Virus record (IMG/VR): IMGVR_UViG_3300001798_000006
Coordinates: 1 to 64,000 of that record
Reading direction: 5' to 3' (one strand)
Length of the DNA: 64,000 nt
Source of the DNA: a virus
The position numbers were made by a program, and so were the translations under genes. Position 1 is the stretch's first letter; each line of letters opens with the position of its first letter. The notes under the pieces are model-generated. The model worked only from the letters and a program-made list of their open reading frames with translations. It was not told the DNA's origin and searched no databases. Of the stretch, positions 1 through 64,000 are shown piece by piece.

Positions 1-189
1 CCGCACCGCACCAAGCACGGAACCAATAATAGTAGACATTCTTGTCCAGCTATTACTTTTAAGATTTTTATCCATTAGCCTAAAGACTACATAAGCTAAA
101 TCTCCGTAATGGCCCGCTCCGTGCATATCTGGGCACTGTGCGAGCCACTTATCAAAGACTGCTCTTTTTTCTTCCGTAATATATGGCAT
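1..189 (-). CDS. DUF6899-like phage protein, 3' end beyond window
   Basis: The reading frame starts with ATG at 189, overlapping the stop of the upstream phosphoesterase as TAATG, and runs off the left edge, so only about 63 residues are visible. The start MPYITEEKR, the GDLAYVVFRLM stretch and the following WTRM...GAVR pattern fit, from memory, small phage proteins of the DUF6899 type (MPYI at the N terminus, GDLNYV-like motif). Function unknown. Confidence 0.6.
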   Translation of the reverse strand, partial: MPYITEEKRAVFDKWLAQCPDMHGAGHYGDLAYVVFRLMDKNLKSNSWTRMSTIIGSVLGAVR

Positions 190-695
190 TAGATTAGTTC
201 CTTTTCTATCGTCAGCAAACTGACTGGCGATAAGTCTCTAACATCTACCCCAACATTAATAAACTTGTGTCCGTCTCTTTCCAGAGACGCCCACAAGCCA
301 TGGACATGTCCATGGATGATATTTTTGCATGGTGGATTCACCACTTTATCAGGATTATGTTTTAAATATAGTTTCGCTACATGATCGTCATACAATATAT
401 ATTCTTTATATGCTTCGTCCCATCCCATTTCAAGCAGCTTCTTAATTGATGGATCGTGATTACCTTTAATGATAATTTTGTGGCCGTGTAATTCTTTTAG
501 AATTTCCCGGCCTCTATTGTTTCCGAAGCAAAAATCACCAAGGTGAAAAACTTGATCGTCCTTGCTAATGACATCATTCCAACGCCGAATAAGTTCGGCA
601 TTCATGGCTTCGACCGATTCGAAGGGCCGGTTCTTAGCTTCGTACTTAAGAATATTGGTGTGGTTAAAATGCTGATCGGCTGTTAGAAACAGCAT
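189..695 (-). CDS. Calcineurin-like metallophosphoesterase
   Basis: A 168-residue protein with the metal-binding motifs of the calcineurin-like phosphoesterase fold in order: DQHFNH near residue 7, HLGDF near 51, KGNHD near 77 and HGHVHG near 129. The family hydrolyses phosphodiester or phosphomonoester bonds of nucleotides or nucleic acids with two metal ions; the substrate cannot be told here. It is about the minimal length for a single-domain YfcE-like enzyme. A second phosphoesterase, fused to an HNH domain, lies at 28965-30242. Its stop overlaps the next gene's ATG, indicating co-translation. Confidence 0.85.
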   Translation of the reverse strand: MLFLTADQHFNHTNILKYEAKNRPFESVEAMNAELIRRWNDVISKDDQVFHLGDFCFGNNRGREILKELHGHKIIIKGNHDPSIKKLLEMGWDEAYKEYILYDDHVAKLYLKHNPDKVVNPPCKNIIHGHVHGLWASLERDGHKFINVGVDVRDLSPVSLLTIEKELI

Positions 696-697
696 AG

Positions 698-985
698 CTA
701 TTTATTAATCTCCTTGTTCATCTCGTCTATCCAGTCACAAAGCGTCAGATCACTCTCTTTTAGATAGGTATGCTCCATTAGAACTTTCTTACCTTTAATA
801 GTAGTTTTACTTGGCATTTTAGATTTAACCAGATAAACATGTTCTTTGCCATCGAAATAGCTCGACATACCTATAACCGATAATGCTCGCGGATCGAATA
901 GAGCTATAACCTCGCCATAAAGACCAGTTTTAAGCTTGCCAATGTGTTTGACGTGATCGCCTAAGCAGAATTTATTAATTTTCAT
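698..985 (-). CDS. Hypothetical phage protein
   Basis: A 95-residue protein, not recognised. The N-terminal half (LGDHVKHIGKLKTGLYGEVIALFD) looks like a small beta-barrel, KOW/SH3-like, and the C terminus is charged. It overlaps the end of the GMP reductase gene as TAATG and sits 2 bp before the phosphoesterase, so it is part of the same operon. Confidence 0.7.
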   Translation of the reverse strand: MKINKFCLGDHVKHIGKLKTGLYGEVIALFDPRALSVIGMSSYFDGKEHVYLVKSKMPSKTTIKGKKVLMEHTYLKESDLTLCDWIDEMNKEINK

Positions 986-1986
986 TATTTTTGCCGATTA
1001 ACCATTAAAAATGTTGCACACTTTGGCAAGTCCTTAATTGAGCGGGCCCCAATATACGCACATGTGCTACGTAGTCCGCCTAAAATATGTTCCAGCGTTC
1101 CGCTGACAGGCCCCTTATACTCTACGAGTATTTCTTTGCCTTCGGCGGCTTTATAACCTTTAAGGCCACCATTATATTTATCGTTCGCTATTTTGCTAGA
1201 CATGCCATAGAATTGCTTATATTGTTTGCCATTACGTTCAATAAGTTCTCCAGCACATTCTGTATGACCACTTAATAAATTGCCCAACATTACGAAGTCG
1301 GAACCACAGCCCAGAGCCTTACTAATGTCGGCCCCGCTCTTGCAGCCTCCGTCAGCTATAATATGGGCAGACAATCCATGTGCGACATTAGCCGCTTCTT
1401 CGCAACAGCTTAATTGTGGTACTCCAACACCAGTGACTTGTCGGGTTTCACATACTGATCCCGGACCAATGCCCACTTTTACAATATCCGCCTTACCATG
1501 TAAGATTAACGCTTGTACCATTGCGGGGGTTGCCACGTTGCCCGCCGCTATAGTAGATGCTGGAAAATTATCCCTGACACGCTTTACGGCATCGAGGAAA
1601 TGGTCGCTATAACCGTTAGCTATATCAAGACAAATGAATGCAGGATATAGTCCAGAATTTTTCAGCCTATTAAAATCTTCGTCGGATGATCCCATAGTAT
1701 AGAATGCGATAATCCCCTCATCATATATTTGTTTAATATCTTCTATTTTATGGAATTTGTGTAATGCTGTTAGACATCCGTATTTGGACATCGCTCTTGC
1801 CATATCTATTGTAGCTAGTACATCCATATTTGCACAGATTAATGGAGTACAAGTTAATTCTGCCTTGCTAAATCTAAATTTGAATTTTCTAGTTAGATCG
1901 ACTTCGCTTCTACTCCTAATGTCTGACCATTGCGGCTCTAGTAATACGTCGTCGAAATCTAATTTGATGTCGCGTTTTATTTTCAT
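985..1986 (-). CDS. guaC: GMP reductase (IMPDH/GMPR family)
   Basis: A 333-residue TIM-barrel enzyme, close to the roughly 345 residues of bacterial GuaC and without the CBS insert of IMP dehydrogenase. It starts with the family's FDDVLL motif and carries ADIVKVGIGPGSVC, whose Cys179 is the expected catalytic cysteine, followed by ETRQVTGVG, IADGG and MLG. The family reduces GMP to IMP with NADPH. Together with the dNMP kinase and other nucleotide genes nearby it probably helps recycle host guanylate during infection. The start is preceded by a small hairpin, TTGGC-AAA-GCCAA, touching the ATG. Confidence 0.93.
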   Translation of the reverse strand: MKIKRDIKLDFDDVLLEPQWSDIRSRSEVDLTRKFKFRFSKAELTCTPLICANMDVLATIDMARAMSKYGCLTALHKFHKIEDIKQIYDEGIIAFYTMGSSDEDFNRLKNSGLYPAFICLDIANGYSDHFLDAVKRVRDNFPASTIAAGNVATPAMVQALILHGKADIVKVGIGPGSVCETRQVTGVGVPQLSCCEEAANVAHGLSAHIIADGGCKSGADISKALGCGSDFVMLGNLLSGHTECAGELIERNGKQYKQFYGMSSKIANDKYNGGLKGYKAAEGKEILVEYKGPVSGTLEHILGGLRSTCAYIGARSIKDLPKCATFLMVNRQK

Positions 1987-1999
1987 TTGGCTTTGCCAA

Positions 2000-2355
2000 T
2001 CATAAAATGTCTACCGTTATTCCTAACTGTGTTTTAATTGCACTGCATATTTGCACAAAAGATCCTAAGTAACCAGCATTAGGTCTCAGTCCTACTATTT
2101 CTTCATCTTTTTTAGTAAATAAATGTCCGCTCAAATGCCATGGATAACAGTCTTTGTGATCATATATGGGGTATGTAAGATATCCATTATTTTCTGTAGC
2201 ATGTTCCATATAAAATCCATGCTGATAAATAATGTCTCGAATAAGTGCTATTGTGCCTATTTTGACTTCTGATTTTTCTAGAAGTGGCGGATTATTGGCT
2301 ATAAGGGGCGATTTTTTCGCTTGCTGCGGGCGGCGAAATAATGAAAAAAACCCAT
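2000..2355 (-). pseudogene. Frameshifted gene, about 118 codons, split at a T7 run
   Basis: The downstream part (from ATG at 2209) is open, but its frame also stays open upstream to about 2340 without a start codon. An ATG at 2355 (MGFF) lies in the neighbouring frame and ends after 18 codons. The two frames meet in a run of seven T (A7 on the plus strand, 2344-2350). One extra T would give a continuous protein starting MGFFSLFRRPQQAKK and running through PLIANNPPLLEK and LIRDIIYQHGFYMEH into the downstream frame. This may be a sequencing error, a real inactivation or slippage at the homopolymer. Product unknown. Confidence 0.6.
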
Positions 2356-2371
2356 AATTTTTAACCTAGTT

Positions 2372-2384
2372 TCTCAAATTGAGA
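2372..2384. promoter_or_regulatory. TCTCAnnnTGAGA palindrome, candidate operator
   Basis: TCTCA-AAT-TGAGA, a perfect 13-bp palindrome upstream of the 2000-2355 gene. A degenerate copy (TCTCA-CAA-TGATA) follows at 2391-2403. The same motif recurs at 47599, 47643, 47818 and 49464. Confidence 0.5.
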
Positions 2385-2406
2385 GCTTGCTCTCACAATG
2401 ATAATG

Positions 2407-2424
2407 CCGCATGACCATGCGGCA
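2407..2424. other. Intergenic hairpin
   Basis: GCCGCATG and CATGCGGC form an 8-bp perfect stem around AC between the end of the 2441 gene and the start at 2355. There is no U-tract, so it is not a classic terminator. It could stabilise a 3' end or be one of the many small hairpins of this genome. Confidence 0.5.
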
Positions 2425-2440
2425 TAAGGAGTTAAATTTA

Positions 2441-2800
2441 TCACTTTGAGTCACCTTCGGTGACAGCCTTATCAATTAGATAAAATAATTGCCCGACCAA
2501 CTGATCTCGCAATACTTGGGCCTCTAATACGTTACTTTGCTCTCTAATTAGTTTGCGGATTTTATTAGCTAGGTCGCGTTGATCGAATGGCTTCGCAAGT
2601 GCATACTTTTTAGTATTAGGAATATTTTTATTTTCAGTAAAGGCCGCATTGATACGTCCGCTTGTAATACGCCGGCCAATAAACTTGGCAAACTGGTCTG
2701 GCTTTCGTGTGCAAGCAATAGAGACGCCTAGCTCATTAGGAGTGTTACCAAACGCGAGCCCTATTGTTACGCCTAAGCGTGATAAATGAATAAATTCCAT
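2441..2800 (-). CDS. Phage protein, paralogue of the 38244 gene
   Basis: A 119-residue protein. Its N terminus (EFIHLSRLGVTIGLAF) and the later FIGRRITSGRINAAF align with the product of 38244-38687 (EFIHLPRAGATVCLGY, RRIGRDVSLGRLAKAF), so these are paralogues on opposite arms of the window. Fold and function unknown. The last codons (AVTEGDSK) include a perfect GTCACC-TTC-GGTGAC hairpin. Confidence 0.75.
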   Translation of the reverse strand: MEFIHLSRLGVTIGLAFGNTPNELGVSIACTRKPDQFAKFIGRRITSGRINAAFTENKNIPNTKKYALAKPFDQRDLANKIRKLIREQSNVLEAQVLRDQLVGQLFYLIDKAVTEGDSK

Positions 2801-2802
2801 TA

Positions 2803-3171
2803 TTATCCCTTCGGTGGCTGATTTAAATTAATTTCGTTGAGCCTCTGGACTAAACTTAAAATCATTGGGATCATGTTACCAGAAAACTTTATGCTCTCTG
2901 CCAGTAGAGCAGTTAAAATTAAACGTGCTTCGTCGCCCGAGAGATTAAAATTGTTATTATTTACCGGCATGGGAGCCGGTTCATAAAATATATTATTGGT
3001 TGGCGTAAGTCGTTTCTTCTTTATTATTTCTTCTATCTCATTTTCATATACCCATTTAGTAGCTTTACCATTAGCTAGGCTGACTAAACGACACATATAT
3101 GAGTTTTCAGGGTCCACAATAATTACATAGTCATATTGACCATCAGAATATATCGTTTTATCTTTAAGCAT
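2803..3171 (-). CDS. Hypothetical phage protein
   Basis: A 122-residue protein, not recognised. The N-terminal part (YDYVIIVDPENSYMCRLVSLANGKATKWVYE) suggests a small beta-rich domain and the C-terminal 45 residues are helical. It ends 2 bp before the next gene, within the same minus-strand operon. Confidence 0.7.
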   Translation of the reverse strand: MLKDKTIYSDGQYDYVIIVDPENSYMCRLVSLANGKATKWVYENEIEEIIKKKRLTPTNNIFYEPAPMPVNNNNFNLSGDEARLILTALLAESIKFSGNMIPMILSLVQRLNEINLNQPPKG

Positions 3172-3197
3172 TATAATTGCTCCGCTCCATTTTTAGA

Positions 3198-3836
3198 TTA
3201 CAGAATTGCATTTAAAAAGCCTTTCAAATAGCTCTCTAGCTCTGCTATCGAGCCATTATTCTCGTATTTAAAATCGAAGTTATAATTGTCCAACGCTAGC
3301 TCGCTAGCGTGATTGTCTGTGAGTCCTGTATTACGCTCTAATCTTAGAATTGTACCACCAGCCTTTAAAACTTCATCAACTTCGTTCTCGAATCTGCAAT
3401 CGGGAATTAAAATAACGTCCTCTGCCCATTTCTGACGAAACGGGTAGCTGGACCAGGCATCACTCCATAACATTTCTCGAACTATATCTGTACCGACTAT
3501 TTGGAGAACTTCCCTAATACTCATATATCCTTCCCGATAGTGGCTTTTGGTCTCGGACGCCATATTACTTGGATGATATTTAAGTTTAAGCATATGAGGT
3601 AACTTATCCCATTGAATAAAGGAAAGTTCACTCTTATCAGCATCACTCCCATATACTTTGTCGCGGGGCAATCCTAGTACCGCGATACAGAATTCTTTTA
3701 ACGGGGTAGCGAAATAAGTAACTCGGCTTGTTAAGCCACGCTCAGCGAGTAGCCGAGTAAGTATTTTGGCAGATTCGTCCTTGCCCGTTTGCTTATGCCC
3801 TGCAAGGGCAATAAACTTAGTCTTTTTCTGGCTCAT
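3198..3836 (-). CDS. Deoxynucleoside monophosphate kinase (T4 gp1-like)
   Basis: A 212-residue P-loop kinase with GHKQTGKD at residues 13-20, the ATP-binding loop typical of phage dNMP kinases of the T4 gene 1 type. A LIPDCRFENEVDEV stretch near 147 fits the acceptor-binding and lid region. The family phosphorylates dNMPs, including modified ones in some phages, toward dNTP synthesis. It starts with a GGGGGAAAAG ribosome site and overlaps the upstream lipoprotein gene by 20 bp. It fits the nucleotide-recycling role of the adjoining GMP reductase and deoxyribosyltransferase-like genes. Confidence 0.85.
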   Translation of the reverse strand: MSQKKTKFIALAGHKQTGKDESAKILTRLLAERGLTSRVTYFATPLKEFCIAVLGLPRDKVYGSDADKSELSFIQWDKLPHMLKLKYHPSNMASETKSHYREGYMSIREVLQIVGTDIVREMLWSDAWSSYPFRQKWAEDVILIPDCRFENEVDEVLKAGGTILRLERNTGLTDNHASELALDNYNFDFKYENNGSIAELESYLKGFLNAIL

Positions 3837-4083
3837 ACTTTTCCCCCTTAAGTTCTATAATAAATCTGTAATTATTGGCCGGTTTTACTATATGAAGTTC
3901 GCCATTTGCGTCCCACCAACTAACACTATTATTGTCCGGCTGTATAATCACTTGGTCAGTTTTTATTGTAGACTCGTCTACCAGGGTTTCGTTTTTATAA
4001 ACTTTTACAGTGCCTTCAAGGGCTGGATAGTTACAACTGGCTAAAGCCAGCAAGAGCATTGCGAAAGCAATTAGTTTTTTCAT
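3817..4083 (-). CDS. Small lipoprotein
   Basis: An 88-residue protein with a short signal sequence, MKKLIAFAMLLLALASC, ending in a lipobox (LASC), so it should be lipidated and exported. The mature part is about 70 residues, beta-rich and acidic at its end. Phage lipoproteins on the cell surface often act in superinfection exclusion or lysis; nothing here decides between them. Its coding end overlaps the dNMP kinase start. Confidence 0.8.
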   Translation of the reverse strand: MKKLIAFAMLLLALASCNYPALEGTVKVYKNETLVDESTIKTDQVIIQPDNNSVSWWDANGELHIVKPANNYRFIIELKGEKYEPEKD

Positions 4084-5132
4084 TATCTTTCTCCAAAAAT
4101 TCCAATAATATCTTTTGTTGCTTTTTCAAAGCAATTGTATATTCTGTGAGGATTACGCACCGAACCTAAAATCCACAGAGGAATATCTTGCATTTTAACA
4201 TCGTCTGGTATTACTAGAAATACTTCTTTATTAAAGTCGTGAGTCCAAGTAATCTCACTAATCGTGCCAGCAGAAAGTATTCTTGGATCATAGTATGCTA
4301 AAATTATATCACTTTCAAGCACTGCCGATCTATCTTTAGTAACAAAGTGACTTCCTAATTCACAGAATCTTTCAAATTCTTCTTCTTTTAACTGTTTAAA
4401 GTTTACTCCAAAAAGATCACTAGCTTTACCCTCTTCATAGGGCGGGGAATAAGGATGAAAACCAGCTTTAAATAGCTCTGGACTGACTTTTACTCGCCAT
4501 CCAAGGCCACCATCTTTTGCAAACTGTTGCGGCCCTGAGAGATAGATTTGCTTGCCATTCCTGCGATACTTTGCCTCAAGAGGAGGAATTAAGTTTGGAG
4601 CAAAGACGAATAGGTGCTTGCGTAAAAGCAACCACCAGTTAATCATATCATCTTCGGATGCCGGAGTTATCACTCCGTCATTATTTTGCAGGGTAATACC
4701 CCACTTAGTTTTTATGCTATCCACTAGAATAGTGGCATAATATTCGTCACCGAATTGCTCAACAACCATCTGGTTTGGCTTAATAGCCGAACATTTATAT
4801 GCCACCGCTAAGGCTAGTGGCGACATCTTATTAATCCATTCGGTCGGCGGCATCGGCTCGTCATCGGCTCTAAGAGACTTTGCGTCATTACTATCTATTT
4901 GTGCATAGAATTGATACCAAGCTTCTGCGAGCCAGCCCTGTACTTCCTTGGCGTCCCATTGGACGCCAGCTAATTCTTGGCCAAGCCAAGCATCGAAATA
5001 TAGGTCTGGCAAGTATTCGCCAATCCCGTTGGCAAAATAATAAGCTTTATCAGCGAAAGCACATTGTATTTTTCCACGGCCTCCGACCAGGAGGCCGACT
5101 ATGATCGCCTTTTGGCGATTAGTAAGGTTCAT
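4083..5132 (-). CDS. Two-part protein with C-terminal nucleoside deoxyribosyltransferase-like domain
   Basis: A 349-residue protein. The first about 190 residues are not recognised. From about 197 (KQIYLSGPQQF) the pattern IYLSGP, GFHPYSPP, then SDIILAYYD and SAGTISEITW matches nucleoside 2-deoxyribosyltransferases and related SLOG-fold proteins. In that family the D-x-x-x-A-Y-D stretch and the glycine/glutamate segment bind and cleave nucleosides or nucleoside phosphates. This suggests base exchange or nucleotide scavenging. Start ATG 5132 follows an AAGGA site. Confidence 0.65.
   Translation of the reverse strand: MNLTNRQKAIIVGLLVGGRGKIQCAFADKAYYFANGIGEYLPDLYFDAWLGQELAGVQWDAKEVQGWLAEAWYQFYAQIDSNDAKSLRADDEPMPPTEWINKMSPLALAVAYKCSAIKPNQMVVEQFGDEYYATILVDSIKTKWGITLQNNDGVITPASEDDMINWWLLLRKHLFVFAPNLIPPLEAKYRRNGKQIYLSGPQQFAKDGGLGWRVKVSPELFKAGFHPYSPPYEEGKASDLFGVNFKQLKEEEFERFCELGSHFVTKDRSAVLESDIILAYYDPRILSAGTISEITWTHDFNKEVFLVIPDDVKMQDIPLWILGSVRNPHRIYNCFEKATKDIIGIFGER
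4949..4968. repeat. In-gene perfect hairpin
   Basis: TGGCGTCC and GGACGCCA, an 8-bp perfect stem with a 4-nt loop (CATT), inside the coding sequence of the 4083 gene. Another stem (CGGCCTCC / GGAGGCCG) lies at 5077-5097 in the same gene. Both belong to the widespread small-hairpin population. Confidence 0.6.
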
Positions 5133-5366
5133 TTATCCTTCACTTTCTATGGAGTGCGTATAAGTTACAGCTTCGCCAATAGTCGGCTCCTGCTCAAACC
5201 AATTTAATGGGACCGGAAGTTCCTGATAGCCTTCGCTGTCTGCGACGGCATATAGCTCCAAAATCACATATTGCTTGCCAGCAATAGTTTCTATGCGAGC
5301 AACATAACCGGACCATGCTTTATTAACCAGTCGGCACATGTAATCTATCCATTTTATAAGTACCAT
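5133..5366 (-). CDS. Hypothetical protein
   Basis: A 77-residue beta-rich protein, not recognised (GYVARIETIAGKQYVILELYAV). The ATG at 5366 overlaps the end of the upstream gene by about 44 bp; a later ATG at 5339 lacks a clear ribosome site, so the start is uncertain. It abuts the 4083-5132 gene. Confidence 0.55.
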   Translation of the reverse strand: MVLIKWIDYMCRLVNKAWSGYVARIETIAGKQYVILELYAVADSEGYQELPVPLNWFEQEPTIGEAVTYTHSIESEG

Positions 5367-5652
5367 TTAACGCTTGACCTATCAAACAACTACAGTAATG
5401 ATTGCCACTAAATAAGGCATATCGGCCCTTGCCCTTGCATATTGAACATGGGAAAACCACAATTTCTACTTCCTGTTCTTTATATAATGTGGGATCATTA
5501 TTAATTTCTAATACACAATCTGTACCATCTACTTGTGCATAAACTGGCAATCCATAAAAATCGTTAGTACGGAACCACATACGATTATTTTGAGCCTTAC
5601 CAGAGAATATTTCTCTAAATACTTGTCCGACTTTTACATCACAAAGTTTCAT
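5323..5652 (-). CDS. GxxF-type small protein with zinc ribbon
   Basis: Start chosen at ATG 5652 (MKLCDVKVGQVF) because GAGGAC lies 8 bp upstream. The about 109-residue product begins with the motif VKVGQVFRE shared with the proteins at 5990, 39264, 39535 and the broken gene at 37492. It has a CSICKGKGRY knuckle near the C terminus like DnaJ zinc fingers, plus a later CSC. Function unknown. Confidence 0.65.
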   Translation of the reverse strand: MKLCDVKVGQVFREIFSGKAQNNRMWFRTNDFYGLPVYAQVDGTDCVLEINNDPTLYKEQEVEIVVFPCSICKGKGRYALFSGNHYCSCLIGQALNGTYKMDRLHVPTG

Positions 5653-5842
5653 TGCTCGGTGTCCTCGCACTTAAATAAGTCTGTAGCATTTGCTCCTGGC
5701 AATACATATCCATTATAGCTTCTCTTTCGGGTGATGTCAAGTGGCCAAATTCATTTTCCAGAAGTATCCATAATTCGGCCATAAGGGAGCCATTTAAAAT
5801 TAAAAACCTAGCCCGTTCCAAGACTGGTGATTTTCTATCCAT
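5639..5842 (-). CDS. Small hypothetical protein
   Basis: Start placed at ATG 5842 (MDRKSPVLERARFLIL), giving 67 residues; the longer frame upstream would overlap a membrane-protein gene. Helical and charged, not recognised. A promoter for the following gene lies inside it. Confidence 0.5.
   Translation of the reverse strand: MDRKSPVLERARFLILNGSLMAELWILLENEFGHLTSPEREAIMDMYCQEQMLQTYLSARTPSNETL
5712..5740 (-). promoter_or_regulatory. Sigma70-like promoter inside 5639 gene
   Basis: TTGACA (5740-5735), 17-bp spacer, TATAAT (5717-5712): a consensus match. It would drive 5323-5652 and genes beyond. It lacks the spacer inverted repeat seen in many others. Confidence 0.6.
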
Positions 5843-5997
5843 AAATAAAATGCACTCCAAACAATATAATTTAAAAGTCCCATACCTATAATTATAATAA
5901 GACGAGCCCACCAAAGTTTTGTCTTGTAGTTAAATAGCATGGCAAATGAATACATAATAATCGCAGCACAAACAAATGAGGTAAGAATGCTATTCAT
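5800..5997 (-). CDS. Two-TM membrane protein
   Basis: A 65-residue protein with two hydrophobic spans (about residues 5-22 and 31-52), separated by a short basic loop (NYKTKLWW). Such phage proteins may be holin-like or membrane modulators; no specific family is recognised. GAGG lies before the start at 5997. Confidence 0.6.
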   Translation of the reverse strand: MNSILTSFVCAAIIMYSFAMLFNYKTKLWWARLIIIIGMGLLNYIVWSAFYLWIENHQSWNGLGF

Positions 5998-6346
5998 AAT
6001 ATTTCCTCACACAATAACTCGGCGGCGAATCGTAATCGCCGCCGAGTTCTATAATTTCTGCATCTAACCCGAATTCTTCTATTAAATTCTTCATTTCAGA
6101 GGTCATATCTTTTAAGTAGCTCCGCAGGGTACCCTGCGGAGCGTGTTCTATCATGACTTGCTCACCTACTAAAATAACCTCTTCTTGGCCCAGGTGCCAT
6201 TTGCAATCTATCCACCAATCATGCTCCAGATACAGGTCTTGGAAAGATTCTTTAGAAGATTTATATAATATTTCGTCAGGAGTAAAGGTTTCTATTTCTC
6301 TGGTAAACCTAAAAAGTGATCCGGGTTCTAGTTCATATAATTGCAT
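5990..6346 (-). CDS. GxxF-family phage protein
   Basis: A 118-residue protein starting MQLYELEPGSLFRFT, the N-terminal motif [V/P]Gx[K/L]F[K/R]F shared with the 5323, 39264, 39535 and 37492 genes. The following VILVGEQVMIE strand supports a small beta-barrel. Function unknown. The coding sequence contains a 24-bp perfect palindromic stretch at 6119-6142. Confidence 0.65.
   Translation of the reverse strand: MQLYELEPGSLFRFTREIETFTPDEILYKSSKESFQDLYLEHDWWIDCKWHLGQEEVILVGEQVMIEHAPQGTLRSYLKDMTSEMKNLIEEFGLDAEIIELGGDYDSPPSYCVRKYYE
6119..6142. repeat. 24-bp inverted repeat within a gene
   Basis: GCTCCGCAGG, GTAC, CCTGCGGAGC form a 10-bp perfect stem with a 4-nt loop inside the 5990 gene, coding in frame. 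One of the strongest members of the in-gene hairpin population. Confidence 0.6.
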
Positions 6347-6605
6347 ATATTCGCTCCGCTATGTTTATGATAGCTTTGTTATCGTGGTTCCAACGTAATT
6401 TAACACTACTACCGAACGTCTGCTGGAATACGGCAGCAACAACAAAACGTATAGCATCAATGTGCCAATCTGCATCGTCACCATTTAACATATCGTAAAT
6501 TATCTGAGCTTCAAGTGAATATTCGTTTTTTGGGCACCCCATTGCAATGAGGCGTTCTGGATCTTCGTCGATTAAAATATCTTCGATTACTTTGCAATTA
6601 ATCAT
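6333..6605 (-). CDS. Hypothetical protein, possibly DUF1871-like
   Basis: About 90 residues. ATG 6605 has AGAAG 7 bp upstream; ATG 6611 is an alternative. The order DPERLIAMGCPKNEYSLEAQIIYDML followed by a C-terminal IINIAERIYAII vaguely resembles DUF1871 (YugE-like) proteins, but this is weak. It overlaps both neighbours. Confidence 0.55.
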   Translation of the reverse strand: MINCKVIEDILIDEDPERLIAMGCPKNEYSLEAQIIYDMLNGDDADWHIDAIRFVVAAVFQQTFGSSVKLRWNHDNKAIINIAERIYAII

Positions 6606-6936
6606 TTTCATACTTCTTCTTTAGCTTATTATAAAGTGCTCGCTCTGCCTTTTCGTCTAACTTCTTGTCAGCAAGCTGACGTGCAATATGCTCCGCTTCT
6701 TCCTTTTCTCGGGTTTTTTGTTCTTTTAGAGTTTCATCTCTACATAAAGTAATAATATATTCTGTGGGACAATCATATCCTGGCGTTTCTGAACAGATGG
6801 TCGCATCTTCGCTTACCTTAGTAAGCGTCTCATCTAACATAGCTTTAATTCTAGATACATAATTTTTAAATGGTTCTTGATATTGCGAATCAAAACTTAT
6901 ATTAATACTTTTAGCGAATACTCTTTTTTTATTCAT
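6598..6936 (-). CDS. Charged coiled-coil protein
   Basis: A 112-residue protein with a basic start (NKKRVFAKSINISF) and a highly charged helical C terminus (KTREKEEAEHIARQLADKK). Its general layout (short beta strand, helix, beta strand, charged tail) resembles the products of 14120-14467 and 53148-53600, so it may be a diverged paralogue. Function unknown. Confidence 0.65.
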   Translation of the reverse strand: MNKKRVFAKSINISFDSQYQEPFKNYVSRIKAMLDETLTKVSEDATICSETPGYDCPTEYIITLCRDETLKEQKTREKEEAEHIARQLADKKLDEKAERALYNKLKKKYEND

Positions 6937-7954
6937 TTTTAATCTCCTCTAAAACAATTTTCCAAACAAAATCCTCGATGTCTTTGCCATCGAGTAACGA
7001 AAATAGGGCTCCGAGATACTTAACTGGTGCATGGGCTTTAGCCCATAACGCAAAAGCCTTACGTTCGCCTACAGGAGCCGCATTAAAAATGGCAGTGATA
7101 GCCGCCATATGATTATAATGGGCCGTCTGTACGGCTGCCCTGATGTCGTCCATTGCCGCCTGTAAATCAGTCGGCAATTGCTCTAGCGTGGCACGGTATT
7201 CCCGACCACGCATTAATTCAATAACATTCTTAGGGGTCATATAATTTAAGAGCCTGTGAATTTTAACATAAAGCGGGCTCTTAATTTTAACCCTTAGTCC
7301 ATTCTCAAATTTAACTACATAACCCTCGAAATTGTCTGGAAATGGTAAGTCCAAGAGAGAACTATAGTTATAACGAATGGGCCTTGGAAAGCCACATTTT
7401 TCAGCTATTTGGTCCACTCTATCAGAATGCCATTCCTCGCCATTTAGCTCATTGATTGCAAGCAATACTAATTTATGCTCATTTGCATACGAGACAACTA
7501 TCCTGTTGGCCGGATATATGCATTCCAGAACCGGGGTTACGTTTTTTGGCATATGCTCCAAATTATAATTTTCAAGCATCTTAGTGCCGACAATAGCTTG
7601 CTCCGAAACAAATGAGCCTGGGGTCGCACCTTGCCACTTACCATCGTAATAAAATAGGGTTAGGCACGAGCCGTCTAGCTTCTCAGCTATCTCATAACTG
7701 CCTGTCGGCAGATTATCCACCTGGGTTTCTGGCATTTCTTGCAAATTAAAGAACTTGGAAAACGGACGTGCAATTATCGTGCCATCTTCCTTCATAATCA
7801 GCCCGCGACACTTTTTATTACAGTCATTCCAGACTCTATCATTAGCACAAGTCTCGGTATACTTAAATAGTCTTAGGTCTCCCAGTATGCTCTCGCGTAC
7901 TCGGCCTTCTGCTACTTCTTTTTTAACTGCATTAAAAAGCGTGTAATCTTTCAT
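6929..7954 (-). CDS. RNA ligase, T4 Rnl1-like
   Basis: A 341-residue nucleotidyltransferase. Start at ATG 7954 (MKDYTLF) after GAGCGAAGCG. Motif I is EKLDGS with the predicted adenylated Lys92; upstream is the CRGLIM motif; motif IV is NFEGYVVKF and motif V RVKIKSPLYVK. This set and the C-terminal helical domain match T4 RNA ligase 1, which seals tRNA cleaved in the anticodon loop by host nucleases. The PNK-like kinase (27990), CCA-HD protein (23712), cREC protein (44496) and second ligase (20113) would complete such a repair system. Confidence 0.88.
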   Translation of the reverse strand: MKDYTLFNAVKKEVAEGRVRESILGDLRLFKYTETCANDRVWNDCNKKCRGLIMKEDGTIIARPFSKFFNLQEMPETQVDNLPTGSYEIAEKLDGSCLTLFYYDGKWQGATPGSFVSEQAIVGTKMLENYNLEHMPKNVTPVLECIYPANRIVVSYANEHKLVLLAINELNGEEWHSDRVDQIAEKCGFPRPIRYNYSSLLDLPFPDNFEGYVVKFENGLRVKIKSPLYVKIHRLLNYMTPKNVIELMRGREYRATLEQLPTDLQAAMDDIRAAVQTAHYNHMAAITAIFNAAPVGERKAFALWAKAHAPVKYLGALFSLLDGKDIEDFVWKIVLEEIKNE

Positions 7955-7965
7955 GTTCGCTTCGC

Positions 7966-8211
7966 TCACATACCCGAAATGACGATTTTATCCATACAGC
8001 CAATATGATAATTAACTATTGCTCCACAAATCGTTAGGAGGTCAATACAACAAAGACAATGATGATCTTCTGGTCGATAATGCTGATCTTCTAGTGTATC
8101 TTCTAGGCCCAAATTGTCGTAATGATTAACAATTAATGCTCTTAATTGACCAATCGTAGCAATCTCTTGTGCTGGCTCATCATTAATTTTTATGCTGAAT
8201 CCTTGGCACAT
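7966..8211 (-). CDS. Hypothetical protein with CLCC motif
   Basis: An 81-residue protein, not recognised. It has HHCLCCID in the middle, a possible metal site. Its stop lies just upstream of the RNA ligase start and its start overlaps the 8211-8495 stop, so the three genes are translated together. Confidence 0.65.
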   Translation of the reverse strand: MCQGFSIKINDEPAQEIATIGQLRALIVNHYDNLGLEDTLEDQHYRPEDHHCLCCIDLLTICGAIVNYHIGCMDKIVISGM

Positions 8212-8495
8212 TATTCTACATCTTCTTCTGCGAAAAGTCTATGTCCATCTTCAACATTAAAAGAATCATCTATATTTAGGTCGGCAGTTAATTGAACAAG
8301 ATCGCGGTATTTTCTGAATAAAATAAGTCCAATGGCTATCGCACTTGCTACAGCTTCATCATCTGTACGAGCAACCTCTGCATATATTTTATCATCAATG
8401 CTTAAGCTTACAACCCATTGTCCAGAATCGTCGTCATACCAAGGAAAATATTTTCCAACTTCAAGTCTATCAAATCCTTTTATTTTCTTAGTCAT
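8211..8495 (-). CDS. Hypothetical protein
   Basis: A 94-residue acidic protein, not recognised (FPWYDDDSGQWVVSLSIDDK, then an alanine-rich helix). First gene after the 8521-8549 promoter. Its leader contains a small ACTGCC...GGCAGT hairpin followed by AAGAAAGAG. Confidence 0.65.
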   Translation of the reverse strand: MTKKIKGFDRLEVGKYFPWYDDDSGQWVVSLSIDDKIYAEVARTDDEAVASAIAIGLILFRKYRDLVQLTADLNIDDSFNVEDGHRLFAEEDVE

Positions 8496-8520
8496 GTTCT
8501 CTTTCTTACTGCCGATAGGC

Positions 8521-8549
8521 AGTATATCATGTCATGTCGGTGCTGTCAA
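8521..8549 (-). promoter_or_regulatory. Sigma70-like promoter with TGA-extended -10
   Basis: TTGACA (8549-8544), 17-bp spacer ending in TGA, TATACT (8526-8521). It overlaps the end of the VWA gene and drives 8211-8495 and probably the RNA ligase. Confidence 0.7.
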
Positions 8550-10388
8550 GGCGTCCGACCGTCTTAATAGGAGTGTGTAGCTCGTACCGTTTAACTTGTC
8601 CAAAGCCGATGTAATCGGCTTGTTACGATTAGGATTGCATTTATCATCCAAATTAAGATAAATTCGAAACGCCTTCTTGCCCGAACGATTAAATTCGTCC
8701 GCGTTAGCATCTGATAAATCTGATTCACCGTCGGTAAATATAATAAGTGTATCCACGTCTCTTGTTTTGACTTCTGCGTTGCAGTATTCGATTACTGAAT
8801 CAAAGCACGTTGAATAGCCGACTTGTAATTCACCACGCTTCATCGCATTTAACTCCTCGCGTGATAGTATCTTAATACTGCCAGCAAAAGTCATGACGCC
8901 GGGATCGCCCTTTGCGTTTCTGGCGAAAGTGATATCCATACAATTTTCAAAGGCATCTGTCATGTAAGCCATATAAGGCCAGAAATAATAAGTGCTTGGC
9001 GAAAGATCAAACATAACGATGACTCGACGTTTGCCTTCCGGGCCATTAAGATTCTGATAAAATGGAAACACCGGAGGATGGAAGCCGAGAGCCGCTAGTA
9101 AAATCCCATCTTCGCTTAGGTTATACGGATAAATCTGATTAACAATTTGTGCTCTAAATGCCTCCGTTACACGCCCAACAACATTATCCATGATCTTATT
9201 TGTGCGGATCTTTCGCACGTACTTATCTAGATCCTCGTCATGGATATCTTTTGGGTCTACAAGGTGTTTATCCCACCATTCCGTGCGACAATCAGAAAAC
9301 TGACGCCACGCAATACCACGGAATCTTTTAGGTACAAGTATTTTACGTAAGGCATTCTCCATACGATTACTCTGCTCTGGCGGAGTATGGTTAATCTCAT
9401 CACGAAGTTTAATCTCGTGACCGCCGCCAATATTAATTCCCTTGACACGCTGACCAAAAGGATTTAGTCCGCCTTCGAGTGGGCTCTTAATAGCCGCTAA
9501 ATCTTCCTTGGTAAGCTGACGCTTGAGCCGGAAATAGAGATCGTCCGGCGACAAGTCCTTGATTTTGAATGAAAGCATTCCCTCAATCTTACGACGCTTC
9601 GGCTTACCTTTCTTGCCGACGCCTACGTTTATAAACCCCTGTTCTTTTTCATAGATTTCTTTCCAAATAACTACATAGGCGGGATTCACACGCTCAAGAG
9701 TATTAAGTTCTTTTCGCGTGAGCGAAGCGTTACAAAGTGCAAGCACGGTTTTCTTAGACTCGGCAGGATAAACCCATTCGCAAAACTTAAGCCAAGACGT
9801 ACTCTGTTTACCTGATGGTGTTGCCGCCAGGATGCGATTAATGCAGATATCTAGCACAATATTTTTAAGGAATTGGTCCGACATGTTCTCGCGGCCACGA
9901 TAAAACGCCTTATGCATACACTCATGTTGAAGCAAGAATGACGCCCATTGCCGCTTGAACATAAGCATGTAAGGATTAATCAGGATAAACTCTTTGCCAT
10001 CGTGAGTAACGCCCCAACACGCCGTATCAATTTCCTTGGAAACATTAGTAGAGTTAAGTGCATCGGTATAAGCTATGCCTAACCGACCGTAAATGGCAGT
10101 AATTTTAGCTTGCATCTTAGCCCGATATTTAGAAAGCTTCGGATTAAAACGCGGCTCATTGTCAACCAGCTTACGCATTTCATCATAATCTAGCGGCTTA
10201 ATCTTTGAGTGCGGATCGAATAGCTTCGCAATCTTGACTGCCGGGAACGGGTCTCCTGGTAGTAAAACTTGCCAGGTTATCCAACGGCCCTTTGGGTTGG
10301 GCACGCCCCACTTGTCGCACTTGACGGCAGCGGTGCCATCATATGATACAGGGAAGGGAGAATTTATATTTTGTCTAAGATCGCTCAT
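8532..10388 (-). CDS. Metallopeptidase-VWA protein (DUF2201-like), cassette A
   Basis: A 618-residue protein. The N-terminal half holds a zincin motif, HECMH at residues 155-159. The C-terminal part is VWA-like, with a DLSPS metal-site motif after RVIVMF and a later IIFTDGESD strand. This order matches putative metallopeptidase/VWA proteins (DUF2201) that pair with MoxR ATPases. Its gene overlaps that of the ATPase (10385) as ATGA. A shorter relative is at 25121, giving two cassettes in one phage. The family's role is chaperone-like remodelling; the target here is unknown. Confidence 0.82.
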   Translation of the reverse strand: MSDLRQNINSPFPVSYDGTAAVKCDKWGVPNPKGRWITWQVLLPGDPFPAVKIAKLFDPHSKIKPLDYDEMRKLVDNEPRFNPKLSKYRAKMQAKITAIYGRLGIAYTDALNSTNVSKEIDTACWGVTHDGKEFILINPYMLMFKRQWASFLLQHECMHKAFYRGRENMSDQFLKNIVLDICINRILAATPSGKQSTSWLKFCEWVYPAESKKTVLALCNASLTRKELNTLERVNPAYVVIWKEIYEKEQGFINVGVGKKGKPKRRKIEGMLSFKIKDLSPDDLYFRLKRQLTKEDLAAIKSPLEGGLNPFGQRVKGINIGGGHEIKLRDEINHTPPEQSNRMENALRKILVPKRFRGIAWRQFSDCRTEWWDKHLVDPKDIHDEDLDKYVRKIRTNKIMDNVVGRVTEAFRAQIVNQIYPYNLSEDGILLAALGFHPPVFPFYQNLNGPEGKRRVIVMFDLSPSTYYFWPYMAYMTDAFENCMDITFARNAKGDPGVMTFAGSIKILSREELNAMKRGELQVGYSTCFDSVIEYCNAEVKTRDVDTLIIFTDGESDLSDANADEFNRSGKKAFRIYLNLDDKCNPNRNKPITSALDKLNGTSYTLLLRRSDALTAPT

Positions 10389-11725
10389 TTTAGGATTTCT
10401 GCTACCTCGCTAGGTGATAGCGTTTCAACATTACCATACTTGTTATAAAGAGTGAATTCTTCGTTACCAGGACCAGCAGCTTTGCCGGTGAGAAGTTTGC
10501 GTGCGATTTCGCTCACCAGGAAGCCCTCGATCTCTCGACCTATGTGCTTTGTCTTATCGTCCTTCATCATAATGTGCCAGAACGGGCCAATTTGCTGGAT
10601 ATCGTCGCCCCGGATCTGGTTTAAAGTTTCGCCCGTCATATAGGTTAAGTCTCCAGCACCAAGGACTTTTACAGCTTCGCCAATATACTCTCGCCAGAAA
10701 CTAACCTTCTGGCTAGGAGTAATACTTGCGGCAAAGAGCCACTTGAGATTGCCCTCGGGCGTGTCCAGTTTCGTACAAAGCATTCCCTGTAGTTGCTTCC
10801 AGGCCATATTGCAAATATTAGTAAACTCTACGCCAGCGGCAGCGTGACGAGTTTCGATAACGTACTTAATAGCTTTAGCTCCTGCTTCTTGCAGGGAATT
10901 CTCATAACCATGTAGATCATAATAAGCATTAAGCCCAAAGATAGCATGGATTAGCTGATTAGCGAACTCTCGCGGAGAGACATATGATTCAGGATTCTCA
11001 GCAAGTTCCTTATTATAGGAAATCTTCTCTTTAATCCATTGAGTGAAAACGCCAATGAATGTAGATGTCTGCTCAACTAACTTTTCATTCTTGAAATATT
11101 CTGCAATCTTATCACGCATTAATTGGATAAGGTCACGAATCTCATGAGCCGTCTTTGCCATATCTCTACGATCACCAATATTAAGTGCAATCATTGCTCG
11201 GACATCTTCGGACTGAATATCATCAAACTTAGGAGTAGGCAGCCAGAACAAGAAGCGACTCGCAAGAGCCGCATCAATATCGAAATTGCCTTTATAAGTA
11301 ACGTCGTTGCCAGTGGCAATTAAAGTTTCATAGCCAATTGGGATACCCTGAAAAGATTTTTCCTCGCAAATCTCAAGCCAATAATTCTGACGCTCTTTGT
11401 CTGCTCGCGGAAGTTCGTCCGCAAGGATGATTTTGGCTCCCCAAAGACATTTATCTGTCTTGGCGAAAGCCATTGTGCCAGACTTTTTAGTGGCTTCGAT
11501 ATCAGGCAAGCCTCCAAGTGTGATAATATTTGCTTTATCGGCAGAGAAATAACGGAAGCCATTACCTGTTTCGTCGATTGCTTTGGCAAGAAGCTTACCC
11601 AGGCTCGACTTACCAATACCGTGAGCCCCGCTCATGAAAACATTACGGCGTAATGCAATAGCCGCAAAAATACATGGCTCGATTTCGTCATACCCGTGGA
11701 CAAAATTACGAAGGTGAAACTTCAT
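10385..11725 (-). CDS. MoxR-family AAA+ ATPase, cassette A
   Basis: A 446-residue AAA+ protein with Walker A GAHGIGKSS at residues 33-41 and Walker B-type IILADELPRADKE near 115; an ATGNDVTY sensor follows, and FDIDAALASRF fits the arginine-finger segment. MoxR ATPases work as partners of VWA proteins to remodel or insert cofactors into complexes. It is directly upstream of, and overlaps, the metallopeptidase-VWA gene, with the 11706 gene overlapping its own start. Confidence 0.88.
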   Translation of the reverse strand: MKFHLRNFVHGYDEIEPCIFAAIALRRNVFMSGAHGIGKSSLGKLLAKAIDETGNGFRYFSADKANIITLGGLPDIEATKKSGTMAFAKTDKCLWGAKIILADELPRADKERQNYWLEICEEKSFQGIPIGYETLIATGNDVTYKGNFDIDAALASRFLFWLPTPKFDDIQSEDVRAMIALNIGDRRDMAKTAHEIRDLIQLMRDKIAEYFKNEKLVEQTSTFIGVFTQWIKEKISYNKELAENPESYVSPREFANQLIHAIFGLNAYYDLHGYENSLQEAGAKAIKYVIETRHAAAGVEFTNICNMAWKQLQGMLCTKLDTPEGNLKWLFAASITPSQKVSFWREYIGEAVKVLGAGDLTYMTGETLNQIRGDDIQQIGPFWHIMMKDDKTKHIGREIEGFLVSEIARKLLTGKAAGPGNEEFTLYNKYGNVETLSPSEVAEILK

Positions 11726-12308
11726 TTGTTTCCTGCTCCATTAGTTTAAAGTTTGTGATTTCTGTAAGTGAGATATCAATTGGAGTTTCAGAAGTGCCAC
11801 TCTGGAATAGTGCTTCGATTAATCCGCCGCCGACTGGCTCTGACATAACTTCGAATGTCATAAGTTTATCATCTTTAGCATTAGCGTGCAGAAGCTTGCC
11901 ATAAAGAGCGATTGCTTTCAGCAATAGTTTATATTTAATAGCTTCAAAAACTGATCCGGTAAGATCGGTCTCGAATAGCTCGTTATCATAAGTCGGGCTA
12001 AAACTATCGGCTATGCTGACCGTTAAATCATCGAAGTGTCCAACGCACGCGGGGAGTTCCCGGCCAGAAGTATCAACTAAGAATCGACGACCAATCAGTT
12101 TAGCCGCAATATCGGCGTTACCGACAGCCTGGCATCCTTTAACAATGGTGGTGGCCTTCTCGTTAGTTTTTGTTACTCCGAATTCTCGGGCAATGTCATT
12201 AAGATTGCTAATATTGAATCGAAACGTTGCCGAGTGCTTCATAGTTTTCCCGAGTTTCTCGTTATAACGAGTGCGTACTTGTGGCTTTAGAATATTCGGT
12301 TCGCTCAT
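11706..12308 (-). CDS. Unknown third component of MoxR-VWA cassette A
   Basis: A 200-residue protein, not recognised: a basic N terminus, then alternating helices and strands (FRFNISNLNDIAREFGV, RRFLVDTSGRELPACVGHFDD). It overlaps the MoxR gene by 20 bp and the 12305 gene by 4 bp, so it is likely a partner or substrate of the cassette. No related gene sits beside cassette B. Confidence 0.7.
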   Translation of the reverse strand: MSEPNILKPQVRTRYNEKLGKTMKHSATFRFNISNLNDIAREFGVTKTNEKATTIVKGCQAVGNADIAAKLIGRRFLVDTSGRELPACVGHFDDLTVSIADSFSPTYDNELFETDLTGSVFEAIKYKLLLKAIALYGKLLHANAKDDKLMTFEVMSEPVGGGLIEALFQSGTSETPIDISLTEITNFKLMEQETNEVSPS

Positions 12309-12664
12309 ATTAGCTCGACTTTCTCACCTTTCAAGAGTTTTGTCCGTAGTTGTTCCCTGTACTCACAGAGTTGTTTTAAGATATCTAGGATAGTATCTTC
12401 TGAATCTTCGTTATATTGCTTCGCAATAAGTGCCTTTTGCATTGCTCCAATTTCTTTATTAAGATTCACGATTAGATTTTCAGGGTCTATCTCACGAACC
12501 TTAAAAGCGTATTCCTCTATAGGGAGGGCATACAAATTTGTAAAAGGGCCTCTAATTTCGGGCTTAAGGTTCTTCCAGTTGCTTAAGACCGCAGATAGCT
12601 TATCATGTTTCTCGGGCTTTGTCAAGGCGTCATTTAATAGGTGCTGTATCCGATTAATATGCAT
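12305..12664 (-). CDS. Helical hypothetical protein
   Basis: A 119-residue mainly helical protein, not recognised, with NLKPEIRGPFTNLYALP in the middle. ATGA-type overlaps on both sides place it in the cassette A operon. A promoter-like sequence lies inside its 5' end. Confidence 0.65.
   Translation of the reverse strand: MHINRIQHLLNDALTKPEKHDKLSAVLSNWKNLKPEIRGPFTNLYALPIEEYAFKVREIDPENLIVNLNKEIGAMQKALIAKQYNEDSEDTILDILKQLCEYREQLRTKLLKGEKVELI
12597..12625 (-). promoter_or_regulatory. Internal promoter-like site
   Basis: TTGACA (12625-12620), 17-bp spacer ending TGA, TAAGCT (12602-12597), inside the 12305 gene. The match to the family is exact, so it could give extra expression of the MoxR-VWA genes. 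Confidence 0.45.
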
Positions 12665-12849
12665 TACTCGCTTCGCTCGTTTCTGTTAATATCTCGCTGT
12701 TTCACAGCTTCGCTATTATAACATATTGGGCAATAGATGTTGGCCACTTCGTGGCCATCAATAACTTCGGCGACGAACTTTGCGTCATCCTTATGGATGA
12801 TCGCAAGGCAAGTTACATTACTACAGCGTACTTTAGTTTGGCGGCTCAT
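12664..12849 (-). CDS. Small zinc-ribbon protein
   Basis: A 61-residue protein with CSNVTC (residues 9-14) and CPIC (near 41), a typical four-cysteine ribbon. No further identity. It overlaps both neighbours by a few bases. An in-gene TGGCCAC-TTC-GTGGCCA hairpin lies at 12741-12757. Confidence 0.6.
   Translation of the reverse strand: MSRQTKVRCSNVTCLAIIHKDDAKFVAEVIDGHEVANIYCPICYNSEAVKQRDINRNERSE
12741..12757. repeat. In-gene perfect hairpin, TTC loop
   Basis: TGGCCAC, TTC, GTGGCCA: a 7-bp stem with a 3-nt loop within the zinc-ribbon gene. Confidence 0.6.
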
Positions 12850-13043
12850 GATTGAGAGAAGTTCACTTTTTCTAATTTACCATCTTTATTTTTAATTAGG
12901 ATTTCATTACCTTTGTCTAGTTCTTTATAGATAAAGATTGTCAAAGAACATGCCTTTTTAATAAAGGCGACTGGATCAAGCCCTCGTGGGCTGGCGACCG
13001 GCTCTATAATTTTAACAAACGCTTTATCAATATGAATATCCAT
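12846..13043 (-). CDS. Small hypothetical protein
   Basis: A 65-residue protein, not recognised (FIKKACSLTIFIYKELDKGNEILIK). First protein gene downstream of tRNA-Arg, with AAAGG before ATG 13043. Confidence 0.6.
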   Translation of the reverse strand: MDIHIDKAFVKIIEPVASPRGLDPVAFIKKACSLTIFIYKELDKGNEILIKNKDGKLEKVNFSQS

Positions 13044-13065
13044 AAGAACCTTTCAATATATAAGA

Positions 13066-13140
13066 TGGTACGGGCACCCCGAATCGGACGGGAATCTCGG
13101 AGTTAGAAGCTCCGCGTGCTATCCATTATACCATGCCCGC
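13066..13140 (-). tRNA. tRNA-Arg(UCU)
   Basis: The acceptor GCGGGCA pairs with TGCCCGT, with encoded ACCA. The anticodon stem CGGAG/CTCCG surrounds loop CTTCTAA, giving anticodon TCT. The T-arm is TCCCG/CGGGG around TCCGATT. It starts about 20 bp after the -10 of the 13158 promoter. It decodes AGA/AGG, useful for an AT-rich phage. Confidence 0.93.
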
Positions 13141-13157
13141 ACGTTGATTACGCTAGT

Positions 13158-13185
13158 ATGATATCACGTCCAGCGGCAGTGTCAA
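13158..13185 (-). promoter_or_regulatory. Promoter of tRNA-Arg
   Basis: TTGACA (13185-13180), 16-bp spacer ending GTGA, TATCAT (13163-13158). It reads into the tRNA and the operon beyond. Confidence 0.75.
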
Positions 13186-13427
13186 GCGTAAAAATCTTCT
13201 ATCGAGATAGTTTGCTCGTTGCCCTTGCGGGCAAACCAAAGCCCGCCATCACCTATGACACGCTTAATTCCGCGTTTTCGTTTACGGCCTGTAAATGGCG
13301 TATATTTCATAGTCTGACATCCGGTGCCATTACAATTATGACAAACTACCGCCGTTCCTTCCGGTTCTGCAAATCCTTTATAAAGTCCTGTAGCCCCACA
13401 AGCTGAGCACTCTGCTTTAATTTCCAT
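13182..13427 (-). CDS. DnaJ-type zinc-finger small protein
   Basis: An 81-residue protein with CSACGATG (residues 8-15) and CHNCNGTGC (near 29), the two half-sites of a DnaJ-like CxxCxGxG zinc finger, then a basic segment GRKRKRGIKR. No J-domain. It may bind RNA or act as a redox/chaperone adaptor; the role is unknown. Confidence 0.7.
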   Translation of the reverse strand: MEIKAECSACGATGLYKGFAEPEGTAVVCHNCNGTGCQTMKYTPFTGRKRKRGIKRVIGDGGLWFARKGNEQTISIEDFYA

Positions 13428-13755
13428 ATAATCCTCGCGGACGATTAGGCTTCTTGATTTCAGGGAATACTTTGCTGGTTTTGTTAGTATCTAAAAACGC
13501 TTGCCATTGTTCTAGAGCCTCAATATTTTCAGCCTTACTGATTAAACATAGTGGAATTCCGATTCCTTTCTCATCTCGTAACTTTGTCCAAATACATAAG
13601 AGACCCTCAAGGTGCCGGGGAGTATCAGGTAAACCTATTGCAACAATATACTTGGCATCTATTGTAATGTGTTCTCCATCTATCATAAATTTACATAATT
13701 TTACGATCCAGGTATCATTCATGTTATTAAGAGCTAGTTTAAATTTAATTAGCAT
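13417..13755 (-). CDS. Hypothetical protein
   Basis: Start set at ATG 13755, which overlaps the upstream stop as TAATG after GAGGAG; the longer frame to 13782 is rejected. About 112 residues, not recognised, with IVAIGLPDTPRHLEGLLCIW in the centre. It overlaps the zinc-finger gene by 11 bp. Confidence 0.65.
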   Translation of the reverse strand: MLIKFKLALNNMNDTWIVKLCKFMIDGEHITIDAKYIVAIGLPDTPRHLEGLLCIWTKLRDEKGIGIPLCLISKAENIEALEQWQAFLDTNKTSKVFPEIKKPNRPRGLYGN

Positions 13756-14123
13756 TACTCCTCCTCTATCGAGTCGTCGCATTCTTCATTTTCGTCGGGA
13801 TACCCGACGAAATCTATTAGGGCCTGTTGGATATATCCGTCCGATCCCTTTTTAATATAAACATCATAACAGCCATCACCAGATCCGCTTTGAATACAAA
13901 GTCCCAAACCAGAATGTCCCTTATCGTAGTTAAATTCAGCAGTTTGATAATCTCCAGATACTTCATGTTTATCGCCTAGAATATCACAAAAATCGCTCCA
14001 ATCTTTTCCAATGTCTTTTGGGGGCTGATCTTTATGCAGAATGTAGCACGGATCTCCAATCCAGCAAAGCCCGGCGTCTACTCCGAAAGAGCCTATTTTA
14101 ATGAATCCCTTTGGGATGTTCAA
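13755..14123 (-). CDS. Phage protein with IGDPCYI motif
   Basis: A 122-residue protein. VDAGLCWIGDPCYIL near the start, then a central GLGLCIQSGSGDGCYDVYI strand pair and an acidic tail, is a pattern seen in phage and bacterial proteins of unknown function. An in-gene 9-bp hairpin lies at 13791-13811. Confidence 0.7.
   Translation of the reverse strand: MNIPKGFIKIGSFGVDAGLCWIGDPCYILHKDQPPKDIGKDWSDFCDILGDKHEVSGDYQTAEFNYDKGHSGLGLCIQSGSGDGCYDVYIKKGSDGYIQQALIDFVGYPDENEECDDSIEEE
13791..13811. repeat. In-gene perfect hairpin, ATA loop
   Basis: TTCGTCGGG, ATA, CCCGACGAA: a 9-bp stem with a 3-nt loop, coding near the C terminus of the 13755 gene. Confidence 0.6.
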
Positions 14124-14467
14124 GATTGCTCCTTCGGATTCAATTGATAGCCAAGCTGTTCTGCCTGTCTCTTTAGTCGTTCTAGCTCACGCTCTTTGCA
14201 CAATGCTTCTCCTTTAATTCTATGAGACTCTTCGTCTGGCGTTTCTTCTCTATAAGAGCGGAATTGTATTTCATAGCAAACTGGATCTAGCTCATCCTCT
14301 GATGAGACAAATGTTGCTATAGAATCTGAATCAAGCTTAGCTTTAATTTCTGTTAATCCATGAATCATTTCATCTATAGTGGCAATAGCTAATGGATTGT
14401 CTGGATATGCGTTATCAAATTTGCTTAGACGGAATCTGATGTTTCTATTTCTGTCTAGTATTCTCAT
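14120..14467 (-). CDS. Hypothetical protein with charged C-terminal helix
   Basis: A 115-residue protein. MRILDRNRNIRFRLSKF, a central helix, an IQFRSYREETPDEE segment and a long charged helix recall the protein at 53148 (MKIIDRSRLSLSFSL, then FYPTREQTPEE), so the two look like paralogues. Function unknown. Confidence 0.65.
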   Translation of the reverse strand: MRILDRNRNIRFRLSKFDNAYPDNPLAIATIDEMIHGLTEIKAKLDSDSIATFVSSEDELDPVCYEIQFRSYREETPDEESHRIKGEALCKERELERLKRQAEQLGYQLNPKEQS

Positions 14468-14483
14468 TTCCCATAACCTCCGA

Positions 14484-14654
14484 TTATTCGATACCTAAAT
14501 AAGATTCGATATCATTTAAGGCTTTAGCAGCCTTAGCCACTAATTCGGCTAGCCTCGGATCGTTAATGTCCCTTGGATTTAATAGGTTAAGTACGACATA
14601 ACCGATTTCGTCATTCTCGATTTCGTCTTTTACTTCTTCGTTAGTTAGACCCAT
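14484..14654 (-). CDS. Small acidic helical protein
   Basis: Start at ATG 14654 (MGLTNEEVKDEI), with GGAG upstream and overlapping the 14641 stop; 56 residues, acidic and helical. Not recognised. Confidence 0.55.
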   Translation of the reverse strand: MGLTNEEVKDEIENDEIGYVVLNLLNPRDINDPRLAELVAKAAKALNDIESYLGIE

Positions 14655-14883
14655 TATTATCTTCTCCAACTTTATAACTCAGTTTGATATCGTCTGCGTC
14701 TGCCAAAAGATCCTTAATATAATCAGCCTCTTCGTCGTGTGCAATTAAAATCATTAACTTGGTTCCGTCGTTGCATTTAAATGTTAAGTGAGCCGAAGGA
14801 ACGCCTGTTATTGTCATAGAATTTAAAAGGGCAATAGCCGCATCACCTATCGCTTTTTTTTGTTGCTCATTTTCAATTAGCAT
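14641..14883 (-). CDS. Hypothetical protein
   Basis: An 80-residue alpha-beta protein, not recognised. Its start is preceded by a Shine-Dalgarno hairpin (14887-14903) in which GGA is the loop. It overlaps the next gene. Confidence 0.6.
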   Translation of the reverse strand: MLIENEQQKKAIGDAAIALLNSMTITGVPSAHLTFKCNDGTKLMILIAHDEEADYIKDLLADADDIKLSYKVGEDNNGSN

Positions 14884-14886
14884 TTT

Positions 14887-14903
14887 TTAGCCCTCCGGGC
14901 TAA
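14887..14903 (-). promoter_or_regulatory. Ribosome site in hairpin loop
   Basis: On the minus strand TTAGCCC, GGA, GGGCTAA then AAA and ATG 14883. The 7-bp perfect stem holds the GGAGG core in loop and 3' arm. Confidence 0.65.
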
Positions 14904-15484
14904 TCCCACAGTGAAAAAATATGTCTACAAAATAACTCGTAGCCGCGTTCGGCTCTCTTATGTTCGGGAGTACCACTAATCCATTTACTCTTTTCAGGAT
15001 ACCAGAATCCGATAGAATATCCACCAAATGCGGGGCCATCCCAATGACCATCAACATAACTTTGAATGGCGAATATCATATCGTCAAGAATACCCTCCCA
15101 TTTCTGAACAGCACGCTGTTCATCAAATTTACAAATGGTGCATTTACCCGTGGCTTCAAGAGTACACTCGCCTTTGCGTTCCCATCTATGAGCATAGTTA
15201 TCTTCATTCTCACACCAGCCGGGATATTTCTCTCGATTCAAGGCTTTAAATGCCTTTAATCGAGGTAAAACCCAGGCAAACATGGCATGATCCACGCCCC
15301 ACATGTCTTTGCTTTTGTAGCCCTTAAAGAGCAGCAAATAAAAATAATCCCAAAAGAATCGCTGGATATCCCAACGCCGAAATCGAAGCCACTTACGCGG
15401 TCCCCAATTACAAAAATCACGAGTCCATTGGGGGACTTCTTGTTGATAATGAGCGGCCCAAAGCCAGCGAAGCTTAAATTTCAT
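14900..15484 (-). CDS. Conserved phage protein with CTIC knuckle
   Basis: A 194-residue Trp/Tyr-rich protein. The pattern WGVDHAMFAWVLPRLKAFK, YPGWC, then WEGILDDMIFAIQSYVDG matches, from memory, conserved proteins of unknown function in large tailed phages. Cysteines at CTLEATGKCTIC could bind metal. It follows the tRNA-Glu/Gly cluster. Confidence 0.7.
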   Translation of the reverse strand: MKFKLRWLWAAHYQQEVPQWTRDFCNWGPRKWLRFRRWDIQRFFWDYFYLLLFKGYKSKDMWGVDHAMFAWVLPRLKAFKALNREKYPGWCENEDNYAHRWERKGECTLEATGKCTICKFDEQRAVQKWEGILDDMIFAIQSYVDGHWDGPAFGGYSIGFWYPEKSKWISGTPEHKRAERGYELFCRHIFSLWD

Positions 15485-15581
15485 AGTCGCTTTGCTCCTA
15501 TATGTATACAGGCTTTAATTGCCCATTTAAATGACGAGAGCCTTGATTGGCCATTGTTGCGAAGGTTACGATAGTAAAAAA

Positions 15582-15657
15582 TGGAACGGGTTAGGAGATT
15601 CGAACTCCTACGGTCTGGTTGGAAGCCAGAAATGCTACCATTAAACATTAAACCCGC
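15582..15657 (-). tRNA. tRNA-Gly(UCC)
   Basis: Acceptor GCGGGTT/AACCCGT with TCCA end; anticodon stem TCTGG/CCAGA, loop CTTCCAA, anticodon TCC; T-arm AGGAG/CTCCT around TTCGAAT. 76 nt. Confidence 0.95.
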
Positions 15658-15690
15658 TCATGTTCTAATTCCTATATTCAGTTTGCAAAA

Positions 15691-15766
15691 TGGTAGCCCA
15701 TCGGGAATTCAAATCCCGGTCGCCGCCTTGAAAGGGCGGAATCCTAGATCACTAGACGAATGGGCC
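15691..15766 (-). tRNA. tRNA-Glu(UUC)
   Basis: Acceptor GGCCCAT/ATGGGCT (G-U first pair) with ACCA; anticodon stem CCGCC/GGCGG, loop CTTTCAA, anticodon TTC; T-arm CGGGA/TCCCG around TTTGAAT. It lies between the structured RNA at 15777 and tRNA-Gly in one transcript. Confidence 0.95.
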
Positions 15767-15776
15767 ATTTAAAATT

Positions 15777-15975
15777 GTGAAGTGACTGTATCGGTCTAAT
15801 CTGGCGTTGCGGGATTCGAACCCACATTTCCAACCTCATGGGCGGCGTTCTTCCGTTAAACTAAATCCAGATGTCACCGACATATCTTGGTAGCTTTACT
15901 TTTAATGCCCACGAACCCCAAGCGGCTCTCGGCAAGATACTATTGGCCGCTGTCCGGCCACGCCAGTCACTTCAC
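15777..15975 (-). ncRNA. Structured 199-nt RNA containing a tRNA-like half
   Basis: The ends form a 12-bp perfect stem, GTGAAGTGACTG with CAGTCACTTCAC. Inside are GGCC/GGCC, TATCTTG/CAAGATA and ATGTC/GACAT helices, and an ATCTGG/CCAGAT helix around a tRNA-like D and T arm (GTGGG, TTCGAAT, CCCGC). The expected anticodon arm does not pair (GCCGC, CCATGAG, GTTGG) and no CCA is encoded. It begins at the promoter at 15980 and precedes tRNA-Glu and tRNA-Gly. It may be a decayed tRNA plus leader or a novel RNA. Confidence 0.5.
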
Positions 15976-15979
15976 CTAT

Positions 15980-16008
15980 ACTTTACCACAGCCTAGCGGT
16001 CGTGTCAA
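15980..16008 (-). promoter_or_regulatory. Promoter of tRNA cluster
   Basis: TTGACA (16008-16003), 17-bp spacer, TAAAGT (15985-15980) with TGG before it. The predicted RNA start coincides with the 5' arm of the 199-nt structured RNA. Confidence 0.75.
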
Positions 16009-16011
16009 GCT

Positions 16012-16047
16012 AAAAATTAAAGCGGCCGGGTGGCCACCCTGACCGCT
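16012..16047 (-). terminator. Rho-independent terminator
   Basis: On the minus strand AGCGG and CCGCT close a GC-rich stem-loop containing GGGTGGCCACCC, followed by TTTAATTTTT. It ends the 16073 operon just before the tRNA promoter. Confidence 0.85.
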
Positions 16048-16072
16048 TAACCAACATGAACGGCTATGCCGC

Positions 16073-16453
16073 TCAATCGACTGTCTTAACGCTCACAACC
16101 ATCCGAACATGTGTAGCTCTAACAGGAGGCCCCCAACAGAATAAAGAGCCGCCGACCGGCCTCGAATACTGCGTGGCAGTAAAAGTTACATCCTCAACAC
16201 GGTACTTACAAAGTTTCTCGCCATCGGGCGTAAAGACCTGAATATGATCTGATTTTACAAGCCGATAAATTTGGGCCCCGTGCAGACGGCAGCTTGGAAT
16301 TCGCTCATTTGTATCAACATCTACGAACATAATCTCGCCGTCTCGACTGTGATCGTTTTCGCCCGCAAAAGCCGGCGAAAGACGACCGACCGCAAAAACG
16401 CCACCAATTGCCAGCGAAGCTAGTACAATCCCGGTTGTAAGCCAATTACGCAT
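16073..16453 (-). CDS. Exported small protein
   Basis: Start at ATG 16453 (MRNWLTTG) after GGAGAAAAC. Residues 1-31 form a Sec signal with a likely AFA cleavage site, leaving about 95 mature residues with two cysteines (PSCRLHG and KLCKYR) that could form a disulfide in the periplasm. The rest is beta-rich and not recognised. Its own terminator follows. Confidence 0.7.
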   Translation of the reverse strand: MRNWLTTGIVLASLAIGGVFAVGRLSPAFAGENDHSRDGEIMFVDVDTNERIPSCRLHGAQIYRLVKSDHIQVFTPDGEKLCKYRVEDVTFTATQYSRPVGGSLFCWGPPVRATHVRMVVSVKTVD

Positions 16454-16508
16454 TGTTTGTTTTCTCCGTAAAACATCAATCATTAATTATCGCTGGCCAA
16501 TCCAGCGA

Positions 16509-16970
16509 TCAATTCATCTCGTAATATTCAGTTTCGATACCACCTTTAGTAATAAAGACCGTGCAATCCTGTTCAAGAATCTCAGCTAATAGATCGCCGA
16601 GATTCACGACAGCCTTACAGAAAGCTTCAAATGCATCTATCAGAGCGAGATCCTTACATCCGTCAACATTATGAAATTCTTCGCCATTATATCCGCCTAG
16701 CTCGCTCGGCCAGATTTCGTCACCGTCTTTATTTTTTGGCCAATCACCAACACGCCCCCAAATATCATGAATTTCAAAGGTGCATGGGTCGCCGTCTCGC
16801 CACGATGGAACACCCTGATTCCAAGTAATATATTGGAGACTTGGGTGATTACTAAATATTGTTTTGGCAGCGTCTTTAAGTAGAGTCTTGCCTTCTGTCG
16901 CAGCCTTAGCTCGTAAACTTGACAATTCATCAGTAAGACTTGTTAGACGGTCTAGTGCGTTATCGCTCAT
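16509..16970 (-). CDS. Conserved phage protein
   Basis: A 153-residue protein. An N-terminal helix (TDELSSLRAKAATEGKTLL) is followed by HPSLQYITWNQGVPSWRDGDPCTFEI, a motif I recall from many tailed-phage proteins of unknown function (W-x-Q-x-x-P-x-x-x-DGDxCxF). GGAC lies before the start. Confidence 0.75.
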   Translation of the reverse strand: MSDNALDRLTSLTDELSSLRAKAATEGKTLLKDAAKTIFSNHPSLQYITWNQGVPSWRDGDPCTFEIHDIWGRVGDWPKNKDGDEIWPSELGGYNGEEFHNVDGCKDLALIDAFEAFCKAVVNLGDLLAEILEQDCTVFITKGGIETEYYEMN

Positions 16971-16986
16971 TACTCAGTCCTTTCGT

Positions 16987-17340
16987 TTAGTCTTGTTCGA
17001 GTGGTATAAATGTCTTTTTTGTATTGGGTCGCCCCATCCATGCCTCAATAGGCATGAGGCTTAAAAAGCGTTCCATAGTGGGAATAGTGCCCATATCTTC
17101 AATACAGTGATCCTCCGCGATATCTCGCGGGCTATATTCCTTGTTGTCGCTATTAATAGCGACTGTGCCAAACACTTTCTCGACTAAAAAGCAGCCGAAG
17201 GCTGTATGTAGGATAGCTCTATGTCTAACATCAGGCATACTTGCCTTAGTCGAGTCCATAAAATCATGTATTGCAAGATAATCCTCGGGCTTACCACCAT
17301 AACGGCGTGCTGATGATTTGGCGTGGATATAGGGCTTCAT
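16987..17340 (-). CDS. DUF6915-like protein
   Basis: A 117-residue protein. The sequence HAKSSARRYGGKPEDYLAIHDFMD, then RHRAILHTAFGCFL, FGTVAINS and the closing AEDHCIEDMGTIPT matches, from memory, the DUF6915 family of phage and bacterial proteins. The conserved histidines could bind metal. Function unknown. Confidence 0.75.
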   Translation of the reverse strand: MKPYIHAKSSARRYGGKPEDYLAIHDFMDSTKASMPDVRHRAILHTAFGCFLVEKVFGTVAINSDNKEYSPRDIAEDHCIEDMGTIPTMERFLSLMPIEAWMGRPNTKKTFIPLEQD

Positions 17341-17447
17341 GTTCGCTGACGCTCACCGACAGAGCCAAGTTTTAAAAGTTTATTGATCCAGGTGCCTGTT
17401 TTACGTACAGTCATTGTGCCGAATTTTGAGAAACGATAGCTAACCAT
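17337..17447 (-). CDS. 36-residue basic protein
   Basis: ATG 17447 follows GGAGCAAGCA and the frame ends at 17337, overlapping the next ATG. The product is basic (SYRFSKFGTMTVRKTGTW). Too short for recognition; overlaps with both neighbours support it. Confidence 0.5.
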   Translation of the reverse strand: MVSYRFSKFGTMTVRKTGTWINKLLKLGSVGERQRT

Positions 17448-18003
17448 TGCTTGCTCCGCTCGCATAAATATTGCCAATTAAATTAGATAGTATTCTTGTG
17501 TTTTCTTCTATAGTTGACTGATATTTAGAGTCTTTAAGGTTGAATATAATTAAATCGTAGTATTCACCATATTTATTATAGTGTATCTGGTTTGCCGCAT
17601 TAGCACCTAAAGTATCTGTTAGATTGTCGATTGCATCAAATACTTTTACAAGTAGAGATTCTTGACTCATACGGCCGAAGTAGTCGGCCGTATCTTTCAG
17701 CTTACGCTCTTTAATATTACTTAGTTCATAAATGCGACTTGCGATCCAGTCTGCCTCTTTAGGATGAATATGTGCTTCCTCAAGAAAGCCTTTAATTTGT
17801 GATACTGTCGTACCAGTATCCTCTATAAGATCGTGGCCTACTGCTGTAGCCAGTATGGATACCTCGGTTATACCAGCATCAACAATACGTTTCATCACAG
17901 ATAGCGGATGCACGATAAACGGAAGGCCATTACCCTTACGCTTCTGGTGACGATGCTTCGTTGCTGCGAATGCAATAAATTGACTAAGTTGTGACGAGTT
18001 CAT
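17440..18003 (-). CDS. SpoT/MESH1-like HD hydrolase (small alarmone hydrolase candidate)
   Basis: A 187-residue single HD domain. It carries KHRHQKRKGNGLPFIVHPL, then GHDLIEDTG with the HD pair at residues 57-58 and ED at 61-62, and later KVFDAIDNL, the order of motifs in (p)ppGpp hydrolases of the SpoT and MESH1 type. A phage hydrolase could reset the host stringent response. It overlaps the upstream propeller-like gene as TAATG. Confidence 0.78.
   Translation of the reverse strand: MNSSQLSQFIAFAATKHRHQKRKGNGLPFIVHPLSVMKRIVDAGITEVSILATAVGHDLIEDTGTTVSQIKGFLEEAHIHPKEADWIASRIYELSNIKERKLKDTADYFGRMSQESLLVKVFDAIDNLTDTLGANAANQIHYNKYGEYYDLIIFNLKDSKYQSTIEENTRILSNLIGNIYASGASNG
17671..17691. repeat. 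In-gene perfect hairpin
   Basis: ACGGCCGA, AGTAG, TCGGCCGT: an 8-bp stem with a 5-nt loop in the alarmone-hydrolase-like gene. Confidence 0.6.
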
Positions 18004-18953
18004 TAAAATTTTACCATTTCTACAAAGTTAATTTTATGTGTCGTTTCTATACTCCACCGAGAGGTTAGATCATAACTGTCTCGATGCAACGCTCGTTCAT
18101 TACCTATATGGTACCATACGCTGCCTAGCCTGTCAAGTGAAATCCCGCCATAACCTACTGGTCTGATAGGTCGTTCTGCAATAATGTTACCGTCTAATAA
18201 AGATAATATTTTATTATGACCTAACAAAACGGTTCTATTAAAATAGGAGTCACAGGCTACGAACCCGGTGCCAGGCTCAAATAATTCAGATTTATTATCT
18301 ATATGCCAATGATCTATAGAATCATACATACTGTCATATTCCATTGTTAACAAACTAAAAGATACTCCGTTACCAACAATCCATAAACGCTGGCTATCGT
18401 AAGATACATCTACTACCCCTGGTGGTACCACTCTAAGAAATAGAAATACCTCACGGGTCTCGACATTAGCCTCGTATACATTGCCATTATGGGCAAAAAA
18501 GTAGGCTCTATCACCGACAGTCGCCATAGCATGAATGGTTACTCCCTCTAAATAATCTTCTCTTAAATTGCGGGCTCTATTTAAATTAAATCCCCATATC
18601 CAAGATTTTCTTACGGTTTGTCCATCTATTAATTGAAAAGAGGTAGAATATCCAGCTACATGTTCTGTACTTACCCTTTTTAAATCTTTTATCTGTCCAT
18701 GAATTTCAAATTGTGCTGTTTTAATAGGCACCCCGTTACGATCTAATTTCAGATATGTTGTTTGGAATCCTATAATTTGTTGAAGAACGGTAAACCCTGC
18801 ACTAGTTGGCTCAAACGCACCAACAGTCCAGTTGTCTGCATCATCTAATATACATAAAGATTCTTGATGAACCTGACTAAGTTCTGTTTCTGTACCAACT
18901 ATGCCCTGAAAAGGATCTGTTAAGATTAACGCCAGTAATAGTATTTTAAACAT
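18003..18953 (-). CDS. Exported propeller-like protein 1
   Basis: A 316-residue protein with a short N-terminal hydrophobic signal (MFKILLLALILTDPFQG). The rest is a run of beta-strand repeats with recurring W and G (WIWGFNL, QRLWIVGNG, RLGSVWYHIGN) as in beta-propellers. It forms a family with 18953-20005 and 53597-54571. Exported phage propellers could bind host surface or periplasmic targets; no enzyme motif is visible. A promoter for the next gene lies inside. Confidence 0.6.
   Translation of the reverse strand: MFKILLLALILTDPFQGIVGTETELSQVHQESLCILDDADNWTVGAFEPTSAGFTVLQQIIGFQTTYLKLDRNGVPIKTAQFEIHGQIKDLKRVSTEHVAGYSTSFQLIDGQTVRKSWIWGFNLNRARNLREDYLEGVTIHAMATVGDRAYFFAHNGNVYEANVETREVFLFLRVVPPGVVDVSYDSQRLWIVGNGVSFSLLTMEYDSMYDSIDHWHIDNKSELFEPGTGFVACDSYFNRTVLLGHNKILSLLDGNIIAERPIRPVGYGGISLDRLGSVWYHIGNERALHRDSYDLTSRWSIETTHKINFVEMVKF
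18108..18136 (-). promoter_or_regulatory. Internal promoter before alarmone hydrolase gene
   Basis: TTGACA (18136-18131), 17-bp spacer ending TGG, TACCAT (18113-18108), about 100 bp before ATG 18003. Confidence 0.45.
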
Positions 18954-20005
18954 TAGTGTGGTCTCCGTGGATTAAAGTCTGTAAATAAGCCGACGATAGG
19001 ATTTTCAATATTAATCACATCAACAGGAATATCTCCACCAATTGAGGAGGGCCATTCATAAACTTCTAATCTATTGTTTTCACCATATTTTCTGGCAATT
19101 AAGATATTATGATGATTAATGACGATAGGTTTACTTCTATGTACATCTGCACCATTTAAATTAATAAATCCTGTGTGGTTTTCATCCACAAACCCATCTA
19201 TTCTATCAAAGGAATATACGATAGTGTGGCCATCTAAAGTAGAATATACATAAAATGCGGCGGACGGCACTTGATCTGATAGGTCTTTGCTCAAGGTCCA
19301 TGTGTCTGGAAACATTGTTGACATATTCCATGTTTCTAGCGTTAAATCCTTAACGATCCATAGAATTTGTCCATCGCACGATGCCCATTGTATGCCAGCG
19401 AATTCTGGCTTATTAAAATAAAATGGTCCACGCTCTGATGGGGAGTCAGCGTCGAAATTAATCATGATTACGCCTCCGGCATAATCGAATAGGAAAACGC
19501 AGTTACGGACACAAAACATAGAAACGATAAAACCCCCATCTGGCAAAATGGAATTTAAGTCTAGCGTTTTTAATCTATCTTCTGGATTGTTTAAAGCTGA
19601 GCTAAAAACAACTTCATTTTCGGAGCCTGATCCGGCCCATCCTACTACGAACTTATTTTTAACTATCATGGCATCGTGAATCCATGCTGGAACGCCAGTT
19701 AAATCAAAAGTATAGGATAGTCGTTCGCCTGTTCGGCTAAAATAATTCATGTCACGCCTAACGGCGTAACTTCCGCCGAGAGTAATAACGGTATCATTTA
19801 TATGATTATATATAACTTGGTCTCGACGATAACCGCCTGTAAAATCTGCAAGAAGGCTTCTATGCCAAGAGGCATCAAATGTAAGTACCTGTGGCTCATG
19901 ACCCAAGAAGTCAAAGTCGGTCGTGACCCAGACACTTTCGCCAGCATTTGCTGGCGAAGCTAATATTAACGATATTCCGAGTAAGATATTTCGTAATAAT
20001 TTCAT
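18953..20005 (-). CDS. Exported propeller-like protein 2
   Basis: A 350-residue protein with a clear signal peptide (MKLLRNILLGISLILASPANAGE, cleavage after ANA). The mature start, SVWVTTDFDFLGHEPQVLTFD, parallels that of the 53597 protein (DIWVSTNWNFDLRLPPQIIRVD). Repeated strands and aromatic residues suggest a propeller. AGGAG precedes the start. Two tandem copies here and one 34 kb away point to duplication. Confidence 0.65.
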   Translation of the reverse strand: MKLLRNILLGISLILASPANAGESVWVTTDFDFLGHEPQVLTFDASWHRSLLADFTGGYRRDQVIYNHINDTVITLGGSYAVRRDMNYFSRTGERLSYTFDLTGVPAWIHDAMIVKNKFVVGWAGSGSENEVVFSSALNNPEDRLKTLDLNSILPDGGFIVSMFCVRNCVFLFDYAGGVIMINFDADSPSERGPFYFNKPEFAGIQWASCDGQILWIVKDLTLETWNMSTMFPDTWTLSKDLSDQVPSAAFYVYSTLDGHTIVYSFDRIDGFVDENHTGFINLNGADVHRSKPIVINHHNILIARKYGENNRLEVYEWPSSIGGDIPVDVINIENPIVGLFTDFNPRRPH

Positions 20006-20062
20006 GCCAATTCTCCTTTTAATAGGTTAAAATGTAAACAACACTATTAGGAACATACACTA

Positions 20063-20095
20063 AATGCCGGACAAGTATGGAATTTGTCCGGCATT
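20063..20095. terminator. Strong intergenic hairpin, possible terminator
   Basis: AATGCCGGACAA and TTGTCCGGCATT form a 12-bp perfect stem between the RNA ligase and propeller genes. No U-tract follows, so termination is uncertain. Confidence 0.45.
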
Positions 20096-20112
20096 GGCAC
20101 GAATGGCAGCCG

Positions 20113-21096
20113 TTAACTCTTTTCTAAGTATTCTGGAGAAACTATCTTAAGTACAACTCGTCCACAGGACTCGTCGTAGCGTTCTTTAATTGGACGAATC
20201 ACGCATCCTTCACGGATATTATCGGCACGCTCCACTATGGAGCGGCCAGATGCATATTTGCGGATTTCTGCATCAATTAATGGGCCTCTATATAGCTCTG
20301 GAACCCAAGGAAGTTTATTCGCTGCGGCTTTAGCCGCATCGTAATCTAGCCATTTATTATTTTTAAGGTCCAAAATATCAAATGCTGCAAATCTAACTTC
20401 TCCTGGCTTAGCTCCGTAAGTAAACGATTGGACTTTACCGAATACTTCACCATAAACTACGCAGTTAGGGTTTGCTCGACAAAATTCTTCTATTGCGGCA
20501 TTCTGCCGCAAGCATTGCCACCATAGATTTCCGTCACTTTCGCGTTTCCATTCTACTCTGCTACCACAGAACATTAATTCGCCATCAAATACAAAGCGAG
20601 CATTGGCTCCATGAATTTTTTCCGTGGCAACAATTTCTTCACCGTGAATAAGCCCTCCACAGTATCGCTCATAGGACTCTATGTCATAGCATGGTGGCGA
20701 GCCTGACGGTGCTGGCATGGTCTCGCCGCCCGTGCTTAATGGTATAGGAGGCTCATATCTTTCTATTTCAAGTTCTGTGATGACATTGCTGCCTAACGGC
20801 AGTTCTTTTAATGATTCTGGTACAGGGATCAGCAATCCTTGGCTTATAATGCCACGAAGCTTTTTCGTTTTAATACGGACAGTGCCAGTGCCTTTTCCAT
20901 CATCTAAAAATGTGAATTCTGGACGACTGGTCTTAACCAGGAAATCTGGCGGTATGTATATTCCTTTTGTAATCCCAAGCCAATCCTCGGTGCGTGCGAC
21001 AATAATATAACCGTAAATTCTCACAATAGAAAGAGAATCGGCATTTGGATGCGGCTCAAGTGCCACGGGCACTATCTCAATAAGATGCGTACTCAT
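20113..21096 (-). CDS. RNA ligase, DRB0094/Rnl5-like
   Basis: A 327-residue ligase with an N-terminal OB-like domain (residues 1-110), then motif I EKIHGAN with predicted nucleophile Lys160, GSRVEW, VVYGEVFG, IREGCVIRP and VVLKIVSPEY as later motifs. The OB domain ahead of the catalytic domain is typical of the Deinococcus DRB0094 class, which seals 3'-OH/5'-P breaks. It is the second RNA ligase of the window. Confidence 0.82.
   Translation of the reverse strand: MSTHLIEIVPVALEPHPNADSLSIVRIYGYIIVARTEDWLGITKGIYIPPDFLVKTSRPEFTFLDDGKGTGTVRIKTKKLRGIISQGLLIPVPESLKELPLGSNVITELEIERYEPPIPLSTGGETMPAPSGSPPCYDIESYERYCGGLIHGEEIVATEKIHGANARFVFDGELMFCGSRVEWKRESDGNLWWQCLRQNAAIEEFCRANPNCVVYGEVFGKVQSFTYGAKPGEVRFAAFDILDLKNNKWLDYDAAKAAANKLPWVPELYRGPLIDAEIRKYASGRSIVERADNIREGCVIRPIKERYDESCGRVVLKIVSPEYLEKS
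20493..20511. repeat. In-gene perfect hairpin, TTC loop
   Basis: TTGCGGCA, TTC, TGCCGCAA: an 8-bp stem with a 3-nt loop inside the RNA ligase gene. Confidence 0.6.
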
Positions 21097-21556
21097 TATC
21101 TTCTTCTCCTAACTTTTCTATTGCTATGTCTACTCGCTCGTCTAAGCTATTTAATGTTCTATGAGTCATCTTTGGTTCTACTCCATCGACCCACAAGAAT
21201 TTAGGAATAAAGTAAAAGAAATTCATTCTTGATATATCTATAAACTCGTGCCATCCGTGTTCTTTAGAGATTTCTCTGAGTTTTTTCTCGGCTCTATATT
21301 CTACTTCTTCTTGAGGCCCGTCCCAGGTTAAATCATGGCATATTTCATGCAATAGAAAGTAATTCTCATGTAATTTGGATTTTAGTCTACGGATATAAGC
21401 TGATCTTGATGCTGGATGATATGCACTACAATAATATGATAGGTGTTTCCAGTCTGGATTATCTATAAAATTAATCGCATTATCGTACCAGAAAACCTTA
21501 CATTCTACTGGTTTAATTTGGTCCAAAATAGTACGTTGAATACTTTTGAGGTCCAT
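21077..21556 (-). CDS. HExxH zincin-like protein
   Basis: A 159-residue protein with LLHEICHDLTWDGPQEEVE, an HExxH metal site followed by a downstream glutamate in YRAEKK, as in SprT-like or minimal gluzincins. Basic residues precede it. Cytoplasmic (no signal). It may be a protease, though target and activity are unproven. It overlaps the RNA ligase start by 20 bp. Confidence 0.65.
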   Translation of the reverse strand: MDLKSIQRTILDQIKPVECKVFWYDNAINFIDNPDWKHLSYYCSAYHPASRSAYIRRLKSKLHENYFLLHEICHDLTWDGPQEEVEYRAEKKLREISKEHGWHEFIDISRMNFFYFIPKFLWVDGVEPKMTHRTLNSLDERVDIAIEKLGEEDNEYASY

Positions 21557-21557
21557 A

Positions 21558-21785
21558 TCACGTTGCCTCTGGCGAGGCTTTCTTCAAATAGACACTTTGC
21601 TTTTCAAAAGAATTTGCGTTTTCAAGAAAATCAATAGCATCTGGTTGTGTAAAGAACGGACCTTCTTTGTCATATGAATAATTACTGACATTTGAAATAT
21701 AAGTAAACCCGTCCGTGCCCTTGTAAATTACCTTGAGCCCTGCGTGTGTTCTAACAACTTTAGCGTCGTAGACTTCGACTTTCAT
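21558..21785 (-). CDS. Small beta-rich protein
   Basis: A 75-residue protein, not recognised (VRTHAGLKVIYKGTDGFTYIS). Its start follows a GGA-loop hairpin at 21787-21801. Confidence 0.6.
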   Translation of the reverse strand: MKVEVYDAKVVRTHAGLKVIYKGTDGFTYISNVSNYSYDKEGPFFTQPDAIDFLENANSFEKQSVYLKKASPEAT

Positions 21786-21786
21786 T

Positions 21787-21801
21787 TGAACCTCCGGTTC
21801 A
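21787..21801 (-). promoter_or_regulatory. Ribosome site in hairpin loop
   Basis: Minus strand TGAACC, GGA, GGTTCA, one A, then ATG 21785. A 6-bp perfect stem. Confidence 0.65.
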
Positions 21802-21803
21802 TA

Positions 21804-23033
21804 TTAATCTCCCTTATATTCAAGTTGCATAAGGCATTCTGCTTCCGTCTTATCGGGACGCAGCCTGACAAAGACGGGAAATTGTAATTTTCCGCTTATT
21901 AGGCGGGAAGAAGTTTCGATCTCAATGACGCATGGGAATAGTGTATCACGTTGCTGCCAAAAGGCAAGCCTTTCTTCGTTTGAGTAGCCGCCCCCGATAT
22001 CACCGACATACACTTTTTCGCCAGTAGGCGAAAATTGATAGCCCTTAACTTGTCCTAACTTGCCTTCGTTCTTGCCCTTCCCTTCGGTCGGGCATTCGGC
22101 CCAAACATCTTCGCTATGCGTTATTTTCCATTTCCAGGCTCCGGTACGCTCCTCTTTGCCGTCTAGTCGCACCTTAGTCGGTGCGTCTAGCTGCCAACAA
22201 ACGTATCCCTCGTAGCCTCTCACTATGGCGATATTGATTTTACCGAATAGCTCGTCGTAACTATTATAGTCGAGTAAATTATGTGTCACTTGGACACAAG
22301 GATTATCTTTATCATCAAGGTGAGCCAATATTTTATTTATACGATTATTATATGGCCACGAAGTAATATCTTCTCCGTCCCAATGCAGAACATCAAAAAT
22401 CATGTAGCTCAGCCTACCGGCTTCTCTTTGCTTCTCTAGAGCGTCATGGGGATCTTTGGAGCGTAAGATGCTTGTGACAGTCTTAAAATTCTGCCCGATT
22501 AATTCGCCAACCAGAATTGTACCAACGGGAATATCTTTTAGCTCATTCACAATTTGTGGGAAGTGTCCTGTTTTATCCTCTAACTTCCCTCTGGTCAGTA
22601 ATTTAATACCGCTTGATCCCCGCACGGCAAGAAGGCAGCAGCCATCATATTTTCTCTGCACGCTCAAATTTCCAGCGTCAAATAATTTCCGAAGCTTTGC
22701 TTCGTCAATCGACGAAATCGGTTTCGCTGGCGTAAACGCCTTCGGCAAGTTATCATAGTCGAGCCCTTCGGGCTCTAGTTTGGCTTCGCTCGGGGAGCGA
22801 GCATATCCATTTTCCAGTTTCTCTTTAATCTTTCGCTCCGCGATGAGTCGAGCTTGTTCGACAGGAGAAACTTCGTTAGATTTTCCGACGTTTACGGCGG
22901 TAGCAGTTTCGTGCGTTTCTTGTTGGGCACCATCTACATAGCCATAACTAGTATAAACTTTTGGGCCTTGTGCCCAACAGGACCATTGCCAGATTTTGCC
23001 AGTCTTTTTAAGCTGATAGAGTGTTGTTTTCAT
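21804..23033 (-). CDS. ATP-dependent DNA ligase with N-terminal WGR-like domain
   Basis: A 409-residue protein. Residues 1-75 (LYQLKKTGKIWQWSCWAQGP, SYGYVDG) resemble a WGR domain as in PARPs. The ligase part has motif I VQRKYDG (Lys128), LVGELIG, YMIFDVLHWDGED, RGYEGYVCW and GAWKWKI, followed by an OB fold. It would seal DNA nicks. The combination of WGR-like and ligase domains is uncommon and may recruit the enzyme to particular DNA ends. Confidence 0.82.
   Translation of the reverse strand: MKTTLYQLKKTGKIWQWSCWAQGPKVYTSYGYVDGAQQETHETATAVNVGKSNEVSPVEQARLIAERKIKEKLENGYARSPSEAKLEPEGLDYDNLPKAFTPAKPISSIDEAKLRKLFDAGNLSVQRKYDGCCLLAVRGSSGIKLLTRGKLEDKTGHFPQIVNELKDIPVGTILVGELIGQNFKTVTSILRSKDPHDALEKQREAGRLSYMIFDVLHWDGEDITSWPYNNRINKILAHLDDKDNPCVQVTHNLLDYNSYDELFGKINIAIVRGYEGYVCWQLDAPTKVRLDGKEERTGAWKWKITHSEDVWAECPTEGKGKNEGKLGQVKGYQFSPTGEKVYVGDIGGGYSNEERLAFWQQRDTLFPCVIEIETSSRLISGKLQFPVFVRLRPDKTEAECLMQLEYKGD
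22761..22775. repeat. In-gene perfect hairpin, TTC loop
   Basis: GAGCCC, TTC, GGGCTC: a 6-bp stem with a 3-nt loop in the DNA ligase linker region. Confidence 0.55.
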
Positions 23034-23434
23034 AGTTTAATAAGTCCCTTTTTAATACGGGCACGTAAAGCCTCTTCGCGGCTAATGCCACTCAATTTTT
23101 CCGCTTTAGTTAAGCGGAATCGTTCGTCCATTAAATCCTCGTAATTGTCCAATGTAAGCTGGCCAACATCGAAGGCTGCTTGGACACGCTCTACGGCTGC
23201 CGCCGTGGCTTCCACTGCGGCCACTGCCGCAGGATTAGGCTCAGGAGCCGGTACGTTGCCTAGCTCGCGTTGCTCGCTAGTGCCGTGGCCAATGATGGCT
23301 CGGCCCTTACGAGCCGATGCAAGCCCAATAGCTAGTGACCTATCGGTATAGGTGCGTGCATCATTAATTTCCGGCGAATAAGACTCGCCATTCCAGAATT
23401 GCCCAGCATCATTTATAATTACTATTTCAGGCAT
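23030..23434 (-). CDS. Hypothetical protein with Ala-rich coiled coil
   Basis: A 134-residue protein: a short N-terminal beta domain, a PAPEPNPAAVAAVEATAAAVER linker-helix, then a basic tail. Not recognised. ATG 23434 follows GGAGCTAAC and a leader with a GC-rich hairpin, the same leader type as in the 41-49 kb genes. Confidence 0.65.
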   Translation of the reverse strand: MPEIVIINDAGQFWNGESYSPEINDARTYTDRSLAIGLASARKGRAIIGHGTSEQRELGNVPAPEPNPAAVAAVEATAAAVERVQAAFDVGQLTLDNYEDLMDERFRLTKAEKLSGISREEALRARIKKGLIKL

Positions 23435-23525
23435 TTGTTAGCTCCAATTAAATTGCCGGGCGGCTCGATTTACCGCCCGGCATGGTCCACCTTCACGACC
23501 GACCGTCCACGCATCTGGCACTTAC

Positions 23526-23554
23526 ACGATATCACGGCCATTAGGCCGTGTCAA
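23526..23554 (-). promoter_or_regulatory. Inverted-repeat-spacer promoter
   Basis: TTGACA (23554-23549), 17-bp spacer in which CACGGCC pairs with GGCCGTG, TATCGT (23531-23526). It is followed by a leader with GCCGGGCGG/CCGCCCGGC hairpin and the 23434 start. Confidence 0.8.
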
Positions 23555-23559
23555 GTGCG

Positions 23560-23745
23560 TTATTTTTCGCACGGCTGTTCGATTTTTTGTTGCTTCGCAA
23601 CAATTTTAATTTCATATAATTTGCTCCACTTTATGTCCCATAAAACTAAACAAGATACTATTAAAGATAGTGCGAATAATATGCCAAAAATAATAACTAA
23701 AATGCTTGTAATCACGATATTGCTTTTGCTGCCTCCTGTAGCCAC
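23560..23745 (-). CDS. Single-TM small protein
   Basis: One hydrophobic span (about IVITSILVIIFGILFALSLI) and a basic C terminus. The start is uncertain: GTG 23745 lies inside the upstream HD gene, and a later GTG after AGGAGG would give a shorter protein. Function unknown. Confidence 0.45.
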   Translation of the reverse strand: MATGGSKSNIVITSILVIIFGILFALSLIVSCLVLWDIKWSKLYEIKIVAKQQKIEQPCEK

Positions 23746-24347
23746 TTTTCGTGGCTTTTGCCAGCTATTTCTATTTTACCGATGCGGCGAGCCGCATCCA
23801 TAATGGCTTCACTTTGCGGGTATTCCCGCAACCAGTTTTCTTCGCCTCTGCCCTGCGAATCAGCCTTGCAAGCCAGAGTAAAATCGTATAGATTGCATAG
23901 CCATATTCTTTTCAAGAACTTAACTCGTGTGGTGGGTCTCATTTCAAGGAACCGATGAGCATTTCCATGTTCAGCAACAACATTAAGTACAAAGTCACGA
24001 TGTTCTATTGGAACATTCAGACGCTCGCAAATCTTTGCAGCTATTGGCAAGCCCAAGGACTCGTGATTATAGGCGTGCGGCCATTCTTCTTTTGGAGTCA
24101 AAGCTTTGCCAAGATCGTGTAGTAAACATGAGAATATAGTTATATCATTGCCTCCTAATTCTTTGGCTCTATCTATTACTTGTAAAGTATGAACGAATGC
24201 GTCCCCCTCGGGGTGATATTTTGCTGGTTGAGGGATTCCTTGCAACGTATATAATTCTGGAATTTCTATTACAAAAGAATTGTGCAGAAAAACATCGGAC
24301 GGCTTATCCGCTTTTTGTATCAGAGCCATTATTATACTATAATTCAT
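23712..24347 (-). CDS. HD phosphohydrolase like the C-terminal domain of CCA-adding enzyme
   Basis: A 211-residue protein, start at ATG 24347 after GGAAAAG. The order LQGIPQPAKYHPEGD, then HTLQVIDRA, CLLHDLGKALTP, NHESLG and ERLNVPIEHRDFVLNVVAEHG follows the HD domain of E. coli Cca closely. In Cca this domain has 2',3'-cyclic phosphodiesterase and phosphatase activity. Standing alone beside RNA ligases and a kinase, it could heal the 2',3'-cyclic ends left by tRNA-cleaving toxins. Confidence 0.8.
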   Translation of the reverse strand: MNYSIIMALIQKADKPSDVFLHNSFVIEIPELYTLQGIPQPAKYHPEGDAFVHTLQVIDRAKELGGNDITIFSCLLHDLGKALTPKEEWPHAYNHESLGLPIAAKICERLNVPIEHRDFVLNVVAEHGNAHRFLEMRPTTRVKFLKRIWLCNLYDFTLACKADSQGRGEENWLREYPQSEAIMDAARRIGKIEIAGKSHEKWLQEAAKAIS

Positions 24348-24840
24348 GTTTTCTTTTCCTATATGCAATTTGCGTCTCTCTTTTGCATGTTCTACATTGC
24401 CTTTCTATTAGTCCGTCTCTAATATAGACGTAAGTATTTTCTGTTGTAAACTCATGTCCTTTGTGACAATGCGTTTTTATTCTATTATATTCTCCAGATT
24501 TGCCACGCCTTACGTTTTCTGGACCTGTGATTTGTTCTAAATGATCTGGACATACACAATCTCGTCTACGACATAAATGATCTATTTCATAACCGTCTAT
24601 CAATGGACCATTAAATACCTTATATGCAATCCTATGGGCTCCAGTATTTTTATTATCAATACTAAAAACTCCATAACCATCTGTATTAGGCGTATCAGTC
24701 CAAATCCAGCATTCTGTTGGGTAATCTCCATTTTCTCCGAATATACCTGATTTAGTATTGATCTTAGACATAAATCTACCAGCTAGTTGCATAATTGCAT
24801 GATGCTCTATAGCTAGAAGAAATATGTCTTTATCCTGCAT
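24337..24840 (-). CDS. HNH endonuclease
   Basis: Start at ATG 24840 (MQDKDIFLL) after GAGGGACG. The 167-residue protein has TECWIWTDT, AHRIAYKVFNG, EIDHLCRRRDCVCPDHLE (the HNH core) and a C-terminal zinc repeat GHEFTTENTY...CRTCKRE. Such free-standing HNH proteins are phage homing endonucleases. The same GHEFT repeat occurs twice in the 28965 fusion. Confidence 0.88.
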   Translation of the reverse strand: MQDKDIFLLAIEHHAIMQLAGRFMSKINTKSGIFGENGDYPTECWIWTDTPNTDGYGVFSIDNKNTGAHRIAYKVFNGPLIDGYEIDHLCRRRDCVCPDHLEQITGPENVRRGKSGEYNRIKTHCHKGHEFTTENTYVYIRDGLIERQCRTCKRETQIAYRKRKHEL

Positions 24841-25120
24841 TTTCGTCCCTCGAAATATAACATAACATGTCAGAGTAGTCACACGTCCAAATTACTCGTT
24901 CATCTAACATTAGATCAAAGTAAGTCTTACTGAAATCCCCACATGCTTTGGCATGTTTGGTCCAGGGGTTCGTCTGCCTTAAAATCACAACATCTCTAGT
25001 GCCATTAATTTCTGTAGCGTAAAGCCACCGCATATTATTGGCCCGTATCGGGCCAAGCCAGCCTTGAGATTTAGTGCATATCCTATAAAGCCCATAGCCG
25101 GATGGGAATATAATGACCAT
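24830..25120 (-). CDS. Hypothetical protein
   Basis: A 96-residue protein, not recognised. It abuts the metallopeptidase-VWA gene (1 bp) and overlaps the HNH gene by 11 bp, suggesting the HNH gene inserted downstream of it. Confidence 0.6.
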   Translation of the reverse strand: MVIIFPSGYGLYRICTKSQGWLGPIRANNMRWLYATEINGTRDVVILRQTNPWTKHAKACGDFSKTYFDLMLDERVIWTCDYSDMLCYISRDENAG

Positions 25121-26359
25121 TTATTCAAAATCCCTTAATTGAAAAATATTACACGCATCTGGAATACAACTTTTATAACTGCTCGACAAAAACCAGTACC
25201 AATTTTTAGGTTTAATTGGATTAATTTTATTGCCGTAGCCGTCCGTAATGACGAAAATTGCCTTTGGATACTGACGCGAATCGTTTTTAGCAATTTGAGT
25301 CATAACGTATCGTTCTAAGATATCAAATGATGTCCCGCCAAAGCCATATAGCTTACCAGACTCAAGCGAAGTTTTATATACTCTCGTATCAAAACAGTAT
25401 AATTCTATATCAAATCTATCTTGCGGTAGTGATTTTGCCGCCGCAAAGAAACGCTTGGCGAAACCGTGACAGCTTCCTGATGTATCCTGAAAAAATACAA
25501 CTTTAATCTTATCCTGCTCGTCGTTAGTATCTTCGATGACTACTTCCGTTGGAAGTATTAAATCGCTTGTAATCGCTGCGAATCTTCTATTCACACGGGT
25601 CCATTGAGACACTTCACGATCAGATTCTTTCATACTTTTAAGAGCCCATTTCTTAATAACAGTCTCCCATTTACGTTTCACCTGGACTTTGTCCAGGCGA
25701 ATTGTTATGGCGAGTGAGCCCGCTACGCTTCCGGCAGAGACACTTTCGCACGCTTCTGTTTCGTCTTTTATTGCCTGGAACAAGCGACCTAAACTTTCTT
25801 TATCGCTTGGATTTAATGAATCAACTAAGCCTGAAACATCTATGCCGGATAAACCGGCATGTTGATCTATCAATACTAATTGGCCGGTAGCCAACTTTTG
25901 TAATATATCTTCTTTTAGCAAATTATAATAATACTCCATTGATTTTGCGGGCTCGACATCTTCGCCCGTAAAAACTGTGTTTAGCCAGCATCCTTTTTTG
26001 TTTAAAGAGCCTAGTCGGCTCCTATCAAAACCTAAGTTACTCACTAAACCCTCATTAATAACCACGTCAGCAGCTATGTTGCCTAGCTCTGGATTAAGCC
26101 CCGCGAGCCTCAACCCGTGATTAAGTATAACGTGTAGGCACTCGTGACAGATGATAAAAAGCCTCTCATAATGAGAAGATTTTGCCCAAAACTTGGGATT
26201 AAACTGGAAATCTATATACTGACCATCCTTATTAAAACTTACTGCCGCAGTAGGAATATCTTCTGTAAAATGTGGCTTTCCAATCTGCCAAATCTTAGAA
26301 AAGATACCGTGATATTGTTCTAAGTCTCTAGCTATTAAAATGAAATCTTCGTTAGTCAC
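25121..26359 (-). CDS. Metallopeptidase-VWA protein, cassette B
   Basis: A 412-residue protein, GTG start overlapping the MoxR gene. HECLH lies at residues 72-76, and the C-terminal VWA-like part has FFQDTSGSCHGF (MIDAS DTSGS) and AIFVITDGYG. It is shorter than its cassette A relative (618 residues) and keeps a fuller MIDAS. As in A, it follows a MoxR ATPase, so the two probably act as a complex. Confidence 0.85.
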   Translation of the reverse strand: MTNEDFILIARDLEQYHGIFSKIWQIGKPHFTEDIPTAAVSFNKDGQYIDFQFNPKFWAKSSHYERLFIICHECLHVILNHGLRLAGLNPELGNIAADVVINEGLVSNLGFDRSRLGSLNKKGCWLNTVFTGEDVEPAKSMEYYYNLLKEDILQKLATGQLVLIDQHAGLSGIDVSGLVDSLNPSDKESLGRLFQAIKDETEACESVSAGSVAGSLAITIRLDKVQVKRKWETVIKKWALKSMKESDREVSQWTRVNRRFAAITSDLILPTEVVIEDTNDEQDKIKVVFFQDTSGSCHGFAKRFFAAAKSLPQDRFDIELYCFDTRVYKTSLESGKLYGFGGTSFDILERYVMTQIAKNDSRQYPKAIFVITDGYGNKINPIKPKNWYWFLSSSYKSCIPDACNIFQLRDFE

Positions 26360-27536
26360 GATATAATGCCACTGGTTGAGTTGCTGCCTTTAGTGCGGCA
26401 ATACGAGCCTCAATAGCCTGTCCATAAGACAGTCCTTTTATTATTTCTTCATTTGTTCTCTTGAAGTGTTTGCCGCTTAAAGCACGGTACTCATTTGCGA
26501 GAATGTATCTTGATTTACCAGTATTAGCTGGCGTAGGATCTTGTATTAGTCTCCGCATCTTGCGACCAAGCTTCGAATAAGGATCAGTTTTAGTAATTGA
26601 TTCGATGAGAGGTCTATAATCAGCAATATGATTAGCAACGTGTTGATATACTTTTTTATTATTAGATATCAGCCTGACCTGTTGTTCTTCTTGCATAAGG
26701 GGAAAAAAGAATTCCAGATATGCCGATTGTTCGAGGATTTTACTCTCACAATCAGATAGATTGTTCGAGTCACGGATAAACGCGGTTGCCGTTGCAATAT
26801 TTTTAGTCTTAAAAAGTTTAACAAGTTCTCTTAGCGGCGACTCGCCGCTAAGTTCTTTAGTCAGCTTTTTGATATTAATATTATTAGGCACCACGTCTCT
26901 TACGTCACCGCCTCGCTGGTAAATGTCTACTATGTATTCTAAGCGACGTGGACTCACGCCATTTTGTTCTTCCTTTGATAGATTAGTCCACCAATTTATA
27001 GCATTACCAGCTAGTTCATCGCCAAATTTACTGGTAAAATATGCACTATCGACTTTCCATGGCACTTCTACGATAATTTGGAATCGGTCCTTTTGAGCAG
27101 GGTCGAGTTTTTCAACATCGTACTCGGACTTATTGTCCTCGTCCTCTGGATTAATAGCCGCCCATATAAACTTTAAGTTATTGAACTTCTTGCCGTTAAT
27201 AGATTTAAACTGGATAAGTTCCATAACTGCGTTTCGGACTTTCTTAGGAGCCCGATTAAACTCGTCTAGAAAGATCGCTTCAACTTTATCTTCGGCAAAT
27301 TGCTTGGGCCTAATAAGATCAATATGCCTGACGCCTTCGGCGTCAGTGCATTCTTTTGGGATACCAATAAAATCTACCCAAGGATCAAGTGTAGCCGCTG
27401 AAAAATAAAGCCAATTTAATCCTGCCTTATTAAAGGCATCAATAACGCGAGCAGATTTGCCTACCCCGTGTTTGCCTATAAATAGGACGTTTAAATTGTT
27501 TTTGATCCAGAATTCTAGCTTTTGGTTAGTTATCAT
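26352..27536 (-). CDS. MoxR-family AAA+ ATPase, cassette B
   Basis: A 394-residue protein; start at ATG 27536, next to a GGA-loop hairpin. Walker A is GKHGVGKS (21-28), Walker B AIFLDEFNRAPKKV, and WAAINPED a sensor motif; LDPAQKDRF fits the arginine finger. It is diverged from the cassette A ATPase, so the cassettes are not a recent duplication. It should power remodelling with the 25121 VWA protein. Confidence 0.87.
   Translation of the reverse strand: MITNQKLEFWIKNNLNVLFIGKHGVGKSARVIDAFNKAGLNWLYFSAATLDPWVDFIGIPKECTDAEGVRHIDLIRPKQFAEDKVEAIFLDEFNRAPKKVRNAVMELIQFKSINGKKFNNLKFIWAAINPEDEDNKSEYDVEKLDPAQKDRFQIIVEVPWKVDSAYFTSKFGDELAGNAINWWTNLSKEEQNGVSPRRLEYIVDIYQRGGDVRDVVPNNINIKKLTKELSGESPLRELVKLFKTKNIATATAFIRDSNNLSDCESKILEQSAYLEFFFPLMQEEQQVRLISNNKKVYQHVANHIADYRPLIESITKTDPYSKLGRKMRRLIQDPTPANTGKSRYILANEYRALSGKHFKRTNEEIIKGLSYGQAIEARIAALKAATQPVALYRD
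26830..26852. repeat. In-gene perfect hairpin, ACT loop
   Basis: CTTAGCGGCG, ACT, CGCCGCTAAG: a 10-bp perfect stem with a 3-nt loop in the MoxR gene. A second one (CTGACGCC, TTC, GGCGTCAG) is at 27328-27346. Confidence 0.65.
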
Positions 27537-27551
27537 TTGCCCTCCGGGCAA
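27537..27551 (-). promoter_or_regulatory. Ribosome site in hairpin loop
   Basis: Minus strand TTGCCC, GGA, GGGCAA, directly followed by ATG 27536. The same arms occur on the plus strand at 36186-36200. Confidence 0.7.
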
Positions 27552-27968
27552 TTACTTTAGTAAATCCTTAATCTGTGTAAACGCATAGTATTCGGGATTG
27601 AAGAATCCCGTGTAAATAACTTCTAAGTGACTAAAAAACACACACGCGAATGCGACAGTTAATCCAGCGGTGACTATTACGCTTATAACTGTTCTTACAA
27701 CATAAGATTCATTTATTATATTATTATTATATTCATTATGTCTGTTCTCAGGTTTGCTTAGGCCGATTAGTGTGCTATGCAGGAATTTAACACTTGCGAG
27801 CAATGCTATGAAAAGAATTACTGATGCAGTAATCCATATAAGGCTTGCCACAAACCCTTGCTGGCAAAGAATACGCCATAACTCACCACTCGCTACGCCT
27901 AACTTGCTTGCAAGTGCATCAATACGCTGGAAAATTTCTGCTTTGAGATCGGGTGTTAATTCTTGCAT
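27552..27968 (-). CDS. Two-TM membrane protein
   Basis: A 138-residue protein with a helical cytoplasmic start and hydrophobic spans at about 40-62 and 92-114. It sits between the PNK-like and MoxR genes. It could anchor cassette B to the membrane; this is inference. Confidence 0.6.
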   Translation of the reverse strand: MQELTPDLKAEIFQRIDALASKLGVASGELWRILCQQGFVASLIWITASVILFIALLASVKFLHSTLIGLSKPENRHNEYNNNIINESYVVRTVISVIVTAGLTVAFACVFFSHLEVIYTGFFNPEYYAFTQIKDLLK

Positions 27969-27989
27969 TGTCGCTTAGCTCCAATTTAA

Positions 27990-28442
27990 TTAGAATATAG
28001 AAAGGTTGGTCCATTCCACCTCACCAGGCGAAGCCTGGTATTTGTTTATTTGCTTCGCAATTACTTGATAAGGCACCCCATGCTTATTACGCTCTTTCAA
28101 CGCCTCAACCGGCCACGGTTTCGGCGTGCGATAGATAGTAACGGCGTAGCCATACTGCTCGGCAGCCTGTAAATACGGAGTTAGCTCGGCTATAGTCATA
28201 GACGTATTTGACACTATAATCATAGGTTCGCAGTGTTCCATTGCCGCTTTTGTTTGTTCCTGGCAAAACTTATGAGCTAATCCAAGGCGTTTAGTGTCGA
28301 AATCATAATGACCGTTCTTTTCAAAGAATTGATCTGCTTCGAACCAATTTTGCTTCGCAATTCCGCCTAAGTGGCGTGCAATAGTGCTTTTACCGGACCC
28401 TGATGGACCACGAATAATAATTAAGCTTCGCTTAAAGGACAT
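27990..28442 (-). CDS. PNK-like P-loop kinase
   Basis: A 150-residue protein with GPSGSGKST at residues 12-20 and an N-terminal IIIRG strand, the layout of polynucleotide-kinase-type and N4BP2-like P-loop kinases (also zeta-like). It has EADQFFEKNG (a possible lid or acid/base segment) and RNKHGVPYQVIAKQI. The likely role is 5'-phosphorylation of RNA or DNA ends before ligation, fitting the RNA repair set. It lacks a phosphatase domain. Confidence 0.75.
   Translation of the reverse strand: MSFKRSLIIIRGPSGSGKSTIARHLGGIAKQNWFEADQFFEKNGHYDFDTKRLGLAHKFCQEQTKAAMEHCEPMIIVSNTSMTIAELTPYLQAAEQYGYAVTIYRTPKPWPVEALKERNKHGVPYQVIAKQINKYQASPGEVEWTNLSIF
28023..28039. repeat. In-gene perfect hairpin, GAA loop
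   Basis: ACCAGGC, GAA, GCCTGGT: a 7-bp stem with a 3-nt loop near the end of the kinase gene. Confidence 0.55.
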
Positions 28443-28587
28443 AATGTTTAAACATTCCCCATAGAGTTGAAAAAATTATACCAAAGATTATATCTCCATA
28501 ACTTATCTTTTCTTTGCTAATGGCTCGACATATAATACGCAACATTAAGTATATTACTAAAGTAACATAGGCTGCTATGTAGTCCAT
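28432..28587 (-). CDS. 51-residue two-TM protein
   Basis: ATG 28587 sits 1 bp after the upstream stop with GAGGCGA before it; the end overlaps the kinase start. Two hydrophobic stretches (AAYVTLVIYLMLRIIC and DIIFGIIFSTLWGMF) separated by basic residues. Possibly holin-like; unproven. Confidence 0.55.
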   Translation of the reverse strand: MDYIAAYVTLVIYLMLRIICRAISKEKISYGDIIFGIIFSTLWGMFKHYVL

Positions 28588-28785
28588 TTATCGCCTCGCA
28601 TTAAATAGCTCCACTAGGGCGGTAAAGTTTTTTTGGTGACTCTTAAGAGCCACCCATTCATAGATATGGAAATCAGGTTCGCTCGTGTCTAGAAGGTAAA
28701 TTTCGAGAGTTTCCGTGCTCGCACGGATATATCGAACTTGCTCTGGCACAACTTTAATTCTGGCACCGCGAATCGTTTCAAGCAT
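28588..28785 (-). CDS. Small hypothetical protein
   Basis: Start at ATG 28785 (MLETIRGARIKV), preceded by GCGAAGAG; 65 residues, not recognised. It directly follows the T-run that ends the structured RNA at 28807, so its expression may be controlled by read-through. Confidence 0.55.
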   Translation of the reverse strand: MLETIRGARIKVVPEQVRYIRASTETLEIYLLDTSEPDFHIYEWVALKSHQKNFTALVELFNARR

Positions 28786-28806
28786 TGTTTTCTCTTCGCT
28801 CAATTT

Positions 28807-28952
28807 AAAAAAAGTGGCTGCCGGGTCAATTCCCGGTACTGGCGAACAGCACTAACCGGCACGCCAGTCGTTCGTCGTCTCCCGCATTCAGTCGGGGGTT
28901 AGTTTCGTTTCGGTTCCCTGGAACGCTCCAGGGTCCGCAGCCGCTCTTTGAC
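28807..28952 (-). ncRNA. Structured RNA or attenuator leader, about 145 nt
   Basis: Starts at its own promoter and ends in a T7 run. Visible helices: CCCTGGA/TCCAGGG, ACTGGCG/CGCCAGT, ACTAACC/GGTTAGT, CCGGG/CCCGG before the U-tract, and GGCTGC/GCAGCC closing the ends. No reading frame fits. It could be an independent small RNA or a transcription attenuator for the 28785 gene. Confidence 0.55.
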
Positions 28953-28958
28953 AGTATT

Positions 28959-28987
28959 ATCGTATCACGGCCTTCCGGTCGTGTCAA
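28959..28987 (-). promoter_or_regulatory. Promoter of structured RNA
   Basis: TTGACA (28987-28982), 17-bp spacer with CACGACCGG...CCGTG, TACGAT (28964-28959). It overlaps the end of the HNH-phosphoesterase gene. Confidence 0.75.
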
Positions 28988-30242
28988 GCCAGCTTAGCTC
29001 TAAATTCTCTCCATCCCACACGGCAAAGTGCCCAGAATCTACTTCGGGGATACAGGCCCATTTAGTTATACTACCATCTTGATGGATATAATCTCCATTA
29101 TCAGGAGAATGCCAGTGGCCAAACGTATGATACTTAGGTTTAAATTTATCTATTATTGTTTGCACAGCAATTCGATCCGATCTACCTTCTGTAAATTCCG
29201 GCCTCTTGGCTTTTAAAGGGTAATACTCTGCTGTTTCGTGAGTTACTAATAAATCAATTGGCCCTTCTTGAGCCAAGCACTTATCAAGATCAGACTGTTT
29301 AATGGTTTCTTCGAGCCAATAGCTTTGATTTAAGATACGATAGGCACGGTCAATTGAAAATGCCCCACCGCACCAAAGTATCTTTTTACCATGAATATTT
29401 AATGTACTGCCACGTTCCTGTATATGAAGCCAATCTGGTAATTTTGCTGTTTGATAGAATGAGTATGGATCATGATTGCCTAAAGTAACATGGAATGGTA
29501 TTTTAAATGGATACTCCCAAATAGCAGGACCATATTTTGTTGGCCACGCATATCCCCAGTCACCGCAATGAAATATAGCTTTTATATTGGAATTTTTATT
29601 AATAACTTTTTGTATAATTAAATGCTCCAAATCATACTTTCCGTGCGTGTCTCCCAAAATTAAAATTTGCATTTTTCTCTTCTTTTGTAGATAACGATTT
29701 TTAGAACACGCCTTACATGCTCGATAATTACTTTTGCTATATATGTATGTGTTCTCTTCTGTAAATTCGTGTCCATTAATACAGTGGGTTTTTTCGCTAT
29801 TTAGCATACCGCCACAATATCCTGTTGCTATTCTATGACACGTAATACACTCTCTATTGCCATTGCGATCCTTACGTATATATGTATTTTCTGGAGTAAA
29901 TTCATGACCGTGCTTACAGTGGGTTTTTAAGGAATTTAAATGTGCAGTAGTATTGCTATAATGTACGTTTTCTTTAGGAGTCATTGCTTTTAAATGTGAT
30001 GGCCTTAGACACAAAGTATTATTACATAAATGTCCTACCTCTAAATATGGTTTTAAATCTTCATCTACAAAATATTGATATGAGAATCTGTGAGTCTTGA
30101 TTTGGCGACCATTAAAAGAAAAATGTCCATAATAATAGTCATTAGATCCCTTCCATTCCCAACATTCTGTTCCATCCCAGAATTTATTGGTGTTAAAATT
30201 AACCTTTTGAAAGAATCTAATTAAAAAATGTCTCTGTGCCAA
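28965..30242 (-). CDS. HNH endonuclease fused in frame to metallophosphoesterase
   Basis: A 425-residue frame (TTG start after GAGGAAAA). Residues 1-185 are an HNH homing-type part: CWEWKGSND, THRFSYQYF, EVGHLCNNTLCLRPSHL and two GHEFTxENTY zinc repeats. From Met191 a complete phosphoesterase begins: LILGDTHGKYD, HCGDWG, TLGNHDP, THETAEYY, FGHWHS. An internal ATG at 29672 with AGAAGAGAAAA upstream could give the enzyme alone. It looks like an HNH gene that landed exactly before a phosphoesterase start and fused to it. Confidence 0.85.
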   Translation of the reverse strand: MAQRHFLIRFFQKVNFNTNKFWDGTECWEWKGSNDYYYGHFSFNGRQIKTHRFSYQYFVDEDLKPYLEVGHLCNNTLCLRPSHLKAMTPKENVHYSNTTAHLNSLKTHCKHGHEFTPENTYIRKDRNGNRECITCHRIATGYCGGMLNSEKTHCINGHEFTEENTYIYSKSNYRACKACSKNRYLQKKRKMQILILGDTHGKYDLEHLIIQKVINKNSNIKAIFHCGDWGYAWPTKYGPAIWEYPFKIPFHVTLGNHDPYSFYQTAKLPDWLHIQERGSTLNIHGKKILWCGGAFSIDRAYRILNQSYWLEETIKQSDLDKCLAQEGPIDLLVTHETAEYYPLKAKRPEFTEGRSDRIAVQTIIDKFKPKYHTFGHWHSPDNGDYIHQDGSITKWACIPEVDSGHFAVWDGENLELSWLDTTGRP

Positions 30243-30308
30243 TTACTTTTCCTCTGGTTCTTCTAATGGCCCTATAAACCATTCCATACCATCAATATAC
30301 CTTATACT
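30243..30308 (-). pseudogene. 3' remnant resembling the end of the 32107 gene
   Basis: A frame without start, reading SIRYIDGMEWFIGPLEEPEEK, ends at TAA 30243. The core WFIGPLEEPE parallels RWMGPIRIPERPKA at the C terminus of the 32107 protein. It may be what is left of a paralogue after gene replacement. Confidence 0.3.
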
Positions 30309-30595
30309 CCGATCCTATGAATCGTCGTACCATCAAAGATCCATTTTTCGATATGTCCATTAATATCAAGCTCTATCTGGCTACCGCTGGATACGAGCGG
30401 AGCAGCCTCTTGAAACATAGCAAAAGCTTGGTATGGATCTGTGCTATCATAAACAAGCACTAAGCTTTCAATGTTACCATTATTTAAATCAATAATAGCG
30501 TCCCACTCACCTACTTCATCGTACTTGTCTAAAATATCCCAAAATTTAGCCATATTAGATGAGCTAACTTTAAAATTCTGATCAAGAATTCTCAT
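30302..30595 (-). CDS. Phage protein, paralogue of the 37079 gene
   Basis: Start at ATG 30595 (MRILDQNF) with GAGGAG 8 bp upstream; 97 residues. The C-terminal FQEAAPLVSSGSQIELDING and WIFDGT align with FEEIAPFVEKGSWIELAYEG and YFDGQ of 37079-37477. A small alpha-beta protein of unknown function. Confidence 0.65.
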   Translation of the reverse strand: MRILDQNFKVSSSNMAKFWDILDKYDEVGEWDAIIDLNNGNIESLVLVYDSTDPYQAFAMFQEAAPLVSSGSQIELDINGHIEKWIFDGTTIHRIGV

Positions 30596-30851
30596 CCGTA
30601 ATCTCCTCAATAACTAAACGCCACCGTTTAAGAGACATGCCTTGCGGCACGTCAAGTGCCACAAATTCTGTCTTATTACCGCTATGTGGCAACTCATGCG
30701 AACAGGCCACTTCTTTAAATGGCACAGCCCCTACCGGGTGTATATAGCCTTCGGCCAGGATAATACGTCCTGGCTTCATATATGGTCCACCAGCAGAAAT
30801 GCATCCTTCTGGCTCAGAACACGCCTTTTCTACGAAATCTTGATTAAACAT
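30582..30851 (-). CDS. Hypothetical protein
   Basis: Start at ATG 30851 (MFNQDFVEKAC), 4 bp after the stop of the upstream 44-residue gene, so probably translationally coupled. 89 residues, with cysteines in KACSEPEGC and VACSHE. Not recognised. Confidence 0.55.
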   Translation of the reverse strand: MFNQDFVEKACSEPEGCISAGGPYMKPGRIILAEGYIHPVGAVPFKEVACSHELPHSGNKTEFVALDVPQGMSLKRWRLVIEEITDENS

Positions 30852-30855
30852 AGTT

Positions 30856-30990
30856 TTATAGTATACAGTAATAAAAGATGATAATGAGTGGGAGGCCGAA
30901 AAGTAGAAAAAATTTTGCAAGTGACACTAATTCTCGGCTAAGGACGGAGTTCTTAATTAACATTCGGTATTTTTGTATCTTATGATACAT
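30856..30990 (-). CDS. 44-residue single-TM protein
   Basis: MYHKIQKYRML start, basic, then a C-terminal hydrophobic span (FFLLFGLPLIIIFYYCIL). It ends 4 bp before the next ATG. Confidence 0.4.
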   Translation of the reverse strand: MYHKIQKYRMLIKNSVLSRELVSLAKFFLLFGLPLIIIFYYCIL

Positions 30991-31017
30991 ATAATCACCA
31001 TTATAGCAATAGCTATT

Positions 31018-31164
31018 TTAATTATGTTTAAGAGTACAATTAATGAGGGCGAAAGCAATGAACACCGCCACTATATCTCCGCCTATCCCGAACATAACTA
31101 ATGCAGCAAATAAAATGCTGATAGTCCATCGTATAGGCAAGCCGATAGGCTTTAAATGCTGCAT
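31018..31164 (-). CDS. 48-residue two-TM protein
   Basis: ATG 31164, product with hydrophobic stretches ISILFAALVMFGIGG and IVAVFIAFALI. Basic start and end. No identity. Confidence 0.45.
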   Translation of the reverse strand: MQHLKPIGLPIRWTISILFAALVMFGIGGDIVAVFIAFALINCTLKHN

Positions 31165-31197
31165 AATAAGCTCTGGGGAGCGTAGCCCCCCAAATGA

Positions 31198-31368
31198 TTA
31201 AGCTCCTTGTGTTGTCTTAGCTGTCGCTGTTGCGGCAGACAACCATTCCTGAAATGCAGCCTCGCGTGTAAGCCCACGATTCTTCTGAGCCTTCGTCATT
31301 CGATAACGGTGCCCTGTACGTTCGCTAAAGTTTTCAAGTGTGAGTCCATCGAAATTAATTTCTGACAT
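31198..31368 (-). CDS. 56-residue basic protein
   Basis: ATG 31368, reading EINFDGLTLENFSERTGHRY, then RMTKAQKNRGLTREAAF and a Ser/Thr/Ala-rich end. Short helical protein, possibly DNA-binding. It follows 31374-31589 after 5 bp. Confidence 0.5.
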   Translation of the reverse strand: MSEINFDGLTLENFSERTGHRYRMTKAQKNRGLTREAAFQEWLSAATATAKTTQGA

Positions 31369-31373
31369 GGTAA

Positions 31374-31589
31374 TCAGTTGCCCTTTCGTGTTTTAATAGG
31401 CTGGAAACGTGAATTATTTGTGAAGCGAGGGTAAGAAATTTGTGTGGTGCGTCCACGATTTGAAGTTACTTTTACAAAAGTATAATGATCGTAAAAAGTG
31501 TCTGAAACTTCCTGAACAGTAACAATTCGGCTTCGTCGCAGCGAATGAAGATCGCGGAACTTATGGCCTACAAGGCGAGAATTGCTCAT
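31374..31589 (-). CDS. Small basic protein
   Basis: 71 residues, basic, SH3-like strands (HSLRRSRIVTVQEVSDTFYD, YTFVKVTSNRGRTTQ). AGGAGA precedes ATG 31589. It resembles small phage RNA- or DNA-binding barrels; not identified. Confidence 0.6.
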   Translation of the reverse strand: MSNSRLVGHKFRDLHSLRRSRIVTVQEVSDTFYDHYTFVKVTSNRGRTTQISYPRFTNNSRFQPIKTRKGN

Positions 31590-31665
31590 AAAATCTCCTA
31601 TGGGGTATTTTTACTTCCTACTTTTAGTCATGGACGCTCACGATGAGCGACCTTAGTTAATTAAC

Positions 31666-31693
31666 ATTATAACACGGGTTCGGCTTCTGTCAA
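31666..31693 (-). promoter_or_regulatory. Promoter upstream of 31589 gene
   Basis: TTGACA (31693-31688), 16-bp spacer, TATAAT (31671-31666) with T before it. Perfect -35 and -10 hexamers. Confidence 0.8.
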
Positions 31694-31732
31694 GCCTAAC
31701 CCGTAAAATTTCGTGAAGTGACAGATAAATCC

Positions 31733-31757
31733 TTACGGGGCGACTACTTGTCGCCCC
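31733..31757. terminator. Hairpin after the 31744 gene
   Basis: ACGGGGCGAC and GTCGCCCCGT form a 10-bp perfect stem with a 5-nt loop overlapping the stop codon. AT-rich DNA follows on the minus strand (AAGGATTTATC) but no clear U-tract. Confidence 0.45.
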
Positions 31758-31914
31758 GTAGATCATATAGACCGGCATCGTATCCTGCCGCATATGCGTC
31801 AGTTGCATATTCGTCATCAAAGTCTACACCATTAACAGCATGGTCATAACCCTCATCCCAATCATTTCGTTCCGTATCTGTAGCGAAGCTACAACGGTCC
31901 TTAAAAGGAAGCAT
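31744..31914 (-). CDS. 56-residue acidic protein with GYxxG repeats
   Basis: ATG 31914; the product contains DEGYDHAVNG and AAGYDAGLYD, two copies of the GY/F-x-x-G pattern also seen in the 31919, 36034, 46384 and 47381 products. Acidic. Function unknown. Confidence 0.55.
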   Translation of the reverse strand: MLPFKDRCSFATDTERNDWDEGYDHAVNGVDFDDEYATDAYAAGYDAGLYDLRGDK

Positions 31915-31918
31915 TTAA

Positions 31919-32110
31919 TTAATCCTTTATTAGTGCTACAATATCTGAAAAGTGACTTTCTACTTCGGAATAGCCGTAAGCATGACCCATTTCCCAGGCA
32001 ATACTATATGCTTTATCACGCTTAGGATTATCACTTACGCCATACTTGGCGTAAAGATCCTTAGTAAATCTGTCATGTTCGGTCGCATCGTATCCGTATG
32101 GATAATTCAT
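31919..32110 (-). CDS. Small protein with GYDA/GYSE motifs
   Basis: Start at ATG 32110 (MNYPYGYDATE), overlapping the upstream stop by 4 bp; 63 residues. Motifs GYDATEHDRF and MGHAYGYSEVESHF. Possibly related to the neighbouring 31744 product. Confidence 0.55.
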   Translation of the reverse strand: MNYPYGYDATEHDRFTKDLYAKYGVSDNPKRDKAYSIAWEMGHAYGYSEVESHFSDIVALIKD

Positions 32111-32409
32111 GCCTTCGGCCTTTCTGGTATGCGGATCGGTCCCATCCATCTATAATGTGGATGATTATAAGCTTCTGATGGCGTTGCCTGTTCGGCTTCA
32201 AATTCATATACTTCAAAGTCACCGCCATGTGAAAAGTAATGCACTAGTACAAGTGACGGAATATCATCATTATTGATTTCAGCCAGCCAATAATATCCAT
32301 GTTCGTCGGGCCAGTCGATCCAAAGACTTTTATCTAATTTACAGGTATCGCCAAATTTACCAAGTTTTGCAATTTGTTCGGAAAGTTTCTCAGCTTCGCT
32401 TTCTTTCAT
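32107..32409 (-). CDS. Hypothetical phage protein ending in WMGPI
   Basis: Start at ATG 32409, overlapping the 32406 stop as ATGA. About 100 residues: a helical start, DWPDEHGYYWLAEIN, then YRWMGPIRIPERP. The W-x-G-P-I end with preceding strands is a recurring layout in small phage proteins. The 30243 remnant resembles its end. Confidence 0.6.
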   Translation of the reverse strand: MKESEAEKLSEQIAKLGKFGDTCKLDKSLWIDWPDEHGYYWLAEINNDDIPSLVLVHYFSHGGDFEVYEFEAEQATPSEAYNHPHYRWMGPIRIPERPKA

Positions 32410-32633
32410 GGTATCCAATCCGATGGTTCGTCGTCATGATTTATTAGACTCCAATAAGCTGCTGCCCATTCTAAGAACCATAACATAGTGCTACGTTCGG
32501 TTGCAGTAAAATGATGCAGTTTAGTTTTATTACCGCATAATATTTTAACGTCACGCTCCCAACATAATGCTTCTTTATCAGGAGCTAAATGTCCATATTT
32601 CTTGGAATATTCGATGAATTCTTTAATAGTCAT
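32406..32633 (-). CDS. Small helical protein (AAAYW type)
   Basis: 75 residues starting MTIKEFIEYSKKYG and ending with an FLEWAAAYWSLIN helix. It loosely parallels the 48532 (MTIAEWIALAEECG, AAACWAAIN) and 50208 products (LKLSEFIDQ, ILWAAAFWL). Start ATG touches an ATGGC-GAA-GCCAT hairpin. Confidence 0.55.
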   Translation of the reverse strand: MTIKEFIEYSKKYGHLAPDKEALCWERDVKILCGNKTKLHHFTATERSTMLWFLEWAAAYWSLINHDDEPSDWIP

Positions 32634-32657
32634 ATGGCTTCGCCATTTTTAGGTAAA

Positions 32658-32744
32658 TGGTAGCGGTATCCCGACTTGCACGGGAACGCCCGATTAAGGG
32701 CAATGCCTTTTGAGGGCATCGAGTCTGCATTCCTCCATACCGCC
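32658..32744 (-). tRNA. tRNA-Leu(CAA)
   Basis: Acceptor GGCGGTA/TACCGCT with ACCA; anticodon stem ATGCC/GGCAT, loop CTCAAAA, anticodon CAA; long variable arm GCCC/GGGC; T-arm TCCCG/CGGGA. 87 nt, class II. The 5' end coincides with the predicted start of the 32751 promoter. Confidence 0.93.
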
Positions 32745-32750
32745 ATTGTA

Positions 32751-32778
32751 TTTATATCACTTATTTTAAGGCTGTCAA
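32751..32778 (-). promoter_or_regulatory. Promoter of tRNA-Leu
   Basis: TTGACA (32778-32773), 16-bp spacer ending GTGA, TATAAA (32756-32751); +1 falls at the tRNA 5' end. Confidence 0.78.
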
Positions 32779-32787
32779 GTCATATTT

Positions 32788-32915
32788 TGGAGCCCGCCCC
32801 CGGAATTGCACCGGGTAAACCATTGTACCCCGAACCGGGCCTAGATGGCTACAAAGACGCTACTTAAGTCCGTTTTCGCGTCTCTTCCTAGAATTCTAAT
32901 ACTAGGTTGACGGGC
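32788..32915 (-). ncRNA. tRNA-like RNA without a normal anticodon arm, 128 nt
   Basis: GCCCGTC pairs with GGCGGGC, followed by T and CCA, and a T-arm CCCGG, TGCAATT, CCGGG is standard. Between them are a CCTAG/CTAGG arm, an AGACGC/GCGTCT stem with a 17-nt loop and further hairpins (CCCG/CGGG) instead of an anticodon arm. An internal frame reads AKTDLSSVFVAI then stop. It recalls a miniature tmRNA-like tRNA domain; no known family fits. The upstream RNA (32916-33045) contains a 9-bp TGGGCCGGG/CCCGGCCCA hairpin and a GCGGG/CCCGC helix. Confidence 0.5.
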
Positions 32916-33051
32916 ATATAATTTAGTTAATAGATGGGCCGGGGGAATCCCGGCCCAATGGAACGGCCTCCGCCAGCGGGTCTTACGTTTGCCGCTTTCG
33001 CAGCAATCGCCCGCATTTACAGCGTAGCTCAACCTCTTACGAAGGATTATT

Positions 33052-33080
33052 ATTGTATCACGCCGTCAGGCGTGAGTCAA
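33052..33080 (-). promoter_or_regulatory. Inverted-repeat-spacer promoter
   Basis: TTGACT (33080-33075), 17-bp spacer CACGCC...GGCGTGA, TACAAT (33057-33052). It drives the tRNA-like RNA. Confidence 0.8.
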
Positions 33081-33427
33081 GTGTTTTCATTCATCAATTG
33101 CCCTTTAGGCGAGCAAGTAATAGCATAGACTCTAAAGGGTCCATTATATGGGTTTAGCTGCGTCGGTCCATCGTCACCAACTGTTAGATCATAATGATTA
33201 CACATTTCGGACTCATCATTAAACAATAGATAAGCCTCGCCGTCCATAATAGCTTGTGCGTCATTTTTATAACAAAGATATGGAACAGGAGTCTCTAGCG
33301 TGTCTTTTAAGTCATATCTAAAGACTGGCCTATTTCCCCCTGAATCAACCCACGAAATAAACATGCCCCACTTTTTATTGCTCTTGCAAAGCAATTGTAG
33401 GGTTTCCATCTTATCTAAGATTTTCAT
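33077..33427 (-). CDS. Hypothetical protein
   Basis: Start at ATG 33427 (MKILDKMETL), which touches a TTGATC-GGA-GATCAA hairpin; 116 residues, not recognised. First gene after the minus promoter at 33545, with a structured leader of about 110 nt. Its end overlaps the promoter of the tRNA-like RNA. Confidence 0.65.
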   Translation of the reverse strand: MKILDKMETLQLLCKSNKKWGMFISWVDSGGNRPVFRYDLKDTLETPVPYLCYKNDAQAIMDGEAYLLFNDESEMCNHYDLTVGDDGPTQLNPYNGPFRVYAITCSPKGQLMNENT

Positions 33428-33442
33428 TTGATCTCCGATCAA
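33428..33442 (-). promoter_or_regulatory. Ribosome site in hairpin loop
   Basis: Minus strand TTGATC, GGA, GATCAA, then ATG 33427. A 6-bp perfect stem. Confidence 0.7.
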
Positions 33443-33544
33443 AAATGTTCCCGGCAGAATCTCCGTCTGCATCTTCACTTTAAAACGTGCTGTTTTCAGC
33501 GACTCAGTTAAGAGCCGATGTATTAAACTACAGGAACATGAGCT

Positions 33545-33572
33545 ATTATAACGCGGTTTTGCCGCGTGTCAA
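33545..33572 (-). promoter_or_regulatory. Inverted-repeat-spacer promoter, left of divergent pair
   Basis: TTGACA (33572-33567), 16-bp spacer with CGCGG/CCGCG, TATAAT (33550-33545). Divergent from the 33660 promoter; the 33573-33659 stretch between them shows no gene. Confidence 0.85.
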
Positions 33573-33659
33573 GCCAATTTCCACATGGCGTGAAAATCGC
33601 CATTTTCTGAAAATATCATAATGAACATTTTGTGTTTCGTGTTGTGGGATTTAAGGAGG

Positions 33660-33688
33660 TTGACGGCGGCTCGCCGCCGTGATATAGT
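33660..33688 (+). promoter_or_regulatory. Inverted-repeat-spacer promoter, leaderless gene
   Basis: TTGACG (33660-33665), 17-bp spacer GCGGC...GCCGC ending TGA, TATAGT (33683-33688). The ATG begins 6 bp later at 33695. Confidence 0.88.
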
Positions 33689-33694
33689 TAGGTC

Positions 33695-33919
33695 ATGAGC
33701 GAAAAATATCGTTACTCCCGTGAAAACTTACTTGCTGAAATTAAGCGAATAGCTCCTGGTCTAGAATTAGCCACTGGAATTATTGGCAATCAAATTCATC
33801 TGCCTAAAGCATGTCAAATCGCTGCGTCTGTTGCTTTTGTACAGAATTTGGATTCTGATATGCTGCGTCAGGCATTAATTGACCTTGAAGTGGACGGATG
33901 TTTTAATTTTACGGAGTAA
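33695..33919 (+). CDS. Small helical protein, predicted leaderless; paralogue of 37969
   Basis: 74 residues. No Shine-Dalgarno; the -10 box ends 6 bp before the ATG, so +1 should be the A of ATG. KYRYSRENLLAEIKRIAPG and LDSDMLRQALIDLEVDGCF parallel the 37969 protein (TYTKKSLREECRRILVDN, QQAIQALQNFGDF), which has the same promoter arrangement. Function unknown. Confidence 0.75.
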   Translation: MSEKYRYSRENLLAEIKRIAPGLELATGIIGNQIHLPKACQIAASVAFVQNLDSDMLRQALIDLEVDGCFNFTE

Positions 33920-33920
33920 A

Positions 33921-34541
33921 ATGAGTAATTACAAAGGTGTCCCATATATTTCTGACGGAGAATTGCTTAAAATCACTCCTGAGCAATTAAATGATCTAAA
34001 GACGCTTTACGAGAGCGTAAACGCCCATAATAAGCAAGTTCGCCACGAATTGGCGAACAAGTATAAGAGCCTAGTATTGCTGGCCAACGAAATTTGGGGC
34101 AATACTTCCAAAGAATATAGATATTTAAGTAAGGCCGGGGCTCCGTGGTGTCCATACCGTATCGAATTTGAAGAACTTACTAGGCGAATTGAAGATGCTC
34201 GTAAAAAGGTCTTACTCGCAGAACAAACAAAGAATGCTAATAGTGCGGCTATTAAAGTGCGTGACGAGGCTATCGCGTTCCTACTGGAACGCGGTAAGAA
34301 ATTTGGACAAGATTTTACTAGCGAGTCAGCCTTCTATGATGCCCGCGAAGTCAAATTTGAAGAATTAAAAGCAGCAGCCACTAAAGATGAAAAGTGGCAT
34401 AGTTTTAATGGTCAAAATTGTGATGGTCCCTGTAAAGGATGGGACGGGTTAAGTCGTCGCTGCGAATGTGGGAATCGCCGTGTCGATTGGACTTCCGAAG
34501 GTGATTTTAGCGACATGTATATTTATGGAGAGGCATACTAA
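33921..34541 (+). CDS. Hypothetical phage protein with Cys cluster
   Basis: Start at ATG 33921 (MSNYKGVPY) after CGGAG; 206 residues. A long coiled-coil region (about 20-160) leads to a C-terminal CDGPCKGWDGLSRRCECGNRR knuckle and an acidic tail. The layout recalls small-phage proteins with a terminal zinc knuckle. Function unknown. Confidence 0.65.
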   Translation: MSNYKGVPYISDGELLKITPEQLNDLKTLYESVNAHNKQVRHELANKYKSLVLLANEIWGNTSKEYRYLSKAGAPWCPYRIEFEELTRRIEDARKKVLLAEQTKNANSAAIKVRDEAIAFLLERGKKFGQDFTSESAFYDAREVKFEELKAAATKDEKWHSFNGQNCDGPCKGWDGLSRRCECGNRRVDWTSEGDFSDMYIYGEAY

Positions 34542-34747
34542 TGAGCAAGGCTCATACTAAATATGGTCGCGTAGAAGCCATTGATAAGTGGAATAACCAA
34601 AAAATCGTTGTTACTAGCACTGGCGAAATTGTCCATCTTTGTTCAGGGCTCGACCGCGTTCGCGGTGCAAAAGTTGGCGATATTGTTAAACTCACATATA
34701 CTAAGTGTGGCAGCAGTCATTTATGGCTAGGAGATAAGATTGTATGA
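34541..34747 (+). CDS. Small basic protein
   Basis: 68 residues, basic; strands KYGRVEAIDKWNNQKIVVTS and KVGDIVKLTYTKC resemble a KOW/OB-like barrel. Overlaps both neighbours by a few bases. Confidence 0.6.
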   Translation: MSKAHTKYGRVEAIDKWNNQKIVVTSTGEIVHLCSGLDRVRGAKVGDIVKLTYTKCGSSHLWLGDKIV

Positions 34748-34968
34748 GTGATAATGCGTGGTATTGTTTAACAGTCATTATAGTAGCAATTGGTTTCTTC
34801 GGCTATCATATTATAGATGAATATTTTTATACTCGGCGAAATAGCCCGCCAATTACTAAAAACTATTATTACGAGTGCAAGCACTCGCAAAATTATCCAA
34901 TGTGGAATTGGACGGAAGAAACGACACATACGCCAGTTAAACGAAAGGCTAAAAAGCGAAATGGATAA
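34744..34968 (+). CDS. Single-TM protein
   Basis: 74 residues with one N-terminal hydrophobic span (CLTVIIVAIGFFGYHII) and a basic C terminus (VKRKAKKRNG). Overlaps the 34541 and 34961 genes. Confidence 0.55.
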   Translation: MSDNAWYCLTVIIVAIGFFGYHIIDEYFYTRRNSPPITKNYYYECKHSQNYPMWNWTEETTHTPVKRKAKKRNG

Positions 34969-35164
34969 GTTTATTCTTTTTATTGTCGGGATGGGGCTTT
35001 TTGTATTATTCTTCTTCTTGTTTAATTTTCTAGCAGTCTTTCTATGGAATTCTTGCCTAGTGCCAGCCGTAGGGTGCAACGAGGTTACTTTCTGGCAAAT
35101 GTTTGGTATCAGCGTACTAGCAAACGTGTTATTTAAGGTAAACTTTAATACGAAGGGCAAATAA
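34961..35164 (+). CDS. Two-TM protein
   Basis: Start at ATG 34961 (MDKFILFIVGMGL), overlapping the upstream stop; 67 residues with hydrophobic spans at 3-29 and 44-58 and two cysteines between. Possibly holin-like. Confidence 0.55.
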   Translation: MDKFILFIVGMGLFVLFFFLFNFLAVFLWNSCLVPAVGCNEVTFWQMFGISVLANVLFKVNFNTKGK

Positions 35165-35227
35165 TAAAGTTGAAGAGGAGAGACGAGCAATATTAGATAG
35201 TTTAAGGGAGCAGAACAATTAATTAGC

Positions 35228-35256
35228 TTGACACGGCATATAGGCCGTGATATGTT
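35228..35256 (+). promoter_or_regulatory. Inverted-repeat-spacer promoter
   Basis: TTGACA (35228-35233), 17-bp spacer CGGC...GCCG ending TGA, TATGTT (35251-35256). ATG 35266 is 9 bp further, leaving a leader of at most a few nucleotides. Confidence 0.85.
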
Positions 35257-35265
35257 ATAAGCATC

Positions 35266-35406
35266 ATGAGCAAAGAAAAAACGCACTGGTCCCCCGGTAA
35301 AGGCGGGATTAAGTGTAATTGCTGTAAATCTGAATATGATCGTGCTAAGCACAACAGAGCGTTGCGTCGTCGGTTTAAGCAGCAAATTAGGAATAACATT
35401 ATATGA
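35266..35406 (+). CDS. 46-residue zinc-knuckle protein
   Basis: ATG 35266; SPGKGGIKCNCCKSEYDRAKH followed by a strongly basic RRRFKQQ helix. CxCC plus basic tail suggests nucleic acid binding. It overlaps the next ATG by 4 bp (ATGA). No ribosome site. Confidence 0.6.
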   Translation: MSKEKTHWSPGKGGIKCNCCKSEYDRAKHNRALRRRFKQQIRNNII

Positions 35407-35612
35407 TAATCTCCGACCTGGAACCTGATTGCGAATTCGATTTTAATGCTCGCGTTAAAGGCTTATGCTGCCAAACGGGAGCAAAGGTTACTATTAAGCC
35501 CGGCGACGGTATGCGGCTTATCGGTGCTAGTGCAGATTATGTCATTATCCAGAATTTAATGAATAGCGACTTTTATTCGCTGCCGAATATTGATTATGAT
35601 ATTTTCTGCTAG
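35403..35612 (+). CDS. Small beta-barrel-like protein
   Basis: 69 residues, acidic, strands CEFDFNARVKGLCCQTGAKV and GADYVIIQNL; resembles the GxxF-type small proteins in shape but without clear homology. ATGA overlap with the preceding gene. Confidence 0.55.
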   Translation: MIISDLEPDCEFDFNARVKGLCCQTGAKVTIKPGDGMRLIGASADYVIIQNLMNSDFYSLPNIDYDIFC

Positions 35613-35623
35613 AGCTAGATAAA

Positions 35624-35881
35624 ATGAGAATTCATCTAAGTCTCATTAATGAATATGGCGGGCGTAGTCTTGGCTATGCCACTTCTATTCAAGAACTTGC
35701 AAATCTTGAAAAGTGTGAACTTTGGCATAACGAACGATTCTGCTATTCGTCTGATAGTGGCCATTGTGATATGCCGCGAGACCACGCGATTCAAATTCTT
35801 ATTTCCCAGTACATTATCAACGAAATAATTGCCGAGGAACAAATGCTGGATTGCTGGCTGGCTAGAAATAATATTACTTGA
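35624..35881 (+). CDS. Hypothetical protein
   Basis: 85 residues, not recognised. It ends at the TTGAC box of the next promoter: the stop TGA is part of the -35 element. Confidence 0.55.
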   Translation: MRIHLSLINEYGGRSLGYATSIQELANLEKCELWHNERFCYSSDSGHCDMPRDHAIQILISQYIINEIIAEEQMLDCWLARNNIT

Positions 35882-35905
35882 CTCATGGCAACGCCGTGAT
35901 AAGCT
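35878..35905 (+). promoter_or_regulatory. Promoter of tRNA
   Basis: TTGACT (35878-35883), 16-bp spacer GGC...GCC ending GTGA, TAAGCT (35900-35905). Reads into the tRNA at 35925. Confidence 0.8.
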
Positions 35906-35924
35906 ATATGTGTCTTGATCGCTA

Positions 35925-36006
35925 CGGGTGAGTGGGCGGTGGACGCCCAGGATTCTTATAAAATCCCGTGAAATTCATCAGGGTCCGATTCCCTGTCACC
36001 CGACCA
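35925..36006 (+). tRNA. tRNA, anticodon UAU (Ile by anticodon) with long variable region
   Basis: Acceptor CGGGTGA/TCACCCG with ACCA. D-arm TGGGC/GCCCA. Anticodon stem GGATT/AATCC, loop CTTATAA, anticodon TAT (reads AUA). T-arm CAGGG/CCCTG around TCCGATT. The variable region is 12 nt, long for Ile, and the first pair is C-G. It may be a class II-like tRNA with an Ile-type anticodon, so charging is uncertain. Confidence 0.75.
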
Positions 36007-36016
36007 TTAAAATTAA

Positions 36017-36033
36017 TTGCTTCGGAGAAGCAA
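36017..36033 (+). promoter_or_regulatory. Ribosome site in hairpin loop
   Basis: TTGCTT, CGGAG, AAGCAA, then ATG 36034. The same 17 bp is found before the 45243 gene. Confidence 0.7.
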
Positions 36034-36204
36034 ATGACACCCAAAGAATGGGCCGAACAATATGCGGCCGGTCGTCGTGACGCTGAGCAATACATTAAAA
36101 AGTATGGCGATAGAGTTAAGTATGAAGAATATAATGACCGAAAAATGTTAGCCCCTTATCAGCAAGGTTATAATGATAGGATGGATTGCCCGGAGGGCAA
36201 ATAA
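36034..36204 (+). CDS. 56-residue basic protein with GYND motif
   Basis: ATG 36034 after the GGAG-loop hairpin; the longer frame begins inside the tRNA and is rejected. EWAEQYAAGRRDAEQYIKKYG and PYQQGYNDRMD give two G-containing helical units, loosely like RMF-type proteins. TAATG overlap with the next gene. Confidence 0.65.
   Translation: MTPKEWAEQYAAGRRDAEQYIKKYGDRVKYEEYNDRKMLAPYQQGYNDRMDCPEGK
36186..36200 (+). promoter_or_regulatory. Ribosome site in hairpin loop
   Basis: TTGCCC, GGA, GGGCAA, then ATA and ATG 36204. The arms are identical to the minus-strand site at 27537, although located in coding sequence here. Confidence 0.65.
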
Positions 36205-36374
36205 TGCTTTGGGCACGCATTCGTGAAATTCAAGAGAGTTTCGATATTGACGATGCCACTATTATTGCTACTTTCTGTGAATTCTTAGAATTCAAGGGAT
36301 TGGTCCAAGAGTTTAATCAAGTGCTGGATGTTGCTGTAAAATCTGAGGAGGATTCCGAAGATGCTAATTCATAG
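36204..36374 (+). CDS. Small acidic protein, paralogue of next gene
   Basis: 56 residues from ATG 36204 (MLWARIREIQESFDIDDATI). Its start aligns with that of the 36361 product (MLIHRIRQIQTDYGITDASM), a tandem duplication. Acidic C terminus. Unknown function. Confidence 0.6.
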   Translation: MLWARIREIQESFDIDDATIIATFCEFLEFKGLVQEFNQVLDVAVKSEEDSEDANS

Positions 36375-36636
36375 AATTCGACAAATCCAAACTGACTATG
36401 GCATCACTGATGCCAGTATGTTATATTTGATTGCTGATTATACTGACGGAAACCCGTCATTACCTCTAACGCAAATTCTGGACAGTATTTGTGAGTGGGA
36501 GGAAGAGGCTATCTCTAATGAAGATAGCTATGATGATTATGATGATTATGATTATGAAGATCCATATTTTGATAGCGAAGATTTAATTTATGATCCTTCT
36601 TATTATCCAGAAGATTGGGATGATGAGCCATTTTAG
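36361..36636 (+). CDS. Acidic-tailed protein, tandem paralogue
   Basis: 91 residues. After a 50-residue part like the preceding product, an extremely acidic Asp/Tyr/Glu tail (DSYDDYDDYDYEDPYFDSED) follows. Such tails can mimic nucleic acid and are common in anti-nuclease proteins; this is inference. Confidence 0.6.
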   Translation: MLIHRIRQIQTDYGITDASMLYLIADYTDGNPSLPLTQILDSICEWEEEAISNEDSYDDYDDYDYEDPYFDSEDLIYDPSYYPEDWDDEPF

Positions 36637-36650
36637 TTGCCGGAGGCAAC
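36636..36650 (+). promoter_or_regulatory. Ribosome site in hairpin loop
   Basis: GTTGCC, GGA, GGCAAC, immediately before ATG 36651. A 6-bp perfect stem; its first G is the last base of the previous stop codon. Confidence 0.7.
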
Positions 36651-36845
36651 ATGAAAATCCAAAATAGAGTCGTATTTACGTTTAGTAATGATTGTACTTA
36701 CTGCATTGAATTTCACGAAAATGAACGCGAGTTCCATATTTTAGACGAGGATGAAAATAGCCTAGCTATGGTTATTCCAGAGAAAGATATGACAGATTTT
36801 ATTTGTATGCTGTCAGACTTTAATCATGAACAGCAGGGACATTAA
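36651..36845 (+). CDS. Small hypothetical protein
   Basis: 64 residues, strands FTFSNDCTYCIEFHENEREF with a helix after. Not recognised. Start fixed by the adjoining hairpin ribosome site. Confidence 0.6.
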   Translation: MKIQNRVVFTFSNDCTYCIEFHENEREFHILDEDENSLAMVIPEKDMTDFICMLSDFNHEQQGH

Positions 36846-36850
36846 AAATA

Positions 36851-37069
36851 ATGCGTCCTTTAAGTGACAGCGAATATGCCGCTTTACGCGGCTTTACTTG
36901 TCCTTCCTGTAAAAAGAAAGACTGCATCGACGCCGATGCAGCAGAAACTTTCGATGAAGTAATTTGTCGTGACTGTAGTTGCACATGTTGCGGAGCAACA
37001 TGGACAGAAGAATATGTTTTAAATGGCTATAATTCGCTTGCTTTGGCTACGCCAAAGCAGAAAGGTTGA
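36851..37069 (+). CDS. Zinc-ribbon protein
   Basis: 72 residues with CPSCKKKDC near residue 17 and CRDCSCTCCGATW near 39, enough cysteines for one or two zinc sites, like treble-clef or ribbon proteins of phages. A TGCTTTGGC-TAC-GCCAAAGCA hairpin lies at its 3' end. Confidence 0.65.
   Translation: MRPLSDSEYAALRGFTCPSCKKKDCIDADAAETFDEVICRDCSCTCCGATWTEEYVLNGYNSLALATPKQKG
37039..37059. repeat. In-gene perfect hairpin, TAC loop
   Basis: TGCTTTGGC, TAC, GCCAAAGCA: a 9-bp stem with a 3-nt loop at the end of the zinc-ribbon gene. Confidence 0.65.
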
Positions 37070-37078
37070 GCTACGCTC

Positions 37079-37477
37079 ATGAGCGTTTCTATTTGTCTGC
37101 GAGAAGCAGAATTCAGCGTAAAGCCTGAAAATGTTGCTAAAATCAATAATATATTCCTTGAATACTCGGCTAGATCGTTTCGTTGCAAGCCAGAAGAAGT
37201 AGAAAATCCTGATTGGTGCCTGTCGTCAGACATTGATATTGATGATTACCTAGCTAACCCTAAACTTGGGCCAACGTTTACGTTGGAGCTAAATACTGAA
37301 TATTCTTCCTATGATGAAGAAACAATGTTTGAAGAGATTGCACCATTTGTAGAAAAGGGTAGCTGGATTGAATTAGCATATGAGGGTTGCGACGTTGTTC
37401 GCGTATATTTTGATGGCCAAGAATCCCATTGGATCGAGCCTGAAATTACCTGGCCAATCCCTGACTCTTGTAAGTAA
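37079..37477 (+). CDS. Phage protein, paralogue of the 30302 gene
   Basis: 132 residues. MSVSICLREAEFSVKPENVAKI start; C-terminal FEEIAPFVEKGSWIELAYEG and YFDGQESHWI match the 30302 product. A small TGAGC-TAC-GCTCA hairpin overlaps the start codon. Function unknown. Confidence 0.65.
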   Translation: MSVSICLREAEFSVKPENVAKINNIFLEYSARSFRCKPEEVENPDWCLSSDIDIDDYLANPKLGPTFTLELNTEYSSYDEETMFEEIAPFVEKGSWIELAYEGCDVVRVYFDGQESHWIEPEITWPIPDSCK

Positions 37478-37491
37478 TGGAGCATAGCGAT

Positions 37492-37937
37492 ATGAACCCT
37501 TTTCAGAATATAAAGCCGGGCACTATTTTTCACTTTAGAGATGATACCTGTCAAATATATGATTGTAAAGACGGGGAGTAGGACGCCCGATTATTGGAGC
37601 CAAATTTAGTCTCACAGCCTGTAGCGACAATTTAGTATTCTTTTCGCATTGCGATACTAAACATTCTTACGTTCTAGGCATTGGCAACGCGGACATTAAA
37701 ATTAGTACATGCTCCGTTAAAAGAAAACTTGACACGTTAAATTATGAAATAAAATTTAGGTTTTGTCATCCTACTAACATGTTATGTGTTATTATTGGCA
37801 GTTATCAACAATCACATAAAATTGAGACATTTGAAGTAGTATTTAAGGGAAAAGATTCAATTACTATTCAACGCGAAAATTCATTATCAAAATATATTGT
37901 AGCGAATATTGAGCATGAGATCGAAATTATCACTTGA
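37492..37937 (+). pseudogene. GxxF-family gene broken by a frameshift
   Basis: ATG 37492 reads MNPFQNIKPGTIFHFRDDTC and stops at TAG 37579 after 29 codons. From about 37570 the neighbouring frame is open to TGA 37937 and reads RPIIGAKFSLTACSDN, VLGIGNADIKIS and beyond. Adding one base near 37575-37583 restores a single about 148-residue protein. The start belongs to the family at 5323, 5990, 39264 and 39535. Either a recent mutation or a sequencing error. Confidence 0.65.
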
Positions 37938-37962
37938 CGGCTGCTTGCAGCCGTGATAAGCT
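37934..37962 (+). promoter_or_regulatory. Inverted-repeat-spacer promoter, leaderless gene
   Basis: TTGACG (37934-37939), 17-bp spacer GCTGC-TT-GCAGC ending TGA, TAAGCT (37957-37962). ATG 37969 is 6 bp later. Confidence 0.88.
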
Positions 37963-37968
37963 ACTAGC

Positions 37969-38190
37969 ATGATTACCTACACGAAGAAGTCATTACGCGA
38001 GGAGTGCCGACGTATCCTGGTAGATAACGTTGGATTAACCGTAGAGTATATGATGGCTAATTTTAATAGCAACCATATCCTTGTTTTTCAAGCGGCGGCT
38101 TGTGCTTTTGCGTTCTCTTACACTAGTCCAATTATCCAGCAAGCAATTCAGGCTCTTCAGAATTTTGGAGATTTTCAGTACGAACAATAA
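37969..38190 (+). CDS. Small helical protein, predicted leaderless; paralogue of 33695
   Basis: 73 residues. No ribosome site; ATG 6 bp after the -10 as in its paralogue at 33695. Mostly helical with VFQAAACAFAFSYTSP in the middle. Function unknown. Confidence 0.72.
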   Translation: MITYTKKSLREECRRILVDNVGLTVEYMMANFNSNHILVFQAAACAFAFSYTSPIIQQAIQALQNFGDFQYEQ

Positions 38191-38243
38191 CGAGGCTTAA
38201 GCCTCAAATTTGCCGAGAGACGGCAAAAGAAAGTGAGCATGTA

Positions 38244-38687
38244 ATGCGAACCGAATTTATTCACTTGCCCCGTGCCGGTGCAACGGTGTGTCTTGGTTAT
38301 ATCGAGCCAATTAACGCGATTGGTATTTCTTTTGCATTCGCAAAGAATTTTGTGTCGCGGGATTTTCCGCGAGATGGCTTTAATCGCCGAATTGGTAGAG
38401 ACGTTTCGCTTGGCCGACTAGCCAAAGCATTCCGTCGTGGTCAAATTACTGGCGAGACTGTATTTCTAGCTCCTACAACTGACGATTTTCAGTTTCTTCA
38501 ATTCGCTAGGGAGCTACGCGACCTACTTAATAACATTGTGGATGAGCAGCTTCTAGGCACTAGAAGCAATTTTATTACTCTAGTAACATACACCTTTACT
38601 CACCACCTTGGCGACCCGAAGCCTAATGTATTCGAATATTTGAGGCTTCGCCTTATGCGGGTCGAAAAGGACGTTCTTCCGTCCTAA
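38244..38687 (+). CDS. Phage protein, paralogue of the 2441 gene
   Basis: 147 residues. EFIHLPRAGATVCLGYIEP and RRIGRDVSLGRLAKAFRRG match the 2441 protein; the C-terminal half (LLNNIVDEQLLG..., HHLGDPKPNVFEYLRLRL) is longer here. Helical, basic, unknown function. The leader contains GAGGC/GCCTC and TTTGCCG/CGGCAAA hairpins and GAAAGTGAG. Confidence 0.7.
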   Translation: MRTEFIHLPRAGATVCLGYIEPINAIGISFAFAKNFVSRDFPRDGFNRRIGRDVSLGRLAKAFRRGQITGETVFLAPTTDDFQFLQFARELRDLLNNIVDEQLLGTRSNFITLVTYTFTHHLGDPKPNVFEYLRLRLMRVEKDVLPS

Positions 38688-38707
38688 GCAACTTGTAACA
38701 TAAGCGT

Positions 38708-38783
38708 GGGCCGCTAGCTCATTCAGTAGAGCAAAAAGCTCTTAACTTTTAGGTGCCCGGAGCAAAGCCGGGGCGGCTCACCA
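38708..38783 (+). tRNA. tRNA-Lys(CUU)
   Basis: Acceptor GGGCCGC/GCGGCTC with ACCA; D-arm GCTC/GAGC; anticodon stem AAAAG/CTTTT, loop CTCTTAA, anticodon CTT; T-stem CCCGG/CCGGG with an unusual T-loop AGCAAAG. 76 nt. Confidence 0.85.
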
Positions 38784-38828
38784 TTTAAAACATCATATTG
38801 AATGTTTTGGATGGCGACTATAAAATAC

Positions 38829-38857
38829 TTGACGTCTCTTGCGAGCCGTGATACACT
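38829..38857 (+). promoter_or_regulatory. Promoter of deaminase operon
   Basis: TTGACG (38829-38834), 17-bp spacer ending GTGA, TACACT (38852-38857). Start codon at 38884. Confidence 0.8.
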
Positions 38858-38883
38858 TATGTTAAGAAAGTGAGCGTAGCTCA

Positions 38884-39243
38884 ATGGTGCGGATCGCCCT
38901 TCGTACTGCCTTGCAAAGCAACGGAGACCAATTCCGTCATTCCGCCCTTATCGTAGGGAAGGGCGGAAGAGTCATTGCCGCTGCCTGTAACCTTGTCCAT
39001 AAGACGCATCCTAGAGGCTCCGGCTGCTTCTCGGCCGCTCATGCCGAAGTACGAGCCATTGCTAAGGCCCGTGCCATGCTGAACCGGCAAAGTCTTGCCG
39101 GTTATCGTATTATTTGTTGCCGTATTAACCGGCAAGGAGAAATTAAGATGTCGCGGCCTTGCCGAGATTGTGCAAAGACTGTGGCGGAGGCTGGCTTGCG
39201 TACCTCTTACTCGACGAATGAGGGAGTGTTTATTAACGGGTAA
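38884..39243 (+). CDS. Cytidine/deoxycytidylate deaminase-family protein
   Basis: 119 residues. Zinc motif HAEVRAIAKA (His-Ala-Glu near residue 53) and the second metal site PCRDCAK near 92 define the CDA superfamily; an N-terminal HSALIVGKGGRVIAAACN strand pair fits. It could deaminate cytidine nucleotides or tRNA bases; the specific substrate cannot be read. Start ATG 38884. Confidence 0.8.
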   Translation: MVRIALRTALQSNGDQFRHSALIVGKGGRVIAAACNLVHKTHPRGSGCFSAAHAEVRAIAKARAMLNRQSLAGYRIICCRINRQGEIKMSRPCRDCAKTVAEAGLRTSYSTNEGVFING

Positions 39244-39263
39244 ACCCGTTAGGGATAATTGCT

Positions 39264-39506
39264 ATGCAAAGAACATCTGCCGATCTTGAAGTAGGCGATG
39301 CTTTTGTAATTAAAGAGCCTCTTAAGGCTCATCCATTAAACATATCTGGATATGCTTGTGGCGACCCTATCCATGTAGAAACAATTTGGGTATTTAAAGC
39401 TAAACTCGTAAAACATTTTTTGCAACACAATATTCTTATTGACTTTGTCAATATAGTGACTGGCGAAGCCTATTATTATATTGGTACTAACTTTGAACTA
39501 GAGTAA
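39264..39506 (+). CDS. GxxF-family small protein
   Basis: 80 residues with LEVGDAFVIKEPL near the N terminus, the family motif shared with 39535. It follows an AACGGG/CCCGTT hairpin that overlaps the upstream stop, then AGGG before the ATG. Function unknown. Confidence 0.6.
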   Translation: MQRTSADLEVGDAFVIKEPLKAHPLNISGYACGDPIHVETIWVFKAKLVKHFLQHNILIDFVNIVTGEAYYYIGTNFELE

Positions 39507-39523
39507 TTGTCGCGTAGCGACAA
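39507..39523 (+). other. Leader hairpin, GTA loop
   Basis: TTGTCGC, GTA, GCGACAA: a 7-bp perfect stem, followed by AGGAAAC and ATG 39535. Confidence 0.6.
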
Positions 39524-39534
39524 AGGAAACTATC

Positions 39535-39999
39535 ATGCTAATTCAACTTTCTAAACTTAGCGTAGGTCAGAAGTTCAAGTTTAATGTGAGTCCAAAGATG
39601 CGTATTTATGTTAGTTATATAGCCAAAGGCCATTATGATGACGCAGAAGATACGCTTGATAGTGAAGAACTATGCCAAGTTGCTCATTCTTATGGCGATC
39701 TAGTTGTTGTGCAAGATGTTGTGTATCAAGATCGTAAATGGATTATTAAGGATCAAACAGTAGATATTGTTATGAGTAGTGTGTTAATTAGCACCATAAA
39801 GCCAGGTCAGCAATTTAAACTTACTCAAAGTATCAAAGTAATGGCTCTTGATAAGAACAAAATTTGGCCAATGACAAACATTTCCTCGCGTGAGCAATAT
39901 AAATATCTTGGTTATTGTGATGGTAATTACATTTTCTCGTGGGTTAGTCTAGATCAGTTTTACTTTACTAAGGAAAATATCGAGGTTCATCTATGCTAA
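39535..39999 (+). CDS. Two-repeat GxxF-family protein
   Basis: 154 residues made of two similar halves: LSKLSVGQKFKFNVSPKMRI at 4-23 and ISTIKPGQQFKLTQSIKVMA from about 84. This internal duplication shows that the GxxF unit (also in 5323, 5990, 37492 and 39264) is a domain of about 75 residues, likely a small barrel. Function unknown. Confidence 0.65.
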   Translation: MLIQLSKLSVGQKFKFNVSPKMRIYVSYIAKGHYDDAEDTLDSEELCQVAHSYGDLVVVQDVVYQDRKWIIKDQTVDIVMSSVLISTIKPGQQFKLTQSIKVMALDKNKIWPMTNISSREQYKYLGYCDGNYIFSWVSLDQFYFTKENIEVHLC

Positions 40000-40349
40000 C
40001 TCGCCAAATTATTTATGATCGTGTCCGCGATCACCTTTTAAAGCAAAATTGTAGAGCTATAGATGGTGCAAAGTGTCTTTATCGCGGTCGCAATGGAACC
40101 AAATGTGCTATCGGGGCTCTTATTCCTGACTCGTGTTATCGGCCGGAATTTGATTTTGGCAGTAAAGGAATCCACGTATTACTTGGTATCTATACTCCTA
40201 TTGATATTTTTGGAGAAGAATTAGCTCCTGATGTATCAATACCTTTCTTACAAAATATACAAGCAATTCATGATAACACTTATGTTAAAGTTTCAGAATG
40301 GCCACTTATGTTGACTGAATTTGCTAAGGCACATGAATTAATTCCTTAG
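39993..40349 (+). CDS. Conserved phage protein
   Basis: 118 residues. LLKQNCRAIDGAKCLYRGRNGTKCAIGALIPDSCY is a motif I recall from many tailed phages: a cysteine, then YR, GxKCAxGxLI and a following Y. Function unknown. It overlaps the upstream stop by 7 bp and ends with an AGTGCGGC-TAT-GCCGCACT hairpin. Confidence 0.7.
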   Translation: MLTRQIIYDRVRDHLLKQNCRAIDGAKCLYRGRNGTKCAIGALIPDSCYRPEFDFGSKGIHVLLGIYTPIDIFGEELAPDVSIPFLQNIQAIHDNTYVKVSEWPLMLTEFAKAHELIP

Positions 40350-40366
40350 TGCGGCTATGCCGCACT
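40348..40366. repeat. Perfect hairpin at gene end, TAT loop
   Basis: AGTGCGGC, TAT, GCCGCACT: 8-bp stem with a 3-nt loop ending on the first T of the next TTGACT box. Confidence 0.65.
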
Positions 40367-40393
40367 TGACTCACGACTAGGGAGTGATATACT
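40366..40393 (+). promoter_or_regulatory. Promoter of leaderless gene
   Basis: TTGACT (40366-40371), 16-bp spacer ending GTGA, TATACT (40388-40393), ATG 40400 6 bp later. Confidence 0.85.
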
Positions 40394-40399
40394 GCTAGC

Positions 40400-40717
40400 A
40401 TGAATATGAGTGATCTTGACCGGCTCTTTACGGCCGCTATGGACATCAATAGCGGCCGTCCTAACGTTATGGTGGAGGAAGCCACTAAGCGGGCCGACGT
40501 ATGGCGTGCGACTGTTGTACGGGCACAATGCCCTTGCGGCACGGTGCGTGTGATTGAGCGGCAGCTTATGCCGTCTCGCTGTAGCTGTAATCGTCATATT
40601 GTTTTCGACTCGAACGACGGGCCGATGCAGAAAAATAGCATGGGGCTATATTTTACGCAAAAATCGCGTAAGCAAGAGATTTTCCCTTACTTTGCAGCGA
40701 TGCCGCAAAAATACTAG
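40400..40717 (+). CDS. Zinc-ribbon protein, predicted leaderless
   Basis: 105 residues. A helical start (SDLDRLFTAAMDINSGR), then AQCPCGTVRVIE and MPSRCSCNRHIVF, a four-cysteine ribbon, and a basic tail. No ribosome site; ATG is 6 bp after the -10. GC-richer than genes to the left, marking the start of the GC-rich arm. Confidence 0.7.
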   Translation: MNMSDLDRLFTAAMDINSGRPNVMVEEATKRADVWRATVVRAQCPCGTVRVIERQLMPSRCSCNRHIVFDSNDGPMQKNSMGLYFTQKSRKQEIFPYFAAMPQKY

Positions 40718-40889
40718 AAGTGAGAGATTCGCCCTTACGGGGGGAAATTTTCAGGAGCCTCCCGAAATGCCTTACTATTAGTTTCGGGGCTCGTCGGGCG
40801 GCCCGGCCGGGGGAACGCACGCGGCGGCGGGACCGAGCGGAAACGCACGCACCCGTGCGAAATCGCACAGGTTGTCAATATGAGAAAAT

Positions 40890-40969
40890 GTCGCCCGCCT
40901 GGCCGCTCTGGGCGACTTCCCTTTCTCGCTGGCTTTACCAATTGAGCGATACTAGGTTAGGCGGGCGAC
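40890..40969 (-). ncRNA. Small RNA closed by an 11-bp helix
   Basis: GTCGCCCGCCT at the 5' end pairs with AGGCGGGCGAC at the 3' end, enclosing about 58 nt with a CGCT/AGCG arm and a second GTCGCCC. It begins right after the promoter at 40982 and is followed by ATTTTCTC. The interior has a D-arm-like stretch but does not form a full tRNA. Confidence 0.55.
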
Positions 40970-40981
40970 TAATTCACGAGA

Positions 40982-41010
40982 AGAGTATCACGGCCCGTGC
41001 GGGCCGTCAA
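40982..41010 (-). promoter_or_regulatory. Inverted-repeat-spacer promoter of small RNA
   Basis: TTGACG (41010-41005), 17-bp spacer GCCC-GCAC-GGGC ending GTGA, TACTCT (40987-40982). Confidence 0.85.
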
Positions 41011-41011
41011 G

Positions 41012-41045
41012 GAAAATCCGGGCGAATTCCTGATAATCCGCCCGG
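41012..41045 (-). terminator. Rho-independent terminator
   Basis: Minus strand CCGGGCG and CGCCCGG form a 7-bp stem with a 14-nt loop, followed by ATTTTCC. It ends the RNA begun at 41154. Confidence 0.8.
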
Positions 41046-41154
41046 CCACGCCAATAATCGGCACCGTTCCGGTATCAGGCGAACCGGGCCGCGTCAATCG
41101 AGCCGCACGCGACATTTCGAGCCATTGGCCGATTGGTCAAGGTGCCCGATTGAC
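41013..41154 (-). ncRNA. Small structured RNA, about 140 nt
   Basis: Starts at the promoter at 41161 and stops at the 41012 terminator. GTGTCAATCG pairs with CGATTGACGC (10 bp) around about 46 nt. No convincing reading frame on this strand, and the long plus-strand frame here overlaps only promoters and this RNA. Confidence 0.55.
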
Positions 41155-41160
41155 ACTAGC

Positions 41161-41188
41161 AGAGTATCACGGTATTTCATGCCGTCAA
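41161..41188 (-). promoter_or_regulatory. Promoter of small RNA
   Basis: TTGACG (41188-41183), 16-bp spacer with ACGG...CCGT, TACTCT (41166-41161). Confidence 0.8.
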
Positions 41189-41242
41189 GTGACTGCCTGA
41201 AAATATTTTCGATCCGTCTATATATGTAGAGGCTAGATTTAT

Positions 41243-41271
41243 TTGACGGCTCTTGCGGGCCGTGATATCTT
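41243..41271 (+). promoter_or_regulatory. Inverted-repeat-spacer promoter, leaderless gene
   Basis: TTGACG (41243-41248), 17-bp spacer GCTC...GGGC ending GTGA, TATCTT (41266-41271); ATG 41278 6 bp later. Confidence 0.87.
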
Positions 41272-41277
41272 AGTGGC

Positions 41278-41511
41278 ATGGAAACGACTGCGAAGCGAAT
41301 CGAAGCCCTGCCGATTAAGATTGTCATTGCCGATCTTGATTCGAGCGATAGTTTCATCTATCCTGATATCGACTGTCGGGATTATGCAAGCTTTTCAAGC
41401 TTGCCGTTGTGCCTGGAATATCAGGGCTTGACCTATGTTCGCTCCGCGTTCAATTCGGATACTGGTAGTGTCGCCTATCGTCGAAGTGATAATATTGCAA
41501 GAGAAATTTGA
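41278..41511 (+). CDS. Small protein, predicted leaderless
   Basis: 77 residues, strand-rich (LPIKIVIADLDSSDSFIYPD, LCLEYQGLTYVRSAF). No ribosome site. Its stop codon lies within the next -35 box. Function unknown. Confidence 0.68.
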   Translation: METTAKRIEALPIKIVIADLDSSDSFIYPDIDCRDYASFSSLPLCLEYQGLTYVRSAFNSDTGSVAYRRSDNIAREI

Positions 41512-41536
41512 CTGCCCTGTCGGGCAGTGATAGATT
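41508..41536 (+). promoter_or_regulatory. Inverted-repeat-spacer promoter
   Basis: TTGACT (41508-41513), 17-bp spacer GCCC-TGTC-GGGC with T-A replacing G-C next to the arms, TAGATT (41531-41536). A leader hairpin CCGG-AATAAT-CCGG follows. Confidence 0.85.
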
Positions 41537-41571
41537 GTCGGTGCCGGAATAATCCGGCCGGAGCTAAGAAT

Positions 41572-41778
41572 ATGAAGCCCGCCGCCTTTATTGGAGCATT
41601 GCGATTCGAGACGCGAAACATTGTCGATAAAGCTTATCCTAAGCGTATTTCGTGGAACGGAGTTATTTTCGAGCGGTGTTCGGGTTATGATGTCTGCAAC
41701 GACGGCAGTTATGTTATTCGGTATCGGCCGGAAAATCTTTCCGGCAATAATTTGCCCGACGCGATTCCGCTCGATTAA
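41572..41778 (+). CDS. Small protein
   Basis: Start at ATG 41572 (MKPAAFIGALRFETR) after the leader hairpin and GGAGCTAAG; 68 residues with FERCSGYDVCNDGSYVIRY. Not recognised. Confidence 0.62.
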   Translation: MKPAAFIGALRFETRNIVDKAYPKRISWNGVIFERCSGYDVCNDGSYVIRYRPENLSGNNLPDAIPLD

Positions 41779-41780
41779 AC

Positions 41781-41809
41781 TTGACGGCCCGCAAGGGCCG
41801 TGATAAGAT
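41781..41809 (+). promoter_or_regulatory. Inverted-repeat-spacer promoter of DUF932 gene
   Basis: TTGACG (41781-41786), spacer GCCC-GCAA-GGGC ending GTGA, TAAGAT (41804-41809). Leader hairpin GGGCTGC-AATAGT-GCGGCCC and GGAG precede ATG 41865. Confidence 0.87.
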
Positions 41810-41864
41810 TCAAGCGAATTCAAAAGCGGGCTGCAATAGTGCGGCCCAACGGAGATAAATAACA

Positions 41865-42866
41865 ATGGCCGATATGGTAGTCAAGAGTCGAGCGGGCTAT
41901 GCCCGAGGGGCCGCATGGCATAATAAGGGCCGGGTTATCGAGCCGGACGATAACGGCCGAATCCCGGTCCCTAGTGAATTCGCTAAGCTTGTTGGACTCG
42001 GCTATAATGTCGAGAAGCGGCCCGCCTATCAATGTATTATTGGGCCGGATGGTCCTACGTTCTCGGAAGTTCCGAATCAATTCCATATCGTAAGAAGTGA
42101 CGACGGATTCATTCTGTCGGACGCCACGGTTACGGAGCGATATAGCCCGTGCAATCCGGCCGATATGGCAGAGATTCTCGATTATTTCGCCCGCGAGGGT
42201 TTTGGGTCAACCGATGCGGCTTTCGTTCTCTATGATGGAAAGAGCGAAGTTATCGCCCTCCGTCTCGATTATGGGAACGATGCGGCTCTTTCCGTGCCGG
42301 GCGACACTTCGCCCTATGAGAATTATCTCGTTTTCCAGAATTTTCACGACGGAAACGCAATCCGTTATAAGCTTGTTCGGCACCGTGTCGTTTGCCATAA
42401 TACGATCACGACGGGTTTTAGTGGCGGTGCCGATGGTTCGATCCGTCACACGGGCGATATCAAGGATAAACTCCAATTCGCTCGGGCGACTTGGGAAGCG
42501 GCCCGGAAGGAAATTGCGGCTCATTCCGAAAAGTTGGGTCTTCTCATGGATTGCCCGGCTTCGGTGGAGTCTACCGTTGATAAGCTTCTCGGGATTGACC
42601 GAAACGACTTGGATAACGTTTCGGCCCAGAAAATCAATCTCGCGGAACGTATCGTCGGAGCGGCCCGCAATCCTATCAATTATGCTGGCAAGCCCGAGAC
42701 GTTCGGGGCGATTTTCCAGGGTATCACCTATCTTAACTCTAACTGGGCTGGTAATAAGGGCAATCGGACGGCCGAAAAGCGGCTCGAAAGTATTCTCGGG
42801 GGCACGGCTGGAAAGTTCGAGGCCCAGTCCTGGGCTTTCCTTGCCGAAGCGGCCGGAATCAGCTAA
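41865..42866 (+). CDS. DUF932 / TIGR03299-like protein
   Basis: 333 residues. The N-terminal AAWHNKGRVIEP, then the central PYENYLVFQNFHDGNAIRYKL, VRHRVVCHNTI and HTGDIKDKLQFARATW, match the DUF932 family (phage/plasmid-like protein TIGR03299), in which the conserved RVVCxNT region follows a beta core. Members are common in phages and plasmids and near DNA metabolism genes; activity unknown. It is the largest gene of the GC-rich arm. Confidence 0.85.
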   Translation: MADMVVKSRAGYARGAAWHNKGRVIEPDDNGRIPVPSEFAKLVGLGYNVEKRPAYQCIIGPDGPTFSEVPNQFHIVRSDDGFILSDATVTERYSPCNPADMAEILDYFAREGFGSTDAAFVLYDGKSEVIALRLDYGNDAALSVPGDTSPYENYLVFQNFHDGNAIRYKLVRHRVVCHNTITTGFSGGADGSIRHTGDIKDKLQFARATWEAARKEIAAHSEKLGLLMDCPASVESTVDKLLGIDRNDLDNVSAQKINLAERIVGAARNPINYAGKPETFGAIFQGITYLNSNWAGNKGNRTAEKRLESILGGTAGKFEAQSWAFLAEAAGIS

Positions 42867-42909
42867 GCTTTGGAGTCTCGCAAGCCCGGCCGCAATCGTG
42901 CGGCCGGGC

Positions 42910-42937
42910 TTGACAGTAGGCTAGAACGTGATAACCT
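42910..42937 (+). promoter_or_regulatory. Sigma70-like promoter
   Basis: TTGACA (42910-42915), 16-bp spacer ending GTGA, TAACCT (42932-42937). A leader hairpin GGGCCGC-GATTGT-GCGGCTC and GGAGCGAAG follow. Confidence 0.8.
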
Positions 42938-42978
42938 AATGGGCCGCGATTGTGCGGCTCATAATTGGAGCGAAGCTA

Positions 42979-43338
42979 ATGAAAGTTATCTCGCAAGTTC
43001 AGGCGGTTAATCTTATTGGATCGACTAACGGTAAGATTTTCTCTGCTATCGTCCGGCCGCGAACGCCGAATAAGGAAACGGGCCAGTATACGGCACGCGA
43101 ATATCGTTGCCGACTGGCAGAAAACGTCACTAAGGGGCTCAAGGGCGGAAAGTTGGGATTCTCGCCCGGTGCTAACGGGCTGATTATGGTATATCTCATG
43201 CCCGGCGATTCGGGATATAATCCCGATGATGCCAGTAAGAATCGGCGTTTTATCGCCGTTGAAGGTATCCTCACACTTCGCATTGGAGGAGTCGATTATT
43301 CGGTGCCCGAGAATAGCGGGGCGGTTCTTCCCGCGTGA
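42979..43338 (+). CDS. Hypothetical protein
   Basis: Start at ATG 42979 (MKVISQVQAVNLIG) after GGAGCGAAGCTA; 119 residues. Strands KIFSAIVRPRTPN and EYRCRLAENVTKGLKGG, then GANGLIMVYLMPGDSGY and RFIAVEGILTLRIGG form a beta-rich domain that could be nucleic-acid binding. Not identified. Confidence 0.68.
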   Translation: MKVISQVQAVNLIGSTNGKIFSAIVRPRTPNKETGQYTAREYRCRLAENVTKGLKGGKLGFSPGANGLIMVYLMPGDSGYNPDDASKNRRFIAVEGILTLRIGGVDYSVPENSGAVLPA

Positions 43339-43517
43339 TCGGGGGCAGAGCGTTCGCCCGTTCCGTGAGTAGAACTAAGCCCGGCCGCGATGAAGCGGCC
43401 GGGCTTGATTCGGACGGGCTGGAAAATCCCATTAGGGTTATATGGGAGACTCTGCTATGGGTTATTCTTATTAGCATTGTCGGGCTCTATATCAAGTTAT
43501 TCAAAGGGGGCGAATAA
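43335..43517 (+). CDS. Possible single-TM protein
   Basis: GTG 43335 overlaps the upstream stop. About 60 residues with a C-terminal hydrophobic span (VIWETLLWVILISIVGLYI). An 11-bp hairpin (43379-43406) lies within its 5' part, so either the start is later or the hairpin is coding. Confidence 0.4.
   Translation: MIGGRAFARSVSRTKPGRDEAAGLDSDGLENPIRVIWETLLWVILISIVGLYIKLFKGGE
43379..43406 (+). other. 11-bp hairpin, leader or terminator type
   Basis: AGCCCGGCCGC, loop GATGAA, GCGGCCGGGCT, then TGATT. Resembles the leader hairpins of this arm but lacks a promoter before it. Confidence 0.5.
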
Positions 43518-43519
43518 AT

Positions 43520-44215
43520 ATGGGCTTTGCCCTTATCACTTTGGATAATCATAAGATAGAAAAGGCTAAGGCATTCGGCTATTTAAATGCTATCCTACAC
43601 TTAGCACCGGCAAGCTTGAGCGGGCGAAACGTCTGCCCAAAATCGTCGGCCGGATGTCGGGCCGCTTGCCTGAATACCTCGGGATATGGGAAATATCGGC
43701 CCGTGCAAGCGGCCCGCGTGAGGAAAACCCGGCTTTTGTACCAGAAGCCGGAAGAATTCCGAACGTTGCTTAGAAACGATTTAGCGGCTCTTGTGCGGGC
43801 CGCTAAGCGGCAAGGTTTAATTCCCGCTATCAGGCTAAACGGCACTTCTGATATCGTATGGGAAAAGCGTATGCCGGAAATTTTTGCCGAATTCCCGACA
43901 CTGCAATTCTACGACTATACAAAGCTTTCGCATAGGCTCAAGTCGGGCTATACTTTGCCCACTAATTATCACTTGACGTTTTCGGCAAGCGAAAATAATT
44001 GGCTGGAATGCAAAGCGGCTCTTGAGCGTGGGTTTAACGTTGCTATCGTCTTTCGAGACGATATTCCTAAATGGTTTAACGGCTATGCCGTTATAGACGG
44101 CGATATCCACGATCTAAGATTTTTGGACTTAAGCCCTTGTATCGTCGGGCTTTCTCCGAAAGCCCGTGCTAAGAAAGATAATACGGGATTTGTTCACGCG
44201 GGCTTGACAAGCTAA
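43520..44215 (+). CDS. Gp88-like phage protein
   Basis: 231 residues. LSGRNVCPKSSAGCRAACLN with four cysteines, then ARVRKTRLLYQKPEEF, AIRLNGTSDIVWE and a late FRDDIPKWFNGYAVIDGD match phage gene product 88-like proteins. The cysteines probably bind a metal or cluster; activity unknown. It ends inside the -35 box of the next promoter. Confidence 0.8.
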   Translation: MGFALITLDNHKIEKAKAFGYLNAILHLAPASLSGRNVCPKSSAGCRAACLNTSGYGKYRPVQAARVRKTRLLYQKPEEFRTLLRNDLAALVRAAKRQGLIPAIRLNGTSDIVWEKRMPEIFAEFPTLQFYDYTKLSHRLKSGYTLPTNYHLTFSASENNWLECKAALERGFNVAIVFRDDIPKWFNGYAVIDGDIHDLRFLDLSPCIVGLSPKARAKKDNTGFVHAGLTS

Positions 44216-44231
44216 GCCCGCGTGATAGGCT
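44204..44231 (+). promoter_or_regulatory. Sigma70-like promoter
   Basis: TTGACA (44204-44209), 16-bp spacer ending GTGA, TAGGCT (44226-44231). Starts the about 195-nt RNA before the 44398 terminator. Confidence 0.78.
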
Positions 44232-44237
44232 TTTAGT

Positions 44238-44432
44238 GTCTTAGGGATAAGCCGCTTAGCGGAAGCTTAAAATGAGGATTCTCCCGGCAATGTATATAAA
44301 TATGTAAAGAGCGAATGAATCCCTGCTAAGTATCGACCTAGACGGTATTTAGTGCAAAGTAAATATTGGCATAGCCTAAAGCGTGCTAGGACAAGGCATC
44401 GGCCCGGAGCAATCCGGGCCGATTATTTTATT
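44238..44432 (+). ncRNA. Candidate small RNA or tiny-ORF transcript
   Basis: Bounded by the promoter at 44204 and a strong terminator at 44398. No reading frame of useful length; an ATG at 44271 after CCGC/GCGG hairpin and GGAAG gives 11 codons only. Remaining sequence shows nothing else. Confidence 0.45.
44398..44432. terminator. Rho-independent terminator
   Basis: ATCGGCCCGG, AGCAAT, CCGGGCCGAT, then TATTTTATT. Ten-bp stem. Confidence 0.88.
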
Positions 44433-44435
44433 AAC

Positions 44436-44463
44436 TTGACAATCTGCTAGGAAGTGATATATT
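44436..44463 (+). promoter_or_regulatory. Promoter of cREC gene
   Basis: TTGACA (44436-44441), 16-bp spacer ending GTGA, TATATT (44458-44463). GCGGAGCGAAAT precedes ATG 44496. Confidence 0.82.
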
Positions 44464-44495
44464 CTTAGTGGAGTTAAAATTAAGCGGAGCGAAAT

Positions 44496-44807
44496 ATGAG
44501 ACTTTGGCTTGACGACGTTCGGCCGATGCCCGAGGATTTTGACCGGCACTGCCGAACTGCGGAAGAGGCTAGGGCGGCTCTTGCGACTGGCCAAGTAAGC
44601 TTTATTAGTTTCGACCACGACTTAGGCGATAGCTCGCCTAAAGAGGAAACCGGCTACACTGTAGCTCAATCTATTAGTCTTATGGCATACTTCGGCACGT
44701 TGCCTAAGCTTGCTTGGGCAATCCATTCGGCTAATCCGGTTGGAGCAGAGAATATTCGTTTCGCTATGCGTAACGCTGAAAAATATTGGAGCCGCGATGG
44801 TAAGTAA
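44496..44807 (+). CDS. Cyclic-phosphate processing receiver (cREC) domain protein
   Basis: 103 residues. MRLWLDDVRPMPEDF with the Asp pair at 6-7, then ISFDHDLGDSS, TGYTVAQSI and WAIHSANPVGAENI fit the cREC receiver-like domain predicted to act on cyclic-phosphate ends of RNA in repair systems. It starts with GCGGAGCGAAAT. It joins the RNA ligases, kinase and CCA-HD protein on the other arm as a probable RNA end-healing factor; the biochemical role is predicted, not proven. Confidence 0.75.
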   Translation: MRLWLDDVRPMPEDFDRHCRTAEEARAALATGQVSFISFDHDLGDSSPKEETGYTVAQSISLMAYFGTLPKLAWAIHSANPVGAENIRFAMRNAEKYWSRDGK

Positions 44808-44955
44808 AATTTACACTTTTTGGGTGGAATTAGAAACCGGACAAGTTAAAACGGGATTTATGCAAGCCCGTAGCATTAAATGGGCTTTATTTAAACTCAA
44901 GCGGCGACTGCCATTATGGCATAGAATCGAAGTGGAAATCTTTTCCGGCACTTGA
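44797..44955 (+). CDS. Small hypothetical protein
   Basis: Start at ATG 44797 (MVSKIYTFWVELETG), overlapping the cREC stop, with GGAGCCGCG before it; 52 residues, strand-helix-strand. Coupled to the cREC gene. Confidence 0.58.
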   Translation: MVSKIYTFWVELETGQVKTGFMQARSIKWALFKLKRRLPLWHRIEVEIFSGT

Positions 44956-44980
44956 CACGGCACAAGGGCCGTGATACACT
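44952..44980 (+). promoter_or_regulatory. Inverted-repeat-spacer promoter
   Basis: TTGACA (44952-44957), 17-bp spacer CACGGC...GCCGTG, TACACT (44975-44980). GAGCGGAGCGAAA precedes ATG 45010. Confidence 0.86.
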
Positions 44981-45009
44981 GTTAGCGTAATTGAGCGGAG
45001 CGAAATAAA

Positions 45010-45225
45010 ATGTTCCTAGTTATTAAAACATATCGGGACGGTTTTCTGGCTTCGGGCGAGAAAACGTATTTCGGTCCCTTTGTAAATATAGACGCTGCAT
45101 TGATTTATGCCGACGATCTATTGATTCAAAGGGCTGGGGCTAATTGGGATATCCAAGTTAGTAAAATGAATATCCCTATCACTAGAACGGGCGGAACGGC
45201 TAAGGGTTATATAAAGCTTGATTGA
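45010..45225 (+). CDS. Small hypothetical protein
   Basis: 71 residues: FLVIKTYRDGFLASGEKTYFGPF, then IDAALIYADDLL and a C-terminal GGTAKGYIKL. Resembles small phage proteins that describe an argument-like alpha-beta unit; not identified. Confidence 0.6.
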   Translation: MFLVIKTYRDGFLASGEKTYFGPFVNIDAALIYADDLLIQRAGANWDIQVSKMNIPITRTGGTAKGYIKLD

Positions 45226-45242
45226 TTGCTTCGGAGAAGCAA
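45226..45242 (+). promoter_or_regulatory. Ribosome site in hairpin loop
   Basis: TTGCTT, CGGAG, AAGCAA, then ATG 45243; identical to 36017-36033. Confidence 0.7.
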
Positions 45243-45533
45243 ATGCAATGCCAATGCCGAACGTCTAGGAATAGACTCTGCCGATATCCGGCGAATTATC
45301 AATTTAAGGGCGGATTTTATCAGGGTGAATATATTTGCAATTTTCATGCTAAGTATTTTGCCCGCAATAACTTATCGCTTATTCCTTGCACGGCGGAGAG
45401 TTTTCGATATTCTGTAACGATAGAAGAGAAAAGCCACGTTGGCACAATTTATGCTCGTTCTAGTCAACGTGCTATGGGAAAACTTAAAATACAATTTCCG
45501 GGGTGGCGGAGGATAAGTATTTCCGAGGAATAG
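45243..45533 (+). CDS. Cysteine-containing small protein
   Basis: Start at ATG 45243 (MQCQCRTSRNRLCRYPANYQ), set by the hairpin; 96 residues. N-terminal CQC...C plus later CNFH suggest one zinc site. Basic. Function unknown. Confidence 0.6.
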   Translation: MQCQCRTSRNRLCRYPANYQFKGGFYQGEYICNFHAKYFARNNLSLIPCTAESFRYSVTIEEKSHVGTIYARSSQRAMGKLKIQFPGWRRISISEE

Positions 45534-45537
45534 AGTT

Positions 45538-45735
45538 ATGGCGAAAATCCTAGTAATGGAATTTATTGTGCCTGATAGTTTCGAGCAAGTGCCTTTCGAG
45601 CAACATATTAGAGAGCATTTCTGGCAATATGTTAGGTCGCCTCAAATTTTAAAGGCATCAATCCGTAAACCGTTTAAGTGTGAGATGTTGGACCTAAACG
45701 CAAAGGGCATTGACGTTAAGGAGTATGACTTTTAA
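45538..45735 (+). CDS. Small hypothetical protein
   Basis: 65 residues, strand-helix-strand (ILVMEFIVPDSFEQV, FEQHIREHFWQYVRSP). Not recognised. Confidence 0.55.
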   Translation: MAKILVMEFIVPDSFEQVPFEQHIREHFWQYVRSPQILKASIRKPFKCEMLDLNAKGIDVKEYDF

Positions 45736-45756
45736 CTATTTCAAGGAATTGAAGTT

Positions 45757-45972
45757 ATGGCATCAATTCAACAGATTATTGCCGGGCTTTCTATTCTAAG
45801 TTCCTATTGTAATAAGGGTTTAGAAGAAAGTTTAGGCGGAGCGGATCATGATATACTTTATGGGATTGTGCCTGATAAACCGATAAGTAAGTCGGATATC
45901 GCTAGGCTTGAGGCTTTGGGTTGGCATATTTCTTCCGATGATGATTCTGGCTGTTGGTCTCGCTTTGTATAA
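45757..45972 (+). CDS. Small hypothetical protein
   Basis: 71 residues. IIAGLSILSSYCNKGLEESLGGADHDILYG, then KSDIARLEALGWHISSDDDSGCW. The D-x-L-Y-G and ALGWHI patterns recur in small phage proteins; function unknown. Confidence 0.58.
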   Translation: MASIQQIIAGLSILSSYCNKGLEESLGGADHDILYGIVPDKPISKSDIARLEALGWHISSDDDSGCWSRFV

Positions 45973-45981
45973 CTCTTTTAA

Positions 45982-46016
45982 TATCATAACGATATCGAAA
46001 TGATATCACTTTGATA
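45982..46016. repeat. Three tandem 11-bp repeats, possible operator
   Basis: TATCATAACGA, TATCGAAATGA, TATCACTTTGA in direct tandem, followed by TAA. Each also forms part of a palindrome TATCAnnnTGATA, a one-base relative of TCTCAnnnTGAGA. A TATAAT-like box is 20 bp downstream. Confidence 0.55.
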
Positions 46017-46082
46017 ACTTTAAGGCAAATAAGGGTTTATAATACACAATGTCGCTCAAGCGACAAATTATCACCTTGAAAC

Positions 46083-46111
46083 TTGCCTTTCCCGTCCTGC
46101 CGTGATACCTT
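46083..46111 (+). promoter_or_regulatory. Promoter with structured leader
   Basis: TTGCCT (46083-46088), 17-bp spacer ending GTGA, TACCTT (46106-46111). A weaker -35 than usual. The leader to 46217 has GAGCGGC/GCCGCTC enclosing ATGCCC/GGGTAT. Confidence 0.6.
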
Positions 46112-46216
46112 TCTAGCGTCCAATTGAGCGGCACTTAAGAATAGTCTGCCAGCTATGCCCGACACGGGTTCCGGTTGGGTATGGGCCGCTCATTCTCTTC
46201 TATGGGAGATTTCCTC

Positions 46217-46384
46217 ATGTTCCCTGGAAATATCGTCGCGGTCCTAGACTCGCCGGACGGGCTTCAAAAGCTTGTTGGCCCGTTCGCCAATGTCGGAGAA
46301 TGTCAAGCTTGGATCGACCGGCAGGGAAAGCCCACCGCCCCATTCGAGACTTGGCGGATTGCCGCTATTGAGGAGCCTAAGTAA
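46217..46384 (+). CDS. Small hypothetical protein
   Basis: Start chosen at ATG 46217 (MFPGNIVAVLDSPDG) because GGAG lies 10 bp upstream; earlier ATGs fall in the folded leader. 55 residues. IDRQGKPTAPFETWRIAAIEE pattern recurs in small phage proteins. TAATG overlap with the RMF-like gene. Confidence 0.58.
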   Translation: MFPGNIVAVLDSPDGLQKLVGPFANVGECQAWIDRQGKPTAPFETWRIAAIEEPK

Positions 46385-46683
46385 TGCCTGATAAATCCAA
46401 ACGTGGCCGATATCGTGGCTTAACCCATTATGATAGGGGCTTTCTTAGGGGCTTTACGCTCTATTCCCTGGAATGGTATATGTCAAGCGGCCCGAATGCC
46501 CCTACAGGCTCTAAAGCTTATTTTCAGGGAATACGGGCAGGCTCTAATGCGGCAAGCGAAGCATGGGAAAAGCTTGAGGCTAATCCGCCCCATACTGGCA
46601 TTATATGGCTTTGGGACGGCACTAGCGGGTATCGCTATGCTTCTATGTCACTTTCCGATGCTGTAAGCTTGACTTCCCGTTGA
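46384..46683 (+). CDS. RMF-like small protein
   Basis: 99 residues. HYDRGFLRGFTLYSLEW and SKAYFQGIRAGSNAASEAWE carry two Y-x-x-GF/I-x-x-G units like those in ribosome modulation factor, where they surround a conserved core. Paralogous to the 47381 product. An L7/L12-like gene follows. Role in ribosome control is inference. Confidence 0.6.
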   Translation: MPDKSKRGRYRGLTHYDRGFLRGFTLYSLEWYMSSGPNAPTGSKAYFQGIRAGSNAASEAWEKLEANPPHTGIIWLWDGTSGYRYASMSLSDAVSLTSR

Positions 46684-46696
46684 ACCGTGATACTCT
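46669..46696 (+). promoter_or_regulatory. Promoter of L7/L12-like gene
   Basis: TTGACT (46669-46674), 16-bp spacer ending GTGA, TACTCT (46691-46696). Leader hairpin GTCCGC-GATAGT-GCGG and GAGCGAAGCG follow. Confidence 0.82.
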
Positions 46697-46742
46697 CTAG
46701 GTGTCCGCGATAGTGCGGCCCTTAAAATGAGCGAAGCGAATA

Positions 46743-47036
46743 ATGAGCTATCTTAATCAGATTATCAATAATATGTCCGATTGTGATAAGAATAAGATTT
46801 TGCTTGACGTTATTGGGAATGAGGAAGGCAAGCGACTTGAGATTGTCCGAATTTGTTTCATGGAAGTTTTGCCTCTTATTCCCAAGGTTAATAATGGCGG
46901 AAACGTTATCGGAGCGATTAAGGCTTTTCGGGCCGTGTCCGGGCTTGGGCTCAAGGAAAGTAAGGAATTCGTCGAAAAGTATATCGGCACGGCCCTAGTG
47001 AATTCGAGTCCGTTCGATAATATTTCCCGCACTTGA
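46743..47036 (+). CDS. Ribosomal protein L7/L12 C-terminal-domain-like protein
   Basis: 97 residues. The second half, LIPKVNNGGNVIGAIKAFRAVSGLGLKESKEFVEK, follows the bL12 C-terminal pattern (KIxVIKxVRxxTGLGLKEAKxLVE), the face that binds translation GTPases. The N-terminal helical part is unlike bL12's dimerisation domain. It could compete for EF-Tu or EF-G, or be a bacterial-type adaptor; unproven. Confidence 0.72.
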   Translation: MSYLNQIINNMSDCDKNKILLDVIGNEEGKRLEIVRICFMEVLPLIPKVNNGGNVIGAIKAFRAVSGLGLKESKEFVEKYIGTALVNSSPFDNISRT

Positions 47037-47060
47037 CTCCCGACTCGGCCGTGATACTAT
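47033..47060 (+). promoter_or_regulatory. Sigma70-like promoter
   Basis: TTGACT (47033-47038), 16-bp spacer ending GTGA, TACTAT (47055-47060). Leader hairpin GGCCCGC-AATAGT-GCGGCC follows. Confidence 0.82.
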
Positions 47061-47114
47061 TCTAGTGTCTCAAGCGGCCCGCAATAGTGCGGCCCTTTAA
47101 GTGAGCTAGCGAAT

Positions 47115-47336
47115 ATGGATTATTCTAAGAAAGTTAGCCGATTCGAGCGAAAGACTGGCTTTGAAACGTTTACAGATATGGTAGTCGAGACTGCCCAAAC
47201 GCTTAGGGAAAACCCTAATATGCGATTTGACAAAGCTTGGCAAGCTGGGGCTAGGCGAGCTAGCTTTAATGAACAATCGCTTGACTATCAAGAATGGAGC
47301 GGGGCAGTATCGGCCGCATTCGAGCGAATTGGGTAA
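47115..47336 (+). CDS. Small helical protein
   Basis: 73 residues (MDYSKKVSRFERKTGFETFTD, then FDKAWQAGARRASFNEQ). Helical, basic, not recognised. The AWQAGARRA segment loosely recalls the GxxxG units of its RMF-like neighbours. Confidence 0.6.
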   Translation: MDYSKKVSRFERKTGFETFTDMVVETAQTLRENPNMRFDKAWQAGARRASFNEQSLDYQEWSGAVSAAFERIG

Positions 47337-47346
47337 ATTTCCCCAC

Positions 47347-47374
47347 TTGACATTGCCTGAAAACGGGATATTCT
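47347..47374 (+). promoter_or_regulatory. Promoter of leaderless gene
   Basis: TTGACA (47347-47352), 16-bp spacer ending GGGA, TATTCT (47369-47374); ATG 47381 6 bp later. No spacer inverted repeat. Confidence 0.8.
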
Positions 47375-47380
47375 ACTAGC

Positions 47381-47548
47381 ATGAAACGCGAAGCGGAATA
47401 CAATCGGGGCTTTCAAGCGGGCTTGAGACAGTATGGGGGGCTTTATGCAAGCGGTTCTCAAGCGTATATTCAGGGCTTTCTAGACGGAGTTAAAGCCCAG
47501 AAATTGAAAACGCAAGCTTTAAGCTATGCCAATTCGCAGAATTGCTAG
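47381..47548 (+). CDS. RMF-like small protein, predicted leaderless
   Basis: 55 residues from ATG 47381. EYNRGFQAGLRQYGGLY and SQAYIQGFLDGVKAQK are two Y-x-x-GF-x-x-G units as in ribosome modulation factor (about 55 residues), and match the 46384 product. Basic. The size is right for RMF, but key ribosome-contact residues cannot be checked here. Confidence 0.62.
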   Translation: MKREAEYNRGFQAGLRQYGGLYASGSQAYIQGFLDGVKAQKLKTQALSYANSQNC

Positions 47549-47571
47549 AAGTATCCAGAAAATCGACATAA

Positions 47572-47598
47572 GGGGCGAGGACGACCGAATCCCGCCCC
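47572..47598 (+). terminator. Terminator-like hairpin
   Basis: GGGGCGaGG with CCCGCCCC around about 10 nt, followed by TCTCACTTTGAG rather than a U-tract; it leads directly into the first TCTCA palindrome. Confidence 0.45.
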
Positions 47599-47611
47599 TC
47601 TCACTTTGAGA
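47599..47611. promoter_or_regulatory. TCTCAnnnTGAGA palindrome
   Basis: TCTCA-CTT-TGAGA. First of three copies in the about 340-bp gene-free stretch 47549-47889. Confidence 0.55.
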
Positions 47612-47642
47612 ATCAATTTGAGTGTTACCTAACGGTAACGTT

Positions 47643-47655
47643 TCTCAGAATGAGA
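47643..47655. promoter_or_regulatory. TCTCAnnnTGAGA palindrome
   Basis: TCTCA-GAA-TGAGA, extendable to 15 bp with flanking T and A. A GTTACC/GGTAAC inverted repeat lies just upstream at about 47624-47638. Confidence 0.55.
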
Positions 47656-47817
47656 ATGCACGTTTTGGTGCAATCGGCAATTCTTGCCGTGCGGAATCGC
47701 TCGGCTTTCAGCCGATGCGATAACTCCTGAAATACGTTCAATTTGCCTATAAATCATTGATTTTCAGGAATTTGCGTCAGAATGAACCATATCACGTTCA
47801 AAATGAGAATTCGTTTC

Positions 47818-47830
47818 TCTCAAAATGAGA
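47818..47830. promoter_or_regulatory. TCTCAnnnTGAGA palindrome next to promoter
   Basis: TCTCA-AAA-TGAGA ends 1 bp before the TTGACG box of the 47832 promoter. A half-like copy (TTCA-AAA-TGAGAA) is at 47797-47809. The position suits an activator or repressor site. Confidence 0.6.
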
Positions 47831-47831
47831 T

Positions 47832-47860
47832 TTGACGGCCCGCATGGGCCGTGATACTCT
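47832..47860 (+). promoter_or_regulatory. Inverted-repeat-spacer promoter
   Basis: TTGACG (47832-47837), 17-bp spacer GCCC-GCAT-GGGC ending GTGA, TACTCT (47855-47860). GGAG precedes ATG 47890. Confidence 0.87.
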
Positions 47861-47889
47861 TTTCGGTCAATGTAAACGGAGCCCCTAAC

Positions 47890-48150
47890 ATGAAGACGAA
47901 TCGCAATCGTCGTCGTTTTGCCGACCACGACAAAGCTATTGCTTTCGCGTGCCGTGCGGACGGCAATCGCGGTATTTGGGATTTTACTGACGACGTATGG
48001 CAGCCGTGGATTGACTATTTCATGGGCCTTGGAAATGGTATCTGTTCCCATGTTAGGCTCATGCCAAACGGAAACGTGATTCTCGTCCGAAAGCTTCGGG
48101 CGAAATTTGCAAAGTATTCGGGCCGAATCCTAAGCTACCAAACGGTTTAA
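47890..48150 (+). CDS. Small hypothetical protein
   Basis: Start at ATG 47890 (MKTNRNRRRFADHDKAIAF); 86 residues, basic. GIWDFTDDVWQPWIDYFMGLGNG and VRLMPNGNVILVRKL form a strand-rich core. Not recognised. Confidence 0.62.
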   Translation: MKTNRNRRRFADHDKAIAFACRADGNRGIWDFTDDVWQPWIDYFMGLGNGICSHVRLMPNGNVILVRKLRAKFAKYSGRILSYQTV

Positions 48151-48158
48151 AGAATTAT

Positions 48159-48187
48159 TTGACACGGGCTAAAGCCCGTGATACTCT
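48159..48187 (+). promoter_or_regulatory. Inverted-repeat-spacer promoter
   Basis: TTGACA (48159-48164), 17-bp spacer CACGGGCT/AGCCCGTG, TACTCT (48182-48187). GGAGCGAAGCTAAC precedes ATG 48236. Confidence 0.87.
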
Positions 48188-48235
48188 TTTGCCGAAGTTA
48201 ATTCCCGTTGGGACGGCAAACGGAGCGAAGCTAAC

Positions 48236-48535
48236 ATGGAATACCGAAACGTTACCCTCATGACGGCTCTTGAGCGGCCCATTGGGACGCTAGAATCCGG
48301 CCGATACGTCCAATGTCGGCCGGATAAGGAAACCGTCGTGCTAGTCGGCCCGACGGGCCGTCGCCACTATCTCGACAGTGGCCAGTATGGTCGGGCCGAC
48401 ATTCGAGACGATGGCCCCGCTTCCGGGCTTTGCGAATCCACCGATACTTGGTTACGTTCTAATCCGGCCGCTCAAGCTGTTAAGGGGCTTGAGGGATATT
48501 CCCTGAAAACCGATCAAGAGGATTCGACATCATGA
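48236..48535 (+). CDS. Hypothetical protein
   Basis: 99 residues. TALERPIGTLESGRYVQCRPD and VVLVGPTGRRHYLDSGQYG suggest a beta-rich domain. Not recognised. ATGA overlap with the next gene. Confidence 0.6.
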   Translation: MEYRNVTLMTALERPIGTLESGRYVQCRPDKETVVLVGPTGRRHYLDSGQYGRADIRDDGPASGLCESTDTWLRSNPAAQAVKGLEGYSLKTDQEDSTS

Positions 48536-48747
48536 CAATCGCCGAATGGATTGCCCTAGCGGAAGAATGCGGCCCGCAAACCGTAGCGTGCAATGCCGTA
48601 ACATGCGAAACGGCCGTCCGGGCTATGATGATGCTAGGCTCGAATCCGGCGAAGCCCCTATTGGAAGCGGCCGCTTGTTGGGCTGCGATAAACCCTGATA
48701 GTTTCGCCATTAACGAAAATCGTTTCGGCAAATTTGACGGGGCCTGA
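48532..48747 (+). CDS. Small helical protein (AAAxW type)
   Basis: 71 residues, MTIAEWIALAEECG start and AAACWAAINPDSF helix, similar in layout to the 32406 and 50208 products. Overlaps the upstream stop by 4 bp. Its end overlaps the next promoter. Confidence 0.58.
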   Translation: MTIAEWIALAEECGPQTVACNAVTCETAVRAMMMLGSNPAKPLLEAAACWAAINPDSFAINENRFGKFDGA

Positions 48748-48761
48748 AAACGTGATATTCT
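48734..48761 (+). promoter_or_regulatory. Sigma70-like promoter with long leader hairpin
   Basis: TTGACG (48734-48739), 16-bp spacer ending GTGA, TATTCT (48756-48761). The leader forms GCGTCGT/ACGACGC plus inner TCGG/CCG pairs, then GGAGCGAAGCAACG. Confidence 0.8.
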
Positions 48762-48808
48762 TTTGCGTCGTTCGGAATCGTCCGACGACGCAACGGAGCG
48801 AAGCAACG

Positions 48809-48925
48809 ATGAAAACGCGAGCGGCCCTCCTGATTCTCGGATGCGTCGGGCTTGTCTTTCTGGGCCTGAAAATCATGGCAGCTGCCTATGCTACGCTTGA
48901 GGCTTGCCAGAAAATCGGACAATAA
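48809..48925 (+). CDS. 38-residue single-TM protein
   Basis: ATG 48809 after GGAGCGAAGC; MKTRAALLILGCVGLVFLGL is a single hydrophobic span with a possible weak lipobox-like LGC. Not identified. Confidence 0.55.
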   Translation: MKTRAALLILGCVGLVFLGLKIMAAAYATLEACQKIGQ

Positions 48926-48926
48926 C

Positions 48927-49193
48927 ATGACGCGACACTACTTCGGCCGGGCAATTGCTACCTACTATATCGCCGACTGTATCGGCGATATTCCGCACGG
49001 GCCGCATATCTATATCAATCCGGTCCGGGATCATGAGCCTAGCACAAGCCCGCACTATCGGGACATTGGGCAGGGCAGAGCCCACCTAATCATTCGGCCC
49101 GATAGGGCCGAATGGGAATATGCTGATATCGACGTAATTCCTGACTGGGTATGCGATAAGCAAAACATTGAGATTTTCTGGGAAACGGAGTAA
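48927..49193 (+). CDS. Small hypothetical protein
   Basis: Start at ATG 48927 (MTRHYFGRAIATYYIADC), 1 bp after the upstream stop; 88 residues, with PHYRDIGQGRAHLIIRPD. Not recognised. Confidence 0.58.
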   Translation: MTRHYFGRAIATYYIADCIGDIPHGPHIYINPVRDHEPSTSPHYRDIGQGRAHLIIRPDRAEWEYADIDVIPDWVCDKQNIEIFWETE

Positions 49194-49265
49194 AGCTTTT
49201 CGGGAAACGTGCCGATATACTCTTTGTCGGGCCGCAATAGTGCGGCCCGCAACGGAGCGAAAATC

Positions 49266-49463
49266 ATGAGCGACTGGAATTCGTGGAATGACGCTACTCC
49301 GAAACGGCCCGTCAAGCGGGCCACGAAAGCCCCTTCCGTCGCCACGATGGAACGTTGGATGTCCACTGGCAAGGCGAAAACGCCCTGTGGCTGTACCGTC
49401 GAACCGGACGGCCGTTGTACTCACGGCCGGGATTCGTGGATTCTGATTCTCGGGCTCATCTAG
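49266..49463 (+). CDS. Small basic protein with Cys motif
   Basis: Start at ATG 49266 after leader hairpin GGGCCGC-AATAGT-GCGGCCC and GGAGCGAAAATC; 65 residues. A basic linker (KRPVKRATKAPSV) then CGCTVEPDGRCTHG, a likely zinc site. The promoter is weak: TATACT at 49216 without a good -35. Confidence 0.6.
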   Translation: MSDWNSWNDATPKRPVKRATKAPSVATMERWMSTGKAKTPCGCTVEPDGRCTHGRDSWILILGLI

Positions 49464-49476
49464 TCTCAAAATGAGA
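49464..49476. promoter_or_regulatory. TCTCAnnnTGAGA palindrome
   Basis: TCTCA-AAA-TGAGA, identical to the 47818 copy, 16 bp upstream of the 49493 promoter. Confidence 0.58.
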
Positions 49477-49492
49477 AGAACGGGCGTCCTAG

Positions 49493-49521
49493 TGGACGCC
49501 CGTTCAAGCCCGTGATATCAT
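49493..49521 (+). promoter_or_regulatory. Promoter of last plus-strand gene
   Basis: TGGACG (49493-49498), 17-bp spacer ending GTGA, TATCAT (49516-49521). Leader hairpin GGCCGG-AATGAT-CCGGCC and GGAGCGAG follow. Confidence 0.72.
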
Positions 49522-49579
49522 TATTCCGAAGTAGATAGCACGGCCGGAATGATCCGGCCCGAATCGAACGGAGCGAGAA

Positions 49580-49897
49580 ATGACATTCATGACGCCGAAA
49601 TACTACACGGGCCGCATGGCTGTAGTCGAGACTCCCGAGGGCAGCGTCTACATGTTCCCGTGTGATGTCCGAGACTGTGACGGCGTCTCGGGCTACGCTA
49701 CGGGCACGTTCTATCGACTGTCGGCCGATGGATACCTCGATTGTTCCGAATGGAACGGCCCCTACTCTTCACTAGTCGAGGCGGAAATGGCCCTTGAGAG
49801 TAACGAGACTGTGTGCCATGCGTGCGGGGCGACGATGCCCGACGACGACAGCGATTCGTGCGACGAATGCGATTCGACGTTCGCTCTTTCGAAGTAA
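49580..49897 (+). CDS. Zinc-ribbon-ended protein
   Basis: 105 residues. Strands VYMFPCDVRDCDGVSGYATG and YSSLVEAEMALE, then CHACGATMPDDDSDSCDECD, a four-cysteine ribbon at the C terminus. Not identified. Last gene before the convergent terminator. Confidence 0.65.
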   Translation: MTFMTPKYYTGRMAVVETPEGSVYMFPCDVRDCDGVSGYATGTFYRLSADGYLDCSEWNGPYSSLVEAEMALESNETVCHACGATMPDDDSDSCDECDSTFALSK

Positions 49898-49921
49898 GGA
49901 GTTAGACGCAAGCCCGTGCGG

Positions 49922-49964
49922 CCCACGGGCTTGAGTGTAAACTCAAGCCCACGTGGGGTTTTTT
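49922..49964. terminator. Strong terminator at convergent junction
   Basis: CCCAC plus GGGCTTGAGT, GTAA, ACTCAAGCCC, (AC) and GTGGG: about 15 bp of stem, then GTTTTTT. An alternative hairpin with AAGCCCGTG/CACGGGCTT precedes it. It ends plus-strand transcription. Confidence 0.88.
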
Positions 49965-49975
49965 CATAACTCGCT

Positions 49976-50110
49976 CCGGACCTTTGGTCCGGGGCCGGGG
50001 ACGGGGATTATAAGTCAGGCTCACCAGTTTCCAGACTGCCAAAATGGCAGGCCAGGGGGTTATTTTGCTGCAAAGCAGCAAGGGACTCCTACTGGCGGCT
50101 CCCGCCAGTA
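49976..50110. repeat. Array of four perfect hairpins, each with 3-nt loop
   Basis: CCGGACC-TTT-GGTCCGG (49976), CTGCCA-AAA-TGGCAG (50036), TTGCTGC-AAA-GCAGCAA (50065) and TACTGGCGG-CTC-CCGCCAGTA (50090). The 49965-50207 region between convergent gene sets holds no gene that I can see. Confidence 0.65.
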
Positions 50111-50207
50111 AGCATTCTTTTGAGTCTATGGCTCCTCAAAATACCCTGGTATTTCTTTAGCACATTTAATACATTTTTTGCCAGGAACATGATAAGAGGT
50201 AGGAATT

Positions 50208-50414
50208 TCATTCTACACATAACCAGAATGCTGCTGCCCATAGTATTATGTTTAATTCGTCTCCCTGAGAAATCCTTTTGCCTGTCTCGGCGTCCTCTAA
50301 GAGCACCTGATTATGTTCAATGCATTCTGCCATCCGAGCTATATTGATTGAATTGCCAAGATCTTTATATCGCTGATCAATAAACTCGGATAATTTCAAG
50401 GCTGTATAAACCAT
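50208..50414 (-). CDS. Small helical protein (AAAFW type)
   Basis: Start set at ATG 50414 (MVYTALKLSEFIDQRYKDLG); 50441 is the alternative. About 68 residues ending ILWAAAFWLCVE, like the 32406 and 48532 products. Overlaps the 50396 gene. Confidence 0.52.
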   Translation of the reverse strand: MVYTALKLSEFIDQRYKDLGNSINIARMAECIEHNQVLLEDAETGKRISQGDELNIILWAAAFWLCVE

Positions 50415-50557
50415 GTATGCAATTGCTTGCAACGCATACACTTATTTGTCACAAACGGATGTTGCCATGTAATAGTTGTCCAAGAATGGGCGAGTCCCCG
50501 AGCCCAACAATGCTTAGCATTAAATCTAAAAAGTCGTGCTATTATTCTGCGAATCAT
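50396..50557 (-). CDS. 53-residue zinc-knuckle protein
   Basis: ATG 50557 overlaps the upstream stop as ATGA. Basic start (MIRRIIARLFRFNAKHCW), then TWQHPFVTNKCMRCKQLHTW with CxxC. It overlaps the following gene. Small phage proteins of this kind often bind RNA or DNA. Confidence 0.55.
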   Translation of the reverse strand: MIRRIIARLFRFNAKHCWARGLAHSWTTITWQHPFVTNKCMRCKQLHTWFIQP

Positions 50558-50952
50558 GGATATTCAATAGCAATAGCTAATGCTCTATATTCGCCCGCTA
50601 TTTTAATCGCATGAGCCTCATCGCGAGCCGCCACAATAAAAGAGAAGCTTGTCGGACGATCACTTCCATTATCGGGATATTCTCTTTCTATAGGATTAAT
50701 ATCTTCTATTGCAAGTACAGTAGTTTCTTTTATACTAATAAGATCACCGTTTCTCTTAAGCGAAACGATGTATGGCTTTCTATCAGAGACAGCAACTCCA
50801 GTTTCCCATTCCTCTATGCGTGGAGTTTCATAACACAGAAAATCATCTCTAAACTGATTTAAAATATAAGCTTCTGCATCTTGCCTAGTAAGAAAAATAG
50901 CGTCTATGCCATATTCATCGTAACTACCGCTACTAACTGCGTAGAGTCTCAT
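50554..50952 (-). CDS. Hypothetical phage protein (SGSYDEY type)
   Basis: 132 residues. MRLYAVSSGSYDEYGIDAIFLTRQDAEAYI is a start I recall from small phage proteins (DUF7336-like), with a C-terminal IVAARDEAHAIKIAGEYR helix. Function unknown. Overlaps the BCS1-like gene. Confidence 0.62.
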   Translation of the reverse strand: MRLYAVSSGSYDEYGIDAIFLTRQDAEAYILNQFRDDFLCYETPRIEEWETGVAVSDRKPYIVSLKRNGDLISIKETTVLAIEDINPIEREYPDNGSDRPTSFSFIVAARDEAHAIKIAGEYRALAIAIEYP

Positions 50953-52169
50953 ATTTTCTCCTGTGGCTCTGCCACAATAAGTTGTTCCTGTATATAAGCC
51001 ATACTACAACCTTCCGGTTGTGCCTCTGTAAATGCGGCTACCTTTAAATCATCCCAATTAGGATTCCAGACTTTACAAAGCCGCATAATCTGCTCCTTGT
51101 CGGCATTGCCGACAAGATAGTGCTTGTCGAGCCTTCCGGCTCTTACTAATGCTGGATCTAAAGTATCAGCATGATTAGTTGTTACAAAAAGTAACACTCC
51201 ATATAATGAGACTATGCCATCTATTGCATTAAGCAATCCTTTAAAGGTTAATCCATCATTCTTATTTTTTACTTCTCTGTTTGCTAGTAAACAGTCGATA
51301 TCTTCGAAAAGGACTATACTGTTGCTTGGTACACATGCCATTAAACCCATTAACTTATCATCAGATAAGTCTTTAGCCGCCAGGTTAATAGTATATATGT
51401 TATAGCGATAGTGCCCGGCGATAGCAGAGACTAGACTGGTTTTACCATTACCCGGTGGGCCATGCAATAAATATCCTCTTTTATAAGGAATGCCACGATT
51501 AGCATACCATTCGGCAGAACTTTTAAATTTATCTATATCTGCAATAATTTGCTCTATTAGGCTATCTTGATAGACTAAATATGATAACTTGCGTATATTA
51601 CGATGCACCATATCATTCCAGCCACCAAAGTAAGAGTCGGGCACCTTAATATATAGGTTTTGATCTTTTGCTCTGAGAGTTTCTATTTCTCGGAGGAAGC
51701 AATCAAGTATTTTGCGGGAACCAAAGGGTATCTGTATAACAAAGTGTCGGCGAATGCCAATCGTATCCTCGCCAGCGGTAAGATCTCTCTTGAAAATATT
51801 AATATACATCAGGCGATGCTTGAACCATACAAAATGCCGCCCGATACCGGGAACCGTCCGTGTAGACCATAGCTCGTCCCAACCCGATTTATCAATTTTA
51901 TCAGTAATCCTATTAGAGCTAGTCAACCATATCTTTTTAGTTTTAGCTCCATACTTATTTTTAATCAGCCAAAGATAAATATCATGGAATGCCGGGTCCG
52001 AATCATATACTTCTATTTCAAGCAAGAACAATCTTCGAAGTTGCTGCCAAATAAATTGCGGCACCCGTCGCAAATAAAGCAGCACGCCGCTAAGGGCTGC
52101 AAGGAAAACGCCGCCACTAGCAAATTGGTTCTCGGCGAGAAGCTGTTTGATAGTGTCTATGATATTCAT
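50949..52169 (-). CDS. BCS1-like AAA+ ATPase
   Basis: 406 residues. A TM segment at about 18-36 (GGVFLAALSGVLLYL), then a BCS1-N-like region (WLTSSNRI..., IQIPFGSRKILDCFL) and an AAA domain with GPPGNGKTSLV, IVLFEDIDCLL, LLFVTTNHADTLDPALVRAGRLD. BCS1 pulls folded proteins through membranes in mitochondria; bacterial and phage relatives have been linked to defence or translocation. Membrane-anchored remodelling is the safe inference. Confidence 0.83.
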   Translation of the reverse strand: MNIIDTIKQLLAENQFASGGVFLAALSGVLLYLRRVPQFIWQQLRRLFLLEIEVYDSDPAFHDIYLWLIKNKYGAKTKKIWLTSSNRITDKIDKSGWDELWSTRTVPGIGRHFVWFKHRLMYINIFKRDLTAGEDTIGIRRHFVIQIPFGSRKILDCFLREIETLRAKDQNLYIKVPDSYFGGWNDMVHRNIRKLSYLVYQDSLIEQIIADIDKFKSSAEWYANRGIPYKRGYLLHGPPGNGKTSLVSAIAGHYRYNIYTINLAAKDLSDDKLMGLMACVPSNSIVLFEDIDCLLANREVKNKNDGLTFKGLLNAIDGIVSLYGVLLFVTTNHADTLDPALVRAGRLDKHYLVGNADKEQIMRLCKVWNPNWDDLKVAAFTEAQPEGCSMAYIQEQLIVAEPQEKI

Positions 52170-52182
52170 TTGATCCTCCGGC

Positions 52183-52449
52183 TCAAGCGAGCCTTAAAGT
52201 TACAGGTCTCTTAAGAGTCTGCTCTATTTCATTGTCCAAGGCTTGGAATTTTGACCCATAATAACTATGATCTTCCAAAATCGTAATAACTATTTTACGC
52301 CAGCGACGATGTACCTGAGCTATATAAACGCTGCCAAAAATAGACCTTTTATCTAAATCTTCTACATAGTTAGTGTGCTTGTCGTATTTTAAATGTTCTT
52401 TGCTTAAAATCATATTTAACTTGTAAGTCCAAGCTGATTCAATCTGCAT
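52183..52449 (-). CDS. Hypothetical protein
   Basis: 88 residues, not recognised (FGSVYIAQVHRRWRKIVITILEDH). Overlaps the small 52439 gene and precedes the BCS1-like gene. Confidence 0.58.
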   Translation of the reverse strand: MQIESAWTYKLNMILSKEHLKYDKHTNYVEDLDKRSIFGSVYIAQVHRRWRKIVITILEDHSYYGSKFQALDNEIEQTLKRPVTLRLA

Positions 52450-52549
52450 CCTGAGCCTCCGACAAAAATAAATACTGATATTCTTTGCGATTACATTTGC
52501 CGCAATAATTTTTTACTTGAAAAACTTCTCTACTCTCTAAATGATACAT
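52439..52549 (-). CDS. 36-residue zinc-knuckle protein
   Basis: ATG 52549 with AAAGGTG upstream; VKNYCGKCNRKEYQYLFLSE with CxxC. Overlaps both neighbours. Confidence 0.48.
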   Translation of the reverse strand: MYHLESREVFQVKNYCGKCNRKEYQYLFLSEAQDAD

Positions 52550-52922
52550 TTTTCACCTTTGGTGAAAAGGGTATTATAACTAACTGCTTACTCTTCTCAA
52601 GAGCAAGCTGTATAACATTCCATGTACCCTTCTCTCGCACCCCATCCCAAAATGCTATCACGAGGTCCGCCTCGTGAACAATATCCATATTTCTAGCTAT
52701 TGGGGCAAATTTCGGATTACCAGCATACTTCGTATAATCCGGCTTAATCTCGCGTAGCGAGACTCCGTGCTGCCGGGCCCATTCGGCAGCAAGAGTGTCT
52801 GCCCCTTCTGCTCCACCACTAATTATTTCAGTCGCAAGCTCCTGAATTCTTAGCCACTTGAGTGTCCGTTCAAGTAGGACACTATCTTTAAATTGTCGGC
52901 GTCCGACAATTGCTACCTTCAT
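52530..52922 (-). CDS. SLOG-domain protein (DUF2493-like)
   Basis: Start at ATG 52922 (MKVAIVGRRQFKD); 130 residues. IISGGAEGADTLAAEWARQHG, then DLVIAFWDGVREKGTW and a terminal QLVIIPF are the nucleotide-binding motifs of the DUF2493/SLOG fold, related to DprA and LOG. It may sense or process nucleotide signals. It sits in a segment with macro and NADAR genes. Confidence 0.8.
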   Translation of the reverse strand: MKVAIVGRRQFKDSVLLERTLKWLRIQELATEIISGGAEGADTLAAEWARQHGVSLREIKPDYTKYAGNPKFAPIARNMDIVHEADLVIAFWDGVREKGTWNVIQLALEKSKQLVIIPFSPKVKNVSFRE

Positions 52923-53170
52923 AGCTCGCTTCGCTCGCTTTCTTCCCAATTAAACATAATTCTGTCTGGAATCTGGCTATAGTCTTTGCAAACTAATGCC
53001 TCATTTGAGATTCTTATACCATCCCACATTTCTTTTTTAATGGAAAAGTTAAATCTTTTAATATCGGCCGGAATCCTAACACCGGCAGCTATTAGGCCGC
53101 TGATGAATTGGTCGTAAGTAATCTCTGTGCTATATCTTTTAGATATATTAACTGTTATTTTTGACGGCAT
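52919..53170 (-). CDS. Hypothetical protein
   Basis: 83 residues: KITVNISKRYSTEITYDQFIS, then IPADIKRFNFSIKKEMWDGI. Strand-helix mix, not recognised. Overlaps its neighbours. Confidence 0.58.
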   Translation of the reverse strand: MPSKITVNISKRYSTEITYDQFISGLIAAGVRIPADIKRFNFSIKKEMWDGIRISNEALVCKDYSQIPDRIMFNWEESERSEL

Positions 53171-53600
53171 GATTTTTTTCCCATTCGATATACGCCTCGC
53201 TTACTGGATGTGGTTTAGTCATATTGTCGGATAACTCTGTAAGCATAACTCTATTAGCAGCATCAAACTTGGCTTGCTGCCAAGCTCTAAATTCATCAAA
53301 TTCTTTGCGGTCTACGGCTGCAAAGTTCTCTCCAGTTGAACGATCATTCAACTTAATACGACTTTTCTCAGCATCAGCGGCAATCTCTTCTGGTGTTTGT
53401 TCACGAGTAGGATAAAATAAAATAGCACGATAACCATAATCGTCTATGTGTTCAATTTCATAATCTTCGCTTATATCGTGGTATATCTTCTGCAAGTAAG
53501 CTATTGTTTTTTCTATATATTCCATGGCAGACGTTCCGTTATATGATACAGTATCAAGACTAAAAGATAAAGACAGACGCGAACGATCAATAATTTTCAT
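53148..53600 (-). CDS. Charged helical protein, paralogue of 14120
   Basis: 150 residues. MKIIDRSRLSLSFSL start, FYPTREQTPEEIAADAEKS centre, long C-terminal helix. The start and the TxEQTPEE segment resemble the 14120 product. Overlaps the next gene's start by 4 bp. Confidence 0.6.
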   Translation of the reverse strand: MKIIDRSRLSLSFSLDTVSYNGTSAMEYIEKTIAYLQKIYHDISEDYEIEHIDDYGYRAILFYPTREQTPEEIAADAEKSRIKLNDRSTGENFAAVDRKEFDEFRAWQQAKFDAANRVMLTELSDNMTKPHPVSEAYIEWEKNHAVKNNS

Positions 53601-54571
53601 TGTGCTATCCTCATAATGGGCCTATCAAATTTAATGCTGCGTATCGTATTCACTTGACCGCCTTGTGGCCAAGCGAATAGATCTAAGCGTGATTTCCAGT
53701 AAAAGTTACCCTCATTCCAAGTAACAGTTAATCTTGGAATGGCTACCCTATTATCATTAAGAATAAGTGATAGTGTCCAGGCGTCAGCGATATCTTCTCT
53801 CTCGGGCCATAACATGTTACCAACTAAAACACCATTCTGATAACAGAGTGAAATATGATCTCCATTAATAAGCACCCTACCATTAAGATCTGCTGCTAAA
53901 TTACGCGGTCTTGATATATCTGTATATGTATTTATAGGCTGCCACGAATCTGGATTTGCATCAATAATTCTATAACTAGTGACTACTTGACTTTTCATAA
54001 TCCAAATAAGATTACCGTCATAAGCAGCATCTTTGATACCACTTAATGCCGACACAGTAATAGTATTACGTATATCGCCGAAGGCGAACCACGTTATAGT
54101 TCCATTGGAACTAAAAAAGTAAATATCGTCGCCAATAATTAACATCTTAATGCATTGGGGTATCTCTTCCCTGCGAAGCAATACGCCCGTCGCGGCATTA
54201 ACAATAAAGTATGTTGCTGATTCCCTTTGAGTAATAGATGCATACCCGGCTATTCTTCCATTAGAGATATTATGGGACTCCCTAATAAAAGGGGTGATAC
54301 TAACTAGTGACGACACAGTACGGCTATCGCCGCTCCATATTTCTAATCTGCGATTAGTAGAGGCTACCCCACCAAAGGTGATTATACTATTACTTTGTGC
54401 TGCAAAGCTTTCCTTATGATATTCGTCAGTATTATCTGGCATCACGTGCTGGTTATAATCGGCATCCACTCTTATTATTTGTGGTGGTAGTCGCAAATCA
54501 AAATTCCAATTAGTAGAGACCCATATGTCGCTGCCTAGCATAGCTAGACATAAGGCTAATGCTGCTAGCAT
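53597..54571 (-). CDS. Exported propeller-like protein 3
   Basis: 324 residues with a short signal (MLAALALCLAMLGS). The mature start DIWVSTNWNFDLRLPPQIIRVD and ITFGGVASTNRRLEIWSGD match the 18953 protein; strand-rich repeats with W and G follow. It ends the row of three such genes in the window. Likely exported; target unknown. Confidence 0.62.
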   Translation of the reverse strand: MLAALALCLAMLGSDIWVSTNWNFDLRLPPQIIRVDADYNQHVMPDNTDEYHKESFAAQSNSIITFGGVASTNRRLEIWSGDSRTVSSLVSITPFIRESHNISNGRIAGYASITQRESATYFIVNAATGVLLRREEIPQCIKMLIIGDDIYFFSSNGTITWFAFGDIRNTITVSALSGIKDAAYDGNLIWIMKSQVVTSYRIIDANPDSWQPINTYTDISRPRNLAADLNGRVLINGDHISLCYQNGVLVGNMLWPEREDIADAWTLSLILNDNRVAIPRLTVTWNEGNFYWKSRLDLFAWPQGGQVNTIRSIKFDRPIMRIAQ

Positions 54572-54572
54572 A

Positions 54573-55214
54573 TTATTTCTCGCTTATCCTTCCATAATCA
54601 TCGTCGGCTCGCTCGATATCGTCTTCGCCAAAGTAAGTGCCCGTTTGCACTTCAATAAAAGTCAGTCCCTCCGGGCCTGACTTAACGCGGTGCCAATAAC
54701 CAACTGGTATTTCCGCTTGTTTAACGAAGTCATATTGCTGTATATTTTCAAGGCATTCACCGAGATAAACATAGCCGCTTCCTTCGATAATTTTCCATAG
54801 CTCAGAACGCTTCGCGTGTCGTTGTAAAGACATACGAGCATTAGGCTTCATAATAATGAGTTTAATCTTGTAGCTATCGCTACTTTCAATTACTCGATAA
54901 TTGCCCCATGGCCTTTCTTCCGGCAGAAGGATATCTTTCAAGCCAGCCTCGGCTAGGATGCGTAGCATCTTAACATGTTCTAAGTCCGGCGTCGGACTTT
55001 TTTCCATTTCTTCGACAGTAGCTAAGATGGCCTTTGGCCACTTATTAATTACGCCGGTTATGTTATAGCCAACTATCTCTTTGGTGTCCTGATCCCTTAA
55101 AAGGGTCAGGCCACCATCTATCCAATCACCATAATATGCATTAGGATGCTTTTTAAAAAGCACTTCTAGCATATCTCCCGCTTGATTGTACCAAACTACA
55201 GGTTTATCAGCCAT
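54573..55214 (-). CDS. Cupin like type II mannose-6-phosphate isomerase, with DUF2283-like N terminus
   Basis: 213 residues. Residues 1-50 (VVWYNQAGDMLEVLFKK) look like DUF2283. The cupin part (about 100-205) has RPWGNYRVI, MSLQRHAKRSELW, PVGYWHRVKSG and EVQTGTYFGEDDIER, metal ligands typical of PMI type II (ManC C-terminal). It could isomerise a sugar phosphate or bind sugar nucleotide, perhaps for glycan or DNA modification with the 61-63 kb glycosyltransferases. Confidence 0.78.
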   Translation of the reverse strand: MADKPVVWYNQAGDMLEVLFKKHPNAYYGDWIDGGLTLLRDQDTKEIVGYNITGVINKWPKAILATVEEMEKSPTPDLEHVKMLRILAEAGLKDILLPEERPWGNYRVIESSDSYKIKLIIMKPNARMSLQRHAKRSELWKIIEGSGYVYLGECLENIQQYDFVKQAEIPVGYWHRVKSGPEGLTFIEVQTGTYFGEDDIERADDDYGRISEK

Positions 55215-55389
55215 TCTTTTCTAACGCCTCCAATTTTTTAATATGCTCCGCATCATATTTGATTTCACACTGAGGCCATTTTTCACTAAAAATGGTGATT
55301 GATTTCAAATTATGATTTATTATAACCTCTGTTATATCTTTGGGGTTAATTATAATATCGACGCCGTAAGGCGTCTCAAGTTTTAGCAT
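55207..55389 (-). CDS. Small protein
   Basis: Start at ATG 55389 (MLKLETPYGVDIIIN) after GGAGAGC; 60 residues, strand-rich. Overlaps both neighbours. Confidence 0.55.
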   Translation of the reverse strand: MLKLETPYGVDIIINPKDITEVIINHNLKSITIFSEKWPQCEIKYDAEHIKKLEALEKNG

Positions 55390-55600
55390 TGTTGCTCTCC
55401 GGGCACAAGTTTTCAAAAAGTTTAGCATTAGCTGCATATGCTGCTTTAATGGCAGCAACTTCTTCTCTGCTCATTTTTGCATAATACCAGGCAAAGCTGA
55501 CTCTCGTTATAAACTTCCAGTTATGCTGATTATAAGCATAAATGAATCGACGCAAAAAACGAGGGAAGTTATCTCGCATGGACCAGTCATCTAGAGTCAT
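55376..55600 (-). CDS. Small helical protein, predicted leaderless
   Basis: 74 residues, helical (TLDDWSMRDNFPRFLRRFIYA, REEVAAIKAAYAANAKL). No ribosome site; ATG 55600 is 6 bp after a -10. The only leaderless candidate found on the minus strand. Confidence 0.65.
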   Translation of the reverse strand: MTLDDWSMRDNFPRFLRRFIYAYNQHNWKFITRVSFAWYYAKMSREEVAAIKAAYAANAKLFENLCPESNNAKT

Positions 55601-55944
55601 GACACTATTATATCGCCTTCGGCGATATCTGTCAAGTCGAATCTCATACTCAGCACATTACGGTGCTTCGTATTTACTATAAAACCATCAAGTATTAGAG
55701 TTTGTAAATTAAACGTAAGCACAACACCATTATTCTCTGGATAATCAAATTCAACGCTGACGCAATTTACTCTATCTGGCATAGGATAAATATAAAGTTT
55801 TGGACAATTAAATATTGCGGCTGCTGCTGCAAGTAGCCTTCCCCCACGCTCTAAGAGGGCGTGATCATAGGCTTTTCCATCTCCATCAAACCAACCATCT
55901 TTTAGCTCCGCCAGATCTTGAAAATCTTCAATTATGTAGTTCAT
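55597..55944 (-). CDS. Hypothetical protein
   Basis: 115 residues: DLAELKDGWFDGDGKAYD, then helices and a strand-rich C-terminal half. The LKDGWxDGxG motif recurs in small phage and bacterial proteins; function unknown. Confidence 0.65.
   Translation of the reverse strand: MNYIIEDFQDLAELKDGWFDGDGKAYDHALLERGGRLLAAAAAIFNCPKLYIYPMPDRVNCVSVEFDYPENNGVVLTFNLQTLILDGFIVNTKHRNVLSMRFDLTDIAEGDIIVS
55607..55635 (-). promoter_or_regulatory. Inverted-repeat-spacer promoter, leaderless gene
   Basis: TTGACA (55635-55630), 17-bp spacer ATATCGCC-GAA-GGCGATAT running into TATAAT (55612-55607), ATG 55600 6 bp later. It lies within the 3' end of the 55597 gene. Confidence 0.88.
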
Positions 55945-56344
55945 TCCGCACTTCCATTAAAAGTTCTCCAAGTTTATTTTGGCCAAGACCTTCACAAGTT
56001 CCCCAGAATGTATCTCCCCAGGTATTAGCCTCTTCTAACGGGCTATCGCCCGTAGCTAGCAATTTTTCCCGCAAAGCGGGTAATGTAAATTTTTTACGAA
56101 GTAAATCCTTCATCACGTCAATTTTAACGAGATGCCAATCATCACGAATTTTAACTCTCTTGCCTAATCGCTTTGCATCGCTTGGAGCATTCGCTTGTTT
56201 AATTATTTCTCGATCAGCAATAGAATAAGTTTTAGCTGCTTGATAAGCATGTTCTACCGTTGGATATATGAGCCCGTCGTATTCGACGGACGAATACCAG
56301 AAGTTTGAGAGCCAACGATATTCGCCAAAAAATCCTTTAATCAA
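55928..56344 (-). CDS. NADAR-family protein (YbiA-like)
   Basis: 138 residues. GEYRWLSNFWYSSVEYDGL, YPTVEHAYQAAKT, DWHLVKIDVMKDLLRKKF and SPLEEANTWGDTFWGT are the hallmarks of the NADAR superfamily, which acts on ADP-ribose or riboflavin-linked glycosidic bonds. With the macro-domain protein 500 bp away it suggests ADP-ribose processing. Confidence 0.87.
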   Translation of the reverse strand: MIKGFFGEYRWLSNFWYSSVEYDGLIYPTVEHAYQAAKTYSIADREIIKQANAPSDAKRLGKRVKIRDDWHLVKIDVMKDLLRKKFTLPALREKLLATGDSPLEEANTWGDTFWGTCEGLGQNKLGELLMEVRNELHN

Positions 56345-56588
56345 TGAATTCTTGTCCTACTGGATTGTTCCATGTCATGCCGCCAACTGACAATGGCCGT
56401 GGCTCATTTGCGGCTCTAAGAGCCGCAACATTTGCTTCTGTAAACTTTACTGCTAACTGATCAAAAAGTTGACCATTAGCACTCATTATACTAACAGTAA
56501 TTTTGTTTTCCTGTCTATTTACTTGAGCCTTTTGGATCTGTTCTGCTCTCACCATATACGCACCGTCATCTGTTTCTAAATAAAGCAT
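56337..56588 (-). CDS. Hypothetical protein
   Basis: Start at ATG 56588 (MLYLETDDGAYMVRAEQIQ) after GGAGAGAGC; 83 residues, strand-rich. Overlaps the NADAR start by 8 bp; follows the tRNA-Pro. Confidence 0.6.
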   Translation of the reverse strand: MLYLETDDGAYMVRAEQIQKAQVNRQENKITVSIMSANGQLFDQLAVKFTEANVAALRAANEPRPLSVGGMTWNNPVGQEFID

Positions 56589-56611
56589 AGCTCTCTCCGT
56601 TCGCAAAAAAG

Positions 56612-56689
56612 TGGTCTGGTAGGCACGATTCGAACGTGCGGCCCCCTGGTTCCAGGCCAGGTACTCTAACCAAGCTGAGCTACTACCAG
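56612..56689 (-). tRNA. tRNA-Pro(UGG), unusual C33
   Basis: Acceptor CTGGTAG/CTACCAG, A, CCA. D-arm GCTC/GAGT. Anticodon stem CCTGG/CCAGG, loop CCTGGAA, anticodon TGG with C instead of U at 33. T-arm GCACG/CGTGC around TTCGAAT. 78 nt. The 5' end overlaps the 3' end of the 56666 gene, whose stop lies in the D-loop. Confidence 0.85.
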
Positions 56690-56905
56690 ATCGTTAATTT
56701 TCTTGATCAGTTCGTCTACAAACTGGGTTTGTAGTTCTAAATGCATTTTTTGAGCAAAACTAAAAATAGTCATTATGTCTCTTCCATTAATAAGAGTGAT
56801 TTCAATATTCTTATACTGAATATAAATAACACCCTCTTCTCCGGCTATTACAGCTTCGGGTCTTGGAATATTTCTAAGAATATCCCATAAACGAGAATCA
56901 TTCAT
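56666..56905 (-). CDS. Hypothetical protein overlapping tRNA-Pro
   Basis: Start at ATG 56905 (MNDSRLWDILRNIPRPEAVI); 79 residues, ending in INDLVVAQLG with the last 8 codons inside the tRNA on the same strand. Not recognised. Overlaps the macro gene's end. Confidence 0.6.
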   Translation of the reverse strand: MNDSRLWDILRNIPRPEAVIAGEEGVIYIQYKNIEITLINGRDIMTIFSFAQKMHLELQTQFVDELIKKINDLVVAQLG

Positions 56906-57344
56906 TTGGATGCACCACAATAAACCTGTCATCTGCCAGGATGTCTTTAATTGCAGGATAAACATCCCGCAACCAATCTAATCCACCATTGCCGCAACCA
57001 AGCCGCGGCAAATAGACTGGCTTATCGCCCAAATGATTGTTCAGCTTTAGCTGAGTAGCCATAGCTACTATTAGGTTTATATCAGAACCATCTGCCCAAA
57101 AATATTTAGTTGGAAAAGTAATTAGGCCCTGTACGGGCCATACCATTACCTGGGGGTTATCAAAACCATACTTTTTTAAGAGGGCTCCCAAGAGCCCTTG
57201 GATTTCTGGATGCCTACGCACAGCCTCGGCAGCTATACCTTTGCCCATAACTGCCTTACCATCCTTACGAACTTCCTGGTTCGTAGTGATGACTTTCCAA
57301 CCAGGCTCAGCCTGGTTCCAGATATCTCCAGTTATTTCTTTCAT
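56898..57344 (-). CDS. Macro-domain protein
   Basis: 148 residues. ITGDIWNQAEPGWKVITTNQEVRKDG, KAVMGKGIAAEA and VYLPRLGCGNGGLDW are the ADP-ribose-binding loops of macro domains (poly/mono-ADP-ribose hydrolase or ADP-ribose phosphatase). It may reverse a host or toxin ADP-ribosylation. ATGA overlap with the nucleotidyltransferase gene. Confidence 0.85.
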   Translation of the reverse strand: MKEITGDIWNQAEPGWKVITTNQEVRKDGKAVMGKGIAAEAVRRHPEIQGLLGALLKKYGFDNPQVMVWPVQGLITFPTKYFWADGSDINLIVAMATQLKLNNHLGDKPVYLPRLGCGNGGLDWLRDVYPAIKDILADDRFIVVHPNE

Positions 57345-57979
57345 GAATATATTTCTTTGTGAATTTTAATGCAAAAATCATTATACAGATTAAAATCTGG
57401 CAGCTTTAATCCTTCTAGTCCTTGGGCAAGGAAATCAAGTTTATTTCTAGTACCTAAAATATAATGAATATCTTTTTCATGTAAAATAGACCGACATATT
57501 TTTTCATTCTCCGTTGATAAAAAGGTATGAAAGCGGCCTTCTAATAATAATTCCTCTAAATAACACGAGGCTCTATATGCGTGAGACAATTGTTTAAAAT
57601 CTTTTGTTCTTTGAAAGTTATTTAGCATTGCCTTACTAAAGGCAAGTAATCTCTTGCCTAGAGCCGCTGAATATAATTGGTTGCGAGCAAAATCTATAAT
57701 CTTTCTACCTATCAGGTCAGCTTCATACTTTTCTGTATATAACAATTCATGAGCTAAGTGGTTGCCAGCGTATAATGCTATAACTAAAGATCTTGCTGAC
57801 CAATAATTTACATCTGATGTGCCGTCAGGCGAAATTTCTTGTCTACGTTCTTCATAAGAAGGGAATCCATAAAACTGGTCTGGCGATGGCGAAAATACTT
57901 CCGCCCAATCATTATCGGACTCGGCTGTTGCGAGTCCGTAAGCTCTACTACCCGTTATTGCTTTTATATGTGTTTTCAT
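57341..57979 (-). CDS. Nucleotidyltransferase (RlaP-like)
   Basis: 212 residues. GSRAYGLATAESDNDWAEV is the GS...D-x-D catalytic core of DNA polymerase beta-type nucleotidyltransferases; a helical C-terminal half with NYWSARSLVIALYAGNHLAHELL follows, as in RlaP-type proteins linked to RNA repair. It probably adds nucleotides or AMP to RNA or protein. A promoter at 58036 lies upstream. Confidence 0.75.
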   Translation of the reverse strand: MKTHIKAITGSRAYGLATAESDNDWAEVFSPSPDQFYGFPSYEERRQEISPDGTSDVNYWSARSLVIALYAGNHLAHELLYTEKYEADLIGRKIIDFARNQLYSAALGKRLLAFSKAMLNNFQRTKDFKQLSHAYRASCYLEELLLEGRFHTFLSTENEKICRSILHEKDIHYILGTRNKLDFLAQGLEGLKLPDFNLYNDFCIKIHKEIYS

Positions 57980-58259
57980 TTATTAGGACCGATAAATAGT
58001 GCCCGGTGGGCAATGGCGTTTGTTCGTCATAGACGATTATATCACCATAGCTCGATCCTGTCAAGGGAAAAATTTTACCGCCTAGCGGGGGCAAGCAATT
58101 AAGCATTACGGACACACTCTCAGTTTTTAATGCTCTACAAAGCAAAACATTTAATAGCGGCCAGCTAATTGGCCCGCTGCTCCAACAATCCGTCCTATCG
58201 GAGCCGAAGTATTCGGCGACAACATCAAAAAGTGGATACTTATGTATATTATAAACCAA
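57948..58259 (-). CDS. Hypothetical protein
   Basis: 103 residues, not recognised (SSGPISWPLLNVLLCRALK, VMLNCLPPLGGKIFPLTGSSYG). Overlaps genes on both sides, and contains a promoter, so expression may be complex. Confidence 0.5.
   Translation of the reverse strand: MVYNIHKYPLFDVVAEYFGSDRTDCWSSGPISWPLLNVLLCRALKTESVSVMLNCLPPLGGKIFPLTGSSYGDIIVYDEQTPLPTGHYLSVLINENTYKSNNG
58036..58064 (-). promoter_or_regulatory. Internal promoter for nucleotidyltransferase gene
   Basis: TTGACA (58064-58059), 17-bp spacer ending GTGA, TATAAT (58041-58036), inside the 57948 gene, about 55 bp before ATG 57979. Confidence 0.65.
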
Positions 58260-58809
58260 GCTTATTCCTGAGAAGTTCTATCTCGTGCGGACCAATCTTT
58301 TCTGCCAAGAATGGCAATCTTGGATACATAACAGAATGCTGTGCTTCTAGATCCGTGGGTAATATTATATCGCCTGGCATCTTAATACAAGTGTCTTCTC
58401 CAATAATATGGGGGAGCCCGAGAGCATGTCCTATTTCATGTATCGACACTGCTAGAGCATAACCTCCGATAGGGGTAGGCCAGTTTGTCTCGATTGAATC
58501 ATCCAACCAAATAATACCATTATAGAATAAACCAATAACACCGTCCTCGGCGAATAATGGAAAATTTTGTAAATCTATAACATAGATAGGAATCGTGTTA
58601 ATTAAATATCCCTGAGTATATAAATTTGCTTTTATTAGCCCGGTATTTTCCCATGCTTTGATAGCGTGAGTCACGGCATCCCTAATGTTAGGGGTATTTT
58701 GAAAATTAGATTCTGATAAAGAGAATTGAATATAAATTTTTGGTTCACTTGGGGTTGTGGTGCCGCACCCTACTAGGAACAACGCTATGAGCAGTAATAA
58801 TTTATTCAT
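58249..58809 (-). CDS. Matrixin-type metalloprotease lipoprotein
   Basis: 186 residues. A signal ending in LVGC predicts a lipoprotein. HEIGHALGLPH at residues 124-134 is the HExxHxxGxxH zinc motif and SVMYP the Met-turn of matrixins. The 150-residue catalytic domain is complete. An exported phage protease could cut surface proteins or peptidoglycan-linked proteins; the substrate is unknown. It overlaps the EF-hand gene by 8 bp. Confidence 0.87.
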   Translation of the reverse strand: MNKLLLLIALFLVGCGTTTPSEPKIYIQFSLSESNFQNTPNIRDAVTHAIKAWENTGLIKANLYTQGYLINTIPIYVIDLQNFPLFAEDGVIGLFYNGIIWLDDSIETNWPTPIGGYALAVSIHEIGHALGLPHIIGEDTCIKMPGDIILPTDLEAQHSVMYPRLPFLAEKIGPHEIELLRNKLGL

Positions 58810-59104
58810 CTTTACCTTTCTTAGTCAACTTTGCTAAGCCTTTAATTGCCCCCTTCTTCGTAATATCTATACCAAGGTACATTGCTATGATAGTGAGCAT
58901 TAAGTCTATATCAAAATAATCCATAAGGGTTTTTTTCTCTTGTAGGAGTTTTAAAGCCTCGTTTAGACTAACAATTCCGTTTTGGTCTGTGTCAAGATGT
59001 GATTTAACAAGTTCAAGAACAATTTCTTCTTTGATTTGTTCCACCTGTGTCAGTTGCATCGGAGCACATAATAAGTGCATAAGCACCAAGGTGTTATATA
59101 GCAT
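58802..59104 (-). CDS. EF-hand protein with signal-like N terminus
   Basis: 100 residues. A hydrophobic start (MLYNTLVLMHLLCAP), then LDTDQNGIVSLNEAL, a canonical Ca2+ loop (D-x-D-x-N-G-x-V-x-x-x-E), a hydrophobic stretch and a lysine-rich tail. Encoded with the matrixin, whose family binds calcium, so it may regulate or anchor the protease. First gene on the minus strand at the divergent junction. Confidence 0.7.
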   Translation of the reverse strand: MLYNTLVLMHLLCAPMQLTQVEQIKEEIVLELVKSHLDTDQNGIVSLNEALKLLQEKKTLMDYFDIDLMLTIIAMYLGIDITKKGAIKGLAKLTKKGKDE

Positions 59105-59174
59105 GAATGAGCCCTCCTACATATTTAATACTCTAATTAGTGTATTTAACCTATACTTATTATGGAGGTCAAAC

Positions 59175-59408
59175 ATGCGAATCCTTAGAGATGACCAAGA
59201 CTTAGTAATTGAAGACGGCGAAGTTGGCTATTACCTTAAATTAGTTGGTATTGGACCAAACACATTAAAAAGTAATAGTAAAGAACAATTACCGGCTATC
59301 ATTGCTGGAGTCAATGGTTTTTATTTGTTTTTCAAACAAGGCGAGGATATTCAATCCGAGCTTAATAAGATTGTTGGTATGTCGGTCACAAATTTTAACG
59401 GAGGATAA
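59175..59408 (+). CDS. Small structural-module protein
   Basis: Start at ATG 59175 (MRILRDDQDLVIEDGEVGYY) after GGAGGTC; 77 residues, strand-rich. The first gene on the plus strand here; no TTGAC-type promoter precedes it. Not recognised. Confidence 0.6.
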   Translation: MRILRDDQDLVIEDGEVGYYLKLVGIGPNTLKSNSKEQLPAIIAGVNGFYLFFKQGEDIQSELNKIVGMSVTNFNGG

Positions 59409-59409
59409 T

Positions 59410-59676
59410 ATGTCTAAAAATAATAAAGTTGATTTTTTCACAGTAAATACTGGCGGTAATGTTGTTAATTCCACTAGGTCCAGTACTGACGAGAGACACG
59501 CTGCTCCAAAAGTAGAAGCGGCAACACCAGCCTTTGCTAAGGCTAGTCCCAATGTCCCGAAGTATAAGGAAGAAGTAGTGCCGGACCCAAAGGCACAAAA
59601 AGCTGCAATTGCAAAAAATATTGTTGTACCGAAGAAGACCGAAGATAAAGACGAGGACGATGAATCAGCATCTTAA
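59410..59676 (+). CDS. Acidic, low-complexity small protein
   Basis: Start at ATG 59410 after GAGG; 88 residues, Ala/Pro/Lys/Glu-rich with an acidic end (KTEDKDEDDESAS). Likely a disordered assembly or scaffold-type protein. Overlaps the sigma-like gene. Confidence 0.58.
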   Translation: MSKNNKVDFFTVNTGGNVVNSTRSSTDERHAAPKVEAATPAFAKASPNVPKYKEEVVPDPKAQKAAIAKNIVVPKKTEDKDEDDESAS

Positions 59677-60238
59677 TTACGCACAGGTAAGTGGTCTTAT
59701 AGAGGCATTAGTTTATACTGAAGTGAATAGATATCCCCATCAAGGGATAGACACCGAAGACCTTGCTCAAGAAATCCGAATGGAATGTATAAAGGCGATT
59801 GACAAGTATGATCCAAATAGGATAGGTCCATCTCCTTACAAATACTTACAAACCTGTATTAAAAATCGCCTCTATAATATGCAACGTGGCACGTTCCTAC
59901 CAAATAATCCCCCTTGTGTAAGATGCGAGTTTTGGGACAAGATACAAAAATCTTGTAAGATCAACGAGGACGGATGCGATGCTATATTAAAATATCGTAA
60001 GAATATGGCGACTAAGGCCGCAATTAAGCACCCGTCATTTATTGAGACAGACATGGTTGATTGTGAGGGGGACGCCAACGTGGATTATATACTTTTAAAC
60101 GAAAGCATTAAACAGAAGTTATCAGGCGATCTATTATCAGATTATCAACTTATGATATCTGGCTTTGCAAACGAAGTAAGCGATAAGAACAAAAGACTCA
60201 TTCGTTCTGTTGTTAAAAGGATTATGGAAGATGGCTAA
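59660..60238 (+). CDS. Sigma-like transcription factor (T4 gp55-like class) with zinc knuckle
   Basis: Start at ATG 59660 (MNQHLNYAQVSGLIEALVY); 192 residues. DTEDLAQEIRMECIKAIDKYDP and YKYLQTCIKNRLYN match sigma70 region 2 (core binding and -10 recognition). Between them and the C terminus is CVRCEFWDKIQKSCKINEDGC, a zinc site rare in sigma factors. It may be the late sigma factor; no typical region 4 is visible. It stands at the head of the late-like module, which lacks TTGAC promoters. Confidence 0.65.
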   Translation: MNQHLNYAQVSGLIEALVYTEVNRYPHQGIDTEDLAQEIRMECIKAIDKYDPNRIGPSPYKYLQTCIKNRLYNMQRGTFLPNNPPCVRCEFWDKIQKSCKINEDGCDAILKYRKNMATKAAIKHPSFIETDMVDCEGDANVDYILLNESIKQKLSGDLLSDYQLMISGFANEVSDKNKRLIRSVVKRIMEDG

Positions 60239-61007
60239 TATCTCGGAAGATCTAAAGGCACAAGTGCTTGCATATAATGACCAGGGGCTATCTTCTATGC
60301 AAATAGCCGAAAAAATCAATTGGCCAAAAAACGAATATTCTCGCAAGAAGATTGGCAAGATTTTAAAAGAGGCTAATAAGCACGCTGTTATAGCCTCACC
60401 AGAGGCCAAAGATCTCAATTTAACGCTTGATCAAATGACCCGTGATCAGAGGTTTGAACATTTAAAAAATAGCGTAATGAAAACTCCTAGAGCGACTCTG
60501 GTATTTAACTCGTTTACTGAGGCTGAAAAAGAATTCTTCTTAGATGAATATTTGAAGATCCTAAAAGCTACAGACTCTATTTCAGAGCCCGAAGAACAAT
60601 CTTTGTTTAGTGCGTGCGTAGAATACGTCCTGGCCTTTAGAGCTTTAGATCTAAAGGCCATCGAAGAGAAGTGTTATGCAGAAACACAGGCTGGTAAATG
60701 GAAACAGGGCGATGTTAGATTTCGAGCGTTCGCAGATGATAAATTTGCTAAACAATATCAGCAGCATTTGGAAACTTATCGTAAACTAGTCACGGACTTA
60801 AAAATGTCTCGTTCTCAACGTCTTGATAAGATTAAGAACGAAAAGAGGACGCTTGTTGATTTAGCGGTCGAATTATCAAGCAAGAGTGCCCAGACTACTG
60901 CCACAGAAGAGATTATTAGGCTGAGTCGCCTATCTGATGAAGAGTTACAAAAATTAATGGACAATGGATATGTGCTAGGGGTGTTTGGACTGGAGAAAGG
61001 AACGTAA
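60231..61007 (+). CDS. HTH protein, possible terminase small subunit
   Basis: Start at ATG 60231 (MANISEDLKAQVLAYNDQGLS); 258 residues. An N-terminal helix-turn-helix (SSMQIAEKINWPKNEYSRKKIG), a helical middle and a C-terminal SRSQRLDKIKNEKRTLVDLAVEL and LSDEELQKLMDNGY. This layout fits phage small terminase-like proteins; the identity is tentative. It overlaps the sigma gene by 8 bp. Confidence 0.4.
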   Translation: MANISEDLKAQVLAYNDQGLSSMQIAEKINWPKNEYSRKKIGKILKEANKHAVIASPEAKDLNLTLDQMTRDQRFEHLKNSVMKTPRATLVFNSFTEAEKEFFLDEYLKILKATDSISEPEEQSLFSACVEYVLAFRALDLKAIEEKCYAETQAGKWKQGDVRFRAFADDKFAKQYQQHLETYRKLVTDLKMSRSQRLDKIKNEKRTLVDLAVELSSKSAQTTATEEIIRLSRLSDEELQKLMDNGYVLGVFGLEKGT

Positions 61008-61624
61008 TGGAAATATTACAGCGACTTAAACAATGTAGTAAATGTGGAGAAATAAAAAATATAGACCATTTCTATAAAAGTAATAACTGTAAAGATGGAT
61101 ATATGGGAAGATGTAAATGTTGTTTAAAAAATAAAAATAATATTAATTTACCAAAAAATGAATTATCGTGGAAACAAAAAATTTGTCAGAAGTGCAATCT
61201 AATAAAACCAATTAATGAATTCCACAAAAGACACAATTTGCTAATATATATGAGTTGGTGTAAAAATTGCCATAAATTATATCGTAAAAATCATATTGAT
61301 GATATTCTTAATGAATGGATAGTTTTCTTTAAAAGTGTATACGGCAATAGCCCAAGGTGCAGTATTTGCGACAAAAGTTTAACGTTTCGTAGCAAGGATA
61401 TTTTTGATACTGTGGTATTTGATCATAGATGTGACGGTAAAGAATTAATACAACAGACGCCATCTTTATTTTATCATAAAAAGCCATGTGACGCGATCAA
61501 TAGAAGTATTTGGTTGCAGTCAAATTTTGGCATATTATGTTGGTCATGTAATAAGTTTATACCTACTAAGAATAGAATTATATGGCTTAATAAATTAACC
61601 ACTTATATCAAGGAAACCCTTTAA
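61007..61624 (+). CDS. HNH-type endonuclease with zinc repeats
   Basis: 205 residues. Repeated CSKCGEIKNIDHFYK and CQKCNLIKPINEFHK zinc units, then CSICDKSLTFRS, VFDHRCDGKEL and LCWSCNKF form a treble-clef/HNH nuclease. The AT content is higher than in its neighbours, in line with a mobile homing gene inserted between the terminase-like and glycosyltransferase genes. Confidence 0.75.
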   Translation: MEILQRLKQCSKCGEIKNIDHFYKSNNCKDGYMGRCKCCLKNKNNINLPKNELSWKQKICQKCNLIKPINEFHKRHNLLIYMSWCKNCHKLYRKNHIDDILNEWIVFFKSVYGNSPRCSICDKSLTFRSKDIFDTVVFDHRCDGKELIQQTPSLFYHKKPCDAINRSIWLQSNFGILCWSCNKFIPTKNRIIWLNKLTTYIKETL

Positions 61625-62571
61625 TGAAAAATATCACCATGTTTTTTGCTTCCTGGGAAGCATATGGCGAAAGATGGGGCACTCCGCACGCAATTAGGGA
61701 TGAGCTAAAAAGACGCGGCTATGTTATCAACCAATATAACTTGTACCATAATAATGGCTTATATGATGAACGTAAAAAAACACGCCATTATTCTAACGAA
61801 GGAGTGAATCTATTCTTTCAAGATATACGCAATGGATATGAACCAGATATAGTATTTTTACTTGATTATGGTCCTTTTGCATGTCCATACTTAAGTAAAA
61901 ATAATTATAGGAAGGCTTTATGGATATTAGAGGCGGGCGACGAACCGCAAGCACATCGTTTACATTTACAAAAGGCAAATAATTTTGACATTATTCTATC
62001 ACCAGACTATAGTTGTGCAGAACACTACAATAGATTGGGACTTAAGGGGTACTGGTGGACACATCACGCCGACGAGAATATCTTTAAGCCATACCCAGAT
62101 ATCAAAGAAGAGTTTGGTCTAATAACTACATGTGGACCAAGAGGGTATGGTCACTTAAAAGGATTGACAGAAAGATTACAAGAGGCGTTAGGCAACCAAT
62201 ATAAAAACGAAAGATTTTTTTATGGCGATGACCATCCTAAGTTTTTGTCTAGGGGCAAAATAGTGCTACAATGTTCGCAATTCGGGGAGTTGACCAGACG
62301 AATATTTGAAGGCATGGCCTGTGGCAAAATGGTTTTGACAGATAAATTATCTCCAGATACACATATTGAAGATTTATTCGAAGATGGCAAAGATATTATT
62401 TACTATTCGTCAATAGACGAGTGTATAGAAAAGGCAAGATATTATATCGAACACGACGATGAGCGTAGGCAAATAGCTTTAAATGGGTACAATAAAGTAA
62501 TGGCCAATCATTCAATTAAAGCTAGAGTAGATGAATGGGAAAGGATAATCCAGGCTTATGTGCGAGTTTAG
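61624..62571 (+). CDS. Glycosyltransferase (CgeB/GT-B type)
   Basis: 315 residues. N-terminal ITMFFASWEAYGERWGTPHAIRDELKRRGY, then FACPYLSKNNYRKALWILEAGDEPQ, IILSPDYSCAEHYNRLGL and a C-terminal SQFGELTRRIFEGMACGKMVLTDKLSPDTHIEDLF match CgeB-like GT-B glycosyltransferases. It may glycosylate a virion protein or DNA. Followed by a GT2 gene. Confidence 0.85.
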   Translation: MKNITMFFASWEAYGERWGTPHAIRDELKRRGYVINQYNLYHNNGLYDERKKTRHYSNEGVNLFFQDIRNGYEPDIVFLLDYGPFACPYLSKNNYRKALWILEAGDEPQAHRLHLQKANNFDIILSPDYSCAEHYNRLGLKGYWWTHHADENIFKPYPDIKEEFGLITTCGPRGYGHLKGLTERLQEALGNQYKNERFFYGDDHPKFLSRGKIVLQCSQFGELTRRIFEGMACGKMVLTDKLSPDTHIEDLFEDGKDIIYYSSIDECIEKARYYIEHDDERRQIALNGYNKVMANHSIKARVDEWERIIQAYVRV

Positions 62572-62791
62572 AAAAATTCGTAAGATTAAGCTATTATCGA
62601 CAGGAGATATTGTTCATGTTAAACATCTTTCTGTATGGCACACTGACAGACATTTAATACAAGAACCGGCAATATATACTATATGTGCCTCTGGATCAAT
62701 TTCATTTTATTGGGATGGTCAATCAGGCTTTTATGAACACAAAGATTATGAGGTTATGGAGTATACAAATTTATATGACCACGAGCATTAG
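62558..62791 (+). CDS. Small hypothetical protein
   Basis: 77 residues (KLLSTGDIVHVKHLSVWHTDR, AIYTICASGSISFYWDGQSG), an SH3-like barrel shape. It lies between the two glycosyltransferase genes, overlapping both by 14-17 bp. Confidence 0.58.
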   Translation: MCEFRKIRKIKLLSTGDIVHVKHLSVWHTDRHLIQEPAIYTICASGSISFYWDGQSGFYEHKDYEVMEYTNLYDHEH

Positions 62792-63566
62792 ATCGCCATA
62801 TGGTGATAAATGGAATTATGAGCGGCATGAATTTAAGCCATTTGACCCATTCAAAGAGCCCCAATTAATATCTATCATATTCCTAGCCTGCGGTAAGTCC
62901 AAAATAACAAAGCTTTGTTTAGAAGCGACCGCTAAGGCTGCCGCTTTATATGGCGGTGAACTAGAGTGGGTATTTATGGAAAATGGAGATTGCCAGGAGA
63001 ATTGGCAATTATTCGATGAGTTTAAGTGCGAGCGTAAGACACTTATTAAAAGTAGAAACTTCGGGATTTGCCATGGATTCAATCAGATGTTAGCTGTGAG
63101 CCGTGGGGAATTCGTGATGTTCCACGAAAACGATTTCAGAAATCAAATACCCGATTTTAATTTCTTGCAACACGCCAAAGATATATTAAATGAGCAACAA
63201 GACATAGGACTTGTCAGACTTAGAGATCCTTATGATCCATATGAGAATTGGGGCAAAAATAAAAAAGAGTATGAGCCTATGTCATGTCCCGACGCCAAAG
63301 TATGGCGAGCAGCTACTCTTGGTGGACACCTTTATTATTTCTATGAGTGTCCAAACGGCTTTAATAACAACCCAAACCTAGTGCGTCGTAGTTTACTTAA
63401 TGAAGTCGGTATGTTTCGCGAGCCAATTTTTGGTAGCGACCCCCGACATGGCGAGCAAGATTTTCAAGAGCGTGTCAGAGCAACAGATGCATTAACAGGT
63501 TATATCGGAGTTCCAGTCTATCATCACATTGGCGGAGGACTCCGCTTATTCTACGAAAGGAATTAA
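62775..63566 (+). CDS. Glycosyltransferase family 2-like
   Basis: Start at ATG 62775 (MTTSIRSPYGDKW), overlapping the upstream stop; 263 residues. LISIIFLACGKSKITKLCLEAT, LEWVFMENGDCQENW, NFGICHGFNQMLAVSRGEFVMFHENDFR (the DXD-like segment is E-N-D) and GGHLYYFYECPNGF fit a GT-A fold. Probably works with the CgeB-like enzyme on a shared glycan. Confidence 0.78.
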   Translation: MTTSIRSPYGDKWNYERHEFKPFDPFKEPQLISIIFLACGKSKITKLCLEATAKAAALYGGELEWVFMENGDCQENWQLFDEFKCERKTLIKSRNFGICHGFNQMLAVSRGEFVMFHENDFRNQIPDFNFLQHAKDILNEQQDIGLVRLRDPYDPYENWGKNKKEYEPMSCPDAKVWRAATLGGHLYYFYECPNGFNNNPNLVRRSLLNEVGMFREPIFGSDPRHGEQDFQERVRATDALTGYIGVPVYHHIGGGLRLFYERN

Positions 63567-63567
63567 A

Positions 63568-63807
63568 ATGTCTAATTTAAATGTAGGCGACAAAGTACTT
63601 TTTCATGGAAAAGAATTATCGGTTGTTAACAGATGGGGTGCTGGTAAATATCATACTTATGTTTTTAGCGATGGCACTCAAGTTAATTTTGATCCAGTCG
63701 AGGCTGTTAAAGCTGGTACGCTCACCCTTTTAACTAAGGAAGAACCTGAGACGCCAAAAGCTCTCAAGAGCGTTTTTAGGTTTAATAAAAATGAAGAAAA
63801 AGACTAA
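63568..63807 (+). CDS. Small barrel-like protein
   Basis: Start at ATG 63568 (MSNLNVGDKVLFHGKELSVV) after GAAAGG; 79 residues. NVGDKVLFHG and YVFSDGTQVNFDPVE suggest an SH3-like/hyl barrel; a charged tail follows. Overlaps the nuclease gene start. Confidence 0.62.
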   Translation: MSNLNVGDKVLFHGKELSVVNRWGAGKYHTYVFSDGTQVNFDPVEAVKAGTLTLLTKEEPETPKALKSVFRFNKNEEKD

Positions 63808-64000
63808 AGCTTCTCTCATAACTGATTCCAGAGAAAAACAAGCCTGGGATTTTTATGGCGACGAAGATTTTGATTCAGTAATAACCGAAAAACTTGATGC
63901 TGGTGATTATTCCTTAAAAGATCCTAATAATTTAATTATCATAGAGCGGAAAGCTAGTATCGACGAAATATATAACAATTTCTCCACGACTGATGAAAAA
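63791..64000 (+). CDS. ERCC4-type nuclease, 5' end only
   Basis: From ATG 63791 the frame runs off the window. ASLITDSREKQAWDFYGDEDF, then LDAGDYSLKDPNNLIIIERKAS matches the ERCC4/Mus81-type catalytic core (D-x-x-E-K, GDY, ERK). It probably cuts branched or flap DNA or processes replication ends. Confidence 0.78.
   Translation, partial: MKKKTKASLITDSREKQAWDFYGDEDFDSVITEKLDAGDYSLKDPNNLIIIERKASIDEIYNNFSTTDEK

Follow-up and report, generated by a model that had tools for sequence, protein, structure and literature searches.

The window analysed here is the first 64,000 nucleotides of the 177,274-bp virus record IMGVR_UViG_3300001798_000006, and it holds a dense set of sigma70-type promoters with an extended -10 element (TTGACA-like -35, 16- to 18-bp spacer, TGnTAnnnT; Table 1). 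Strict matches to TTGAC-N16/17-TGNTAnnnT number 31, vs. 0.45 expected and a maximum of 2 in 100 shuffles, and the other 113 kb of the record contain only 4 more. With one mismatch tolerated and obvious coding matches dropped, the window total is about 37. These counts bear out an initial annotation of more than 30 such promoters on both strands, and every site quoted there occurs in the sequence exactly as written; the set reaches beyond the range it gave (33545 to 55635), spanning 5.7 to 58 kb. At six promoters an ATG lies exactly 6 nt past the -10, which is no more than suggestive of RNA starts about 7 nt past the -10.

Inverted repeats in the promoter spacers

About one third of the promoters (13/37) carry a perfect inverted repeat (IR) with a stem of at least 6 bp wholly within the promoter core; four others fall one or two pairs short, and in five an IR overlaps or abuts the -35. 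Equally long flanking windows contain such stems in only 13 of 370 cases (P = 1.5e-8), and for stems of at least 7 bp the counts are 10/37 cores vs. 6/370 flanks. Among promoters with a 17-bp spacer, duplicate arms having been removed, 9 of 17 have a stem of at least 6 bp, exceeding both shuffled spacers (0.24) and swapped right halves (2.4; P <= 5e-4), so the arms covary. The earlier claim that arms change together, for which a shuffle test had been proposed, therefore holds in this class against either control. The repeats had been described without separating 16- from 17-bp spacers; the strict 16-bp class has no excess over chance in this genome (stem of at least 6 bp in 0/11). The arms then listed as covarying are all present, but 41781, 47832, and 40982 have identical arms and so are not independent examples. 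Of three promoters said to lack the repeat, 47347 indeed has none in its spacer, whereas 42910 and 44436 have repeats nearby, over the -35 and just upstream, respectively. Complementarity is kept while the dyad centre moves among promoters.

Table 1. Promoters of the window and their inverted repeats (positions are those of the window)
Feature	Coordinates	Strand	Inverted repeat	Other
Promoter, 17-bp spacer	23526..23554	-	CACGGCC-taat-GGCCGTG (23533-23550)	
Promoter, 17-bp spacer	33052..33080	-	TCACGCC-tgac-GGCGTGA (33058-33075)	Template-strand loop cGTCAg
Promoter, 16-bp spacer	33545..33572	-	ACGCGG-caaaa-CCGCGT	Divergent partner of 33660
Promoter, 17-bp spacer	33660..33688	+	ACGGCGG-ctcg-CCGCCGT	ATG 6 nt past -10 (leaderless type)
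Promoter, 17-bp spacer	35228..35256	+	CACGGC-atatag-GCCGTG	
Promoter, 17-bp spacer	37934..37962	+	ACGGCTG-cttg-CAGCCGT	ATG 6 nt past -10
Promoter, 17-bp spacer	40982..41010	-	ACGGCCC-gcac-GGGCCGT	
Promoter, 17-bp spacer	41508..41536	+	ACTGCCC-tgtc-GGGCAGT	Template-strand loop cGACAg
Promoter, 17-bp spacer	41781..41809	+	ACGGCCC-gcaa-GGGCCGT	
Promoter, 17-bp spacer	44952..44980	+	CACGGC-acaagg-GCCGTG	
Promoter, 17-bp spacer	47832..47860	+	ACGGCCC-gcat-GGGCCGT	
Promoter, 17-bp spacer	48159..48187	+	CACGGGC-taaa-GCCCGTG	
Promoter, 17-bp spacer	55607..55635	-	ATATCGCC-gaa-GGCGATAT, reaches -10	C-GAA-G triloop; ATG 6 nt past -10
Near-IR promoter	15980..16008	-	CACGACC-gcta-GGCTGTG, 5/7 pairs	Loop cGCTAg
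Near-IR promoter	28959..28987	-	CACGACC-ggaa-GGCCGTG, 6/7 pairs	Loop cGGAAg
Near-IR promoter	38829..38857	+	ACGTCTC-ttgc-GAGCCGT, 6/7 pairs	Template-strand loop cGCAAg
Near-IR promoter	41243..41271	+	ACGGCTC-ttgc-GGGCCGT, 6/7 plus one T.G	ATG 6 nt past -10
Promoter, 16-bp spacer	31666..31693	-	One-mismatch IR (31674-31704) centred on -35	
Promoter, 16-bp spacer	40366..40393	+	8-bp IR (40348-40366) abuts -35	ATG 6 nt past -10
Promoter, 16-bp spacer	42910..42937	+	14-bp IR (42881-42912) overlaps -35	
Promoter, 16-bp spacer	44204..44231	+	12-bp IR (44194-44225) across -35 and spacer	
Possible promoter, TGGACG -35	49493..49521	+	12-bp IR (49478-49505) over -35	
Promoter, 16-bp spacer	41161..41188	-	Stem 4 bp only	Divergent partner of 41243
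Promoter without spacer IR	44436..44463	+	11-bp IR upstream (44398-44423)	
Promoter without spacer IR	47347..47374	+		ATG 6 nt past -10
Promoter without spacer IR	46669..46696	+		
Promoter without spacer IR	47033..47060	+		
Promoter without spacer IR	48734..48761	+		
Promoter without spacer IR, TTGCCT -35	46083..46111	+		
Promoter without IR of at least 6 bp	35878..35905	+		
Weak promoter match, -10 TATAAA	32751..32778	-	Stem 4 bp only	
Promoter without spacer IR	13158..13185	-		
Promoter without spacer IR	12597..12625	-		
Promoter without spacer IR	8521..8549	-	7-bp IR (8507-8524) begins in -10	
Promoter without spacer stem of at least 6 bp	18108..18136	-		
Promoter without spacer IR	58036..58064	-		
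Weak promoter match without spacer IR	5712..5740	-		

The promoters belong to an undescribed family of large phages, of which we found 47 loci, one of them within a Hydrogenophaga MAG, using an MCP-like protein as bait; DUF932-like, AAA+, and TerL baits returned no viral contigs, a search of named phages gave no DNA-level relatives, and a search of viral contigs for the exact palindrome-promoter pattern found none. As the initial annotation had proposed looking for, spacer repeats recur in these relatives with different arms, including AGCACGC, TAGCACC, and ACAGGGC: across 170 promoters, stems of at least 5, 6, and 7 bp number 26, 11, and 7 vs. 6.8, 1.3, and 0.23 expected. Swapping arms across genomes gives P <= 0.012 at each of these stem lengths in either spacer class; swaps inside single genomes give a weak signal (P 0.04 to 0.35), and among the fully sequenced relatives promoter cores differ significantly from their flanks only for stems of at least 7 bp. 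ACACG/CGTGT is retained in a pair of promoters that appear to be orthologous (G004:151324 and G005:911), despite a 2-nt shift of the left arm. The free base of TGN is paired in four ways (C-G 6, G-C 5, A-T 2, and T-A 2), a tally in which complementarity arises by construction and the variety of pairs is the informative part. Covariation, the moving dyad, and recurrence with different arms agree better with selection on structure than with a fixed site for a protein, as first proposed; that proposal is partly supported, with formation and function of the structure presumed.

Loops, energetics, and a candidate cruciform switch

Published stable DNA tetraloop motifs include d(cGNNAg), d(cGNABg), d(cCNNGg), and d(gCNNGc). 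In a test chosen after the loops had been inspected, 7 of 9 promoter tetraloops match such motifs vs. 1.9 expected, and other tetraloops of the window do so in 4 of 33 cases; the counts are 11/14 vs. 3.1 expected in an unbiased register and 7/10 vs. 2.0 (P = 4.5e-4) with related loops collapsed. The bias is not replicated in the relatives, where about 3 of 7 tetraloops match, as read off the listed loops. Matches occur on either strand, as expected if DNA is what folds. Each strand of the perfect spacer IRs is predicted to fold into a hairpin of -5.6 to -8.8 kcal/mol; the computed extrusion cost is 9 to 19 kcal/mol, so real torsion would be needed for extrusion.

The reading we tentatively prefer, plausible if short of probable, is that spacer DNA hairpins extruded by supercoiling interfere with sigma70 recognition and have been selected in a subset of promoters. 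Host RNA polymerase would read these sites as early promoters of the sigma70, extended -10 type, and the selected spacers would fold, as DNA, into two hairpins of about 7 bp with 3- to 4-nt loops. On relaxed DNA such a site would act as a normal promoter with a 17-bp spacer; as negative supercoiling rose, through gyrase or through the torsion that nearby transcription creates, the hairpins would extrude, push the -35 and -10 out of register, and lower initiation, giving a supercoiling-sensitive off-switch that would require no repressor. We infer from the sequence that the sites are active promoters, that their spacers would extrude in the cell, that extrusion would turn genes off and not on, and that it might play a part in timing. 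The presence of the repeat in only about a third of promoters and the chance level of the 16-bp class here count against this reading.

Mutational, RNA, and protein alternatives

A less likely but serious rival is that the repeats are a mutational by-product, in which template switching (quasipalindrome correction) perfects near-palindromes. Because spacers tolerate such changes, which the partial complementarity of the boxes (GAC/GTG) would seed, covariation could arise without selection for structure. Template switching is known to create perfect hairpins, homogenise arms, and invert spacers (PMC8794818, PMC8604942), and its weight here comes from a general palindrome excess that includes genes: the window has 96 perfect GC-rich IRs with stems of at least 7 bp vs. 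about 6 expected (about 15-fold), 69 of them inside ORFs, mostly with 3- to 4-nt loops, and enrichment is far greater for perfect than for one-mismatch stems, the genome-wide surplus that template switching predicts. The interior of 41243 also resembles an inverted 41781 interior, a known template-switching product. The excess is large in this genome and not unique among control phages (stems of at least 9 bp: 23 vs. 1.5 here, 26 vs. 2.5 in CcrColossus, 6 vs. 2.1 in T4, and none in MaeS or MTATph1). Our promoters share with quasipalindrome products short, perfect, genome-wide IRs, homogenised arms, and possibly spacer inversion, but their core-over-flank enrichment and DNA-stable loops are not simply predicted by that process. 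Cores are about 10 times richer in stems than their immediate flanks, promoter tetraloops are unlike those of other window hairpins, and in the relatives the genome-wide excess is mostly 1- to 5-fold, yet about 30-fold at promoters (stems of at least 7 bp). Between G004 and G005, a pair only 75% identical, changes cluster in one arm with no clear excess over control (13% vs. 8%).

Other observations concern the hairpins at large. Insertion elements were rejected as their source (hairpin residues of conserved proteins have 45% vs. 41% identity, and gaps are no commoner); coding hairpins have a weak bias toward gene ends, and an Rfam scan returned tRNAs only.

It is improbable that the stems act as RNA, forming the 3' end of an upstream read-through transcript, where they would stabilise it, cause pausing, or terminate weakly, and that they do no more than share compact intergenic DNA with the promoters. 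Terminator-like repeats do overlap or precede the -35 at 42910, 44204, and 44436, but the divergent pairs 33572-/33660+ and 41188-/41243+ have repeats or near-repeats with no co-directional upstream gene to end, and most repeats lack a following U-tract. One-mismatch stems on the sense strand favour G.T over A.C in the window (16 vs. 3). That asymmetry weakens to 13:6 when strands are called automatically and to 82:63 in relatives, so it speaks for RNA within the window alone. Folding z-scores do not differ between the sense and antisense strands, and the loop motifs are strand-symmetric.

More improbable still is an operator for a dimeric repressor or activator with a half-site near (C)ACGGC/GCCGT(G). 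Nine 17-bp promoters share ACGGC...GCCGT with the right half fixed beside the -10, but conserved half-sites at fixed spacing are not found: their separation differs by 2 bp from one class to the next (dyad sums 23, 25, and 27) and by more elsewhere, pairing is kept as arms become ACTGC/GCAGT, ACGGG/CCCGT, TCACGCC/GGCGTGA, or ATATCGCC/GGCGATAT, and the relatives use other arms. A variable dyad centre and variable arms make a single dimeric repressor unlikely.

The nearest idea of the initial annotation, that a virion RNA polymerase recognises such sites as in N4, is unsupported: the sigma70 boxes are complete, and a scan of the large virion proteins turned up nothing resembling vRNAP; a search for single-subunit RNA polymerase (PF00940) gave no match, as did its control.

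Known systems and implications

N4 vRNAP promoters do resemble ours in their 5- to 7-bp stems, small loops, and stem bases that are partly free if paired. They are read through the hairpin by vRNAP, whereas full -35 and extended -10 boxes are present here, with no C-GNA-G triloop hairpin replacing them; N4-type C-GNA-G loops are few (55635; G003:8444), and most loops are tetraloops. T4-type early-promoter stem-loop cassettes (PeSLs) bring stem-loops to early phage promoters at many loci, with the stem-loop outside the promoter. That description sets them apart from the present promoters, alike in having stem-loops at many early promoters, where the stem-loop is the spacer itself.

Cruciform control of sigma70 promoters is already known from one laboratory promoter and one engineered construct. 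Horwitz and Loeb (1988) are cited for an E. coli promoter repressed by a superhelix-induced cruciform (PMC8637272, PMC6060812), and the in vivo activity of rrnB was lost when an N4 P1 hairpin occupied the space between its -35 and -10, and came back when gyrase was inhibited with novobiocin (PMC4496689). In the former, as cited, extrusion of a palindrome disrupts a sigma70-type promoter, and palindromes likewise able to form two hairpins are present at our 13 perfect core IRs; the former is a single laboratory promoter, whereas ours occur naturally, in many copies and with covarying arms, across a phage family, where extrusion and repression are presumed. No natural cruciform control of sigma70 promoters across several genes came up in a limited search of the literature.

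The fuller proposal, which we regard as doubtful, is that these phages have a natural type of sigma70 promoter gated by supercoiling without any repressor: spacer hairpins, maintained by compensatory changes and capped by DNA-stable tetraloops, would let early promoters fire while the incoming DNA is relaxed and close them once the genome is supercoiled. The data suggest, without proving, that folding of promoter DNA switches genes of these phages. Either outcome, selection or mutation, is informative: if the palindromes are mutational, they would be a strong natural case of template switching making covariation without selection, and a warning for covariation-based structure calls; if the proposal is true, these phages would have a timing switch encoded solely in DNA shape.

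The phage family and its promoter set

The window covers the opening 64 kb of a 177,274-bp virus record from an undescribed family of large phages. Its terminase shares about 25% identity with phages of Bacillus. The MCP-like protein has no match among 50,697 named phages, and as a query on viral contigs it retrieved 5 loci and then 47, several in 130-210 kb records, a distribution that points to an undescribed phage lineage. The same protein also found a 158-kb family member (L104, NZ_JAILWB010000012.1) among the contigs binned as a Hydrogenophaga sp. MAG, a hint of a host in Burkholderiales.

The strict pattern TTGAC-N16/17-TGNTAnnnT occurs 31 times in the window, against 0.45 expected, and only 4 times in the remaining 113 kb, confirming the sigma70-like promoter family described in the initial annotation. 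A frame in genome G000 possibly encodes a phage sigma factor that would serve later genes, at which these promoters seldom occur (Table). About 37 sites, spanning 5.7-58 kb on both strands and mostly just upstream of ORFs, are taken as putative promoters (named by window position); 7 depart from the strict pattern, 2 of which (33572 and 55635) were included with their repeats already known, and the strict set by itself still shows a significant stem excess. Six promoters (33660, 37934, 40366, 41243, 47347, and 55635) have an ATG exactly 6 nt past the -10, frequently within TAGCATG, and so probably give leaderless mRNAs.

Table. Inverted-repeat centers (dyad sum: sum of paired indices, first T of TTGAC = 0) and other features; window coordinates unless stated
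Feature	Position	Description
ACGGCCC-type promoters		Dyad sum 23
CACGGCC-type promoters		Dyad sum 25
Promoter	33080	Dyad sum 27
Promoter	33572	Dyad sum 26
Promoter	55635	Dyad sum 32
Promoters	44204, 31693	Repeat centered on -35
Small hairpins just before start codons	36017-36036, 45226-45245, 36636-36655, 38209-38227	Shine-Dalgarno-like GGAG near loop; example TTGCTTCggaGAAGCAAatg, two identical copies
5'-UTR hairpins, GGGCCGCAATAGTGCGGCCC type	41830-49560	Repeated, diverging; several small genes carry them between promoter and start codon; within GC-rich island (~51% at 40-44 kb vs. ~40%)
Hairpin GGGCGGAGAATCCGCCC	8109-13898 of relative G004 (L031)	Eight identical copies
MCP-like protein	L001 14880-16295
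Sigma70 region-4-like domain	G000:123473-123580 (L003)	Within 229-aa frame
HNH endonuclease domain	28965-30242	Fused to metallophosphoesterase domain

Covariation of the spacer arms

Of the 17 non-redundant promoters with a 17-bp spacer, 9 have a longest perfect stem of at least 6 bp; shuffling the letters of the spacer gives 0.24 such promoters and swapping right halves among promoters gives 2.4 (both P <= 5e-4). Because the swap preserves the consensus of either half, this excess is covariation of the arms rather than two independent consensus halves, bearing out the earlier claim that the arms change together; the 16-bp class in the window has no stem excess in the same tests. Stems of at least 6 bp are found in 13/37 promoter cores vs. 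13/370 flank windows of equal length within 120 bp on either side (P = 1.5e-8).

The same promoter class, with its repeats, recurs across relatives in the phage family. In 170 promoters (G000 left out and obvious coding matches removed), stems of at least 5, 6, and 7 bp number 26, 11, and 7, compared with 6.8, 1.3, and 0.23 in shuffles. When halves are exchanged across all genomes, each of the three stem lengths reaches P <= 0.012 in both spacer classes; exchange within single genomes gives a weaker result (P 0.04-0.35). The arms differ (AGCACGC/GCGTGCT, TAGCACC/GGTGCTA, ACACGCT/AGCGTGT, ACAGGGC/GCCCTGT, ATCAC/GTGAT, ACCAC/GTGGT), and N, the unconstrained base in the TGN of the extended -10, occurs in all four possible base pairs. 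Two promoters that are apparently orthologous, judging from sequence just downstream (G004:151324 and G005:911), both retain ACACG/CGTGT despite a 2-nt shift of the left arm.

Origin and level of the structure

Selection for structure, as the initial annotation read the repeats, is partly supported; its main rival is template-switch mutation, which makes perfect hairpins, homogenizes arms, and inverts loops (PMC8794818, PMC8604942). Perfect GC-rich inverted repeats (stem at least 7, loop 3-8) number 96 in the window vs. about 6 expected; 69 lie inside ORFs, with loops mostly of 3-4 nt, at 1.2 per kb vs. 2.8 per kb between genes, and both the remaining genome and the relatives show a smaller excess. 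Template switching could yield this excess, and the interior of promoter 41243 resembles the 41781 interior in inverted orientation; in this phage, therefore, covariation is not by itself proof of selection. Against a purely mutational origin, promoter cores are enriched ten-fold over their immediate flanks, and relatives' promoters about 30-fold (stem at least 7) vs. a modest genome-wide excess.

A role at the RNA level would be favored by one-mismatch stems on the sense strand of the window (G.T 16 vs. A.C 3), but the ratio falls to 13:6 with automatic strand calls and is 82:63 in relatives, folding z-scores are alike on both strands, and divergent promoter pairs bear repeats (33572/33660) or near-repeats (41188/41243), which argues against a role in upstream RNA. 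Tetraloops of perfect promoter repeats fall within four stable DNA motifs attributed to Nakano et al. (2002) in 7/9 cases vs. 1.9 expected and 4/33 for other tetraloop hairpins of the window (Fisher P = 3.6e-4); a register rule blind to the loop gives 11/14 vs. 3.1, and collapsing related loops 7/10 vs. 2.0 (P = 4.5e-4), with the motifs about as frequent on the template strand as on the other. This bias is supportive of DNA-level structure, not decisive, because inspection of the loops preceded the test and the relatives show no clear bias (about 3/7). A single dimeric operator, the kind of fixed protein site that the initial annotation had argued against, is unlikely because the dyad center moves and arm sequences differ between sites with pairing retained.

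Proposed effect of supercoiling on promoter geometry

The best-supported reading is extrusion of hairpins from the spacer: negative supercoiling would drive out two small hairpins, at a computed cost of 9-19 kcal/mol, and these would spoil the -35/-10 geometry. An experimentally built construct has the same architecture: with the phage N4 P1 hairpin set between the rrnB -35 and -10, the promoter was inactive in vivo, and activity returned with novobiocin (PMC4496689). A cruciform-repressed Escherichia coli promoter is credited to Horwitz and Loeb in PMC8637272 and PMC6060812. We infer that such extrusion may occur in this phage and may time its early genes.
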